Assembly (NCBI GenBank): GCA_947179485.1
Contig: OX359246.1
Span: 70,707,508-70,771,507, forward strand
Reading direction: 5' to 3'
Length of the DNA: 64,000 nt
Origin: Allacma fusca
Lineage: Eukaryota > Arthropoda > Collembola > Symphypleona > Sminthuridae
Numbering within the stretch: the first letter of the stretch is position 1; each line of letters opens with the position of its first letter. Both the position numbers and the translations under genes were made by a program. Positions 1 through 64,000 of the stretch are shown piece by piece. The notes beneath the pieces were generated by a model that ran no database searches, had not been told where the DNA came from, and saw nothing but the letters and a program-made list of their open reading frames with translations.

Positions 1-405
1 TTAGATGACAGCTGAACAAACACACATGTTGGTTATGTCAGCACATGTATCCCATGCAGAAGTTTTGATGCAAAAGTAAGTTCGAATCGAATACTTTTAC
101 AATGTTTAGCGATATTTGAGCGAACGAACTATGTGTAAAAGACAAGAGCTTAAGAACAAAGATTTTTCTAGACAGGAATAGCCCGGTAAGTATGTAACCT
201 CCAACACACCCCTCCCCTCAAAGTAACAATTGGCAGTTCAAAACAATCAATTGAAATATATTAAATTAACAGTAGTTGGCATTGGTCGAATGTTTGGCAT
301 CCCTTGATTACCTGAGTATTAGTTAAGATATCCCAAGTAGTGGGGGCGTTTTCAACAACTAGTTTGCAATCAGTGTTTTAATTTTAAAATTCCACGGTTT
401 TGTAG

Positions 406-1292
406 CAAAATATTTACCAAAGGTGGACGGCGGTTGGAAGCCTAGCTTGAGGGATCCGATGGAGCTGTCATATGCTTGTATCTGGCTTGGTACGTCTGCT
501 CTAGTAATTGTGATCCTAATATTGGCATGGATGTTTCCGAAAATCCACTTTCTACCCACATCGCTCATAGAACTTACCCCAGGGGTTCTATCATTTCTTA
601 CCACTTTCGGACAACTGGTTTTGGTTTTTTATATAGCGGGTAGTGCAATGTGCATCCTTCTTCTGTTCGGTTTGACTGGGCTTTCGTATCCTTACATGTC
701 GGCCTTCGTCACCCGGGAACTCAGGTGTTTAATTATTAATACAGTTGAAATAATGTGATGTTGTATTGTTAGTAAATATTAAATTGATATAGGTAAGTAT
801 TATAATCAAAACTAAATTTCTGTCAGCCTCGACTTGGACGAATACCAAACCAAGGACAGTCTTCGAACACCACAAGGGTTTCAGAAAATATATCGGCAAC
901 TTCATGTTATGCACATTCTGAATGTGGAACAATTCTCGGCAATACCGATACCCTTATTCTTCTGGACTTATTCTACAGCTATCTCAATTGTGTGCTACCA
1001 GTGCATTCGATTTACGGGGGTCGTGGTGTTTTCAAGTATGGTCCTTGGTTTTGCTATGCTGGGTTATTTAATTTTTGCATCGAGGAACATGGCAAATGTG
1101 CACACATCATCTCAAGCCATGTTGAAGAGCTGGAGGGCCAAACAGCATTGCCCTTATTTTCGAAAAGTTCTGAAAAGTTGCCAACCACTTAAGCATAAAG
1201 TTGGTTCTTGCTATTGCGTTGACAAGGGAATGATTTTAACAATGATGCAAAGCATATTGGATGGCACAGTCGGTTTACTCAACATTTTGTAA
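406..1292 (+). CDS. Chemoreceptor-like 7TM protein, copy 1 (5' exon outside the window)
   Basis: Exon 2 (406-724) and exon 3 (827-1292) of a multi-pass membrane protein are present; exon 1 must lie upstream of the window. The boundaries were set by comparison with the complete copy at 7443-9775: acceptor TTTTGTAG before 406, donor CAG|GTGTTT after 724, acceptor TTCTGTCAG before 827, stop TAA at 1290-1292. The visible part carries four to five hydrophobic segments: two in exon 2 (VLVIV-type helix and the LVLVFYIAGSAMCILLL helix) and two or three in exon 3 around FFWTYSTAISIVCYQ and FSSMVLGFAMLGYLIF. Length and topology fit the insect gustatory-receptor/7TM chemoreceptor superfamily, but the classic C-terminal TYhhhhhQF motif is not obvious, so the receptor assignment is inference. 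It would act at the plasma membrane of sensory neurons. Exons 2 and 3 and the intron between them are almost identical to copy 2, while the 3' flank is diverged. Confidence 0.55.
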
Positions 1293-2242
1293 TTCATCCC
1301 TCTTGTCCCATGAATTGGTTTCAGTGAACATTAAAATTGTAAAAGCAAAGGTAGATTGTGAGGTTTGGTAATGAAAGATAAAAATACAATAGGGGCAAGA
1401 TGATAAAAAGTACGATTTAGAGTAGGAGAGTAAGCCCGGAATGGGACAAGTAGAAATAAAGCGAGTACCGTTGAGAGTCATGGGACGAGCTCAACAAAAA
1501 GAACAAGAAGAGTCTGAGCTGTCGAAGTGGAAGGAAGTGAATTAGGAAGCATCTTGATTTTAGGATAATGGACTTGTTAAAAATAGTAATTAGATTTTAT
1601 ATAATAGGGGACTATTTTTAGGATTTAATTAAACTCAAGAATAAAAGTCGTGAAGGACAATAAAAGGTAAAAGTGTTTGGAAAAGTGTTTTAATTGAAGG
1701 AATCACCCAAATTAGCAATACGAAAAGACATCAAAATTAGTTTTATTTCGCCACCCGTAAGACTCGCAAGAATCAACCCAAGCTAGAGTGAATGCTCACG
1801 CCTAATGACAATTACCCTAATTAGAAACAAAGAACTAAGTGCATCATCTAATTGTAGAAATAAATAAAAGGACTAAAAACATCATCGTTTCATGGTGGAA
1901 GTTATGCCGGTCGATTTTTGTTTTGTGGGAAATACCTGAAAAAACGTGTGCATGGTCTACCCACGATGGAGAAGATGGTCGTTAAAATATTGACCGTTGA
2001 GACCTAGCGTTCATTCGTAGCATTGGTCGAGGACTTCCATTGCTGATGACATGAGGCATGCCCTGATAGAAGTTCGTTATGACTTTACGTGATAATCGTG
2101 AGGACAATTCCAAGATGACTGATCTCATCATTCAATTGAACTTTATGGGCCATAGAGAAGGAAAATCTTTTGTCCGTTAATTTTGTATTATACTCATACC
2201 TGTTATAAGTGGAATTTATTCTGGGGACATTAGTCACTACAT
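1293..2242. other. Gene-free stretch
   Basis: No convincing coding region, RNA gene or element end is seen here. It holds the diverged 3' flank of chemoreceptor copy 1 and AT-rich unique sequence. Confidence 0.5.
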
Positions 2243-3200
2243 ATGCCTGTTACTATGGACATTTTGTTGGTTGAATTAGCCGAAATGAGAAGAATTAACG
2301 AGGAATTGAGAAACGATAATTTGAAATTGAGACAGAATTTGGACAATTTAATAACAGAGAGGCCAAATGAATAACCAGACCGTCATAAAAATTCTTATGG
2401 GGCAGAGTGTTCAGATTTTAATGAGGACATGGCGTTAGAGGATTGGTACCAGAATCACGATCAGAACTTTGAAGTAAATTCCAGACTAGTACACACTTAA
2501 ACAGATTTGCAAAAGTTGCGCCAGGAATAAAATTACATCAGCTTAAGAAACGCAAGGCACAAGACTTTAGTTGAAAATCTAGCTTAAGAAACTCAAATGC
2601 GTTAAAAATTAAGAAAATTCCAAAATATAAACCCTGAGTTTAACGTTGGTGAACATTGGCGCTTGATCATTCAGTTCGTGTTATTAGTACAATAAATAAC
2701 CAAGTAGTATGGCTGCTCGCGGAGCATCTTCTCTCACAAACAGCCAGGGAATAATTCGCACGTATAATGAAGACCTAAAGAACTACGAGTGCAATCTACA
2801 CATCAATCTTTAAAAAATCAGCAAAGAAGTTGTTGACCTGAATATAGCACGATAAAGATGATTTTCTAATCATCACGAAATATCGACCACAAAGGGGGAC
2901 CAAGTAAACAATCGGGAGGTTCCGCCAGATACAAATGTCGAACCAATGTCAATACACCGACCACCCCTTCAACTTCCAAAGTTTTCTGGACAACGGGACG
3001 AATGACCATCTTTGAATCATATTGAAGTCTGCCATCAAAGATGACAAGTCTCTAACAGATGCAGAACGCGAACATTACTTGGTGCGGCGCCTTAGTGATA
3101 CGGTAAAAAACTTTCCTATTACTAAGGCTAAGTGCTTTATCCAGCGTTTCATAAATTCAGGAAGGCACCACTATCAAGCAAACATGGTAGGCCATTTAAA
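2243..3200 (+). pseudogene. Decayed BEL/Pao-type gag relic
   Basis: Two degenerate coding pieces lie in a row. At 2243-2374 a 43-residue frame has an amphipathic Glu/Leu/Arg-rich coiled-coil look. From the ATG at 2709 a Gag-like frame with several stops runs to about 3200. Near 2950-3010 it contains the Pao/BEL-style sequence PPLQLPKFSG; after a frame change it continues as SAIKDDKSLTDAEREHYL. This is the hallmark DUF1759 layout (LPKFSG, F, then IH-S-L-EK-YL) that the intact element at 13236 shows as LPKFSGSFEDWLHF and LSDAEKLQYL. Frameshifts and stops make it non-functional. No LTRs, protease or polymerase are recognisable beside it. The family is named from motif layout only. Confidence 0.55.
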
Positions 3201-3299
3201 AACCTCAAATGCAAAATACTGTTTTAAAAATAATATAATTTTCTTCAAATATGGACGTATTCCTCACTCTTTTCGGTTTCTGGAAAACAAACGGGTGTT

Positions 3300-4800
3300 G
3301 TCGGACTGCTGTTACATGTCTACAAATAGATCAAAAGTCGGTTTCAGTAACACAAATGATGGGATTTTTTGTACGGCTGCGTTCGTTATCTATTATATTG
3401 TGGGTATGTTAAATGCATTTTTACATGGGAATTTGCACTAGCTGGATGCACAAAATTATTTAACAGAATTTGCGCTGTGGTTTGTACACGCTTAAGAACA
3501 AAGGCACAAATATTCAACAGAAAATCACAATTAAATCGAACATCACGATTTCTGTAAAATTGGGAAATTTTAGAAAATCTATTTTTTTGGTTCTCTATTG
3601 CACCTAAATGTGCTGACAAATCCCATAAAACATGTGACGACAGAATTGATCACAAATATTCTTGCACAGTGTACCCAGGAACATCCCACGAATTCGCTGA
3701 CACAAATAGTGTAAGACCCAAACCCGATCTCGGCCCGGTCCAACTACTGTATTTAATGACATCCCAAACCCGGTTGGAGGTTGGAGCCCATCATTAATTT
3801 TTAATTGCAGTCAGGACCAGGAAACAAACCCGGCTGGGTCGGGTTCGGGACGAAATCCCGCATCCTGGTCCGAACTCCAATAACTTAAAGTAACTTTTTA
3901 TTTTTGATTGAGACAGTACATGATATGTAGTAGATTCATAACACAACGTATGTAGATTGTAAAAACCAACTCCGAGAACCTTCCCCATAAATGTAATGGT
4001 TCTTGGGCGGTACGTGGTAATTACGGCTAGTGAAAACAAAGTTGTTCCACTTAAATTGGATTTATGAAAATAGTTCATATATTAAATCTTAATGGTAAAT
4101 AAATCTGTCAAATTATAAAATCATATAATGTAATGTACTAAATGATTTCATGTCTTTCCTTTAATCACAATGTCACTCAAAACTACAATATTTGATATAT
4201 CGCCTGTAAAAACATTGAAATTTCGAAGTGAGTTAAAATCCGACAATCAAATCAAGAATCAACAATCATCCACACAACAAACCCTATCAAATTATGTCAA
4301 AACATTTTGCAGATTAATTATCGGTCTAAAAAATTATTTTGTATTGACGTTTTTCTAGGAATCCAGATTTCATTTATTGTGTGACTGGCTGGCTATGTAT
4401 GTATCTGTTGAAACTCAATTCTCTGACTTCAATTCTCAGAAAACTACATACAAAGAATACTTCGCTCATCTTACTCAAGGGATTTAAAAAAATACAAAAC
4501 GAACGCAAAAGTGACAAAGTACTTAAGAGTCAAAAGACTAATTGCCCACCTTACAGTAGGGAACCATAATATATACTATGGGAAATGTAAGCTAAGTTTT
4601 GACCGTGATACCTGTAAATTAAGTGATAAAGAAGACGATAACGATCTGTAAATTTTTTTTACTAATTGTAAGCAATATGACAAGTATAGAGAAAATCATC
4701 TAATATTGAAAACTTAAGAAGAGAGAATTTCTTCTCATTTCTCAGGGTTTGTTTTGTGTTGTTCACATTTGTTTTCTATAATATTTCCCCTAAGGCTTAT
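3300..4800. other. Gene-free stretch with a G+C-rich patch
   Basis: No gene is supported. At 3711-3885 there is a patch of repeated CCCGG/CGGGTT words in an otherwise AT-rich stretch, resembling the interior of the motif-array MITEs elsewhere in the window, but no terminal inverted repeats were found around it. Confidence 0.4.
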
Positions 4801-4801
4801 A

Positions 4802-5482
4802 TCGTCGGTGAAGAGGCAGAATGATCTAGGTGCGTGATCAATTAGAATCAAAATGATCTACATGCAGTTTCACTAAAGGCAAAATGAAATACTTGCATTG
4901 AATTTTGAAAGCAAAATATTCTAGATATAGTTTCTCTTAAAAGCAAAATGATCTAGATGCAAATTATAATAAAACCAGTATGTATAAACACATTATAGTG
5001 TCAGTACATGAATATGCGAGAAATTAAAAATCTTTTTTGTTCCTAAAAATGTAAGTTTCATTCTGCGTTTAAATGGTATTATAAAATACGAAATAAATAC
5101 TAGGAGACAGTTAAGCACAAAATTGCAGTTTTTATGAAAAATAATGTGATAATGATTTGTGGTTAAATTATATTATTTAATTATAATGAAATGTAATTAA
5201 ATATTTATTCACTGACCCCTTATAATAACTAACAATAATAATAATTAATAATAAATTACAGCCCTTATAAGCTACGTGTCCTCCTTGCAGAAGGTATTTT
5301 TCACACTCAGAAATTTAGGACAGCACCTAGATCATTTTGCTTTTATGGAAAACTGTATGTAGGTCAGTTTGCTTTTAAAAAGACTTATACGTAGTTCATT
5401 TTGCCGTTAGGGAAAAAGTTATGTAGATCATTTTGATTCTAATCGATTATGTACCTAGATCATTTTGCCTCTTCACCGACGA
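4802..5482. mobile_element. Tc1/mariner-like MITE with subterminal motif clusters
   Basis: The ends are inverted repeats of each other, opening TCGTCGGTGAAGAGGCA on the left and closing with its complement on the right. Similarity continues inward for about 90 bp, for example GATTAGAATCAAAATGATC (left side has one change). Both ends are flanked by TA (4800-4801 and 5483-5484), the target duplication typical of Tc1/mariner. No transposase is encoded, so it is non-autonomous. A short word close to AAAATGATCTA occurs about five times in the left half and, in inverted orientation, about five times in the right half, at 15-30 bp spacing. The centre (about 5000-5300) is plain AT-rich sequence. An AT duplication would fit equally well, so the superfamily is tentative. 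Confidence 0.75.
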
Positions 5483-5641
5483 TATGCGTCTGGTGGGACA
5501 GAATATTAACGTAGTTTCAATATAATTAAGGCACGTGGAAGGAATAATCAGTTTTTGCTTCCTACATAGCAATAAATGCAGACAATATAGAGAATCAAAT
5601 ATTAAGTTAATGAGTTAGACCATTTCGCGTTTACTCGGAAA

Positions 5642-6141
5642 TAGTGGTCGGACCAATTCAATTCAGAATTGGAAATTTTCGATTCGATTCGATTCGATTC
5701 AATTCGATTCAGTAGTATTTCGATTCGATTTGCAGCAAAGCCAAATCGAATGATTCGATTTGGGTACTGAACTGAATCGAATCATATCATGTGAATTGCA
5801 ATTCAAACAATTCATCAAAACCGCTTCGGCTGCGCACGGGTACTTTTTTTCCGCATATTCAAATTCCAAATACTACGTATACCACAACGTTTGTTATTTT
5901 AGCGTAGCTTTTACTATACCCTTTATAATGTGTATACGACACTCCAGTAACATAAGGAAAATTTTGCATTTTCCCGCCTGAATCGTTCGATTTACGATTC
6001 AATTCGATTCACTGAGTGAATTGAATCGAATTGAATTGCTTTGGGGCAAATTGAATCGAAAATCGGTTTTTCGATTCAATTCAAGCTTCAAATTGAATCA
6101 AATTGAAAAATTCGAATCAAATTGAATCGATCCGACCACTA
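5642..6141. mobile_element. hAT-like MITE with ATTCGATTC arrays
   Basis: The left end reads TAGTGGTCGGACC and the right end is its near complement GGATCC-less TCCGACCACTA. A perfect 8-bp direct repeat CTCGGAAA flanks it (5634-5641 and 6142-6149), which is the signature of hAT-superfamily insertion. There is no transposase. About 100-130 bp at each side are runs of ATTCGATTC / GAATCGAAT, in opposite orientations on the two sides; the centre (about 5800-5970) is unrelated. A 73-residue open frame inside is judged fortuitous. Confidence 0.8.
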
Positions 6142-6149
6142 CTCGGAAA

Positions 6150-7362
6150 TAGTTTTCTAGACTATATCATGAGTCATTTAGAAGGGAAATAAAATTGGGC
6201 GTCAACTACTCCAATACTGCCAACATAAATTGACAGATACATATAGATTCATCAGAGCATGTGGAGCAAATAGTTCAGTGGTCAAGAAATATGATGGTAA
6301 GTTTGAGAATTTAAAAAAAATTGTTTCGGAAATTTTGTGTGTTTTTGAATTGGCATTCATACTACGAGTCCGAACGTTAGATCCAACGAATGATAATTTT
6401 GTGTGGAGCTGATGGGGGAGAAGGCAGTTACTTCCGATAGGATCGGTGAGGTCATGTCATTGACCATGAACGAAGTCAAGGGGTGACCAAATTTCTTAAA
6501 TTGAAACAAGCATAGAAACAATTGGCACGATTTAAAATTTTCAATTGATGAAGCGGATTTATTACTTTGTGGCTAAACATTGTTTCGTTCAATTGCGGCC
6601 TGGCAAAAATCAAAATTTAAGTTCCCCTTAAAATTTCCAACTTTGACCCATTACCCTGACCCCTGAGGTTTTTCAATCCACGGGGACGGAAAAAAATTGT
6701 TTCGAAAAAAACAAATCGGGAAGAGACCTACAAAAAGGGGGAGTACGCTATTTTTTCATTATTGCCCTATCTGTTGCCTAGGGGGTGGAAAATTATTTTC
6801 TTTACCCAAAAGCATAATGGTAAGCATGGTACACAAAAGTATACCTAGATACATTTTCTACACAAAATTCTTATTTTCCATTCTGCTCATAATCTCGGCA
6901 CCATACAATTTCTGTCAGTGGTCCTCATTATTTTTTGATTTATTTTCTACATCAAATACATGCATAATTGGATACGAATATGCTTTGAACAATTTCAAAT
7001 GTTTACCCACATTGCTAGAAGCATGTCATTACTGCACGCGTTGAAGAACAAAATGTTTTTTCAATATGAGTCTTGACCCAAAAAAATTCTCAACTTCTAA
7101 TTTTTGGTAATTTTAAAAAACATTTATAAAATTTAATGTATTGCATGTTGTGAGAAAATATACTACACGCGGCTCATACCAAACACATTATTTCGCTGAT
7201 ATTTTGCATGTCTGTCAGAACTTGAATTAAATTTAATATAAAATACATAACACAAACACTAAATACATACGGACATAATAAAGTAAGGAGATGTATGTAT
7301 GCTCATATAGAATAGGTAATGAGGAGCATTTCCAAGTGCAAACTTAGCAAAGGACTAGAGGA
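6150..7362. other. Gene-free stretch
   Basis: AT-rich sequence with small open frames only. None has splice-compatible neighbours or a recognisable domain. The promoter region of the next gene lies at its right edge. Confidence 0.5.
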
Positions 7363-7370
7363 TTTATAAA
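7363..7370 (+). promoter_or_regulatory. Candidate TATA box of chemoreceptor-like copy 2
   Basis: TTTATAAA sits about 73 bp upstream of the chosen ATG, with TCAAC/TCACAT initiator-like words 25-35 bp further downstream. This is sequence-only support. Confidence 0.35.
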
Positions 7371-7442
7371 CCAAACATTTTTTACTCAACTCACATTTCG
7401 TGAAATTCATTTGGTCACCAAGCATCGCATTCAACATTCAAT

Positions 7443-9775
7443 ATGCTAGGACCAATTTCAAAAACGTTTTATTTCTCAGCCTTTTGGTGGAACAAAATAT
7501 TTTATTTACTTCCGTACGATTGGAATTGTAAACGAAAAGAACTTAGAGTACGGAAGGGCTTGAAGGGCTGGATCGGTTGGTACATCAACATCAGTATATT
7601 TTCGGTGATTTTGATCTGGGGCGTAGTCCGAACCATTCACGCGTATGGAGACCTGGACGGAAGCGAAAAGCAAATGCACTATTACGTCGGAACATATTAT
7701 TGGACACTCAACATGGTTTTGCATGTGGGTCTGCAAGCGAGTGTATATTTAACTGTTGAGGAATTTCCTGCTTATTTTTTCAACGACTTTAAGTTCTCCA
7801 ACACATTTAAAGGTAAATCTAGCACAATATATAATACACATCTTGTGTTATTCAACTTTGAAATTGTCACCTGTGAAGCATTATCAATCTCTATATTGCA
7901 CGCCTGCTGATGTGTGTTCATTTAAAACAGCGCAAAAACTATTCCCAATACCCAACAACCCGCCGGACTAAATAACTAACAACCCGCCGGGTTAATCACC
8001 TAGCTACCTCGAAATCCAAACGTGGTTTTACTCAATAGGAACCTCAAATTCGTTTTGCCAACTACCTAGGAAACCCAAATTTCTTTGCCCTACTACTTAC
8101 GATGCCCAAATTAGTTTTGCAAAACTACCTTGATTGGCCGAATTGATTTTATTTGCCCAATTTTTCAGCCCAACTACCCAAGTTGGTCATGTTATTTTGC
8201 CGAACCACCTCTGAAGCCCATTTTTGTCTGTCCAACTAACTCGGTAGGCCAAGATCTTTTCTGCCCAACTACCTCGCTGTTTCTATGCATCTAACCCCTT
8301 GGACCATTTGCCCAAGTAAGCGGGATCGTTAGTTAGGGAACGTTTTCACATTCGGCCTAACACAACGCACAATAGATGACAGCTGGACAAATACATACAT
8401 GCAGGCGCAGAAATTGCGATTCGAAGTAATTTCAAATCGATCGCAATCCACAATGACATTTAATCTCTAAGCGAAACCTATTTGACTAAATTGACATTGC
8501 CATTGCAGAAGCTGGCCTGTGTCAGCACATGCATTCCATACAGAAGTTTCGATGCAAAAGTAAGTTCTAATCGAATACGTTTACAATACTTAGCGATATT
8601 TGTAAAAGACAAGGGCTTAAGTAAAAAGATTTTCTAGACAGGAATTGCCAATGCTTGGCTAGGGAGTCCTTTAGCTAAGTATGTAACCTCCAACACACCC
8701 CTTCCCTCAAAGTAACTACCCCTGTCAGTTCAATACAATCAATTGAAATATATTAAATTAACAGTAGTTGGCAAGCGTCGAATGTTTGGCATCCCCTGAA
8801 TACCTCAGTATTAGTTAAGATAGTGGGAGCGTTTTCAACAACTAGTGTGCACCCAGTGTTTTAATTTTAAAATTCCACGGTTTTGTAGCAAAATATTTAC
8901 CAAAGGTGGACGGCGGTTGGAAGTCTAGCTTGAGGGATCCGATGGAGCTGTCGTATACTTGTTCATGGCTTGCTACGTGTGTTCTAGTAATTGTGATCCT
9001 AATATTGGCATGGATGTTTCCGAAAATCCACTTCCTACCTACATCGCTCATGGAACTTACCCCGGGGGTTCTATCATTTCTTACCACTTTCATGCAACTG
9101 GTTTTGGTTTTTTATATAGCGGGTAGTGCAATGTGCATCCTTCTTCTGTTCGGTTTGACTGGGCTTTCGTATCCTTACATGTCGGCCTTCGTCACCCGGG
9201 AACTCAGGTGTTTAATTATTAATACAGTTGGAATAATGTGATGTTGTATTGTTAGTAAATATTAAATTGATATAGGTAAGTATTATAATCAAAACTAAAT
9301 TTCTGTCAGCCTCGACTTGGACGAATACCAAACCAAGGACAGTCTTCGAACACCACAAGGGTTTCAGAAAATATATCGGCAACTTCATGTTATGCACATT
9401 CTGAATGTGGAACAATTCTCGGCAATACCGATACCCTTATTCTTCTGGACTTATTCTACAGCTATCTCAATTGTGTGCTACCAGTGCATTCGATTTACGG
9501 GGGTCGTGGTGTTTTCAAGTATGGTCCTTGGTTTTGCTATGCTGGGTTATTTAATTTTTGCATCCAGGAACATGGCAAATGTGCACACATCATCTCAAGC
9601 CATGTTGGAGAGCTGGAGGGCCAAACAGCATTGCCCTTATTTTCGAAAAGTTCTGAAAAGTTGCCGACCACTTAAGCATAAAGTTGGATCTTGGTTTTGC
9701 GTTGACAAGGGAATGATTGTAACCATGATGCAAAGCATATTGGATGGTACAGTCGGTTTAATCAACATTTTTTAA
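7443..9775 (+). CDS. Chemoreceptor-like 7TM protein, copy 2 (complete, three exons)
   Basis: Exons 7443-7812, 8889-9207 and 9310-9775 join in frame (junction codons GCA and AGC) to a 384-residue protein. The start ATG is the first in frame after a TATA-like box. Exon 1 gives two hydrophobic helices (about residues 38-62 and 80-102), exon 2 two more, exon 3 two or three, ending in a conserved-looking tail DGTVGLINIF. About seven helices in 380 residues with no signal peptide is the size and topology of arthropod gustatory receptor-like chemoreceptors, but no diagnostic C-terminal motif confirms it; another lineage-specific multi-pass family remains possible. Intron 1 (7813-8888) contains a degenerate about 50-bp tandem repeat; intron 2 is 102 bp. 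It is the tandem partner of the gene at 406-1292, about 8.5 kb away. The differences between the two proteins cluster at the start of the third helix. Confidence 0.65.
7961..8310. repeat. Degenerate about 50-bp tandem repeat in intron 1
   Basis: A unit resembling GCCCAACTACCTCG followed by a Y-rich CCCAAATT-TTTTG block recurs six or seven times with substitutions and small length changes. It lies inside intron 1 of the chemoreceptor-like gene. Confidence 0.6.
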
Positions 9776-10759
9776 ACCATCCAAACAAACTCGTTGTCCC
9801 ATGAATTGACTTCAGTGAACTTTAAATGGGGAAGGCGAAGATACTTACATGGCCGTGTTTGGTAAGGTAATAATGGAAACGGTAAAGTTTTGTTGATCAG
9901 AACGGGTTACAGTCAACAAGTAGAAACCCCAAAAGCACCAATAAAGTAATATATTTGTTATAGAGGTTCTCAGGTAAGAAATACATATTTGCACGAAGGT
10001 ATAAACATATGTACGTAGGATACAGGTATTATATGTTTTTGGAGCCACTCAAATATGTAATGTATAGCAAAACAAGCTCATTTCAAGAAAAATGGACTCA
10101 ATACATTTGTACTAGAATGTAGTGTGTCTGGAAAATATTACAGCAAAGCTAAAAGGAACAAGTGAATGATGCAGGTTACACCAGGAAATATTAACAAACT
10201 ACATTAATGAATGCCCTTAGTCAGATTGCATGCATAAAAGTCAACAAGCCTATTGCGAGGGTTAGGGTCAGGGTAAATATTGTCTTATTACTCTACCCCT
10301 GCTTACTCCGATCCTCACAATAAATGCAAAGTACCCCATAGGGTAATTAAATGTAAACAAACAATACATAAAACAAGAGGAAGGAGTAAAGTAAAACACA
10401 ATGCATGGACCGAGTACTATACTAGCTGCACTCGTCATGCTAATAAATGTAACGCTAATGAATGTAACGCTAACAATATGTACGTAAAAACCCGCACTAT
10501 GCTGTACGTACTTTATACAATTGCGGGACATCGTATTGCATTTGAAAAGAATCTGATCGGATTTGCTAACAATAAGTACGTACTAATTGTAAGCTTCGAA
10601 ATTATGCAATGCTCATGTTAATCTATTTTTCAATGTTATCAGAAATAATATAGTTGTAAAAATTCCTTTCGATTGCGACACACTTACAATTTTAACTATA
10701 TACGTATTACGTAGAGTTTTATGTATTTGATACACACTACGTCACCTCACATTAATACA
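9776..10759. other. Gene-free stretch
   Basis: 3' flank of the chemoreceptor-like gene. Open frames of 87-113 codons on both strands near 10.27-10.62 kb overlap each other, have TACGTAC-type simple sequence and no recognisable domain; I do not call them genes. Confidence 0.5.
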
Positions 10760-10767
10760 GTCTTATG

Positions 10768-11309
10768 CAGAGGTGTCCATCCTTCGAAGGATTTCCTTCA
10801 GAGAAGGCTTCTTTGAACGAATGAAGCGTTATCTTTGACAATTATGAAGGGAAGGGAAGGAAGGCTGGAAAGGAAACGAAGGCTGAACGAAGGCTTCTGC
10901 TCTTTGCAGAAATATTGGAATGTGAAGGAACATGTTGTTTTTACGCCTTCGAACGCCGCTGGAACTTGCAATTCCATCTACTATATTTTAGGCAAAATTC
11001 TTCCGTAACTTAAGTTCATGTACGTACGTACACCGTTACTCAACTGAAAACTATTTTTCTGGCGGGTCGGCTTAACGTTATTCTGAAACATTTATATCAC
11101 AAAGGCAGCATGATACCCGAAGCATGAAGGAATTTAAATAATTTTTGAAGGCTGAAGGAAGGATTATAGCATGGTTTTGAATGAAGGAAGGGCGAAGGAA
11201 GGATAAACATTCAGAAGGCTTCATTTTACGGAACGATGAAGGAACGGGTAATTGTAAACGGTTCTCCTTCTGAAGGATGAACGAAGGTGTTTTCAAATGG
11301 ACACCTCTG
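10768..11309. mobile_element. hAT-like MITE with GAAGG arrays
   Basis: The left end CAGAGGTGTCCAT and the right end ATGGACACCTCTG are exact complements. A perfect 8-bp target duplication GTCTTATG flanks the element (10760-10767 and 11310-11317), as for hAT transposons. No transposase is present. Both subterminal regions (about 10780-10930 and 11120-11295) are dense in GAAGG/GAAGGA words, all on the plus strand as read; the middle is unrelated AT-rich sequence. Confidence 0.85.
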
Positions 11310-11317
11310 GTCTTATG

Positions 11318-12204
11318 GGTGAAAGGAAATTTGTATGTCCAAGTGTATTTGATTCCGTGGTAAATGTCATTGGCTGGGTAACCCTTAACTCTATCAGCCC
11401 TGGCAATGTATTATTTTCAATCCTGAAATATATAATTTTTTGTGAATACGCATTATTCAAATTTATGCTACAAATGATCACGTTGCTTAGAATTTCGAAT
11501 GTGAAGCTTATCTATAGTGTGTTACCTCTTTTGAGCTGAATATGTTTTGTAAATTTTGTATTTTAAAGCTCGATTGTAATGTTTTATTTACTGATAGTTT
11601 TACACTTGACGCCTCTTTCTGAAAATGCAATGTTCAAGCAACTTATTGCTACATTTACACATTGTATGGTCACTACATTTTAATGATTGTATGAACAATG
11701 TAAAAGCAAAAATTTGTATTATTAATGATTGAAATGTCAAGAATGCCCAGGTTTTGGTAGGGGGGTAGGAAGTGGTGTGGGTACCAACAAATAAATAATA
11801 ATATAATAATTATGCAATTAATAATTAATTAAAAATTATTATTATTAATTATTATAATAATAATTATGTTCAACAACCAACTAGAACTCTGCCTTGCAAA
11901 ATAGGAAATACTTACAATCCACTGAAAACACACTTCTTTTTGTTTCATGGAGCAAAATAGTTCCATTAATTTTTGTATAACACAGACTCACATATGTATG
12001 TACATATTTGAAGTAATAAGGTACAAACTTGATGGCATAAGTTCATTTTATTCCAAACTCAATTTATGAATGACAGACCGTCTGTGAAAAAATAGCATGG
12101 TCAGAAACACTACAATTTTCTGCATCTTTGCTCCTCAAGATGAATTATTTCCCAAACGTTGATCTGTTCTTGTCATGACTGCAATTCTCAGTGCCGAGAC
12201 ATGA
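11318..12204. other. Gene-free stretch with an AT inverted-repeat patch
   Basis: No gene is supported. At 11,788-11,868 there is an (AAT)n/(ATT)n-rich palindromic patch. Confidence 0.5.
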
Positions 12205-12212
12205 CCCGTAAT

Positions 12213-12379
12213 CAGGGGTGGATTTATGGGGTGGCCCACCCTGACCCACCCAATTTACACAAAATTTAGGGCCAGGGTTAAAAAAAATTATCGAAGGCCC
12301 TCAGATTTTTAGTTGAGTCCCACAAAGCCATTTTGAGGCTTATTGCCAGGGTAAAAATTATTTTATTAATCCACCCCTG
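12213..12379. mobile_element. Short hAT-like MITE (167 bp)
   Basis: The left end CAGGGGTGGATT matches the complement of the right end AATCCACCCCTG exactly. Flanking 8-mers CCCGTAAT (12205-12212) and ACCGTATT (12380-12387) agree at six of eight positions, consistent with an aged 8-bp hAT target duplication. There is no coding capacity. Confidence 0.7.
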
Positions 12380-12387
12380 ACCGTATT

Positions 12388-12755
12388 AATTTGGAAATTA
12401 CTTGGGATAGGGTTTATCAGAATATGACGAGAGATTACAAAAGGAGACGGGAAGACGTAAACTTTCTCAGTTTTTACATCACGTTTTTAAAGTATGTCTC
12501 CGTAATACTATTCTGTTAGGAGTAGGAGAGAAGGGTTTGATGAGAAAAAATTTACATTCCGATTTCATACAAAACTTCAAGCAAGGATTTTGAAAATGTT
12601 GTGCACTTTTTCTGAATTACCATGTCATAGGGCAGGACGTCTTTCCGCAAAATATTACAATCTGACATTCAGTGCCCCGCAAAAACTAATAATCCATAAA
12701 CTAATCTAATAACAATGGTTACTTCCTTAAAATTGACTTAATTAAAAATTTAATT
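12388..12755. other. Gene-free stretch left of the retrotransposon
   Basis: AT-rich sequence with no recognisable feature up to the target duplication TAACC. Confidence 0.4.
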
Positions 12756-12760
12756 TAACC

Positions 12761-13152
12761 TGTTTACGCCAACATGAGCAATGACCAGTTAAATGTAAAT
12801 ATACACTTTGCTTACCTGATAATTAACATTAACGCAGGGAACCCAGATCTCCCTTATCTTATCAACTTGACCTGCAGTGAACCCGCACTACCAGCGGGGA
12901 ACCCTCTGCTATTTATTTACTTAAGTAACCTAATCATAAACTACTAAAACATTCCAATGTACAAGGAAGCTACCTCTAATGACTCTTCTCTCAGCAGCCA
13001 AGCAAACCACTTGCCCATCATTCTTAAACTTAAAATAAAGTTATATTTAATTTTGGCTACAAACGTCTCAGTTTCCCCATTCACTGCATCTTATTATTCC
13101 CACTACTCAATCTCATGGTGCATACATCCACAGCCATAACATCAGGCAAACA
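12761..13152 (+). repeat. 5' LTR
   Basis: TG...CA ended, 392 bp. A candidate polyadenylation signal AATAAA lies at 13034-13039, so the R region probably ends shortly after it. Confidence 0.93.
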
Positions 13153-13153
13153 T

Positions 13154-13171
13154 TGGTCCTTCGAACGTAAG
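13154..13171 (+). promoter_or_regulatory. Primer-binding site
   Basis: TGGTCCTTCGAACG begins two bases after the left LTR. It begins with TGG, as expected for pairing with a tRNA 3' CCA end. I cannot name the tRNA with confidence. Confidence 0.6.
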
Positions 13172-13235
13172 TGGTGTGAACCAGCGCCAGTTTTTTGAGT
13201 TTTCGGAGTGAAGTGCTGCAAAAATTGTGTGCGGA

Positions 13236-16200
13236 ATGGCAGATCCCAAGAACAGCTTCCGAGGCCTCAAGGGAGCCCTCACAAGATACAAGAAAGCAAT
13301 CCAGGACTTCGACATCAATAATGTCACCCGAGCCAACCACAACACATACCTCAAGAACATTGAGGGACTCAAGTCCAAAATTGACGATGTATTCCAAGAG
13401 CTGTTGGCTCTATGCAAAGACCAGAAAGACATTGACCAGGTCGAGGCGGACATCAACCCAGTCCTTGACGAAATTGTCGACCTGGAGAACAAGCTGGACG
13501 AGTGGGACACGACAATAGCAGAGAAGGAGTCAAAAAAGGAAGAGCAAGCCGCACTTAAACGCATAGAAGCTCAAGTGCAAGCACAGGCTGCGACTGCCGC
13601 TGCAGCAGGATCAACGCCGCCCGTGGTCACTCAACCCCCATCACAGAGACCAAAGCTTCCCACACTGGCCCTGCCGAAATTCTCTGGCTCATTTGAAGAC
13701 TGGCTGCATTTCCGCGATAGATTTATCCAGTCGGTCCACTCCCGCACAGATCTATCCGACGCAGAGAAGCTTCAATATCTACTAGCATCCCTGGAAGGCC
13801 CCGCCGCCGAAACCATCAAGTCACTTCCGATCAATAATGCAAATTATCAACCCGCCTGGAACCAGCTCAAGCAACAATACGAGCACACCAGGGAGCTCAT
13901 TTACCGCCACGTAAGCTGTATCCTGGATCATCCACAAGTGAGTGACCTCACAGCAACGACCCTTCAAGCCCTCCTAGCCACCACAACGAATGCGCTAAGC
14001 GCAATTGAAGCCCTGAAGATGAAGCCTACGGAAGGGGAGGACATCATTGTGACCATCGTAGTTAGGAAGTTGGACCCCCGCACCCGGCTGAGGTTCCATC
14101 AATCGCTACCGGACACCGCCATGCCTAAGTGGGACATTCTCACAGCCTTCCTTCGCAAGGAAATTGCAGACTTGTCATCCGCCACCCACCAAGTAGCACC
14201 GGTTTCTTCGCACTCCGGCGGGGACCACCGCAAGTCCACCCCTACCTCAATCCCGGCCAAAGGTAATAACAAACCGACATGTCAATTTTGCAAGGGGGAC
14301 CACCTCAACTATACCTGCCCTAAGCTAACTGACACCCCTCCAGCTGACAGAAGAACCTTCATCGGCCAGCATAAAGTATGCTCCAATTGCCTACGGGTCG
14401 GCCACTTCTGGAAAAAATGCCCATCATCAGCGTCCTGTAGGGAGTGCAAGCAAAAGCACCACAGCCTTTTGCACGTAGCTTTCAACCCAAAGAAGGTCGA
14501 ACGACCAACAACAACAACCTCACTCACGGAAACATCGCAACCGTCCATGAAGCTGAAGCCAACGGCCATGGTAAAGGTCATGGGCCAGGGTGACCAACAC
14601 TTGGACTGCCGCGTCCTGCTGGACAACTGCAGCGATGAATCCTTCATCTCCTCCTCCCTGGTCACCAGGCTTGGTCTTAAACGCCAACGACTAGCCACCC
14701 CACAGAATGTGCAGGCACTTCAAGGAGTGGGAGTAGCTACAATCACTGAGGCCGCTCAAATCAAGCTCACCTCACGTTACAACCCTACAACCATCATTTC
14801 TGTGGTCGCACTCATTGTGAAGTCCATAGGCGGACAGTACCCCCACGCACCCCTGGACACGAAGGACTGGTCCCACATTCCTGCAGAAGGCTTGGCTGAC
14901 CCCAGCTTCCACAACCCCGGACCAGTAAGCATCCTCCTCGCAACGGACATCTACCACGATGTCATTAACCAAGGCCTCCTCAAAGGCAGCAAAGACCACC
15001 CAACAGCGCAATTCTCCACACTCGGTTGGCTCATTGGGGGCGGACGGTCCAGTGTAAAACCAGGCACTACACAGTGCAATCTAACCTCATGCACACTAGA
15101 AAAAGACATGGCTCGATTCTGGACAGTGGAGGACTGCACTACCTCTAAAAGGATCCTCACCACAGAAGAACGAGCCTGTGAACAACACTTCACCGAAACC
15201 ACGACAAGGGAACCCGACGGAGCCTTCCAGGTGCGTCTCCCATTTAAAGACAACTCCCCTCCCTTAGGAAATTCTCTCTACATGGCGACAAAGCGTTTCC
15301 ACAATCTGGAGCAGAAGCTTGCACGCCAGCCCGAGCTCCGCAAGCAATATATTGCAGCCATGGAAGATCTCATCTGTCACCGACACTTGGAGCCAGTCCC
15401 GCAACAAAGCCGAGCAATACCCGACGCCCACAGCTACTTCCTCCCCCACCACGCAGTCCTGAAAAGCAGTAGCTCCACAACCAAGCTGCGAGTAGTGTAC
15501 GATGCCAGCGCACGGACCACCACTGGAACGTCCCTGAACGAGAAGTTAATGGTGGGCCCAGTCCTGCAGGAGGACCTCTTTACCATATTGACCCGGTGGA
15601 GATGGTGGCTAGTAAGCCTCTCAGCGGACATCAAGCAGATGTTTCTCTACATCCGCGTACATCCAGACGACCGCAGCTTCCTCCGACTACTGTGGAGAAA
15701 GAGCCCACAGGACACACTGAAGTGGTTCCAACTCAAAAAAGTAACCTTTGGCACCGCAAGTGCATCACATCAGGCAGTCCGATCACTACAGCAACTAGCA
15801 GAGGATCACCAGGACGAGTTCCCGCAAGCCGCATCCGTGCTCAAGCGCGACTTCTACGTCGACGACTGCCTCACGGGAGCCAACACAGTAGAAGAAGCTA
15901 AGTATCTGCAACAACAGTTACAGTCGTTGGCAGAGAAAGGCACATTCGTCCTTCGCAAGTGGACCTCCTCATCCCAAGAAGTCCTGAAGAATCTGCCTGA
16001 GTCACTGTGTGACTTCAACCCACTCAGCCTCAACACGGATGGAGCCAGCAAGGCACTCGGCCTCATTTGGAGCGCCTCCTCTGACCACTTCCGGTTCGAA
16101 ATTAGGACACCCACGGCTACTAAAATGACCAAGCGGACCATCCTGGCTGAAATAGCCCGAGTCTTCGATCCACTGGGATTTCTCGCCCCCGTCACAATCC

Positions 16201-18566
16201 GAGCCAAGCTCATAATGCAGCAGCTCTGGAAGGCCGAAACGGAATGGGACGCGACCCCGCCAAAAGACATTCTACGGTCATGGTCGGAGTACCAAAAGGA
16301 GCTCCTTCAGATCCAAAACCTGCGCATCCCTAAATGCATCACCATGCCCCAAGCAACCGAAATTCAGGTCCATGCGTTCTCCGACGCCTCCGAAAAAGCC
16401 TACGCCGCGGCAATATATCTGCGGACCATCTCAACTAACTCCGTCCAAGTCCGACTTATTGCATCCAAGAACAGGGTGGCTCCAATAAAACCCCTCTCAC
16501 TACCGCGACTGGAGCTATGTGGAGCTCTAATGGCCGCAACCCTAGCTCAAGCAATCACTAACGCACTACCCTTCCCGTCACCAGTCATCTTTGGCTGGAC
16601 TGATTCCACCATCGTCTTAGCGTGGATCAAAGGAGACCCACAAAGATGGAAGACGTTCGAGAGAAACCGCGTTGTCCAAATCCAGGACAGCATACAGGGA
16701 GCCAACTGGAGCCACGTCCCAGGACTACAGAATCCAGCAGATCTACCTTCAAGGGGTATCCCAGCTGCGGACCTCAGCAGCAATTCCCTCTGGTTCAACG
16801 GCCCCCAATTCCTACACAGTGGCCACATCCATCCCCAGCCAGTTCCATCACAAAGCGACCAGGTCCGAAATGACTCCCATACGCTTCCCACGCATATCCC
16901 AGAAGATTCCCTCGTAACCCTTTTGACCACTAACGACACAACCACAGAGGCCCAGTTGAACGACCGTTTACGGAATTACTCTTCCTGGCCCCGACTTCGA
17001 AGACACGTAGCCCATTGGATCCGTCTATGGCAATGGCACACCAGCAAGTTCAATAAGCTACAGCTACCAACCAGAGGAATCCTCACAACATCCGAGCTAC
17101 AACAAGCTGAACGGGGAATCATCCGATTTCTCCAGCAGCAGCATTACCCCCACGAGATCAAGCAGCTGAAAAGTAAGCAAAAGCTTCATCGTAAGTCCCC
17201 GGTATTGGCACTCATGCCCTTCCTCGACCAACAGGGACTCCTCAGGGTGGGCGGCAGACTACGTCAGGCTGACCTCGCATACAACCGCAAGCACCCAATC
17301 CTGTTACCACGGCATCACGTAACCGACCTCATCATCCTACAACATCATTTACGAGCGAAGCACGGAGGTATGCAGCTCACTCTCTCCCTAATTCAGGAAT
17401 CCTTTTGGATCATCCGAGGCAAGAGCCTCGTCCGACGTATTATCCGAGCCTGCAAAACATGCGTCCTACACCGTGCCCAGCAGCCACAACAGCTCATGGC
17501 CGACCTACCCGCCTCAAGAGTGGCCCCATCCCGCCCCTTTACTCACGTAGGAGTCGACTTCGCCGGACCTTTCATCCTCAGGGACTCCTATTCTAGAAGC
17601 AGCAAGACCCATAAAGCGTATATGTGTGTATACGTATGCTTCTCCTGTAAAGCCGTCCACCTGGAAATGGTAAGCAGCCTCACCACAGAGGCCTTCCTCG
17701 CATCCTTCCGAAGGTTCTCCAGCTCTCGGGGACTGCCATCCGTGCTCCACAGTGACAATGGCACCAACTTCGTGGGTGCAAAAAGGGAGCTCAGCAAAGT
17801 TTGGGACTTCTACCTGCAGGAAGAGGCACAAGGGAAAATCACAGCAACCCTGGCTGAACTGAAAGTGGAGTGGAGAATGAATCCACCAGCAGCCCCTCAC
17901 ATGGGCGGCCTATGGGAGGCCGCGGTGAAATCCGCCAAAACTCACATTCAGAAGGTCATCGGACTGACCCCACTCAATTTCGAGGAGTATACTACACTAC
18001 TGAAGGAAGTTGAGGCCTGCCTCAACTCAAGACCAATCTGCCCCGTGACCTCCGACCCAGCCGACCTGGAGGCTCTAACCCCAGGACACTTCCTCGTAGG
18101 AGCCCCATTGCTAGCCACCCCTGAGCATGACTGGCAGGATATCAAGTCTAACCGACTCTCCCGTTGGCAAAGAACCCAGCAACTAAAGCAACAATTTTGG
18201 ACCAGGTGGCAACAAGAGTACCTCCAGCAACTACAGCGGAGGACCAAATGGAAGACCTCAGAACCGAACCTGGAGGAAGGAGACATGGTCGTCGTACGGG
18301 ATGACCACTGCCCACCACAGAAGTGGAAGCTAGCCAGGATAGTCAACCTCCATCCTAACCCAGCAGATGAACAGCTCCTTGTCCGCTCCGTAACTGTGAG
18401 GACCAAAGACGGTCTCATGAAAAGACCCATCACCAGATTAGTGCTGCTCCCTAAAAACCCGGACTTGACCCAGGTGGCCACACACCCGTTGGAACTACCC
18501 AGTCCAGCACTGCCAGAGGACACCGCAAGCAGACCTGCAGGTTACGCGGGAGCGAAAGCTCTGTAA
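13236..18566 (+). CDS. BEL/Pao Gag-Pol polyprotein
   Basis: A single uninterrupted 1776-residue frame from the ATG at 13236. In order it shows: a coiled N-terminal Gag part; a DUF1759-like Gag domain (LPKFSGSFEDWLHF, about residue 150); two or three CCHC-like knuckles (about 348-410); an aspartic-protease-like segment (LLDNCSDESFI, about 460); reverse transcriptase starting near 750 with YVDD at about 874; RNase H (HAFSDASE about 1046, later GWTDST); an HHCC integrase zinc site (about 1360-1395); the DDE integrase core (VGVDFAGPF about 1439, HSDNGTNF about 1505, GGLWEAAVK about 1557); and a C-terminal DUF5641-like module (about 1680-1740). The order PR-RT-RH-IN is that of BEL/Pao elements. 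The polyprotein packages and reverse-transcribes its own RNA in cytoplasmic particles and inserts the cDNA. Oddity: the protease site reads D-N-C where D-S/T-G is usual. There is no envelope frame. Confidence 0.95.
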   Translation: MADPKNSFRGLKGALTRYKKAIQDFDINNVTRANHNTYLKNIEGLKSKIDDVFQELLALCKDQKDIDQVEADINPVLDEIVDLENKLDEWDTTIAEKESKKEEQAALKRIEAQVQAQAATAAAAGSTPPVVTQPPSQRPKLPTLALPKFSGSFEDWLHFRDRFIQSVHSRTDLSDAEKLQYLLASLEGPAAETIKSLPINNANYQPAWNQLKQQYEHTRELIYRHVSCILDHPQVSDLTATTLQALLATTTNALSAIEALKMKPTEGEDIIVTIVVRKLDPRTRLRFHQSLPDTAMPKWDILTAFLRKEIADLSSATHQVAPVSSHSGGDHRKSTPTSIPAKGNNKPTCQFCKGDHLNYTCPKLTDTPPADRRTFIGQHKVCSNCLRVGHFWKKCPSSASCRECKQKHHSLLHVAFNPKKVERPTTTTSLTETSQPSMKLKPTAMVKVMGQGDQHLDCRVLLDNCSDESFISSSLVTRLGLKRQRLATPQNVQALQGVGVATITEAAQIKLTSRYNPTTIISVVALIVKSIGGQYPHAPLDTKDWSHIPAEGLADPSFHNPGPVSILLATDIYHDVINQGLLKGSKDHPTAQFSTLGWLIGGGRSSVKPGTTQCNLTSCTLEKDMARFWTVEDCTTSKRILTTEERACEQHFTETTTREPDGAFQVRLPFKDNSPPLGNSLYMATKRFHNLEQKLARQPELRKQYIAAMEDLICHRHLEPVPQQSRAIPDAHSYFLPHHAVLKSSSSTTKLRVVYDASARTTTGTSLNEKLMVGPVLQEDLFTILTRWRWWLVSLSADIKQMFLYIRVHPDDRSFLRLLWRKSPQDTLKWFQLKKVTFGTASASHQAVRSLQQLAEDHQDEFPQAASVLKRDFYVDDCLTGANTVEEAKYLQQQLQSLAEKGTFVLRKWTSSSQEVLKNLPESLCDFNPLSLNTDGASKALGLIWSASSDHFRFEIRTPTATKMTKRTILAEIARVFDPLGFLAPVTIRAKLIMQQLWKAETEWDATPPKDILRSWSEYQKELLQIQNLRIPKCITMPQATEIQVHAFSDASEKAYAAAIYLRTISTNSVQVRLIASKNRVAPIKPLSLPRLELCGALMAATLAQAITNALPFPSPVIFGWTDSTIVLAWIKGDPQRWKTFERNRVVQIQDSIQGANWSHVPGLQNPADLPSRGIPAADLSSNSLWFNGPQFLHSGHIHPQPVPSQSDQVRNDSHTLPTHIPEDSLVTLLTTNDTTTEAQLNDRLRNYSSWPRLRRHVAHWIRLWQWHTSKFNKLQLPTRGILTTSELQQAERGIIRFLQQQHYPHEIKQLKSKQKLHRKSPVLALMPFLDQQGLLRVGGRLRQADLAYNRKHPILLPRHHVTDLIILQHHLRAKHGGMQLTLSLIQESFWIIRGKSLVRRIIRACKTCVLHRAQQPQQLMADLPASRVAPSRPFTHVGVDFAGPFILRDSYSRSSKTHKAYMCVYVCFSCKAVHLEMVSSLTTEAFLASFRRFSSSRGLPSVLHSDNGTNFVGAKRELSKVWDFYLQEEAQGKITATLAELKVEWRMNPPAAPHMGGLWEAAVKSAKTHIQKVIGLTPLNFEEYTTLLKEVEACLNSRPICPVTSDPADLEALTPGHFLVGAPLLATPEHDWQDIKSNRLSRWQRTQQLKQQFWTRWQQEYLQQLQRRTKWKTSEPNLEEGDMVVVRDDHCPPQKWKLARIVNLHPNPADEQLLVRSVTVRTKDGLMKRPITRLVLLPKNPDLTQVATHPLELPSPALPEDTASRPAGYAGAKAL

Positions 18567-18702
18567 GCCGAAAGGCCGCTTCCTGCAGTGGATGCTACGG
18601 GAACCGGGTGGAAACCAGACCCGCAACAGTATCAACACTCATCGGTGTAGCTCCGTTATTTTTTTCCAATTCCCATGTTCTTTAGAAAATATATCTAATA
18701 TA

Positions 18703-18718
18703 TTTTGGTGGGCGGAAT
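18703..18718 (+). promoter_or_regulatory. Polypurine tract
   Basis: A GGTGGGCGGAA purine run ends two bases before the right LTR, the expected place for the plus-strand primer. Confidence 0.6.
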
Positions 18719-19110
18719 TGTTTACGCCAACATGAGCAATGACCAGTTAAATGTAAATATACACTTTGCTTACCTGATAATTAACATTAACGCAGGGAAC
18801 CCAGATCTCCCTTATCTTATCAACTTGACCTGCAGTGAACCCGCACTACCAGCGGGGAACCCTCTGCTATTTATTTACTTAAGTAACCTAATCATAAACT
18901 ACTAAAACATTCCAATGTACAAGGAAGCTACCTCTAATGACTCTTCTCTCAGCAGCCAAGCAAACCACTTGCCCATCATTCTTAAACTTAAAATAAAGTT
19001 ATATTTAATTTTGGCTACAAACGTCTCAGTTTCCCCATTCACTGCATCTTATTATTCCCACTACTCAATCTCATGGTGCATACATCCACAGCCATAACAT
19101 CAGGCAAACA
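18719..19110 (+). repeat. 3' LTR
   Basis: 392 bp, same ends as the left LTR and no difference seen on reading both. The polyadenylation signal copy is at 18992-18997. Confidence 0.93.
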
Positions 19111-19134
19111 TAACCCTTATTGTTATTATTTTAA

Positions 19135-19332
19135 TTGTATTTCTTTAAGCAGAAATACAATTTGAAAACTATTGAAGTTATTGGACTATTAATTGGAGCT
19201 CGTGGAACTATTTTTGAACATTTTGAACAATTTAGACAACGATTTAATTTATCTAAACAGCTTATAAACGATGTAATTATTACCACAATTCGTGGATCTT
19301 ACAGGATAGCATTTCATCACTTGTACAATTAG
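19135..19332 (+). pseudogene. Possible retroelement C-terminal fragment
   Basis: A 65-codon frame ending at a stop contains LLIGARGTI followed by a basic FEQFRQRFNL stretch and GSYRIAFHHLYN. The G-A-R-G-T/S-I phrase with a downstream short helical tail is the kind of sequence found at the C-terminus of some non-LTR reverse-transcriptase proteins; this is from memory of the pattern and uncertain. It lies directly beside the BEL/Pao insertion, which may have landed in this older relic. No upstream polymerase domains are present. Confidence 0.3.
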
Positions 19333-20954
19333 TATGTTTATAACCAAGTTTATAACAAATATTTTTTGTGTTAAAAATGTTTGAAATTATTATGTACTGT
19401 GTCGTAAGGCAAATACTATTGTGGTATCAGTGAAATAAATTATTTCTTTCTCTCTCAACATTTTTATTTTAGGTGTACATGGGATAATTTTATAAGGGTC
19501 AAAAAATAAGGCCTGTCCCTTGGGTATTCTTTATGGTTTATATAGCTAGAGTTTAGTGTAGTTAGTCCCAACACTGATAAACAGACTACTGGACATGATC
19601 AATTGAAAAGTACATGGTTCTTCAAAACATTTTAATTTTATTATGAAAAAAATTGATTCCCTTATTTTGCAGCAAATTTTCTTCCAGACTTTTTAAAATT
19701 TGTTGTAACTCAATAGAACTTGGTCCCTCCGACTTGTTAGGTTTGTGATTAATTCATCTGAGGTCAAGGTATCACCAATCATTGTAAATTGAAACAAATA
19801 TTGAGGCACTAACAGTTTATGTATTTTTCGATTTATGAAGTTGATTTGCCATTTCAAATTTGAATTGCCAATTACAAACATTGTGTGACTGCGAAATTAG
19901 AATTGACTTTCTCAACCCAATTAACTGATATTTATCTGGTATTTAAAAAAATGAAATGTCACATCTTCTAAACCTAGAATTAAATTGATTTACTTGGGCT
20001 GATTAAATTCAATTTTCAAAGTCGACCCATTTGCTACTCAAGCTCTTTGGTCTGTTCCAATGGATGGAAAAGGCCATGCACTTCTAAACCAGTAAATCTA
20101 CTGGAGAATGTTCCTTGGACAAAAATTGTGGAACAGATCTAGAGGAATGGTTCTACACTTGAACCATGTCTGACCAAAAATGAAAGAGCAGATTGAACCA
20201 TTCCGCCAATCAGTTCAATGATTCTTTGATAGCTCTATTTGAAATCAGTAAAATTTTGATAGTATTTAGTATTCTAAAATATGAGATTTAGTTGGTGCCT
20301 TCTGTGCAAACTTGTTCTTTTAAAAAAAAATTGGAACAAAAATTAAAAGTTCTATATTTTGCATGCTTATACATTATATGAGCTAACTAACGAAAAATAA
20401 TGTGTAACCCCATACATATGTACATACATACGTTTGTATGTGGCCAATAGCAAAGTAACGAAAACTAATTTTAAAATGTTGTCCCCCCCACTTTTTTGGA
20501 CGTTCCGGAGTGCCTGGTCATTATAACACTTCGGAAATTACACATGCAATGTGCAAATTATTATTTCAAAACCGCAGTATTTTATAATATATGGTGTTGA
20601 ATGATTGCAACCTCGTTGAGGTTATAAATATTTTTTACGTATTTTCTAAATCCTTAATAAAACTTGATGTTTTAAACCACTCCCCATAAGTAATGAAGTA
20701 TGTCTATTGTTGGCTTTAGTGAATCAATAATAATGTTTTCTAAAACTGCATCGGTTTGATTGCGTTTTGAAAAACACCCTTATGCACGTTAAAGGACCAA
20801 TTTAACCAATTGAAATTAGTACAACATTTTACTTATTCATATCTAATGTAGCGACATAAACCAAAACCATAGCACTAAAAATACTCGCTAAGACATTTTC
20901 CAAAGCTTTTCTGCAAATGTGTCAAAATGTTTTCAAACTAATGTAAAAAATGTA
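19333..20954. other. Gene-free stretch
   Basis: AT-rich unique sequence with no supported gene or element. Confidence 0.5.
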
Positions 20955-21426
20955 ACAAATGGCTTCATTTCATACCACGATTTTGCCCGAAATGCTCAAT
21001 TTGCCCTCGAATGAAAATGCTCAAAATGCCATTGCATAATTTGCTAAATTGTGCTGTTCTCGTCATAAAACGAAAATTCCCAAAATGACGGGCATTTTCT
21101 AATTGACATATTCTACGTGTAATGAACTGTGAATGCAACTTAATCCGCCAAAATGCACAACAATTATAATTGACAATGGTAGGAAAATATGATTTTGTTG
21201 GCCCAGAAGTTTACAAACAAGGGTCTGCAAATTCTCCAAGCAAATAGTCGCAAATTATTAGGTGTATGCAATTATAACTGTAAAATGGAATGATCATGTA
21301 AATTTTATATTACAAAATACAGAATAATTCTCGTAATCCGTATTATGTATATTCTATCTGTATAAAGCGTGCACACGTGTTATTATTGAGTATTGTGGAA
21401 GTTGGATGAGTAACAAAATTATTTCA

Positions 21427-21452
21427 ATTATTATTATTATTATTACTACTAC
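21427..21452. repeat. (ATT)n microsatellite
   Basis: Run of TTA units changing to CTA units; a shorter version is present at the paralogous place near 28,705. Confidence 0.7.
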
Positions 21453-21801
21453 AATGCATGTACATAAATTCTGTCCCTAGGAAAGCATCAATTGATAACG
21501 GAAGGGAAGAATGATTCATAAATGCAGCCAATTGCATATCTGGCAGGACTGAATAAGTTTAATCTGCACTGCACGACTCAACAATAACGTATTGAGTCAT
21601 TTTTCAAAAGAAAGCTAGCGTGTATGTAAAATATTGATTTTCTGCATAAAATATTTAAAACGGGAAAACAATTGGTAAATTTATACTACAACCCAACTGT
21701 AAATTACTTCATACCATTGTATTTCAAAATATTAACTATACATACATGAACACCCCACTTGTTTTTCTAACTCAATGCCCTCACATGGGTAAACCGGGCA
21801 G

Positions 21802-22656
21802 TAGGGAAGCTCATGGGAACAGGACCAACCCGGGTATTTGGGTACAGGAACAGGAACAGGTCCAAAATGGGTACAGTTTAAAAGTTCCCAATTGTAACAG
21901 GAACAATACAGGTACTTTTATTTTGTACCCAGAAACCCGTGACCACAGTCACAAACAGGTACAGGAACGAAAGTCGTTCCTGTTTGTGTGTTCCCAATAG
22001 GAACAGGTCCACACTGTTGAATGACCCATATTTAAACGTGTGGACCCGGGTACTTTGAGGTTTTTAAACTTCAATCATTTCCAAAGCACCAATGAACGCT
22101 GGAAATGAATTTTGAGCATTCCAGTGCAATTACTGCAGGTAGGTTTTATTGTAATATAAAAGTAGTAATACAAATTATTTATTTATTTCTACAGGAAACA
22201 TTCGGAAGCATTTACGAAGATAAACTTAGCAGCAAAAAATCTTAAAAGTAAAGTTGCTTTTCCGCCCTTAAAAGTAATAAACAAGTTACGGTACAATATT
22301 TATTTTATAGTACAAAAATATGCAGAAACAATGAAATTATTTACTGAAAAAGCGAAAAAAAAATAGTAAAAAAAAGTTTAGCTTAAATTCATGTTTAAAC
22401 TAAAGTACCCGGGGACGCACCCGGGTACTTACATAACGTTTGGGAATGGGTACACGTTTTGGGTACTTTTCAGGAACGGGTACAATTTCAGGAACAGGTA
22501 CACGATTTTGGACTTGTGAACAGGTACAGGAACGGAAAATTTGTACCTGCAAAAGTTTAGCATAGGTACAGGAACATAAATTTTGTACCTGTATTTATGG
22601 GTTCGTGTTCAGGAACAGGAACAGGAACCAAGTTTTTGTACCTTTGCGCTTCCCTA
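21802..22656. mobile_element. hAT-like element with GGTACAGGAACAGG arrays (855 bp)
   Basis: Ends TAGGGAAGC and GCTTCCCTA are complements. A perfect 8-bp target duplication CCGGGCAG flanks it (21794-21801, 22657-22664). The paralogous copy has a single CCGGGCAG at 29076-29083 with both flanks joined, so this is a proven insertion. About 220 bp on the left and 260 bp on the right are arrays of GGTACAGG / GGAACAGG / GGGTAC words; about 330 bp in the middle is unrelated. There is no transposase. Confidence 0.92.
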
Positions 22657-22777
22657 CCGGGCAGAAAAAATGCAAGCACCGCATTTTTCCCATATGCTGT
22701 TGTATTTGCATAAAGCGAAAGTTTTGAACTATTCTTTCCTTTGGTGTAAATACAAATATTCCATAACATGCTTGGGC

Positions 22778-22787
22778 ATATATATTT
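22778..22787 (+). promoter_or_regulatory. Candidate TATA box, Cys-rich peptide gene A
   Basis: CATATATATT followed about 25 bp later by TTTTCACATTGCAGTG. The same arrangement is preserved in copy B at 29196, supporting a real promoter about 115 bp upstream of the ATG. Confidence 0.45.
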
Positions 22788-22893
22788 TGTTACTCGTGCA
22801 ATTTTCACATTGCAGTGCTGAAACTGATTTTGATTCATTTTTGAAGAACTTGTACTTTTTATATTATATTATTAATTCATCGGCAGGAAAACC

Positions 22894-23574
22894 ATGCGAT
22901 TAATTTTTGCTGCACTTTTTGTTGTCTTCTCCATTTTCGTTTTCAGATCGGACTCTAAGCCGCGAGGAGCCAGTAAGATTTTATATGCATACAATACACA
23001 ATTAGTCAAATCAATTGAATAATAAATTTTTAAGTAAAGCCTGCAAAATATGAACTGTCATTATTTTGGGTTTTTTACAACAGTATTTTTAAGAATCTAT
23101 TGGGTTCCACCCATTTCCCGTGAAAGATGTACCGCTGGTCGATCCTGGAAACCATCAAAAATTCGCTGTGCGGAGTGTTTCTGCATTTGGAGTAGATTTT
23201 CTCGCTGTTACCCCGCTTTTGGCTGCGACCCTGTACCTCAGAGAGCTACATCGATACCGGCAACAACACCCGTGAAAACTTCTCAAATAGCAACAACATC
23301 ACCAACACCAACAACATCAACAACATCAACAACATCAACAACATCAACAATACCAACAATACCAACAATACCAACAATACCAACAATACCAACAATACCA
23401 ACAACAACACCAACAACAACACCAACAACAACACCAACAACACCAACAACAACACCAACAACACCAACAACAACACCAACAGCAACACCAACAACAACAC
23501 CAACAACAACACCAACAACAACACCAACAACAACACCAACAACAACACCAACAAAAACAACACCAACAACATAA
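22894..23574 (+). CDS. Secreted pacifastin-like Cys-rich peptide with Thr/Pro repeat tail (copy A)
   Basis: Exon 1 (22894-22972) encodes a signal peptide beginning MRLIFAALFVVFSIFVF. A 111-bp intron (GTAAGA...ACAACAG) follows, then exon 2 (23084-23574); the total is 189 residues. Exon 2 starts with a six-cysteine module, spacing C-x12-C-x2-C-x1-C-x7-C-x5-C, opening CTAG. This is close to the pacifastin light-chain inhibitor pattern (C-x9-12-C-N-x-C-x-C-x-C-x4-C), a serine-protease inhibitor family of arthropods; the match is by spacing only. The remaining about 100 residues are Thr/Pro/Ser repeats encoded by an ACA/ACC microsatellite, giving a mucin-like tail. In copy B this region is an ordinary acidic Ser/Thr sequence ending GGKIRNIAKIK; in copy A the corresponding DNA lies after the stop, so the repeat has replaced and shortened the native C-terminus. 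Possible role: secreted protease inhibitor or defence peptide (inference). Confidence 0.65.
23299..23572. repeat. ACA/ACC coding microsatellite
   Basis: Perfect and near-perfect runs of AACATC, AATACC and AACAACACC units inside the tail of the Cys-rich peptide gene. The array is absent from the paralogous gene at 29,503-29,942. Confidence 0.85.
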
Positions 23575-23939
23575 TCAATGAGAAAATATGACATTGACCG
23601 TAACGAGCACTATTTTGGATGAAGTAAATAAGGAAAAATTCGTAATGTTGCCAAAATTAAATTAAACATTTTTTACTAATATTTAAATATCCGTATTTAG
23701 CAGAGTTGACCGAGTATTTTTTAAATGTATAGGACGAAACCACCGCCAACCTATCATCCGTTATGAATTGTGGCTTGGAGCAAAACTAATTCCAGGGAGG
23801 TTTAAGGCGAAAAACGCAAAAATAAGCAAATTACGGCACTAGAAATTACTGCTTACCCAGATTCTGTAACTGGACTTTATGGTTATATTTACCAATGGAT
23901 TGAATGGATGATGCCTAAGAAATAGCAAATAGCAGTGGT

Positions 23940-24320
23940 CAGGGGTCGGATTTTTGTAAATCTCCCTGGAAGATCATTTCTGAATTTCCCTGCTGACTAT
24001 TATCTCCCTGCTCGTAGGTCCTCAAGGATTTCAAAAATCCCTGCTGAAAAAAGGTCAACGATCCCTGTTTGCAAATAAATTCTCTTACAAGACGTGAATT
24101 CCCTGCCAAATTAGGTCAATCAAGCCAAAAATCCCTGTTTGCTTAAAAATGTTCCCTGAAACACGTCAAAAAATGTGAAAATCCCTGCCAAAAAAAAGAT
24201 CAACGATTTTAAAAATCCCTGTTCGTAAAAATAAATCCCTTCCCTTTGAGATTTTTCCTGCCAGAAATATTTTTTCCCTGCGAAGATTCTTCCCGTCTTC
24301 CCACAAAAATCCGACCCCTG
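23940..24320. mobile_element. hAT-like MITE with AAATCCCTG arrays
   Basis: Left end CAGGGGTCGGATTTTTGT and right end ACAAAAATCCGACCCCTG are exact complements (18 bp). The paralogous site at 30,211 lacks it and reads straight through. Flanking 8-mers GCAGTGGT and GCATGATT are a degraded duplication (a one-base slip aligns them better). The whole interior is built from words like AAATCCCTG / CCCTGCTGA spaced 20-35 bp apart. Confidence 0.85.
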
Positions 24321-24587
24321 GCATGATTGGGTTAGCTGTTAACGTTATCTACAGAAATTTTACAAATTAGGAAGAATCTTAAGTACTTTCCTGTAATGTT
24401 CAACCATCCGAATAATAGTATTTAAACTTACAAGACGTTACAAACAATCATTGAGACTATGTCCACATATGGGATCCGAATAAAATTCCCTGAGCTTTAT
24501 TAAGTAACTATTTTAATTTTTAAAATATCCCAAATGAAAAATAATTGTAATTACTTCATAAAGCTTCTGGAAGTTGTATACTTTTTA

Positions 24588-25863
24588 GGGGCGAAGCGAA
24601 GCGAGAGTCCCTATTGCAATGGTCGGGCTGTCTGCCTGTCTGGCTGTCTGTAGAGGTTGTCTTGTCCGCACGATATCTGCAGAACCATTGCTACTACACA
24701 CTGCAAAATTTTTACAGGGACAGATCATGCAAACAGGAAGAACCCTATTGTTTTTGAAGGACATCGTGTCATTCGTTTGACCTAAGAAAATTAAATGAGG
24801 TCACTACGGCAAACTCATAGTAATACATATGTGTTCACAGTGGGGAGTACAGCTTGCGCCATCTATTGTAGGAGTTGTTGCTTACATTAAATTGTGTGTT
24901 CTAACCACCGGTAGAGGTCGGGAGTACTTGTACATGGTGTTTTAAAATTGAATATGAAACTTGTTTCGTGGTTGACATAATTGTAAAAAGTAAAACCACT
25001 TGAAAAATTTACAGTTTTTTCGATTTTGTCCTGAAAATAACGTAAAAAACAAGTTTAAAATTATAATTCATCGGTAAAAAGTGCATATCTTCCTTATATT
25101 TTAATTGTCGGCAAAATGAAAAACATTCAGTAGTCAAACTACAATATTTTGTTATAAAAGACATTTTTGTTGGTCTTTGACAATAATTCTTCATTATAAT
25201 CGATTCAGTAGCTCAAAAAATGACTATTATTAATCAAAGCTGTTTTCTACGTCTCCGGTTAATAAAGATTAGTCACAAATAGGTTCCATAACCTCAGACC
25301 AGTAATATTCAATTGTAGGGTCTGAAAACAGCATTAATCAAATATAAAGCCAGGTGCCATGTTTACAAATGACCATGTATCCCCGACATTTCTGGAGTTT
25401 AATATGAGAAATTTTAACCTAAACAAGAGGACCTTTTACTTTTAAAAATTAAAACTGGGATTTTTGCGCAGGGCCATAAACCATGTACCTAAGACGTTAT
25501 GAAGTTAGTCTTGCTACAGAACAATATATATTATATAGATTTTCGCATAACGATTAAGGTAAGAGAAGGTCATCAGGGCTTACATGTGTACTCTGCCTCC
25601 CCCTCATTTTTTCACATCCTATTCAAAGGTCCTCTCCCTCATGTTCATGAGGGCGCCTAAAATCAACGTTTACTCGCCATCACCCTCGCAGTTTGTGAGG
25701 GCGAGGACGAGGGATAGGGCGAGGCATCTCTCAATCCCTCGTGAGGGTGCCCATGTATGCCTTGTACACACCACATTAACGGGAATAACCCTTGTTGCAA
25801 CATTCCGCCGGCGCTTCGCCCCCTGGTGACTTACATTTAGCACGTAGTGCTGATCACAGATGA
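24588..25863. mobile_element. 1276-bp insertion of unclassified type, GGGGCGAAGC start
   Basis: The paralogous copy joins the two flanks at about 30,466, so this block is an insertion in copy A. TTTTTA is present on both sides (24582-24587 and 25864-25869), a likely 6-bp target duplication. It begins GGGGCGAAGCGAAGCG; the complement GCGCTTCGCCCC occurs near, but 42 bp before, the right edge (25,810-25,821). The last 42 bp include a small hairpin (GCAC-GTA-GTGC). No protein domain is recognisable. From about 25,580 to 25,765 there is a G+C-rich stretch with GAGGGCGAGG words that may be a nested motif-array MITE. Confidence 0.6.
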
Positions 25864-25869
25864 TTTTTA

Positions 25870-26914
25870 AATAGACTGCTTATATAGCCAGAAGCTACAA
25901 TAATACATTTTCCAAACGTCTTCCTTAAATCCTTTCAATGCTAAAGCAACACGAAGTTCTTTCCTATAATACAGGAAAGAGGGAGATACCTACCTACAAA
26001 TACTCATATAAATGTTCTTATAATATTCCTTTTGAGAGTATCATGCCACTATACCCTACTAGGAAGTTCAAAACTACTGCTTCCGTATATAACTACAACC
26101 TTCAAACCCCTACGGAAAACCGAAACGGTACCTAATAATCCTTTATTATTACAGGGCACTTTCTGTCCTTTTATTTAAAGTTTCGCACTTTTATAGTTCA
26201 ATGGCCTCACACAACTCCCAAAAGGTGGCATGATAAGCACTCCTTATTATTAACGTACCTGTCCGCTTATTTAACGCCCTACTCTTAATACAATCCCGCA
26301 CGATTTAAGCATACAACAAGTCTCTACGACAGGGCTTGATTCGTAAACCGTTTAGCTTTTAATTTGTACATTCACACTACTACCTCTCCATGTAATTGCC
26401 CCTGTGAAGCACAGGGCTTTTACTAGTACTGTATATTTATTTATTGCTATGTTGGTCTGTACCACGCTAAAAATCTTGTTACATCATTGTCGCCTAGATG
26501 TCGTAACAATCGTACAATGCCATACTTTGCTTCTCCACATTTTCACAACCTATGTTAATTTGTTGAAGCGTTAAAGGTACGTAAATCCCAATGCGAACTT
26601 ATACATTCGTCTTTGAAATTATATGCATACATTTTATTATTCAGTGCGTCAGTTGCATGCCTATACCCCTACACGGCATGTCTGCATCAGTAGCATATCA
26701 GCTCCCTTCATATTATGTTTATTTATGAAACCCGTAGCCTAAATTTCCTAGGTTCCTATATATATTTCCCAAACTTCCTATAATATATTATATGCATATA
26801 AATCACATTGAACCTTGCCTATACCCTAGCCTCTAGAGTCTTGCGTTTTTCTTCCTTCATAAAAGTTTTGCCTATAAAAGGGCCTAGATATCAGCAAGGG
26901 GCATCTTTGTTTTA
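25870..26914. other. Gene-free stretch present only in copy A
   Basis: After about 45 bp shared with copy B, roughly 1 kb (25,917-26,914) has no counterpart in copy B. I see no coding region, inverted repeat or direct-repeat boundary in it. Confidence 0.4.
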
Positions 26915-27678
26915 GGATGAATTATTACACCGTAGCAGCAAACTGGTAAAATTGTTACCTGCAATTTAAGACACCATCTGGGATAGTAAAGTCAAAATCC
27001 AAATAATAAATTATTTACTAATACACTGCACCCTCATCCAAGTTATTGTATTGTTTCAATTTAACTATTCTGGAAATAAATAAAACTGGCGTAAAAATCT
27101 GTGAGTCTACAAATTTTAATTTATTCCTCAATTTCAAGCCTTTTCTGTTATAAGTTGATTTCACACGTTGAGGTTTGTTTCACCCGTAGCGAAATTGTCA
27201 AAATCTGCGTATATGTCATCTATGCTGGTTTAAACAGCACTAATTGTAAGCAGAATACATAGTTACTAATGTATTTCAAATGAAAGTTACTGTAGCACCG
27301 GCAAAATGTGTATGTCGTTGAATTAGCGAAGTACACGTTTACTACAGCCGAAAAACCATTTCTGAGTGGAGAAATAATAGTACTGATAATGAGATGCGCA
27401 CAGAATAAACTCATGAGATATCCGCGCCAAAGATTAAGTTACTGATATGGCGTGCCAATTCCAAAATGTCTGCTCTCAATATGTATACTGCTGCATTTAC
27501 ATATTAAGCACTGAAAAGAAAAAATGTCCCATGTGGAATACTGTTTTTCTTTCCCCATAATTGTTATACAGTTTTCACGCAACAATGAAACACTCGGAGA
27601 TCTTGAAAAGCACGCTACACCAGTGAAAGATGTATGAATTAAGTATATTTATGATGATGATTTTATACGACCAACAAT

Positions 27679-27955
27679 CAGGGGTCGGACGTTTGGGGAA
27701 AGACGGGAAGATTCTTCCCAGGGAAAAAATATTTCTGGCAGGGAAAATCACAAAGGGTAGCGATTCTGTTTTACAAACAGGGATTTTTAAAATCGTTGAT
27801 CTTTTTTCGGCAGGGATTTTAAAATTTGTTCGCGTGTTTCAGGGAAATTTGTTAGGCAAACAGAGATTTTTAGAATGGTTGACTTATTTGACAGGGATTT
27901 GATGTCTTGTAGGGAAATTATTTTTGCCAGCAGGGAATCTGTAAATCGTTGACAA
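27679..27955. mobile_element. Partial copy of the CAGGGGTCGG / AAATCCCTG hAT-like element
   Basis: Begins CAGGGGTCGGACG and continues with AGACGGGAAGATTCTTCCCAGG-like and repeated CAGGGATTTT words matching the right half of the element at 23,940-24,320 in reverse orientation. The opposite end is missing, apparently lost where duplication copy B begins. Confidence 0.7.
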
Positions 27956-28030
27956 TTTATTTGGCTTTATTTGATTCCACGATTTTGTCGAAAACGATGA
28001 ATTTGCTCTCGAATGAAAATACCCAAAATA

Positions 28031-28239
28031 TCTTTGCCTAATATGACCTACTGTGCCGTACTCGTTCTAAAACGAAAATGTCTTTGCCTAATATGAGCTA
28101 CTGTGCCGTACTCGTTCTAAAACGAAAATGTCTTTGCCTAATATGAGCTACTGTGCCGTACTCGTCCTAAAACGAAAATGGCCAAAATGACTTTGCCTAA
28201 TATGACCTACAGTGCCGCACTCGTTGTAAAACGAAAATG
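28031..28239. repeat. 50-bp tandem repeat, about four copies
   Basis: Unit starting TCTTTGCCTAATATGA and ending AAACGAAAATG. Copies 1-3 are contiguous at 28031, 28081 and 28131 with one to three differences; a fourth begins near 28190 after a 9-bp spacer. Copy A has only one unit at the matching place (about 21,020-21,075). Confidence 0.9.
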
Positions 28240-29195
28240 CCCAAAATGCCGGGCAATTTTGAGTCGACATACCTCATCGTGAATTCAGCTTACCCCGCAA
28301 GAATGCACAATTATAATTGAAAATGGTTGGAAAATTATACCATTTTGTTGACCCAGAAGTTTACAATCAAGGGTCTGCAAATTCCCCAAGCAAATAATCA
28401 TAAATTGTTAGGTTATACATTAATAACTAAAATCCAATGATCATGTAAATTTTACATTACAAAAGTCAAACCGAATATTCATCGGGATAATCCGTATTAT
28501 GTATTGTCTATAAAGCGTGCAAACGTGTTATTATTGAGTATTGTTTAAGTTGGTTGAGAAATAAATTACATTCTGCAATCTTAAATTACCTCTTTAACTA
28601 GAAATTAATTTGAATTACCAAATTGAGCTTGATTTAAACAAACTTGTGTACTGGTGTGGTAGTTGTGTTGTTGTGAATCTACAAGTCATTCAAACAACTA
28701 TCAATTATTATTATTACTACTACAATGCATGTAGATATGTATATAAATACTTTCCCTAGGAAAGCATAAGTTGGTAAAGCAAGGGAAAAATAATTCATAA
28801 ATGCAGCCAATTGCATATCTGGCAGGACTGAATAAATTTAATCGGCACTGCACGACTCAACAATTACGTATTGTGTCATTTTTTCAAAAGAAAATTAGCG
28901 TATATGTAAAATATTGATTTTCTGCACAAAATATTGAAAGCACGTGAAAACCATTCGTAAATTTATACTACAACCCAACTGTAAATTACTTCATTACATT
29001 GTATTTCAAAATATTAACTACACATACATGAACACCCCACTTGTTTTTCTAACTCAATGCCCTCACATGGGTAAACCGGGCAGAAAAAATGCAAGCACCG
29101 CATTTTTCCCATATGCTGTTGTATTTGCATAAAGCGAAAGTTTTGAACGATTCTTTCCTTTAGTCTAAATGCAAATATTCCATAACATGCTCGGG

Positions 29196-29205
29196 TATAT
29201 ATATT
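29196..29205 (+). promoter_or_regulatory. Candidate TATA box, Cys-rich peptide gene B
   Basis: GTATATATAT in the same position relative to the ATG as in copy A, within a block conserved between the paralogues. Confidence 0.45.
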
Positions 29206-29313
29206 TTGTGACTCGTGCAATTTTCACATTGCAGTGCTGAAACTGATTTTGATTCATTTTTGAAGACATTCGTACTCTTTATATTATATTATTAATTTAT
29301 CAGCAGGAAAACC

Positions 29314-29942
29314 ATGCGATTAATTTTTGCTGCACTTTTTGTAGTCTTCTCCGTGTTCGTTTACAAATCGGACTCCAATCCGCGAGGAGCCAGTAAGATT
29401 TTATATGTATACAAACACAATTAGTCAAATCAATTGAATAATAAATTTTTAAATAAAACCTGCAAAATATGAATTGTCATTATTTTGGGTTATTTACAAC
29501 AGTATCATTAAGAATCCATTGGGTTCCACCCATTTCCCGTGAAAGATGTACCGCTGGTCGATCCTGGAAACCATCGAAAATTCGTTGCGCGGAGTGTTTC
29601 TGCATTGTGAGTAGATTTTCCCGCTGTTACCCCGCTTCTGGCTGCGACCCTGTAGCTCAGAGCGCTACATCGAACTCGGCAACAACAACAATGAAGACTT
29701 CTGCAACAAACCCTGTAACCACAGAAGTTGGAGATACTTCGGACAACACAGCAGAACCAACAGAAAATAACACGCCCAATGCGGTAGCGGACCCAATTAA
29801 CGTGACATCGGGGTCAGATTCTGCCGATTCTTCAGCCACAGGTGACGCTTCTACTGCCGATACCTCTGACACTGATGAGACAACTGTGGCTTCATCGCCA
29901 TTTAAAGGCGGAAAAATTCGTAATATTGCCAAAATTAAATGA
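29314..29942 (+). CDS. Secreted pacifastin-like Cys-rich peptide with acidic Ser/Thr tail (copy B)
   Basis: Exon 1 (29314-29392) and exon 2 (29503-29942) join in phase 1 (codon ATC... via A|TA) to 172 residues. The signal peptide MRLIFAALFVVFSVFVY is nearly the same as in copy A. The six-cysteine module has identical spacing and differs from copy A at only a few residues. The tail (about 95 residues) is rich in Asp, Glu, Ser, Thr and Ala and ends with a basic GGKIRNIAKIK, a possible processed or matrix-binding end. It probably represents the ancestral form of the family in this locus. Pacifastin-type protease inhibition is inferred from cysteine spacing; a single-domain VWC or novel Cys-rich peptide is the alternative. 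It is expressed from its own TATA promoter and not in an operon. Confidence 0.65.
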
Positions 29943-30790
29943 AATATTTTTACTAATATTTAAATATCCGTATTTTACTGAGTTGACCGAGTATTTTTGA
30001 AATGTATAGGACGAAACCACCGCCGGCCTAAATATCATCCGTTGTGAGTTACGACTTGGAGCAACACTAATTCCAGGGAGATTTAATACGAAAAACAGAA
30101 ATAAGTAAATTAGGCCACTAGAAATTACGGCCAGCCCAGATTCTGTAACTGGGATTTATGGTTATATTTACCAATGGATTGAATGGATGATGCCTAAGAA
30201 ATAGCAAATAGCAGTGGTTGGGGTAGATGTTAACTATAAAGAATTTTTACATATTAGGAAAAATCTTAAGGACTTTTCCGTTGTTCAATAATCCGAATAG
30301 TATTTACATCTACAAGTTACAAACAATAATTACGTCTATGTCCCATGTGGGATCCGAATAAAATTCCCTGAGCTTTATTAATTAACTAATTTAATTTTTT
30401 AAATATCCCAAATTAAAAATAATTGTACTTCATATATAGCTTCTGGAACCTACATACTTTTTAAATAGACACTGCTTATATAGCCAGAAGCTACAATAAT
30501 ACTTTTTCCAGGTCCCCAGGGGGTCACCACACCATGGGTGGCTCAACGTTTGTCCCGTCATTTTTATATGGTTCGACGCTTTGACGGGGATTTGTCCTCG
30601 AAAATATATTTCAGCATGAATTATTTGACAGTAGATGGAAATTGGTAAAATTGTTACCCACAATTTAAGACACCATCTGGGATGGTAAGCCTAAATCCAA
30701 AATATTAATTAATTATTATACTACACAGGCACCCTCATCCAAGTTATTGTTTTGTTAGAATTTAATTATTCTAGAATAAATAAATACGAA

Positions 30791-31158
30791 TCTGAAGGTT
30801 CGAGGCTTCAAACCTCAGTGTCTGATCATGCTTCTGGATCTGCATACAATGTATCTATGACCATAGTGAGATCACTCAATAATAATTATTATAGGAATAT
30901 TTATTCACACAAATAAATAATTTAACATTAGTGCTGGGAATAGTTTAAAAAATGAAACATCGTCCACCCCAATATAAGAACAATGAGACCCTTGAATCAC
31001 AAAAATCAACGGACATCCCCACCAGAGGGACCAGTACGAACAGATGAAGGATATACAGGCTGACCTTGCTCATTGTAAGGAAGTGTACCCTCATATTATC
31101 CTTCGGTAATTGCCAAGGGAATCACATAATATTTGCACAATAACAATTTTTAAAAACC
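30791..31158. other. Intergenic; 3' end of the minus-strand gene
   Basis: Contains TTTATT at 30,900-30,905, which on the minus strand is an AATAAA polyadenylation signal about 255 bp after the stop codon of the following gene. Confidence 0.45.
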
Positions 31159-34100
31159 CTATTCCGAACTATGCTCATCGTGGGTTTCTTGCGTCTTCCT
31201 CTCTTTCTTCGGCTTCTTCGTCTTGGGCTTGACAATGGGTAGCTTTAATTTGCTCATTGAGCCCTGTGCCGTCCTCATTAGGTTGACTCGGAGGTTACCA
31301 CTTCGGAGTAATTTGACCACTTCCATTGACATATGGGCGGCCATCTTTGTCCTGTAACGATCTTCAGCGGCGGGACTGTTGGGGTTGCTGGGGTCAAAGG
31401 CGGGTCCTCCAGGACCTCCTGGACCTCCTGGACCACCGGGTCCACCTGGTCCACCTCGGTTTTTATTCCCCTTCGTCTTCTTACTACTGCCCTTCATTTT
31501 AGGAATGGAAATCTCCACATCCTGACCATAGGCTCTGTCAAGAGTGAAACGTTGGAGGAAAACAACACCATGGCGTTCCTGCGGGAATATATTTTTTATT
31601 TTAAAAACGTCATCGTAAATAAAAACCATTTCGAAACATTCATTTCGTTCAGAGATCATTTCGAAGAGCCTATTTTGAATGGATGCTCATTATTTTATCG
31701 TTGCATTTGTACTTTGTTTGAAGAAATTATTACCATCAAAATAATTTCCGCCTCCAATTCTGGAATGGTTGCTTTGAGTCCACGCTCTTTGGGCTCAATT
31801 GAATCATTCACATAGACGTGGAGAGGACCCACCAGAAGTCTGCAAATATTTTTAAATAAAATTTGTTAAAATATTTTCCCTTCGAAATTTAATTCTTGCT
31901 TTGCAATGACAACAATTTTTATTATTATAACTGACCTCGCAGTGACCATTGCACTTCGAGCGTCCACGCTCACTGCCACATCGCTGGCTCGTCGGATTTT
32001 GCTCAGACCGGTCATCATAGCATTGGGCTTCGAAGGACTAAAGAATGATTTTTAAAGCAAAATTCAAACTGGGTTCGAAACTAAAAATATAAACCATATT
32101 TTAATAATTTCAAAAACAAAATTACATGGCTGGAGGTCCTCCAGGAGGATAGTATCCACCCGGTGGTCGACCACCACCTCCGGTTCCGGGTTCCGCATCG
32201 AAGCTCACATCGTCATCCATGTCATCTCGGATCTCAGTATCCTCCTCGTCATCATCATCCTCGGACTCTGTGGACTTGATAATGGGCTTGCTTGTTTTCT
32301 CGACTTTGTCGGTCTTCCCTTTGGTGCTACTCTGACTTGACCCTGAGGATTTGGTGGATGACTTGGTTTTAGTGTTCTTGTTTTGGTATCGCTCGAGCAG
32401 AACTTCGACATTGTCCTTTGATTTTTCGTCCTCGTCGTCCTCCTCAGCAGTGTCGTCCTTCTTGGTCTTCTTCTTGCTCTAGGAATTGAAATAAATTTGT
32501 TATATTTTGATATTGATTGAATTAAAGAAGGATTATTTTGAAAAGATGTCTTCAGTTCTGTACTTTTTTCTTTAGGGCCCTTCCTACCTTTGAAGTTGCA
32601 GTGGGAGCACTTTTGTTCTCATCATCTTCTTCAACCTCTTCCTCCGGGAAATATTCCTCGCTTCGGGCTCGAATAAATGGACCATCTTCTTCCGATGAAC
32701 CCGCCTGCTCCGTCGAATTCTTCTGGGACTCTTCGATGCTCTCAGCAGCAAGGGGGGTCGTTTCTAAAGAAGTAAACCAAGATGCTTCATGTTTTAGTTC
32801 ATGAAACCATGAAAAGGATGGTTAATTATACTCGGGGATTATTCTAAAATAAATTAATCTATAATTATTTAAAGTTTTAACCAGATGTTCGTAAGTTTCA
32901 AATTTAAAATTCCCGCGTTCGCCCGATTTTAATAAAATTCATGTTTTAAGATACTTCATCACTAAATTTTCTAGCAGTCCTTATGTTTCTATAAAATTTC
33001 TTTTGGGTAAATTTTGTTCACTAGTGCTGTAACCAAAAAAATTGTAAAATTTCAGCAAATAACCCAAATTGTTTAATCAATTTGTTTTAAAAATCTATAA
33101 AACGCCCCAAATCCTTCAACCTATTTAATTAAACGAACCCCAAATTTTCCGAAAATTTTGGAATAAATTAAAAACCCAGGAATAAAACAGTCTTTCCAGC
33201 CAAACTTTAAAACAATTACAATTCTTCCAGTCAGGTTTGTAAATTTTAAAATTTTAAATATATTGTTCCTTCAATAATTAAATTGTTTATCAAAATTTTC
33301 ATAAATTTCCACAGACCTGGAACACTGTCTTCGGCACTCACAGGATTTTTGCTAATTTTCCCTGAACCACGGACGCTAACAACTTTCTCGTCGGGCAAAC
33401 CCGGAATCGAGGGTCGACCACCTTCTGGGAACCGACTTTCAGGGAGGGGATTGGACCGGCCCTTTTTCTTCTTAAGGGATGAGGCGTAATGAGGAGGGAT
33501 CGTCTCCGCCCCTGACCTGTACAGGGCAGCTCCGGGCCTTCTGAAGGGTCGGCGTTGAAGGTAACCTGGGACGCGGACAGGCCCGGCGGGAGTGGGTCTA
33601 ATGATCACAGGCATCGGGTCCATCTTCTTCTTACTAAAATCCGTTTCCAGTCTTTTGATGAGGTCATCCACAACGCGGTTGTAGATTTCGACGACCCCAT
33701 TGGGGGCCAGAATCGGCAATTTGGCAGGCAAGGACTGAGTGTCATAGGTGGAGTCATGAGGGATCTGGGGAATGGGGTCATCATAACTGGGAGGGGCATT
33801 CACTCCAGAACTACCAGGAGCTCCTGGAAGAACCCCTGAGAGAGCACTGAAAGGGGAGGGTCTGCCAGGGGGCTGAGGTTGTTTTGGGTAACCACTTGGT
33901 CGGTTACCTCCGCCCCATGCACCAGCTAAAAAAAATTTAACAAAAATATATCAAAGTAAATTAAAAATGTTCGAAACTGCTTCAATGTAATAGGGGACCC
34001 TGTAATGTGTTCGGGGACAAATATTTTATATCCTAGGATTTATTTAAATCTTCCCTTGAACGGCCTCTAAAATTCAAGAGTGCCACTCACTTTTCCCACA

Positions 34101-35291
34101 ATGGTATTTAAAATAGGATGACACTGAAATTAAATTTAGCTCAGGATTTTTCAATCCCAATCCTGATATTAGCATGCAAGTAGCTCAAAATCTTGTTGTA
34201 CAACTCAGGTGTACTCAGTGTACACTATTACGTGTACAAGTGTAGATTTTATCGTAAAAATCCCTAGAAAAAATGAACGTTCTACATTTGATAATGCTCT
34301 GAGGCAGGGTCTGAACCTGATGGGAATAATAGCTCCAAATATATCTACTCATTACATATTTAATGGTTGTCAAGATGCGTTGAGACACCCTTTGCCAATC
34401 CCACAAGCCCCAGAGTAATTTTCTACTTTTACCTCTAACCACATTTCCGAATTGTGGGCAAACCTGCTCGGCTAGTATTAAATTTGGAATGTGCGTTGAT
34501 GATCCTACACCGAGGCTCAGAACGCCACACAAAAACAATGAATAATTACACAGGGCATATACCCCGTCAAATTTGTATTCCTACGTAATAAAGCCAGGAG
34601 TCCATACGTACATATGTGGTAACGGGTCCCCGTAAATCCCTCATCCTCAAGTAAGTATAAATAACAATTTGTCTCACTCTGCCCCTTTTAAAGCTCCCAC
34701 AACAAGCTAAGGTCACGCAATTCAATCCCCACACATTCCTGTAAATCCTTTACGCTAAAATATCCCTCACGCATAACAATTACATACCGCGGAACAAAAA
34801 ATCCCTTTAAAATTTACTCAATTTTAAAACACTACACACAAGTCTCAAATCTGAACCCTTAAGATAATTCACAAATTCTTAAATTTACGCCAAAATTACC
34901 GTAACATTTTTGCGCAACTGTCAAAAAATTATTACCTAAAATCCATTACATGTTTCCTTCCTATTTACACAAGTAGTAATTTCATGCCATGAGACATTTT
35001 TTAAGTCAGACTGTCCCCAAAAATTAGGATCTAGACCAACGACCTTGACGATATTGACGTCCAAAACAATTAAAAGTCAGGGACATCTACATCTAAATAT
35101 CTAAATCTATAATAAATTCACTTTTAACTCTAAAAAATCCTAGATTTCGATGCCAGAAATCTAATGGGAGAATTCTGAAGGATTTTTTTCCACAGATATA
35201 ATAAAACGGGTGAGAACTTACGTGGAGGATTTGGTGGGTATTGGGCGGACACAAGGCCAAGGCAAAGCCCCGTGAAAATAATGAACTTCAT
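31159..35291 (-). CDS. Secreted TULIP/JHBP-like (group-7-allergen-like) protein with acidic insert
   Basis: Seven exons on the minus strand join in frame: 35291-35222, 33925-33317, 32763-32588, 32478-32126, 32037-31936, 31839-31734 and 31578-31159 (stop at 31159-31161), giving 611 residues. All junctions have GT-AG signals and consistent phases. Residues 1-16 (MKFIIFTGLCLGLVSA) are a signal peptide. A Pro/Gly-rich N-part leads to VVEIYNRVVDDLIKRLE...MDPMPV (about 85-115). A long disordered Lys/Arg then Asp/Glu/Ser-rich region (about 225-400) follows. Then comes a fold-like block with MTGLSKIRRASDV and MVTARLLVGPLHVYV (about 410-480), and a C-part with a GGP-repeat. The N-helix plus VxGLxxIxR...VxAxLLVG pattern is that of mite group-7 allergens and JHBP/takeout relatives, secreted proteins of the TULIP lipid-binding fold; the family typically has about 200 residues, so the insert is unusual. 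Family call is inference from pattern. Confidence 0.7.
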
Positions 35292-37530
35292 GGTTGGTCC
35301 GGGACCTCGCCAATCGGGAATTTAAAAAAAAAGTAATTCCGTCCAGCCAAATGTTATGATGGACTTTATGAAAAGGAAAAACGACCAAAATTGACTGACA
35401 AATATGTCCGAGGGTCCTATTGTTTTTCAAGACTAAACTGACTGAGAGATAAGTTGTGACGGAATGAGTTGATGGACGCAAACTTGTGAACTGAGAAGCT
35501 GGGGACGAAGAACGGCTGTTCCTGGTTCAACAGCCTTCAGTCAAGTTGGAACAAAACCCGTTTCTCGGCCAAGTGGATGAGTCCCAATTGAAAACACTCT
35601 TGACCTTAGTATCATCATCTCTCACCTACTCTAAAGTCTAAAGTCTGCAGAGATTTTTCCCCCCCTCTCTGGGAGATGAGAATATAGTGTAATAAGGTGC
35701 GAGGGAATAGATGAGGGTGGCAGCGGACAAGGAATTAATATGACTTGGGTCTCAACTCTCCTATAATCAATTTTATTATCTCACCTGCTCCCATGGACCT
35801 TCAAAAGTATCTGTACCTAAGTATGCTTGCGTGCTCAAGCAAATAGGGGATTTAATGTGAGACTGCCCAAGTTAATAATGATCTGCGAATGTTGGATCTT
35901 GGGGGCAGACCTCATCCACATTCTCAGGTCAACCGCAAGAACTTTTACTTTGGTCAATTTAAGTGAATCATTTCCAAACACACACAGTCATAGTCACACA
36001 CACACACTCACTCACATACACACACACACACAGATACATACACAACTAACGGGAATTTATTATTGTCAGAGTGTTTTCATGTCAGAGTCTTAACACAATG
36101 GAAGCTGCTGGGCTATGGAAGGAGTGCTGGGCACAATGCTATAGGCTCAGATCGTAATGACAGATTTGATCGATCAAAACATACAAATTAATGGAAATAC
36201 ATAGAATTTGGCCCCATACACCCGTGATCCCAATAGATTTGGAGCATCTTGAGCTTATGCTCATTTATCAGTCCTGTAAAAACAGAAAACACTTCCTCCC
36301 AATATTTCTTCGAGTAATTACATGTCAATTTGTACTACTTTTCCCTTTTGAAGGACTAGTTGAGACTGTCACGTTTTCCTTTAGATGTAAACTTAACCCA
36401 GAGTTGACCTGCAAAATAAATAAACATAATTATACATGTGCTCTCCACTCTCTCAATAATACGCTCACAATCAGGCCCTTTTATAAGAGGGCAACTGTTC
36501 AAGTATATAATTATTTAAAAAAATATTTTGACACAATTTTGTAAGATGATTCTTTTTTTTCTAAAAGAGCCAACCCATATGGTAAGGATCCGTACCTGAA
36601 AACCCATATCAAATATGTACTCATTAGAGTAAGTACCTGTGCCTGGTATGTTTTCACAGGTATGTAACACAAAAGTAATTAATTATGGGTACCTGAACCG
36701 TGGGACGCTTGGTTTTTTTTTTCGCGGGAAAAACCTAGAATGTGATGGTGATTGAGAAAATCTTAATCCTGTATTTTAAATGCATGACAACTTGGAATTT
36801 TTTGTGGATTCAGCTATATAGCTGTATAAAATAAAAAATCCGAGTTTCTGTAATTTCGTAAATTTCCCAGGTATAAGGCATTTATGTGAAAGTGAGAATT
36901 TTTTAAGGCTGTAAATGTATTCTGGTAATGCTTTAGTCGTGTACAAACCAGGAACAAAAATGGAAAATTTTGTTGGATTTTTGCAAGTGAAGTTACTGAA
37001 AAATTACGTATTAAAATGCATTTTAAATACTTTATAAAGGGATAAAATAAATACTATGCTTAGTGCCGTTTTGGGGTCGCTTTAGACAACTGGATGCCTT
37101 GAACTTCAAACAATTTAAGTTTGTTTTTTTTATTTTTCGTATATATAGATTTTATGGATTCTAGTGGAATCCATTATTTATAATAAATGGGAAGCTTTCG
37201 AACAACAACCGTGTTCATCTACGGGCTATTTACTATACTGTGTAACTGCTAAAACTATCAAAAGTAACTTTCTATTACAGCGCAATAAGTTTTCTATAAA
37301 AAACTAAAACTGGATTATTGTGATAGAGTGAGATTAGTTTTTCAAATAATTGGTTTCCGAGCATCACTTTGTAAATAACCCGTTTGGACGTTCAACAAGG
37401 GCTATTTACTATACTTTGCTGAATTATTCAGACTTCTTTTATTTCTCTTGAAAATGACATAGGTTCTTTAAGATAAATTTAGAATCTTCCCATTTGATCC
37501 GATGGTTCAATTTCAGTTTATGTACATAAA
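35292..37530. other. Gene-free stretch
   Basis: Upstream region of the TULIP-like gene and AT-rich DNA. Apart from a CA microsatellite nothing recognisable is present; open frames up to 117 codons lack any support. Confidence 0.5.
35977..36045. repeat. (CA)n microsatellite, interrupted
   Basis: CA runs broken by TCA and TACA variants. Confidence 0.85.
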
Positions 37531-37690
37531 CAGGGCTGCACAATTTAAAGGCCATGGCATTTTCGGTACTATGCCTGTAAAATGCCGGGCATTTTGGGCA
37601 TTTTGAGCTATTTCAGCCTATAGTGCAGGAATTTTGGCCATTTTCTCCCCGATTTTTTCGATATGAGCTTTAGCTTTCTACTAATTTTGC
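37531..37690. mobile_element. hAT-like element end with GGGCATTTTG motifs
   Basis: Starts CAGGGCTGCACAATTTAAAGG, then repeats GGGCATTTTG / GGCATTTT words. Related words in the opposite orientation occur at the left edge of both segmental duplication copies (about 20,980-21,110 and 27,980-28,260). The matching right end was not found. Confidence 0.4.
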
Positions 37691-38261
37691 ATACTAAATC
37701 ACAAAGCAGTGGGTTTGAATAGACAATGTAGTGAAACGGATCTTTATGTATTTTATATTATTAGAAGATCTCGTTCTCATGCATGATAATGCATAATTAT
37801 CAAAAGACTTCGAGTTCAAGAGCAAACATTATTGGGAAGATGCATCACAAAAATATTTAAAACTGACAAGAAATCCATAGTTCATGTGTTTCAAAACTCG
37901 TCATCAGTAAACAGTATAAATTGTAAATTTTTGCCTTGCAAAATTTTGATGTTATAAAATCTAAAATTCAATATTAATGAAACTTAATTTTTGATAGAAA
38001 TTTTTTTGTTGCTTTTTAAGTACTGTTTATCAACAAAATTTGAAGTATTCACAAGAACTGGTCAAATCGCTCTTTTAAAACACCTAGTCTTCTATAATAA
38101 AGGTGAATGTTTGCAACTTTTAAAAACAAATTAATGTTTCAAAATAATTGTGTAGGTTTTTTTAAAATCTTTTCTTAATCCATTTTTTGAACCACTGACG
38201 ATAAATAATGAATTAGGATAATTCGATTTTTTAGAAAATCAACATTAAAACTTTCTTCAGA
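37691..38261. other. Gene-free stretch
   Basis: AT-rich unique sequence between two element remnants. It may be the body of the element whose left end is at 37,531. Confidence 0.35.
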
Positions 38262-39112
38262 CAGTGGTCGTCATGGGTAGAAAAAGTTTGTCCCCGTTCC
38301 CGCTCCTGTACCCACTCAACGGGTACTCCCTTAAGTGTTCCCGTAACCGGACCCGTTCCCGCCATCGTAAGTACAGTATTTTAGGTACCTGTTCCTACGA
38401 ATTTATTTAAAATGCGTATCCGGACCCGTTCCTGTTTCTGTACCCAGAAATTGGAAATGTTTTGTACCCGTACCTGTTCCCCCAGCCCTTGTTCCCGGTC
38501 CCTGTCCCGGGTCCAAGTATCTATTACTATACATAAGTGTAGTCAAAATAATTAGCAGGATTTTCATCAAACCCTTCGTTTTGCAGATAAACGACAGACA
38601 ATATACAGGGGGATTAATCCCCCCCTTAGCGAAACGTTACCGCATAATAACTAATTGTTTAATTCTTCAGGGATTATGTACCGAGTCGTGTTGAGGAGGG
38701 TTTAAAAGTATTATGTATTGCTTACTCTTTAAGATCAATGGCTGGCCCAAAGATAATTATTCTACATAAACAATATATCAGATATCAGAGAAGAATATAT
38801 ACCGGCACTGGTCATTTTCCATTTGTTAGTCACATTTGAAGAAAGGATTAATTCGATCAAAATCTTTTTAAAGCGTGAAACTTTTAGCAGAAATTGCACA
38901 AGTCACTAATATGTAATTATTTGAATATATTTTATATAAATTTGTAGAACACTTTGGAGCTACTGTAGATAATACAGCTATTATACTGAAACAGGAGCCT
39001 TAATAATCATTAAAGCCGTTTGAATATAAAAAATATTTGTTCCCGTACCCGTTCTTGTACTCGTTCCCGTTCCCATGTAGCCGGGTGTCACCCGTTCCCG
39101 TGACGACCTCTG
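38262..39112. mobile_element. hAT-like element with CCCGTTCCTGTACC arrays (851 bp)
   Basis: Left CAGTGGTCGTCATGGG and right CCGTGACGACCTCTG are near complements. Dense CCCGTTCC / GTACCC words occupy the left about 250 bp and right about 90 bp, around an unrelated AT-rich centre. The motif is the complement of the array motif in the element at 21,802-22,656 although the termini differ. Flanking 8-mers do not form a convincing target duplication, so the exact ends are uncertain. Confidence 0.65.
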
Positions 39113-39212
39113 GTGTGAGACTAAGGTCTCACTATCTTATATATAATCTTAGGGCTATTTCATATTAAGACCTATCTCTATTTGGATCGGCCTACCCTAC
39201 CCATCTCTATTT

Positions 39213-39541
39213 TATCCCTGGGAAGAAATATTTCTAGCAGGGTAAATATCAAAGAGAAGGGATTTATTTGAACGAACAGGGATTTTTAAAATCCTTGACC
39301 CTTTTTTTGGCAGGGATTTTCAAATTTGTTGACGTGTTTCAGGGGAATTTGTTATTCAAACAGGGAGTTTTAGATTGATTGGCCTAATTTGGCAGGGATT
39401 TCACGTCTTGTAGGGGATTTTGAAAATCGTTTACCTTTTTTTCAGCAGGGAATTTTTTTGAAATCGTTGAGGACCTACCAGCAGGGAGATAATAGTCAGC
39501 AGGGAAATTCAGAAATGATCTTCCAGGGAGATCCACAAAAA
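39213..39541. mobile_element. Internal fragment of the CAGGGGTCGG / AAATCCCTG element
   Basis: About 330 bp closely match, in reverse orientation, the interior of 23,940-24,320, including the block TCAGCAGGGAAATTCAGAAA at 39,497. Both terminal repeats are missing. Confidence 0.75.
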
Positions 39542-42500
39542 TTGAATTCCTTTGTACCTCAAATTTACAAATAAAAAACGCATTTTTCACAAAACGTTCA
39601 TTGAAAATTGTCTAAATTTTTCAGCTACAGCTGCTACTAAACACATCCCTAATTTATTTGCAACTTTTCAATAATTATTGTAGGCTAACTGGTAGATACA
39701 AAAAAATTAGAATAAAATTACGGAAACTTAGTAGTTCCGTAGAAGAGAAAAAACATTAGTATGAAATTCCTAGCTTCCAAAATTTTATTTCAAAACAATT
39801 CTGTCTGCTGTTTACTTTCGTGGTCATTGCATCATTAATTTTTTATACAGTCAGAAATTTTGAAGATCTGGAAGAAAATTTCCTAGACAATGAGGGAATC
39901 CAATTCCTTTGACCCATTGCTCCGCATCTACCGTCTGATCACGAGGAATATTTCCTGTCATCCTATATAATTCCATCATTTAAAATATAAATGTTTGTGT
40001 GTAAACTTCAAAAGATTTTTGCGTTTCTCCTGGATCAAAGTGTGACTCTTATTGGAGGGAGAAAAATGACTACTATGGTAAAAGAAATGGAAATATTCCA
40101 AATAAGTCCCTTTCTGGGCTCTGAATAGAGGACCTACAATACTCTATTATTGAGCGTACACTGTAAATCCATTCAAAGTCACTCATCTTGTCAAGGCCTG
40201 TCCGAATCGACACATATCTACGCACATACCTCAAACTGGAACCCTCCAACCGTTTCTTGGGAAATGTATTTAAATTTGATGTTCACTCCTTAGCATGTCC
40301 CTGAGAGCTGGCCTTATATAGAGCTGGACACTATATGTACATATCTACATGTATGTAAAAGTACTCTAGAAATAAAAAAAATAGAGACCCCTTATATGAG
40401 TGCCTCTTTAATAGGAATTATTTTATCACCTCCTAATTTACCCCAATGTTAATTGTGTACCCTGCGTACAAGCATATATAAAGGAATACACATTTTAGGA
40501 ATTCAAGGAGTGCTCTTATAGCGACTGCTTCCTGTACCCTCAAAATTGTATTTGCTCTGAACACACACACACACACACACATCCACATTTACATACACAC
40601 ATGCGAACGAGAGATGAGAGCGAAACCCTTTCTTCCCTGGAGTAAATACCTTTTCCTATTACAAAAGACCATATTGAGGACAGGGCTGAAAGGAACATCT
40701 TGCTATCAAGGCCTTTTCCTTCCTTAAACATTTAACGATGAGCCAACTTCCGCCGGGTCTATACTCCACTCCAAAAACAGGCTTCAGGTATAGGCACAGT
40801 AGAATCTCCCTGTAAGGAACCCCCTTTTTTTACCAACAATTTCTTTCTCTCCAGTAACAATAATTATCCTACACCCATTCATCCCTCATTTACCCCCATG
40901 TTAATTTTCCCTCCGTACATATTAGCATCCAGATGTATCTATATGCGGATTGTGAGAAGAGGTAAAACCTGCTGGGGCTTATCTAAGGGCTACTCTCATA
41001 ACAACTCTGGACTGTATAAATACAATGTATAGTTAATCATCACCCTGGGACTTGTAAGCTCTGCCTCTTCACACAACTAATGGGTTACATCCCACCAATC
41101 AAAACCCAGCTCATCTCCTGTCCCCACCTTTTCTCACATATGTGAGTGTCCCGAGCTTTCCACAGTCATGTACATATGGACGTGTACTTTCCAATTTTTT
41201 CTACAACTCACAAAAGTACACTGTTGATGGGACTCGCTCGGAGAAGGATTTTCCATCTTATCTTATCCGTTTGGCGTTAATTTTTCCGGCTTCAATTTCT
41301 GGAGGAATATATACGCTAGACGTAAAATCCATGGGAGAATGACATTTTTCAAATAAGCACATGAGAGGCTCGTTATAAGAGAGGATATCCAATTAGGAGC
41401 AAAATTTGACTGGAGCAAGCTGGGATGAGGCAGAAATTAATTTTGTTGGAGATGAAAACCCGTGGTAATAAAAATTTTACTGGAAATAATAAATTCAGTA
41501 AAATAATAGCGTGGATTGAATTTTTGGGACCGCCCTTAAAACATTGGAAATTTGAGCCTTTTAGGGTAATTGGCCCTTAGAAGGAGTAAATATTTTGGGT
41601 TAAATGGGGCAAAATTGTACCCCTTCATAGTAGATCAGGCTCTCCTATGGGATTTTCATAGTTAGGGCACGCTGTGGGTATGTGTGCGTCTAACAGGTTT
41701 TTATTTGTGCAAAGTTCTGGAAAGTGCAGGAATAGAAGATACCTTGTACTTTGTACCTCTACAAATTCTATGAACACCATATTACAAGAATAGCAATTGG
41801 GCCTCGGTTATATTTTACAAGGTACAGTCACAGTGAGCGCAAAAGACTGGCTCCGGCTGCAACCTGCATGGAAAGACCACTGATTGTGAGTCACATTTTA
41901 CTTTATTTTCAGGGTTGCTGTACAAATCCTCCCTATAGTTTAGTACGAAGTGTTGAAGGAGTCGTGCAGGAATCCAAATGTGAGCCAGGAATTGAAACTA
42001 TGGGGAGCGTCCTCCCAGTGTTACTAAAAACCATCCAGGTGGTTTTATGGGGTTATATTTTTCCGTGGCGTTCTCTCGAGGGTTGCAACTAATTTGGAGC
42101 TCCTGAAAAACCGTGCTACGTTCATGGCTTTCAAATTTCTGGACGCCCCTTGGGCTCACAGTGGTGGTAAACAAGTGCTCAGCAGTATTTAGTTTGAAGG
42201 TTCGGATGATGGGAATCAATTATTAGGTGGAGAATCGTTGACCCCTCGGGTCACCTCAGGTTTTTGGATGTCTCAATACATTAATTTTTAGTATTGAAAC
42301 GCGACTCTGGATATTTAAAGCAGTTGGGAACCATCCTTAGGATATCTTAATCTTCTAAAAGAGGAGTTTAATATGTTTCCTGCGTTTTCATTTTGATGGT
42401 TTCACGAGCGGAGTGGGAATGCATGATTTAAAAAAAGCAGATCAGCAACTTTAAAAATATTCAGTAGTCAAATGATGTAAATTAAAAATTTTCGGGATTG

Positions 42501-43690
42501 GCCTCCTGGTTATGCGATTGCAGCTGATTTTTAGATTAAAATCTTTTAGGAATGGCCCCATGGAGCCATTAAGTTGATGGTTGTGATGTGCCTCCACATT
42601 CCTTAGTATAAGCTTTGTCTTCGTAACACATGGGATAATTACTATGGACGATCGTCCCTGATCACCATGTAGCTGGAAATTAGGATGTGCTTATTAGATT
42701 AAAAAGCTTCGTAGCTAAAAGAAACAGAAATTTGAAAATCTCATGAGACCAGATAAAAAGCCAAGTTTTTGAATATATTCTCTTCCCGGTCTTAAAATTC
42801 CAGGAGGGGGGATCAATAATACCTCTGGCTCTCACAATCTACACTTTCTTCCAACAGTTCGCATTTACTGTCTTACTTATTCCGAATTAAAAACAATTGT
42901 GCTATCGCTAACGACCCATTACTAGCATTCCCCCGCTAGTTTTCACTAAACCTCAAGCTCTAAATACTTGAATCCCTTCCCTCCCCATGTTTCCCCCCAT
43001 TTGACCAGGAACTTTACAAATCAATTCCTCCATGGGACCCGCAACTTTAAGTACCAATAATCCATTCAGCGTTATGCACACATGTGCTAATCTGACAACG
43101 CAAGGTTCGTCGTCTGATATAATCGCCTTCTATGTTACCTTGCTCTCTCACCCCCATAGATTAAGTAAACGTACGCTAATTGGTTCTTAAACAAATATAT
43201 TTTTCAATGTATATCTGATATGGGCTCAGCCCGAAGAGTCCTGATTAAAGAACTTTAATTTTAACTTTTTAATCCATTTATACTTATACGGATCCCGATA
43301 AAATTCCCAAAGAAACCCAAGGACGGATTACCCAATCAAAATAATTGCACCCATCTACACTGCCGACTCCCTACATCTAATTCCTTTCTGGGAATATTCG
43401 CCATAGCCCAGGTTTCCTAACGCACACTCCAAATCAATATAAAAAAAATAGTTCAGCAAATTTCCCCCATTTTAAATTAATATTCCCTCTCGGGACTACT
43501 AGCTCCCAGGCACTTACTCTCTAAGGGTCCCAGGGGCGTTCCGACTATAAACCCCACACTAATTCATTCTTCATTCAAACTCTTCCCCTGAAACATCCCG
43601 ATTGCTGAGACCCCACCTTGGTAATACGTCCCTTAAGGACAGCAAATTGAGGCAAAATTACACCACAAGAAGGCATGCCACAAATAATAA
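39542..43690. other. Gene-free stretch of about 4 kb
   Basis: AT-rich sequence without domain-bearing frames, inverted repeats or RNA genes that I can recognise. A CA microsatellite is at 40,561-40,580. Confidence 0.45.
40561..40580. repeat. (AC)10 microsatellite
   Basis: Ten perfect AC units. Confidence 0.9.
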
Positions 43691-43696
43691 TTGTAA

Positions 43697-44045
43697 ATTA
43701 GATAGATAGATAATTTATTGGTCGATTTGGCCTTAGCCCTTACAACCTGCACCGCTCAATTGCATTTACAAAATTAATAATATTATGATCATTTAGAGAG
43801 AATTTAGTAAGTGAGACTCTAAGTAAAAATATAAATTATGGAGTTACACAACATTTCGTTAATTGGGGACATGATCGAGTTAAAATCTTCAATATCATTA
43901 GTGTAATGTAACATTTAAGTTCTTTCAGTATAAAGTAGTAGCTCAGTAATATTGGAGTAGGTAAAAAGGTTCCCAGGAATCACAAGGGCCATTAAAAACC
44001 TACACATCTTTTGGATACTCGTACTGGCCTTTAGTCGAGAAGTAG
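43697..44045 (-). mobile_element. Possible 3' end of a non-LTR element
   Basis: On the minus strand an AATAAA-like signal is followed by a short TATC-unit tail (plus strand TAGATAGATAGATAATTTATT at 43,697-43,720), an arrangement seen at the ends of some LINEs. The adjoining minus-strand frames contain stops and no recognisable polymerase motif. Weak. Confidence 0.25.
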
Positions 44046-45793
44046 TTATGTTTGTTGTGTAGTCACGCTAATAATTGTAAATTACAGAACCCTTCATACA
44101 GGCAGGATCCACCCTTGGATATATCTCACATCTCACTTTGCCCCAGTTATCTTTGTATGGCTATTCCAAGACTACATCATACTGTCCCCTGCATGCTGTT
44201 CCCTACAGTTTTTAAGTCGAAGCTACATTGCTGTTACACAGGGCGGTATATATGGAGAGGAATAAACCGAACCATTGTTTGGGTTGAGAGAGTTGAGTTG
44301 TGACGACGAAAGAGAGAGAGAGAGAGAGAGAGCGAAAGAGGAGTGGGTCTGTGGGACGGAATCCCTCCCCGAAGTCTCCCATGGCCCATGGCCAAAGGGC
44401 CTACCCTATACACTTCTTTGTTTTGCCCTCCAAGTCAAATTGCTCTCGGCTTCCGTCTCATAAACAACACACGCACGCACATACCCCAAGTATACCCTAC
44501 ACATATATTATTTACTATATATTACAATCATCATCATTATTACACATTTTTACTAAAAATCCGCTTCAAATTACTACTCCCCTATACTCCCTATAGTTAC
44601 TTACTGTCTCTCCACTCGCTCATTTACAACATGGTTAAGCTCAACCTGAACATTTTTATTAATTACTGTAGTTGAGTCTTATCCCATTTAAATTAGAGAA
44701 ACCAGTTACTTAAATTGTTCCGTGAGGGAGCCAATCCTGGGACTCCCCACAATATCCAATAGGATCAAAAATACATCCAGGAATTTTTAAATCCCAACAA
44801 TGCTCTTCCTATTATTCCGAAGCCAGCCACAAATCTAAAAAAAGACTGAGTACAAAAATTATTTTATTTCTTACAACCTTACAAAAAAAACTCTACTTAC
44901 TAGTAATAATACTATTCCGAAAAGTAATTATTGTATTTTAAGAACTATTATTATAGTGAAAGTTCCGGTCTCATTTCTTGTCCCGTTTTGTGTTTGTCCA
45001 ACCATCAACAACAAAAAACAACTACTACATAATAAAAACCGATTTCCATTGTTGGGGGCCCGGATTTGGAGCATCAACCGTCAGTTCTTTCATTCACAAT
45101 TTACAATTCACAATGTGGTTCTGAAAGGGTCGGGAAGGAAATATAATACTAATTATTATTCTAATAATAACAATTGACTCTAACAATATTGTTTCAGTGA
45201 GTGTGTCCCGTCAACTTCGTGAAAAAGTGGGATTGATTTCAAGATGACTGTCAATGAATTTCCAAGTGACAACTCTCCGGATCCGTTCAAGTGTCTGTTC
45301 AAGTGGAGGATGATTTGAAATTCCCCAAGAGTTGGGGGAAAGTAAATAACATTTCGATAGATAGTGAGTTGTCAACGGTGGAGATGCTTCGACTGTGATC
45401 CTCTCCGTGTATATGTGTCTTGTGTCTTGATTGTTGCCTTTGGAATTATAAATTAAATTTTATACAAAAATATATTAAGGAATCGGAAGCGGCGGATTCT
45501 TTTTGACTGAGCTTCATAGACTGAAGGAACTGAAGGAGATATAATTTTTTTGTAAGGAGGAAAAATATTTAAAAGACTTGGAGGATTTTAATGGACGGAA
45601 CATTAGAGAGTGGAATTTTTGAATCTGGAAATTTGGAGGGGGTTAGTATTGGATGATCGGAGTGTTGGTAGTTTGTTGGGGAACTGATTGTGATAAAAAT
45701 GGACGGGGGAGTCAGGGGTTAAAGGAGCAGATTTGGAATTAAATATCGGAGTGCCTCTTATTCGTTTAAGAGGGTATTTTACTGTGGGTGAAG
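44046..45793. other. Upstream region and probable 5' UTR of the Psc-like gene
   Basis: Contains a GA microsatellite at 44,310-44,332 and, close to the coding start, a short upstream frame at 45,591-45,656 (22 codons including stop) that would precede the main ATG if transcription starts upstream. Promoter position is not determined. Confidence 0.4.
44310..44332. repeat. (GA)n microsatellite
   Basis: About eleven AG units, about 1.5 kb upstream of the Psc-like start codon. Confidence 0.9.
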
Positions 45794-48700
45794 ATGAATG
45801 CAACTACGAAAGTGAAACTGAAGGATATTACACCGAATCTGAGCTGTCCGTTGTGCAAGGGGTATTTCGTGGATGCCACCACCATTATTGAGTGCCTTCA
45901 TTCTTGTGAGTGTCAGGATATTTGTTACAAGTAGTTTTTGAATTTTGTATTTTGAAAAGGGATAATTGAGGGGGTATTTTTTTTAAATTGTGAAAGCTTT
46001 GTGTGAATTTGTGTTATTTTTGTTGATTTCAGTTTGCAAGAGCTGCATCGTGACGCATTTGGAAGGGAGTGAGTATTGTCCGGTGTGTGACGTGCAATTA
46101 CATAGTTCGAAACCGCTGTCCAGCATCCGGTCGGATCAGATGTTGCAGGAAGTTGTGTACAAATTAGTACCTGGCTTGTTTCAAAGTGAGTGTTCAAAAA
46201 CATGAGTTATAAGTAATTTTGTTGAGAAAGTATGACATGTTTAAATTTGTCGATTGATGTCGGGTTGCTGAAAGGGGGATTTACGGGAATAAATGTTTCT
46301 GCAGATATTTTGAAGCAAAATTTGTAAATACGATGCTCGTCCTGTTCTGAGTGTATTTAGTGTGATGGAGTGTGCGTTTTTGAAGGATTTTAATCATTGA
46401 ATTTTGATCAATAGACGAAATGGAACGCCGACGGAAGTTCTACAAAGAGCATCCCAACTCCATTCCGACAACTCAGTTGGACTCGGGCCAAATGTTTAAT
46501 GAGTCATACATTACTTCCGATGATATCATCTACTTGTCACTGGAGTGCCAAACTACCGACGCAGTTGTTATGGTAGGTCGCTATATTTGGCAACAGTAGT
46601 GCTACTTCGATCAGTATATCAGTGGGCTTTAGTTTTTTATGCATTTGTTTAATCTGAGTAGTGATTTGCTAATAAGGTAACTAATTTTGGATGGAATTCC
46701 CACCTGAAATGGCTGTAATTTATAGTTGTGGTTCGCTCGTATATGTTTTTATAAATTTGTCGGAGTGAGTATGGTTAAGCAGTGATTATTGGTGTGATGT
46801 TATTTTAAATGTATGGAATATAAATTATTTATTTATTAATGAGCTTGTATTAATTGGTTTCTATGTTCCGTAGGAGTCAACTAAACGTTACATTAAATGT
46901 CCTGCGGGTGTTAGTGTTGGGATTTTGAAGAGCCTCCTGCAAAACAAATATGATCTCTCGCGTGAAGCTACAATTGACATGATGTATGGAGAACGAATCC
47001 TCCCTGACGACTTTCTCATGATGGACATTGCGTACAAATATTCTTGGACACCGGTAACTAACTTGGTCGAAAAATATCAAATACTTATATTCTACGTAAA
47101 TTAATTAATTCCCACGGCTTGGGATTTAAAATAGTTTAAAGAACGCGTTTTTACTTTTTCATATGAGATTTATCTCTTGAGGCATAAATTATTGCAATGA
47201 ATTATGAAAAGTGTGTTGTAATTAATTTCTCCATGTAATTAATAAAAAATGAATTATTTATTTAGAATGGTAAACACCTTCCAATAACCTTCCGAGTCAG
47301 AGGAAAAACCTCACTGTTCAAGCCGATCGACCAGCCGACAAAGGTGAAGCTGGGTGAGGAGAACAAACCTGTGGTTGAGAAACGAAAGGCTATCAATGCA
47401 AACCGACGTAAATCCTTAGCTAACGCCAAACAGCCTTCGGAATTACCATTGAGCCCGAAAGCCTTGACAAATGGGAAACTAAACGGGAAACCCAATGGTG
47501 CCACTCCGAATACTCAAATTCCCATCCGTGGTCGCCGTAAGAAGAAGTCCCTAGATACAGAAAAGGAGTTAAGTAGACTACGAGCATCAGTTTCTATCAC
47601 AGAATCCAGGGAGAAGGAAGTACAGTTACGGATAAGTGAAAACGGGGTGATGAGTGCTCGGAATGTGGCTTCCGGAGAAGAGAAGATCATTGGAAGTAAA
47701 AGCATTGTTAAAGGACTGCCACCTGAAAGTCCAAATGGAACTAAGTCCTCACATTTGATCATTCCCCAAATAGTCCCAGCGTCTGCGAAGACGCCTAAAC
47801 TGTCCCTAATTCCAACACTGGCACATTCTCCAAAGATCAAACCCAGTACACTCGTCCCACCAATTTCCAGCCCAACGGTCCTCCCTTCTAAAAAATCCTC
47901 AATTTTGGGTGCCAGCAAAACTCCAAGAGTTCCCAGGAAAGCGCCGAAGCCCAAAACGCCTGTAGAGAAGCCTCGTGCCAAATTCAATAAGATTAATAAG
48001 AATATGAACTTAAAGGCTATTACACTAAAGATTCAAGAAGAATTAGAAGCTACTATTAACTATTTCGCTGCAGAAATAACCCCGATCAATGGTAATCCAC
48101 CCCCGAAAAATCCTCAGCCGAAGGAAGGCCAGAAATACCCGGCCGCTACTCTCCAGCCAACGGATTTGCAGATAGCTTCGAAACATCCAAAACCGCCAGC
48201 ATTCAACAAAAGACTTCATCAAACAACCATCATAAACGGGGATGTAAAATTTACAAAAAATGTTCCAACTTCCCCTGCTAAAACCGTACCTCCCGCAGGA
48301 CGCGAATCTCCATCCCAACCCAGTCTAATAGCGTCACCCACAGGTTCACCCCAGAAGACTCCAAAATTCTTTAAATCTCGTCACGTGGAAACTTTGGGTC
48401 CGCAAACCCCGGAGCAGCTACCGAGACTAAGTGTTACCACAAGTACCAGCAATGTCAGCACTATGGTTACCAGTTTCAGTTCTAGCACTATGTCTGGTAG
48501 CAGTTCTACCAATAACCCAAATGGTTCGTTTTTGCATGACACTTTCCAGAAAGCTCCTAATAATAATCTTCTCAAAATTACGGAATCAGAAAATCCACCT
48601 AAAAAAGTGAAACTTGACCAAACGCCTGGTCCAACTCTGTCTTTAGTAACGGGAACTGTGACAGTCCCAAGTCTGGGGGGATCAGCAGTGTCCACAGGTC

Positions 48701-49662
48701 AACAACCAAGTTCTTTCCGGTATCCAGTTGGCTTCGCCAATGGCATACCAATGGGTCTTGTCCCTTTCGTTACAAACAGTTGCTACTCCTCTCCATTCCT
48801 CAGTAACAACCCCAATATAAAGAACATGCCTGTCTTCACTCATCCCTACTTAAACTTTACGGCTGCCTCTCAAGTCCAGTCATTTCCTCCGAACATGACA
48901 ACGAATAGCTTCACTCACGCTCAAGGCTTCAATAGCACCACGCTTATTCTCCCTGGTCCCAGCAACAGCACTCCGAACAAATCCCAAGTGTCTCCAAAGC
49001 AGTCCACTCCGAAATATGATCCTTCTCCGAAGAAGTCACCAGAATTCTCCAAAGTCTTAAGTAAACCTCAATCGGAGTCTGATAAATCTCTGACGGAAGC
49101 TAAAGTCAATGAGAAACCTGGGTATGAGGAGTCGCTTTCCAAAGCTCAAACACTTCTTGCGAAGATTCAAAATTTAGCAGTTAATATTAATGGAAATGGG
49201 AAAAATCCAAGGAAATCCATGTCACCAGCAAAGATTTCCAGGGTTCCATTTCCTAGTAACAATAATAATAATATCCATAGTAGTAATATTAATAACAATA
49301 CTCCAGTCACTACATCTGAAAGTCCCGCTGTTCCTGATGTAAATTCTGGACCACAAGCAACTTCTAGACCCGACTCTAATAGCTCTACTAGTACGAATGG
49401 GGAGTCTAGAACTTCTCCAAATAACTCAAGAACTGAAATCCCAAAAGAACAGAACCAGTTGTCAGATTCTCCCAAATCTGTTGAGGATGTTAAGGCTGAC
49501 TCGAATGTTAACAACAACGACCAAGACACGAATCAAAATTTAGTGGCAAAAAAGGATTCCGCAGTAGTTGAAGATGTGACAAGTGGATCCCCGGCAACAA
49601 CAACAACCACAACTACTGCCACTACTACTGACGTGCAAGAAAATGCTTCCAGCAGTGCCTAA
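45794..49662 (+). CDS. Psc: Polycomb-group RING protein, Psc/Su(z)2/Bmi1/Mel-18 family
   Basis: Five exons (45794-45905, 46033-46185, 46415-46572, 46874-47053, 47266-49662) join in frame, all with GT-AG borders, to 999 residues. Residues 18-56 are a C3HC4 RING (C18, C21, C34, H36, C39, C42, C53, C56) followed by [20 protein letters not shown], the diagnostic PCGF segment after the RING. Residues about 115-225 are the RAWUL ubiquitin-like domain ([27 protein letters not shown]). The remaining about 770 residues, all in exon 5, are Ser/Pro/Thr/Asn-rich and basic in the first third, predicted disordered, with many SPK/TPK motifs and a Thr-rich run near the end. PCGF proteins pair with the Ring1/Sce E3 subunit in PRC1, which ubiquitinates H2A and compacts chromatin in the nucleus. 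Vertebrate Bmi1/Mel-18 lack such a tail, whereas fly Psc and Su(z)2 have one that compacts chromatin; this gene therefore looks fly-like. Orthology to Psc versus Su(z)2 is not resolved. Confidence 0.93.
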
Positions 49663-52600
49663 AACTTGTTCTTAGTCTAAAAGTGTAACAAAATAGATAT
49701 TTCACATATTATTTTTCCTTACCTCATTTAAAATCCTATATTTTATGTAACTTCTTTGATTCGCTGTTGAAATCATATATTTCGGTATTATTATTGTCGA
49801 TCCGTACGAATAATGCGTAAGGATGTGCTCATTTGAAAAACAAAATGTATTTTAATGCTTTAACACCTATTGTAATAATTTTGTTCAATTTCTGTAGCAA
49901 ATACGTCTTGCTAGTTTTGCAATTTTAATGATAATTTGTTGCTATTATTATTACCGTCGTTATTTTACTTTAGATACTATTATTTCATCAAAATGTTATA
50001 TTTTTCATTCTGCTTTCAATTCCACTTTAATTTTATATTTCTTTCGAAAATAATATTGACTTGAGATTTTATTGTCGTCATATTATTTTCTGTGCATGCA
50101 GCATGCCACATTTTCTAGAATATTTTCTTCAGTTTTATACTTGTTGTTATATTTTTTCCCAAATCTTACACTCGCTTTTATAAATAGTTACTTGATCCAG
50201 ATGTCCCCAATGAACATTGTTACGCAGTTAATGAGACACATTTATCTAATAATTTTAAAAATTTCGGAGAAGTACTTTTAAATATTTGTGTAAATATGGC
50301 CATATTTAGACAATATATAAATACTAGATGTAGAAAATGTAAGAGACAAGAGACACAGGGTATTTAAACTAATTCGTTTAAAAAATTCAATTCTTGCAGC
50401 TTTGTACAGAGGTGTAAATTTGAAGCTTAGAGTAGTACAGGAAGTACCGCCTTAATTAATAATTATTATGGAATATATTTAGGAATACACAATTCGACAC
50501 TGGTCCCTTCCAAAGTTTTTATTGCGCGAAACTCGTATCGTTTCTCCGGCTTGGTTCACCCAGCAGATGAGACAATTTCCAGGTTTTTAAAAACTGCCCG
50601 TAAAAATGCACCTTTAAAATATTAGAATTCTCTGGCAAGTTGAAAAATTCCTTCTTATGGGGTTGTGATGATTACACTACCAAAATCCTGGGTGTCATTA
50701 GTTTTAAATATTACAAATGTATACAATTTCCTTTTAAATATCTTAATATGTTGTCTCAAATTTTATGACCACTAGAGTATAGTATTGAAGAGATTTGTAA
50801 ATTCACTCATGAGCCACAACCGTCTGCATTTGTCTTATGTAGAAGGGGAGATTTTAAAATAGATTTACGTTAGCTTCCCATGATCAAGTTGTAAGTTGTC
50901 TCTAATGAATTCCAACGATGTTTAGTTTTATAGTGGAGGGAAATTTTGTCTCAATAATTAGTTTATTGAACTGAATTGTACTTAATGAAATATAGTGTCT
51001 ATATTTTCTCAAATAGTATTATTTCTCTTTTTGATCTGAAAGGGACCTGTGTATAGTCTTTTTATTACTCAATATCTAATTTGTATTTAGGTTAGTAATA
51101 TTTGTTGAATTTCCGTAATTACGTCACTCTATACCCAAGCTTACTCCTGTAAAAGTACTAGTAGTAATTATTGTAGTTAATAATTATATATTTAAGACCT
51201 TCTATTCCCAGTTTCTATTATTTTTTTAACGAAATCCATGATACATAATTATACTTGAAATTTTACGCTGAAATAGGAATAGTAGAAATTGTAAGGGAAG
51301 AAAATGGGATTTTGTCATTAGGGCAGGATATTTTTGATGAAAATGTGAAGGTACTGCTGAGTTAATTCCGCTCTGGCAGTGTACCTTATATATGGGAATT
51401 GATATGACCGAACAAATTATATGAATATTAATTATTGCAGAAAAACTGGAAAATGCAAAGATACAAAATATGATACCTTAAACCATAGAATTACTACCGT
51501 TCCCATATGCTCAATATATAAATGCTATTTATGAAGTGAAATAAATAAACGATAAACCAGTAATAATTATCATTATACTCGAAATGGTTTAAGAATTTAA
51601 ATTTTGCGCTCATTTTTTTCACACTAAATTTAAGTCCCCAAAATTCTTTGGAAATCATTCAGTAATTTGTAACGCTATTATGGACAGTTGAAGGAATTTT
51701 TTTCGGAAATAGAAATTTGTGTTTCCCACAATTTCGAAACAATTAAGAACCTTTTCCAATTTTCCAACGTCGAAATGTATTTTCGATTAAATATACGAGG
51801 ATGCGTTCTTTAAGACACAAACACACCTAGAGATGGCGCTCACGTGGTAAAATTTACGCCAAGCGTCGTTTTATTTACATTTCAAGACTTAAACCTGGGC
51901 TTTGGAGGATTGGTCCTAATTTAATCTACAGTATTAAAAATGTGAGTGGCTTCCAGGGTGAAATTTGTTTATGCGCTCAACTATGGGTAACAAATATGCG
52001 AGTAAAATTTTAATTATGAAAAAATGAGATATTTGGAGCAAAGTTGTCCCGCGTGAATTTTTAGTGAAAAAATTGTCAAGGATTTCGCATAAATCTTTCG
52101 ACATAAATAAAGGAGTTTATTTTGCATCATTTAGCGTCGTCTCGTTATAAAATAATTAACTGGAGGTTTTTATGGGAAACTGGAGGGATTCTATTTTGTA
52201 CATTTTATAAGAATTATTATTGTTACCTATCGTTAAAATACATACACAATAGGGCCACTGTAGCTATAATATAGCAATATTCAACTCCACAGCCGTATTG
52301 GCACCAACATCACTTTTTTTTAAACTTAACCGCTCAAATTTTTATTTAGTTTTGAGCAAACGGATTTTCTTGTGAATAAATGTGTCTACAATAATTATTT
52401 TCCACGTTATTCAAACCTCGTATAAAATTTGGTCACCCCTCTGCTTGTATCTATTGTTTTTCGCAGAAATGTTTTTTGTCTCACTACACAAGAAAAAAAG
52501 CTCTCGTCACAAAATGTATTTTATAACTAAAAAAATCCGTATATTTGACGCAACAGCCCCGTTCCTGGGAATCCTTTTTTGAACACGTATAGCTCTTGTA

Positions 52601-53048
52601 AGAAGCTCTGGCTTGCAATGTTTGTGCTTGCAAATTATCAATTAAAATTTGTAGTACATGGATGTTTTCAAGGAATTTACATTTGCATTTGGGTTTGCTC
52701 AGACCAATGTGGAAAGCTCAATTGTTGGGTTGGGGGTTTGCACTAGCACGTGCTTTTTTGTCTTTTCCTGGAATGACAAAAAATTATATTATTATTAACA
52801 TTTATTCCTGGCCTTCATATTTATAAGGAATGGTTGACAACTGTGACGGGAAAAATTGACCTGGGTCAATGAAAATAATTTTTACAATTTGACAGACAAT
52901 TGCTTCAAAGTGGGGGGAGGGGCTTGAATATTTGACTGGTCACTTGTCCAGTAGAAAGAGAGAAGGTAGGCAGTAGGATTGAGCTACCCTATTTTTAAAA
53001 CTCCAGTAGGGTGGCTCGTATGGGTTGGAAATCTTGTAGAATGTGATA
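49663..53048. other. 3' flank of the Psc-like gene and intergenic DNA
   Basis: Strongly AT-rich after the stop. Several AATAAA words occur (for example around 51,541) but the true end of the transcript cannot be fixed. No gene is supported here. Confidence 0.5.
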
Positions 53049-56000
53049 CTAGGTTTTTGTACAATTTGGAGGAAGTATTACCCTTTGCCAGGTAAAAACG
53101 TGATGGACCATGGCACATCCTCCGAAGATGATGGCGGTGCCGACGCAGGCTGAGGCAATGAGGGCGGGTGGGGAGAAGCTCAAATGCGTGAACGTGTACA
53201 GAACTATGGCGCATAGAAATAATGGTATGGACAGAAAGAACCCGCCGATGGCTACCCCTCGAACCACCGTCACTTTCTGGAGGAAGCTCGTCGTCCCGGG
53301 AGTACCTGTTACACAGATGGGCAAAATTTTTAGGACAATTTTCAGGCATTGATTTTAAAAACAGTTGTAAGATTTTAAGTATTAGGGAATTATTTTTAAT
53401 AGAGCCATCCTTACCGTTGGCAGCGAAGAAATACTGAGCAGAGCAGACTAAAAGAACACACAAGTTTATGGACAAGGACATGGCGGTTAGACACAGCGTG
53501 ACTTCATACAGAAGACCGAGTTCTCCGCTGGCTGTAAATTAGGCAAACAAAATCGAGCATGAGTTATGACGCTCTATTTTTGATTTTAGGTAAATTTTGG
53601 GTAAATATTGGACAAACTTTAGTTAAATTTTGGGGAAATTTTGGTGGAAATTTTGACGAATTTTGGGAGAATTTTTGGGAAATTTTTGGGAAATTTTTGG
53701 GAAATTTTTGGGAAATTTTTGGGAAATTTTTGGGAAATTTTTGGGAAATTTTTGGGAAATTTTTGGGAAATTTTTGGGAAATTTTTGGGAAATTTTTGGG
53801 AAATTTTTGGGAAATTTTTGGGAAATTTTTGGGAAATTTTTGGGAAATTTTTGGGAAATTTTTGGGAAATTTTTGGGAAATTTTTGGGAAATTTTTGGGA
53901 AATTTTTGGGAAATTTTTGGGAAATTTTTGGGAAATTTTTGGGAAATTTTTGGGAAATTTTTGGGAAATTTTTGGGAAATTTTTGGGAAATTTTTGGGAA
54001 ATTTTTGGGAAATTTTTGGGAAATTTTGGATACAATTTTGGACACAATTTTGGATACAATTTTGGACACAATTTTGGATACAATTTTGGACACAATTTTG
54101 GATATAATTTTGGATACAATTTTGGACACAATTCTGGATATAATTTTGGATACAATTTTGGATACAATTTTGGATACAATTTTGGATACAATTTTGGATA
54201 CAATTTTGGATACAATTTTGGACACAATTTTGGATACAATTTTGGATACAATTTTGGGGAAATTTTGGATAAAATTTTGGGGAAATTTTGGATACAATTT
54301 TGGGGAAATTTTGGATACAATTTTGGGGAAATTTTGGATACGATTTTGGGGAAATTTTGGATACAATTTTGGGGAAATTTTGGATACAATTTTGGGGAAA
54401 TTTCGGATACAATTTTGGGGAAATTTTGGATACAATTTTGGGGAAATTTTGGATACAATTTTGGGGAAATTTTGGATACAATTTTGGGGAAATTTTGGAT
54501 ACAATTTCGGATACAATTTTGGATACAATTTGGGGAATTTTTGGATAAAATTTGGGGAAATGTTGGGTAAAATTTGTAGAAATTTCGGATAAAATTTGGG
54601 GCAATTTTGGGAAAAACTTGGAGAAATTCTGGATAAAATTCGGGAAAATGTTGGATAAAATTTGGAGAAATGTTGGAGAAATGTTGGATAAAATTTGGAT
54701 AAAATTTGGGGAAATTTTAGGGAAATTAATATATATCACATATGTAACCTATTTTAATTATTAAATACAAAACTTCCGAATTTGATTGTCTCACTGTTTA
54801 GGTAATAGTTACTATTGAGATTACTGGAATTAAATAAACTCACCATTGACATGGATGCCACCGGAGGGCCATACATTTTTGAGTAGGAAAATGAGGGAAT
54901 TTAAAGCCAAAAGGAGGGATAGGACTGAGAGTAACGATAGGGACCTGAGGACTCCATGGCGATAAAGAGCCGTTGAGCTGTGAGTTGCATTTAGACTGGA
55001 GCCAGTAACGTTGTTATTACTCGTGGGATTGGTAATGTCATTAAGTGGACTCGTGTTACTGGTTGCATTGAGATTCGGAGGGAGATTCACTGGCGAGGAG
55101 AAGTAAATGCTACCGTTGTTTGTAGGTTTGTCGTCCTTCCTTGAGATCCTGGAAGTGTCCAGGAACAGTCGGGAGTTGTGTACGGATGGGTACGCTGGGT
55201 CTAAAATACCTGAAAATTATCAAAACAATCCGGCTGTTGTATTATTTCATGGTCAAAAATTAATCATACATAGTTACAACAAAGGTAGATAATGCAATGA
55301 CCCGATGGGGTCAAATCAATCAGGGGGATTCATTTAACTAAGGAACATATAATCTTCAATAATACATGTTATTTGCCACTGTTTACCTTACAATCTATTT
55401 TTGACCTATTAACTCGACTTTATTTCCATGGATTCACCCCGTGACCTTATTTTCATCTATTTACGCAACGACCTAGTCCTCACAAATTTTCACGACGTCC
55501 TTTTCTTCACATATTTACCCCACGACCCTATTTTCATAAATTTGATCATCATGACCTTACATATATTCAACAATTTAATCCACGAAACTTTATTTTCAAC
55601 TATTTACATAACGATCTAATATTCATTAATTTCACCAGTGACCTTATTTTCAGTAATTTGATCCCCACGACCTTATTTTCAACTATTTACCCCGCGACCT
55701 AATCTTTATCAGTTTACACGACGACCTCTTCCTCACTATTTATTTGATTTTATTCATTAATATTTATTTGATTTTCTTTTCATTTCTTTACCCAGCAACC
55801 TGATTTGCACATATTTAGAACTTCTTATTATCTACTTACCCAACGACTCTATTTTAGAATTTTTATTCAATGACCATATTTTAGCCTTTTTATTCAATGA
55901 CCATATTTTAGCCTTTTTATTCAATGACCGTATTTTCGCCTTTTTATTCAATGACCGTATTTTCGCCTTTTTATTCAATGACCATATTCTAGCCTTTTTA

Positions 56001-56805
56001 TTCATTGGCCGTATTTTCGCCTTTTTATTCAATGACCATATTTTAGCCTTTTTATTCAATGACCGTATTTTCGCCTATTGGTCCAAGCCCCTTATCTTCC
56101 CTTATTGGCAGCACGACCTCATTTTCCCCTATTGACAAAATACCCAAATTTTCATATGTTGACCTAAAACCCTTATATTCCTCTTTTGGCCGCACGACCT
56201 TATCCTCACCTCCTTACCCAACGGCCTTATTATCTCCGACTTACCCAACGACCTTCTTGTCGCCTATTTATCCAATGACCATATTTTCACCCGTTGACCC
56301 AATCTTGTTCATATGTTCCACCATTTTAACCGCACTTTAACCTGACTCTCACGTATTTACCCTACGACCCTATTAACAACTATACACTCTGCCCCCGACC
56401 ATCACCACGCCTATCTATTTACTCCACTGACCGTATTTTCTCCAAAGAAGTCCTTTGGTTGGTCAACCCTTGTTCTAAAAAAAACTGGTCTAAACGTACG
56501 CAACTCTAGTGGTACATGCATTTAGTACTCCCTCAACAAATACATATTACACTTCAATGCTCAGCCAATAATAAATCCGTCGAATTTAAACTTGTGACAC
56601 TAATAAATAAAAGGAAGTCCTTACTGTGACTATGAGAATGGTGATGAGTAGGTGGGCCCTCGAGGAACCTGGTCGGGTCGTTGATTGATTGGTGGAGGTG
56701 ATGGAGGGAAGTGTCTGCGGAATGTGAGGAGCTCGTGAGTTGATGCGGGGACTGAAGGGGCACCCCCGTTGACCCGTAGTGACTTATCGAGTGCTTCAGC
56801 ATCTT
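53049..56805 (-). CDS. Four-pass membrane protein (possibly TMEM221-like); 5' end not found
   Basis: Minus-strand exons 56805-56625, 55209-54844, 53531-53415 and 53305-53049 join in frame (junction codons AGT, GCC, GGT) into at least 306 residues ending in a stop at 53049-53051. A His/Ser-rich N-part (HHHSHSHS) and an Asn-rich stretch with several N-x-S/T sequons precede helix 1 (SLSLLSVLSLLLALNSLIFL). Helix 2 is around LYEVTLCLTAMSLSINLCVL, helix 3 GVAIGGFFLSIPLFLCAIVL, helix 4 ALIASACVGTAIIFGGCAM, then a short tail VFTWQRVILPPN. The topology resembles TMEM221/Jiraiya-type four-pass proteins, but this is a tentative recollection. The start codon is uncertain: the first exon begins at a splice acceptor, with a Met at its second codon. 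The introns are loaded with minisatellites (53,665-54,730 and 55,410-56,440). Confidence 0.65.
53665..54026. repeat. 11-bp minisatellite GGGAAATTTTT, about 33 copies
   Basis: Nearly perfect head-to-tail copies of an 11-bp unit inside an intron of the four-pass membrane gene. Because 11 is not a multiple of 3, all frames of both strands stay open and yield long repetitive but meaningless translations. Confidence 0.97.
54027..54254. repeat. 12-bp minisatellite GGATACAATTTT, about 19 copies
   Basis: Directly follows the 11-bp array. Units alternate between GGATACAATTTT and GGACACAATTTT with occasional GGATATAATTTT. Confidence 0.95.
54255..54730. repeat. 23-bp higher-order repeat decaying rightward
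   Basis: About ten copies of GGGGAAATTTT joined to GGATACAATTTT, i.e. one 11-type and one 12-type unit fused, then increasingly divergent GGATAAAATTT-like units to about 54,730. Confidence 0.9.
55410..56440. repeat. 27-bp-family minisatellite, perfect core at 55,846-56,078
   Basis: Core unit TTTTTATTCAATGACC followed by ATATTTTAGCC or GTATTTTCGCC (27 bp) repeats about eight times. On both sides degenerate units of the form TTTACCCAACGACCTTATTTTC extend the array to about 1 kb, inside the first visible intron of the four-pass membrane gene. Confidence 0.9.
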
Positions 56806-58740
56806 CTGCAACCAAAAAATAATTCCGTAGATTCTCTCCTCATAATACTCAATTCCCCTCAAATAAACGTTATTTTAATTCCACACATTTTACCCCAACA
56901 GCCTCAAATCTTTACCAACACATCCACAAACCTATCAATTACCCTTAAGTGGTTGGGATTACAATTTGAGCCAGAGATGAAAAAGATACTAATATTTTGA
57001 CGGCTTGAAAAAAGCGTATGCCATGAGGGAAATTCTTTTTATTCCACATGGCCTCAGATCAAGTGATACATCTCTCCCTCCTTAATTTAATTTAAACTAT
57101 TTTTACAGTATAACAGGATTCTATGGGTCTTTTATGACCCCCCCAAAAAAAAAATTTTTGATACACTGATTTTACTGCAGGATTCTCAAATTGCCCCAAA
57201 AATTCTCATTCATTCGTTCCCTTCCCACGCTGGACCCCTCCACATCTCCCAATTCCCTTAAAAACGTGTCTACATGACAAAATCCCCATAAACGCTCATG
57301 TTCAAGGGCCATTATTAAAGATAAACATTTTTTATCTCATGTTTTATTGGGATGCAATTACTCCTTGCCGGGACGGACAGCAGAGCTCATCTGGGGAACA
57401 CTACACAGATGCAGTAATCACACTGGACTCATGGGATGATTTGGTCATTCGAAAGATCTCTCACACCAATCTCACAGTCTAAAGTTTACCCGTGGCATAA
57501 ACATCTCCCTTTTTAAAATTATCTTCTCTGGCGACACACAAAAAAAATCACCGAAAAATTTCACTGCACCCAAAAATTAATTTTTATTCTTCAGAATTTT
57601 TTCAAAGCGAAAAAAAAAGAATATTAAATTTTTTTTTGAGAAGGGGGGGGAGGTCTTTACAACGAAATTTGACTGTATTTAAACTCCCAGATGGAAGATC
57701 TCTGTCAAGAGCCATGTCATACAGGATCGTAAGACGAGACTCCTAGTCCAGACCCTGGCTATCGGAATGCAGACAGTCAAATATGAAACCATCCCAGCCA
57801 CATGTGGTCCCATAAAAACACCCATATTTTCATATACAGTGGATTATTCTGTAAATTCCCCTTAACTCTGGCTCCTTCCAAAAAAAATTTTTTTTTTCCA
57901 ACAAATCCTCCCTCATGGTCTTTTTTGAGCATTTGCGCAGACTTTGGAGTCATTTTAATTTTTTTTTTAAGAAAAACATCATTGGTAATTTTTAAGGAGC
58001 TTTAGAAACAATATGGGGCTCAGATAGGATTTAATATCTGGCCGCGGAGTAAAATATCCTGTGATCCAATTTGTTTTTTTTTTGGGGGGGGAAGGAAAAA
58101 TAAATATGTATAGGGAAATGTAATGGAAGGAGCGTATCCTTGTGGACTGAGCTTGGGAAATCAATTTAATCAGAGCAAGTTGTTGAAACGCCCATGTTGG
58201 AGGTGGGCAGATGGGAAAAGCCAAAGGCGAGAGACAGAGCAGGTTCAATGTTACGTCTCGTTTCCCATGTCAGTCTATTGTATTGACAGTTACGAATTAA
58301 TACAACCATTTACAATTTAGTACGCCTCCGTCGGGGAAGAAAAAAAATACGAGACTGCTATTGACACCCATTGACAAAATGATTTAATCTTGTCCCAAGA
58401 GTCACTCTCAATAACACTTGTTCTCAAACTGGTCTGGCTGCGTCAGTCAGGATGGTTCAGGCTCAAAATTTTAAAGTCTTTTTTTTTTTTGCAATAATTC
58501 CAAAACAGATGAATTTAATACAAGGGGGATGACTGGGACAAATTCGTTACAATTTTCAGGTTCAAATTGGGCTGCAGTTTTTTCAAAATTTTCTTCAAAG
58601 AAATTTTTCATTTCGAAATGCTTCACCCATTGGCAATACTCTTGCGGGAAATTTTTCGGGGAATTTTCCAAAATTTTACGCTTGCAGTGGGGACACATTT
58701 TGGAAGCGGATTTTCAAGGGTATTGTTTTGAAGAAGGACT
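56806..58740. other. Gene-free stretch
   Basis: AT-rich sequence with A- and T-homopolymer runs; no convincing upstream exon of the four-pass membrane gene was found here. Confidence 0.4.
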
Positions 58741-59155
58741 TTTTAAGGTAATATTTTGAAAGGGTATTTGGAAGGGTGGGAATTTCAACGGGGGTTTTAA
58801 GGACAGAATTTTGGAGGAGAATGTTTTAAGGTTAACATTTTAAGGGGCATTTTTTAAGGGTAACATTTTGAAGGGGTTTTTAAGGGTAAAATTTTGGAAG
58901 GGAATGTTTCAAGGGGAATTTTTAAGGGTAAAATTTTTAAGGGGACGTTTTAAGGGTAATGTTTTGAAGGAGAATTTTTACAAGGGTAAAATTTTCTAGT
59001 GGGATTTTTAAGGGTAAAATTTAAGGGTAATTTTTTAAGAATAACGTTTTGAATGGGACTTTTTAAGGGAAAAATTTAAGGGCAATTTTTAAAGGTACCA
59101 TTTTGAATGGGCTTTTGAAGGATAAAATTTGGAAGATGTATTTTAAGGGTAAAGT
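58741..59155. repeat. Degenerate TTTTAAGGGTAAAATTTTG minisatellite
   Basis: Words AAGGGTAAAATTTT and GAAGGGGAATTTTTAAGG recur irregularly at 20-45 bp spacing, about 14 times. Confidence 0.75.
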
Positions 59156-61363
59156 TTGCTTCCTTTTTAGAGCTTGCGCAACTGAAAATACGACAATGTG
59201 GGAGATTATTCAAGGAATGATTTCGAACCTCCACAGAAAATGTTTTTACAAAAGTTGGACCAACCCAAAGACTGACAACTGTAAAACATCTGTTTGACAA
59301 AATTTGTGGCTGAGTTGAGAAAACAAGTTAATTTCCTATTTCAAAGAACATGCCTATGCTCAAACGGGTACACCTGATCCTTAAAAGTAAAGTACAAGAC
59401 AAAGCATGTAATGTTTTCCCCTGACATTCAAAAAGGTATAGAGTTCTAGTAAAATTTTTAGCCAGGAACAAACAGGGGCTGTGCCAAATTTGGTGGAGAT
59501 ATCTGATTTCAGATTTGTTTTTGCATCTTGTTTTAAAAAAATATTGAAAAAAAAAACAACTAGAGGATCCAGTTTCCCAAGGGAATGATATTGTCACATT
59601 GAGAGGTATCGCTCTGTAAATCAAGCTAATTGATTATTTAACACTGACAGATCCCGTTCCTCAATCAGCTCTTCGGCATCTCCCAAAATGTCGATTAACA
59701 TGGGCTCTTATGGCGGCAATTCCTCTCATGACCAAGGTGTGTCCATATTTTTTTTTTACCAAAACACCATCGTAAATCCCTGAAGAAACTATGGCTTTCC
59801 AGATGTACGTAACATATCGCAGGGAAATAATTAGCTATAAAGGAGATAAAAAGCGGCAGAAATTCAATGTCAATGGAGCAACGCTCGCTTTTCAGGACAC
59901 TGCAAACAATCTGCCCCAAGTTTTGGGTGGAAAAATTCCTGGTTCATTTTTTTACGCCATAATTAAATATTTTCCAATAATTGCTACAAACTCAAAATTC
60001 CACTCAAAATTTTTCTGCCCACTAAGTATTCTATTTTCTAAGTGATATTTTTAAGACCACCATTTTTTGTAGGAAATTTTCTGGAAAATTTTTGAGATCA
60101 TGATCCTTGGACCCAGGTTAATTTTTACACCCTCAGTAGCTGCTGGGTTAAGACAATTTTGGGGAAAATTCTAGGAAACATTAATTTTTAAAAATTGGCA
60201 AGTTAATATTTTTGTTGAATTTCATATTTCACTTCCAGGGACAAAATTTGCGCAAACTGTTTTTGGTAAATTTAGCGGAATTTTTAAAAGAACTTGAATC
60301 TTTTACCCTGCATAGTTTTAAGGGGATCAGGTAATGGGCAGTAAATTTTGTGGATTCGAAAAATGTGTGGAGCTCCTGAAATGTGAATGAAATGTGTAAA
60401 GGAGAGGACACGGATTGATAAAAGGATGAAATAAATTTGAGTGGTTGTCAAAAGCCCCAATCGGCGGAGTTGTTAATGGGAGAGGATTTAAGGAAATTGA
60501 AAGTGTGGTTTGAGGCGACCAACGATAGTCTCATTATCTCACTTGTTAATTTTTTTAGGGTTGATGGAGCTCTTGGAGAGGAACAATTAAGTGGGTAATT
60601 AAGCTCTTGGAAAACATCCACACTGGGATGCAAAGCCCCTTTCGCATCCCTCGTAAATTTCCCCTCCAATGAACGCTAATGGACTCACTTTTCATGGGCT
60701 CATTAACTAAAAGCCCCTGGATTATTATCATCAGCTCCGTATCTCCTTACTGAGGATGAGCTACTCTTTGAAGCATTCAAAGCCTCTGAAATAATTTCCA
60801 ACGGGTAGGAAATCATATGAGGACCATCCTCAGGAAATAAAAAAAAATACAACTTATGCTAAATTTTACGGGCAGGTTACATGCTTCATCTGAGATAGGA
60901 TATTTATTAGCGCTCAGCCGACACTCACTTCACAGTCTCAATCAAACATTCCTCAAAAGGAAGCCTGGAATGTGCCTTGAAGGAACCAGAGCTTATGTAG
61001 TCAGCTCTGCCAAATGCCAAATGTCTCTCCAAAGGAATGCATATTTTAGGGGCAAAATTTTATAGGAAAAAATATCATACAAAAACTTTTGATTACACAA
61101 AATGAAAACTGCTGGAATGATTGAGAGATCTTTTTCGTAATTTTATATTTCAGACGATGTCATTTCTTTACCATATGAAGTATATTTTGACTATGTAGAT
61201 GTGTATATGCAGTAGGTTTTAATATATAACTGCCTGTTTTACTAAGACAACTAACATTATTTGGAGTTTTTTTTTTTAAATTTTGGTTATTAAATTGTAG
61301 TTTGGGAAGTCATAGTTTGGCATATGAAATGAACAGCATTTTACGAGTACAATTTGCTATTTT
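59156..61363. other. Gene-free stretch
   Basis: No gene is supported. A plus-strand ATG at 59,688 followed by a good donor at 59,737 was considered as a first exon and not accepted. Confidence 0.4.
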
Positions 61364-62035
61364 TTAGGGGCAAAATTTGGTGCGTAAGATTTTAGGGATA
61401 AAATTTGGTGCGTAAGATTTTAGGGATAAAATTTGGTGCGTAAGATTTTAGGGTTAAAATTTGATGCGTAAGATTTTACGGGCAAAATTGTGTGCGTAAG
61501 ATTTAAAAAATAAAATTAGGGGCCTAAGATTTTAGGAGCAAGGTTTAGCGCATAAAATGTTGGACACACAATTTGGCACATCAAATTTTAGAGACAAAAT
61601 TTTGTGCTTCAAATAAAACAAAATATAAAATAAATTGTCTTAAGGATAAAACTTATAGCATACAATTTTTCGGTAAACTTTGCGACATTGAAATTAAGGA
61701 TGAACTTTGCTGCATTACATTTTGTGGGCAAACTTTATGGCCAAAATTTTGAGAATCAAATTTTAGGGACAAACTTTCACACTTAAAGGTTTGCATGCTA
61801 AATTCGGCACACAAAATTGTGATATCAAAATTTGGTGCATAAAATTTTAGAGGCAAAATTTGACGCATAAAATTTTAGAGCCATACATTGTTGCATAAAA
61901 TTGTACGGACAAAATTTGTTGCGTAAAAACTTAAGGGTCAAATTCGGAGTTAAAATCTGATGAGCAAAAATTGGCGCATAAAATGTTGGAGACAAAATTG
62001 GGTGTATCAAATTTTAGATACAAACATTAGTTGCG
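61364..62035. repeat. 28-bp minisatellite, perfect at its left end then degenerate
   Basis: Units such as AGGGATAAAATTTGGTGCG followed by TAAGATTTT are near-identical for four copies (61,364-61,500), then persist as diverged GGCAAAATTTGGCGCATAAA-like units for about 500 bp. Confidence 0.85.
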
Positions 62036-63251
62036 TAATTTAGGAGGAATTCTTACTGTATTTAATTTTACAATTTAAACAATTTCTAAAACGAATTCTC
62101 TGCAAAGATACCCAAACTTTAAAACAAATTCCCCTTTACCCAAATATATTTTTTTCCCTTTCAGAAATGTTTGAATGAATTTCGAGACTGAATGTCGAGC
62201 AATGAAGGATCTCCGTATTAAAAAGTGTCTACTGTATTTTTAAAAGGACACGAGGAACTGAAACTGACTTCCACATGCTCCACAAAGACCCACTACCTCG
62301 CCGCCCACCAATCCCAATCATTTCCGCCATCACCAATGGCTCCGAGACGAGATAATTTTTTACGCAGACGTTATCCATGAGATAATCGAGAATGGCAGAT
62401 AATCAAATCAGGTTTGGCCATCGAAGTTGACGATACACAGGAGCGATTACGCGGAGCTCGTACAAATGGGCCAAAGGAATTTATACGGGCTCTGTACACA
62501 CAGTGGATGTTCACAAGATTACAGTGCACTCTCCCTTTATACAGCCCTCAAATTTACTCCCTATTTTCCACTACTGGATCAAATTTTCCCAAAATCCCAA
62601 TTACCAGAACATGAATTATTATTTGCTCATTCCAAAATAATCAAATAATTCTAAAACTTTAAGATTTTTTTAGGGTCACGCTCTACAATGAGATTGGACT
62701 GTAAAAATCTACGGACGTACATAAGAAAACCAGAAAAAAATTAACGACTTGAGGAAAAACGTGTGAAGTGTCTGGTGCAGCTGGGACGTTTGGCATTCCC
62801 TTTGGAAAATATCCTTCCGATGGCAATGACATTCATTTCTCATTAAATTGGGGCTGAATCAATAAGTCAAATCTCAATACAAAATTTATGCCCACATTTG
62901 TCACGATACTAATCTTCTCAGATTTCCAGACTTGAAACAAATGATCTGGAAATTTTGGGCAATTTATTTCCTGGACCTGCCCAAAAAAATGCTTGTAAAA
63001 GTTAAATAATTTTTTAAAAAATTTACAAATGAAACCCTCAAAAAAAAATGACGTGTCTTCAATGAAATGAAGATACGCTGCCCCAACGGATATGATTCAA
63101 TTATTCTCCAAGACATTTCAAACAGATCCAGTTAGACTTGAAGATATTTATTGAGGAACGTCCCTCCTCAAAACAAATCCAATTTAAAAAAAAATCCTTG
63201 AAGCCAGAAATCAACAGCGTTTGAAAGAACCCCTCGGAAATATTACCCTAT
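62036..63251. other. Gene-free stretch
   Basis: Mixed composition; small frames at 62.4-62.65 kb overlap in different frames and have no domain. Confidence 0.4.
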
Positions 63252-63279
63252 ACACACACACACACACACACACACACAT
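63252..63279. repeat. (AC)n microsatellite
   Basis: About 14 perfect AC units. Confidence 0.9.
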
Positions 63280-64000
63280 GGACGTATGTACATACACATA
63301 TGTAATCACAGTTGCACAATTACATCCCCCCGGAGCATTAACAAAACAAGAAGTTGTGGAATTTTTATAACGAGTTTAATTTACAATAAGGAAAAGGCCT
63401 CTGAGGAGGGAGCCCCTCATAAACTCACGTTATGTTGTCAAAAAATAGGGACTGTCCAATCCGTGCCGTCCTCCTCCCAACTTCTCACTTCACACACAAC
63501 ACATAGCAATCAACGCAGACTCGGATCACCGGCAACAGTCACATTGTCCCCGTCAAAACAGAAACTCACTTCAGACCTCACACCTGTCACTCCTGACCTT
63601 TGGCATGGTCCAGGCTCAAATCCAATGTCAAACTAATTGGCCCTCAGGAATTAATACAGGCACGCTTTGGGAACCAATCAAAACCCTGTCCAATTGGCGC
63701 TTCAGGGATCCCTAAGCGCATCGGAGTATCAGGACGATGTGTATTATTGAGCAAGGCGATGCAGGGGAGAATTTCCAGGAATTTATCAGGAACTACAAGT
63801 AAGCGTCCTGTGGAAAACAAACCCCGCCTCAGTATCAGAAAGCACACTAGAAGCTTAGCAGCGCTTCCGATGCAGCGCTTCCGATGCAGCGCTTCCGATG
63901 CAGAACGGCTATCTAGAACGACGATACAGAGTAAGTGAACCGTCGATGCAGGGAGTAAATAAGCGCTTTGTAAAATGAAGTCTCTTTAGGAATTCTTCGG
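63280..64000. other. Right edge of the window, no supported gene
   Basis: Open frames of 112-116 codons at 63,286-63,938 overlap one another and include the 14-bp tandem repeat, so I do not treat them as genes. Confidence 0.4.
63861..63902. repeat. 14-bp tandem repeat, three perfect copies
   Basis: GCGCTTCCGATGCA three times in a row. Confidence 0.95.

What the first reader, a model, noticed from the sequence alone, without database searches (positions are those of the whole stretch)
5642..39541. A set of hAT-like families, each with its own short-motif array inside
Elements at 5,642, 10,768, 21,802, 23,940 and 38,262 (plus fragments at 27,679, 37,531 and 39,213) share a layout: short hAT-type ends, arms built from one 9-14-bp word repeated many times, and usually a small unrelated centre. 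The word differs by family (ATTCGATTC, GAAGG, GGTACAGGAACAGG, AAATCCCTG, GGGCATTTTG). Two elements with different termini (21,802 and 38,262) share the same word. This suggests the arrays, not just the termini, are the recognised part, and that motif and terminus can be recombined. This is the most system-like signal in the window.
Basis: inference. Interest (0 to 1): 0.75.

Follow-up and report, generated by a model that had tools for sequence, protein, structure and literature searches.

The report
Jumping genes with repeated address words
In a springtail genome, small non-coding jumping elements carry arms built from their own short DNA word repeated many times, and in the best-sampled family those words are kept far more intact than the rest, as expected if they are the address that the moving enzyme reads.

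Summary
The window is from the springtail Allacma fusca or something very near it. Elements at 5642, 10768 and 21802 have matching ends and perfect 8-bp target duplications. Those at 21802 and 23940 are missing from a paralogous copy in the same window. 27679 and 39213 are further copies of 23940.

Forty copies of the 5642 element are full length; 39 of 40 have the 8-bp duplication and 29 of 40 keep exactly 26 words. Words vary nine-fold less than arm spacers and fifteen-fold less than the centre. In this family the arrays are inherited and constrained, not private microsatellites.

In a 200-kb sample picked by ends alone, 6 of 7 elements carry such arrays, four with new words. Similar tips go with different words.

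Best explanation: non-autonomous hAT elements whose arms are expanded subterminal repeats, probably bound by the transposase's BED finger. The 5642 word matches seven of eight bases of the measured Herves site. "Motif and terminus recombine" is only partly right: 21802 and 38262 look like colinear relatives with diverged tips.

No transposase was found; that genome search did not complete. New variant of a known kind.

The parts
5642..6141 (+). Element A: hAT-like non-autonomous element, 500 bp, tips TAGTGGTCGGA, word C[AG]ATTC
   Evidence: TIR and TSD; 16+10 words; 40 genome copies, 39 of 40 with TSD at least 7/8
5634..5641 (.). Target duplication CTCGGAAA, left of A
6142..6149 (.). Target duplication CTCGGAAA, right of A
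5642..5815 (+). Left word arm of A (approximate inner limit)
   Evidence: largest word gap 5808-5980
5976..6141 (+). Right word arm of A (approximate inner limit)
10768..11309 (+). Element B: tips CAGAGGTGTCCAT, word GAAGG (21 fwd, 4 rev), word-poor centre about 10951-11125
10760..10767 (.). Target duplication GTCTTATG, left of B
11310..11317 (.). Target duplication GTCTTATG, right of B
21802..22656 (+). Element C: tips TAGGGAAGC, word GG[AT]AC (26 fwd, 8 rev), AT-rich centre about 22061-22390
21794..21801 (.). Target duplication CCGGGCAG, left of C
22657..22664 (.). Target duplication CCGGGCAG, right of C
29076..29083 (.). Empty site of C in the paralogous copy: single CCGGGCAG
23940..24320 (+). 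Element D1: tips CAGGGGTCGGATTTTTGT, word CCCTG (12 fwd, 1 rev)
30211..30218 (.). Empty site of D1 in the paralogous copy: gcagtggt
   Evidence: read by eye; the MAFFT alignment misplaces this short junction
27679..27952 (-). D2: copy of D truncated at its inner end
39213..39543 (-). D3: copy of D with lost tips
38262..39112 (-). Element E: tips CAGWGGTCGTCA, word GG[AT]AC on the minus strand (18 of 20), centre about 38516-39035
37531..37690 (+). F: fragment with word GGGCATTTT; weak here, matches part of the complete array element L175:4041-4975
4799..5485 (+). Element G, not in the finding: TIR ATATCGTCGGTGAAGAGGCA, mirrored arms of GCAAAATGATCTAGATGC-like words about 32 bp apart, no 8-bp duplication
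12213..12379 (+). H: hAT-like ends (CAGGGGTGGATT) without a word array; a counter-example
   Evidence: ends read by eye; no array

Best explanation
These are non-autonomous hAT-superfamily transposons (MITE-like) of Allacma fusca whose two arms are enlarged arrays of a family-specific subterminal repeat. Shown here: cut-and-paste insertion marks, empty sites for two elements, inheritance of the array in copies of A and D, reduced variation at words in A and D, one word per family, similar tips paired with different words. Inferred: the words are docking sites of the N-terminal BED zinc finger of a hAT transposase encoded elsewhere; the short tip is what the catalytic core cuts; many weak sites let one multimeric enzyme find and hold the element; arrays grew by slippage of a pre-existing site; and copies with damaged words jump less, so words stay intact. 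A change of BED specificity would then go with a change of the whole array, giving families with alike tips but different words.
For: hAT marks: perfect 8-bp TSDs of A, B, C; empty sites of C and D1; 39 of 40 A copies with TSD. Inherited arrays: 31 of 40 A copies are exactly 500 bp and 29 of 40 have exactly 16+10 words; three colinear D copies. Constraint: in A, substituted cells are TIR 0/1040, arm words 10/5671, arm spacers 111/6876, centre 174/6399; variable columns 5/142 words against 28/172 spacers (Fisher p=1.7e-4) and 42/160 centre (p=1.7e-8); 1 of 313 rotations of the word mask does as well. In D, invariant C/G non-CpG columns 30 of 32 in words against 22 of 40 outside (p=1.9e-4); rotation 6 of 2000. 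Generality: 6 of 7 end-defined elements of a 200-kb sample carry arrays at 0/500 shuffles, against 26 of 200 control segments at 0/100; p=5.6e-5. Precedent: Herves transposase binds C[G/A]ATTCAT and a tetramer of CGATTCAT is sufficient (PMC3143072); the Kat1 substrate carries AATTCA repeats (PMC4763223); A holds C[GA]ATTCA 18 times (expected 0.7) and AATTCA 8 times (expected 1.7), each 0 of 1000 shuffles; Hermes BED domains bind subterminal repeats (PMC10368747); AAACGG repeats bind Ac transposase (PMC3260210).
Against: No transposase or autonomous partner was seen; the PF05699 search of the genome did not complete. No binding data. The exact octamer CGATTCAT occurs 0 times in A and its variant CAATTCAT once; the match is 7 of 8 bases and was noticed after the fact, among eight motif forms tried. 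Words of B-E match none of those forms, apart from a mild excess of Hermes AAG[TC] in C (25 against 16.2 expected, 15 of 1000). Array arms also occur in G, which lacks an 8-bp duplication, and tandem arrays without ends occur at 53-62 kb, so array growth is not peculiar to hAT elements here. H, and L182:992-3600 with imperfect ends, have no array. Three hexamers are reported as required for Ds1 excision, some Ds1 move without any, and Ds-like elements with hexamers did not move; inner sites of Hermes could be mutated without dramatic loss. So 13-34 words per complete element exceed the known need. Singleton variants are also absent from A words (0 in 142 columns against 9 in 172 and 13 in 160), which selection at transposition explains only if most singletons predate the last jump.
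Confidence: 0.7

Rival explanations
1. Passive arrays: slippage enlarged some sequence inside a master element, which was then copied with the element; the words bind nothing. Reduced variation at words reflects few source lineages or repair between neighbouring words.
For: The 6-bp register of C (13 of 23 spacings are multiples of 6) and E (11 of 15), points to slippage; end-less arrays at 53-62 kb and the array arms of G show that arrays arise readily here; 26 of 200 control segments also have a word beyond 100 shuffles; singletons also avoid words.
Against: 6 of 7 end-defined elements against 26 of 200 controls; word columns vary less than spacers of the same arms in A and, in D, less than other C/G columns without CpG; words crowd into the first and last 200 bp, with 0-2 in the middle in eight of the ten array elements longer than 400 bp; the A word resembles a measured hAT binding site.
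Confidence: 0.17
2. Sink or brake: surplus words bind transposase without promoting cutting, so the arrays titrate the enzyme or hold their own mobility down.
For: 13-34 words per complete element against the three hexamers reported as required for Ds1; subterminal inhibitory sequences in piggyBat, of another superfamily (PMC11707139, abstract only).
Against: A spread to at least 40 near-identical full-length copies with full arrays, so the arrays do not stop mobility.
Confidence: 0.07
3. Host factor sites: words recruit a host DNA-binding or chromatin protein, and the element profits by expression, opening or targeting.
For: One-strand polarity of B-E; the Hermes authors suggest a cellular factor for the inner ends.
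Against: Each family has a different word while tips fall into few classes; a host factor would favour one shared word (inference).
Confidence: 0.06

Closest known systems
Herves (hAT, Anopheles gambiae), PMC3143072; text parts 1-3 of 5 and passages seen
   Same: Subterminal C[G/A]ATTCA sites at both ends, several per end, bound by the transposase; a tetramer of the octamer is sufficient for binding; [quoted passage not shown]
   Different: Herves encodes its transposase. A is 500 bp, has 26 C[AG]ATTC cores filling both arms, and has no exact CGATTCAT.
Kat1 and the Kluyveromyces lactis MATa locus, PMC4763223; passages seen
   Same: AATTCA repeated six times between the TIRs; A carries AATTCA 8 times.
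   Different: A domesticated single-locus system; its authors only speculate that the repeats help.
Hermes, PMC10368747; passages, section 8 and section 17 part 1 seen
   Same: BED fingers of a multimeric hAT transposase bind short subterminal repeats, arranged asymmetrically at the two ends.
   Different: Sites are scattered and their positions near the left tip are strict; inner sites could be mutated without dramatic loss. Here sites form dense arrays.
Ac/Ds of maize, PMC3260210; passages seen
   Same: Non-autonomous Ds with 11-bp TIRs, multiple AAACGG sites within 200-bp ends and, in many, unrelated filler.
   Different: One word for the whole Ac/Ds family; here each family has its own word and the arrays are denser (density in Ds not measured here).
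hAT MITEs such as Mar and BuT2 derivatives, PMC3517528 and PMC3942097; passages seen
   Same: Short, non-coding, 11-12-bp TIRs (Mar CAG(G/A)GGTAGGC), 8-bp TSDs.
   Different: No word arrays mentioned in the passages seen.
Foldback elements such as Tetris, PMC4079207; abstract and outline seen
   Same: Tandem repeats inside the arms of a non-autonomous transposon.
   Different: Tetris repeats are about 220 bp and its arms are inverted; words of B-E run mostly one way through both arms.
Coral CMITEs, PMC2872659; abstract and outline seen
   Same: An inner part more conserved between families than the tips, as for C and E.
   Different: piggyBac-like; the abstract does not describe the inner region as a word array.

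Membership tests
hAT superfamily | 8-bp target site duplication | tested here: met
   A, B, C perfect; A 39 of 40 copies at 7/8 or better, 38 perfect. D1 and E only 4 of 8; D1 has an empty site instead, E rests on its TIR alone.
hAT superfamily | Short TIRs (5-27 bp per PMC3517528) | tested here: met
   9 to 18 bp, with 2 mismatches in E, in A-E
hAT superfamily | Transposase with hAT dimerisation domain and BED finger | not tested
   PF05699 search of the genome did not complete; 20 of the 87 window frames of 90 aa or more were scanned with Pfam and showed none; complete elements are 381-855 bp
hAT superfamily | Short subterminal repeats near both ends | tested here: met
MITE | Short, no coding capacity, high copy number | tested here: met
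   A: 500 bp; 40 scored full-length copies, 1083 candidates. Copy number of B, C and E not tested: searches not answered; no B, C or D match in the 200-kb sample.
Herves-type binding site | C[G/A]ATTCAT repeated at both ends | tested here: inconclusive
   7 of 8 bases: C[GA]ATTCA 18 times; full octamer once, as CAATTCAT
Foldback transposon | Long inverted arms that fold back | tested here: not met
   Holds in part for A (fold z -11), but words of B, C, D, E run mostly one way through both arms; D1 fold z -3.0; B, C, E not folded
Plain microsatellite or satellite array | Grows at one site, with no element ends or dispersed colinear copies | tested here: not met
   (A, C, D)

The most novel reading that the evidence does not exclude
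The springtail's hAT elements use a two-part address whose parts evolve separately: a slowly changing tip class read by the catalytic core, and a word array that is rewritten as a whole whenever a transposase lineage changes its BED specificity. One genome would then hold many orthogonal enzyme-word pairs (nine words seen here), with arrays enlarged by competition for enzyme. The nested A-like element at about L171:7085-7498, with an A-like end but words shifted from a CGATTC/CAATTC mix of 14 to 12 in A to 1 to 10, would be one such rewriting caught half-way.
Probability: 0.3. Interest if true: 0.75.

Novelty: new variant of a known kind. Interest (0 to 1): 0.55.

Why it matters
How a transposase lineage acquires a new DNA address without losing its own elements is an open question. 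A genome with many sister families, each with a clear, repeated and (in the two families tested) conserved word, would supply natural pairs of BED finger and target that can be read off sequence and tested. It is also a warning that repeat finders may split such elements or mislabel them as low-complexity sequence. Seven literature searches on this point listed no paper whose title or abstract start describes hAT families with arms of family-specific word arrays; two of them returned nothing at all, one search listed 20 of 24 papers and one search listed 8 of 266. The library holds only open-licence papers, and repeat databases were not searched.

Tried and rejected
Autonomous partner: 20 of the 87 window frames of 90 aa or more and 7 frames of L169, L175 and L182 were scanned with Pfam; no hAT or BED domain. 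A CxxC stretch in the centre of L169:7961-9318 looked BED-like by eye, but Pfam gave nothing and a protein search with an overlapping frame found no relative; dropped.

The A pattern found none.

Helical phasing of words: no consistent period near 10.5 bp across families. TSD preference of A: T at position 2 in 18 of 39 and A at position 7 in 20 of 39, only weakly like the Ac-type nTnnnnAn (label recalled; seen only as a search term in the listing); not used.

mis-oriented part of the A copies because the tips are symmetric; one search replaces it. One search used 20 copies and is superseded. A first k-mer filter (at least two G or C) hid the AT-rich word of L184:566-1424, giving 5 of 7 against 16 of 142 controls; one search relaxed the filter for elements and controls alike, after I had read that element by eye. 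H was first tested with slightly wrong ends (12214-12372) and retested at 12213-12379. The word mask of A is defined on the majority consensus, so a site lost in most copies would not be counted. The 40 A copies are those scoring best against the window copy out of 1083 candidates.
Full report
Where the window comes from. The frame at 47266-49659 is identical over its residues 121-509 to a partial Allacma fusca protein in the database, so the window is from this globular springtail or something very near it (lineage). The genome search later placed it at G000:C8:70707508-70771507 of a 392.7-Mb assembly.

Checking the observation. A whole-window scan for 12-bp inverted ends with at most one mismatch and flanking 8-bp direct repeats with at most one mismatch gave five pairs. 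Three are the elements A (5642-6141), B (10768-11309) and C (21802-22656), each with a perfect duplication; two are chance pairs between array words. A scan of 16-bp ends beginning C/T-A-G with at most two mismatches also returns A, D1 (23940-24320) and E (38262-39112): 10 pairs in the real window against 0 or 1 in five shuffled ones (several of the other pairs are words of G). D1 and E have decayed duplications (4 of 8 each).

Empty sites. A segmental duplication, 20960-24587 against 27962-30463, is a natural experiment. Its second copy lacks C and holds one CCGGGCAG at 29076-29083. It also lacks D1 and holds one gcagtggt at 30211-30218 (read by eye; the automatic alignment misplaces this short junction).

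Words. The commonest 5-mer and 6-mer of A, B, C, D1, D2, D3 and E exceed all 500 dinucleotide shuffles; G, F and H do not pass on this measure. On a second measure, pairs of repeated 6-mers, A (z 24.5), C (21.9), B (19.3) and E (9.1) exceed all 100 control windows (maximum 7.3), while D1 (6.3), D3 (5.1) and D2 (3.7) do not. Word densities are 22-fold (B), 55-fold (D), 57-fold (A) and 194-fold (C and E together) above the rest of the window. On one strand through both arms lie 21 of 25 words in B, 26 of 34 in C, 12 of 13 in D1, 8 of 8 in D2, 10 of 11 in D3 and 18 of 20 in E; A has 16 and 10. In C and E, 13 of 23 and 11 of 15 neighbouring spacings are multiples of 6, which points to growth by slippage of a six-base unit. 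In A, B, C and E a word-poor centre separates the arms.

Inheritance and constraint in D. D1, D2 and D3 are colinear through the array. Eight word sites have letters in all three copies and four of these are identical in all three, against 17 of 136 non-word blocks. Among C/G columns without CpG, 30 of 32 word columns are invariant against 22 of 40 others (p=1.9e-4); 6 of 2000 rotations of the word mask do as well. TCCCTG ranks third of 23 repeated 6-mers in conservation, behind two shifted versions of itself.

Inheritance and constraint in A. The genome search scored 40 full-length copies at 97-100% identity, including the window's own, out of 1083 candidates. I fetched the 39 others. Of the 40, 39 have duplications of at least 7/8 (38 perfect), 31 are exactly 500 bp (range 494-501) and 29 have exactly 16 forward and 10 reverse words. 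Tips show 0 of 1040 substituted cells, arm words 10 of 5671 (0.0018), arm spacers 111 of 6876 (0.0161), centre 174 of 6399 (0.0272). Variable columns are 5 of 142 words, 28 of 172 spacers and 42 of 160 centre. One of 313 rotations of the word mask does as well. The order tip, word, spacer, centre is what a binding-site model predicts. Against it, singletons also avoid words (0 in 142 columns, against 9 in 172 and 13 in 160), which needs most of them to predate the last jump.

Is it general? I took 20 stretches of 10 kb at regular steps on contigs C1, C5 and C9 (200 kb) and looked only for ends: first base C or T then AG, 11-bp TIR with at most one mismatch, 8-bp duplication with at most one mismatch, 150-6000 bp. 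Shuffled sequence (window plus sample) gave no hit; the sample gave seven. Six carry a word beyond all 500 shuffles: L169:7961-9318 (TATTGA), L171:6840-7707 (TATCGT), L175:4041-4975 (ATGCCC, the word of fragment F), L176:6872-7371 (a copy of A), L184:566-1424 (GTATTT) and L184:5283-6189 (GCGAAA). L171, L175, L176 and L184:5283 have no word in the middle; L169 (5 of 13) and L184:566 (6 of 24) are less clean. L182:992-3600, with imperfect duplication and ends, has no array. Of 200 random control segments, 26 pass 100 shuffles; 6 of 7 against 26 of 200 gives p=5.6e-5. With the first, stricter word filter it was 5 of 7 against 16 of 142 (p=6.2e-4). In the window, H (12213-12379) has hAT-like ends and no array. 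No copy of B, C or D matched the sample; A, E, F and G did.

Tips against words. Three tip classes appear by eye: YAGKGGTCG (A, D, E, L169), CAGAGGTGTSS (B, L184:566) and TAGGG (C, L171, L175), with L184:5283 (TAGGCTTGGGA) apart. Within each class the words differ. C and E share a word across classes, but their ends align in register: E's first 60 bp fit C best at its first position of 796 and E's last 60 bp at the last of 796. In the reverse tests the matching end was second or tied for second, 1 and 2 points behind an inner position. So C and E look like colinear relatives whose outer ~9 bp diverged, at both ends together. This is separate evolution of tip and array, not free shuffling. L171:7085-7498 is an A-like element (88% over the first 60 bp) with 1 CGATTC and 10 CAATTC, against 14 and 12 in A: an array shifted to a neighbouring word.

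Mechanism. hAT transposases recognise short subterminal repeats through a BED finger (Hermes), and C[G/A]ATTCAT repeats suffice for binding by the Herves enzyme. A carries the first seven bases of that site 18 times where 0.7 is expected, though never the exact CGATTCAT and only once CAATTCAT. Kat1's substrate carries AATTCA, present 8 times in A. None of the eight motif forms tried is enriched in B, D or E, and in C only Hermes AAG[TC], mildly. I therefore commit to arrays of transposase docking sites (0.7). Binding, the enzyme itself and the benefit of many words remain inferred.

Limits. The search for hAT transposases in the assembly did not complete, nor were the copy searches for B, C, D and E. 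B and C are thus seen here once each, D three times in the window, and E once plus E-like arms at L175:306-546 and L173:48-278. G shows that array arms are not limited to elements with 8-bp duplications, and the arrays at 53-62 kb show that arrays grow here without recognisable element ends.

Noticed in passing
4799-5485; L171:4297-4638: Element G: 20-bp TIR ATATCGTCGGTGAAGAGGCA, mirrored arms of GCAAAATGATCTAGATGC-like words about 32 bp apart, no 8-bp duplication (TA would fit); a compact relative lies in L171.
   Followed up: partly
12761-19111: Bel/Pao-type LTR retrotransposon with identical 393-bp LTRs (12761-13153, 18719-19111) and one open frame; recent insertion.
   Followed up: no
20960-24587 and 27962-30463: Segmental duplication with a small gene that looks secreted by eye; copy A has a long ACA/CCA-type repeat (23291-23571) that copy B lacks; the truncated D2 abuts the start of copy B.
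   Followed up: partly
about 24588-25822: Further insertion in copy A with ends GGGGCGAAGC (by eye), absent from copy B.
   Followed up: no
53583-54727, 55415-56285, 58790-59157, 61362-62018: Large short-unit arrays (11, 27, 14/28, 28 bp) without transposon ends found by the scan; the first lies between two minus-strand frames with Jiraiya-domain hits, one strong and one below its cutoff.
   Followed up: no
36-1335 and 8520-9826: 91% identical duplicated block, part of a multi-exon gene resembling a chemoreceptor by eye; frames 7404-7907 and 8846-9238 had no Pfam hit.
   Followed up: no
L171:6840-7707: An A-like array element sits inside another array element (word TATCGT), a nested insertion.
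   Followed up: partly
10781-10790 and 5659-5671: B (CCTTCGAAGG) and A (CAATTCAGAATTG) have a head-to-head pair of words near the left tip, recalling the left-end quasi-palindrome of Hermes; seen by eye in 2 of 5 families, untested.
   Followed up: no
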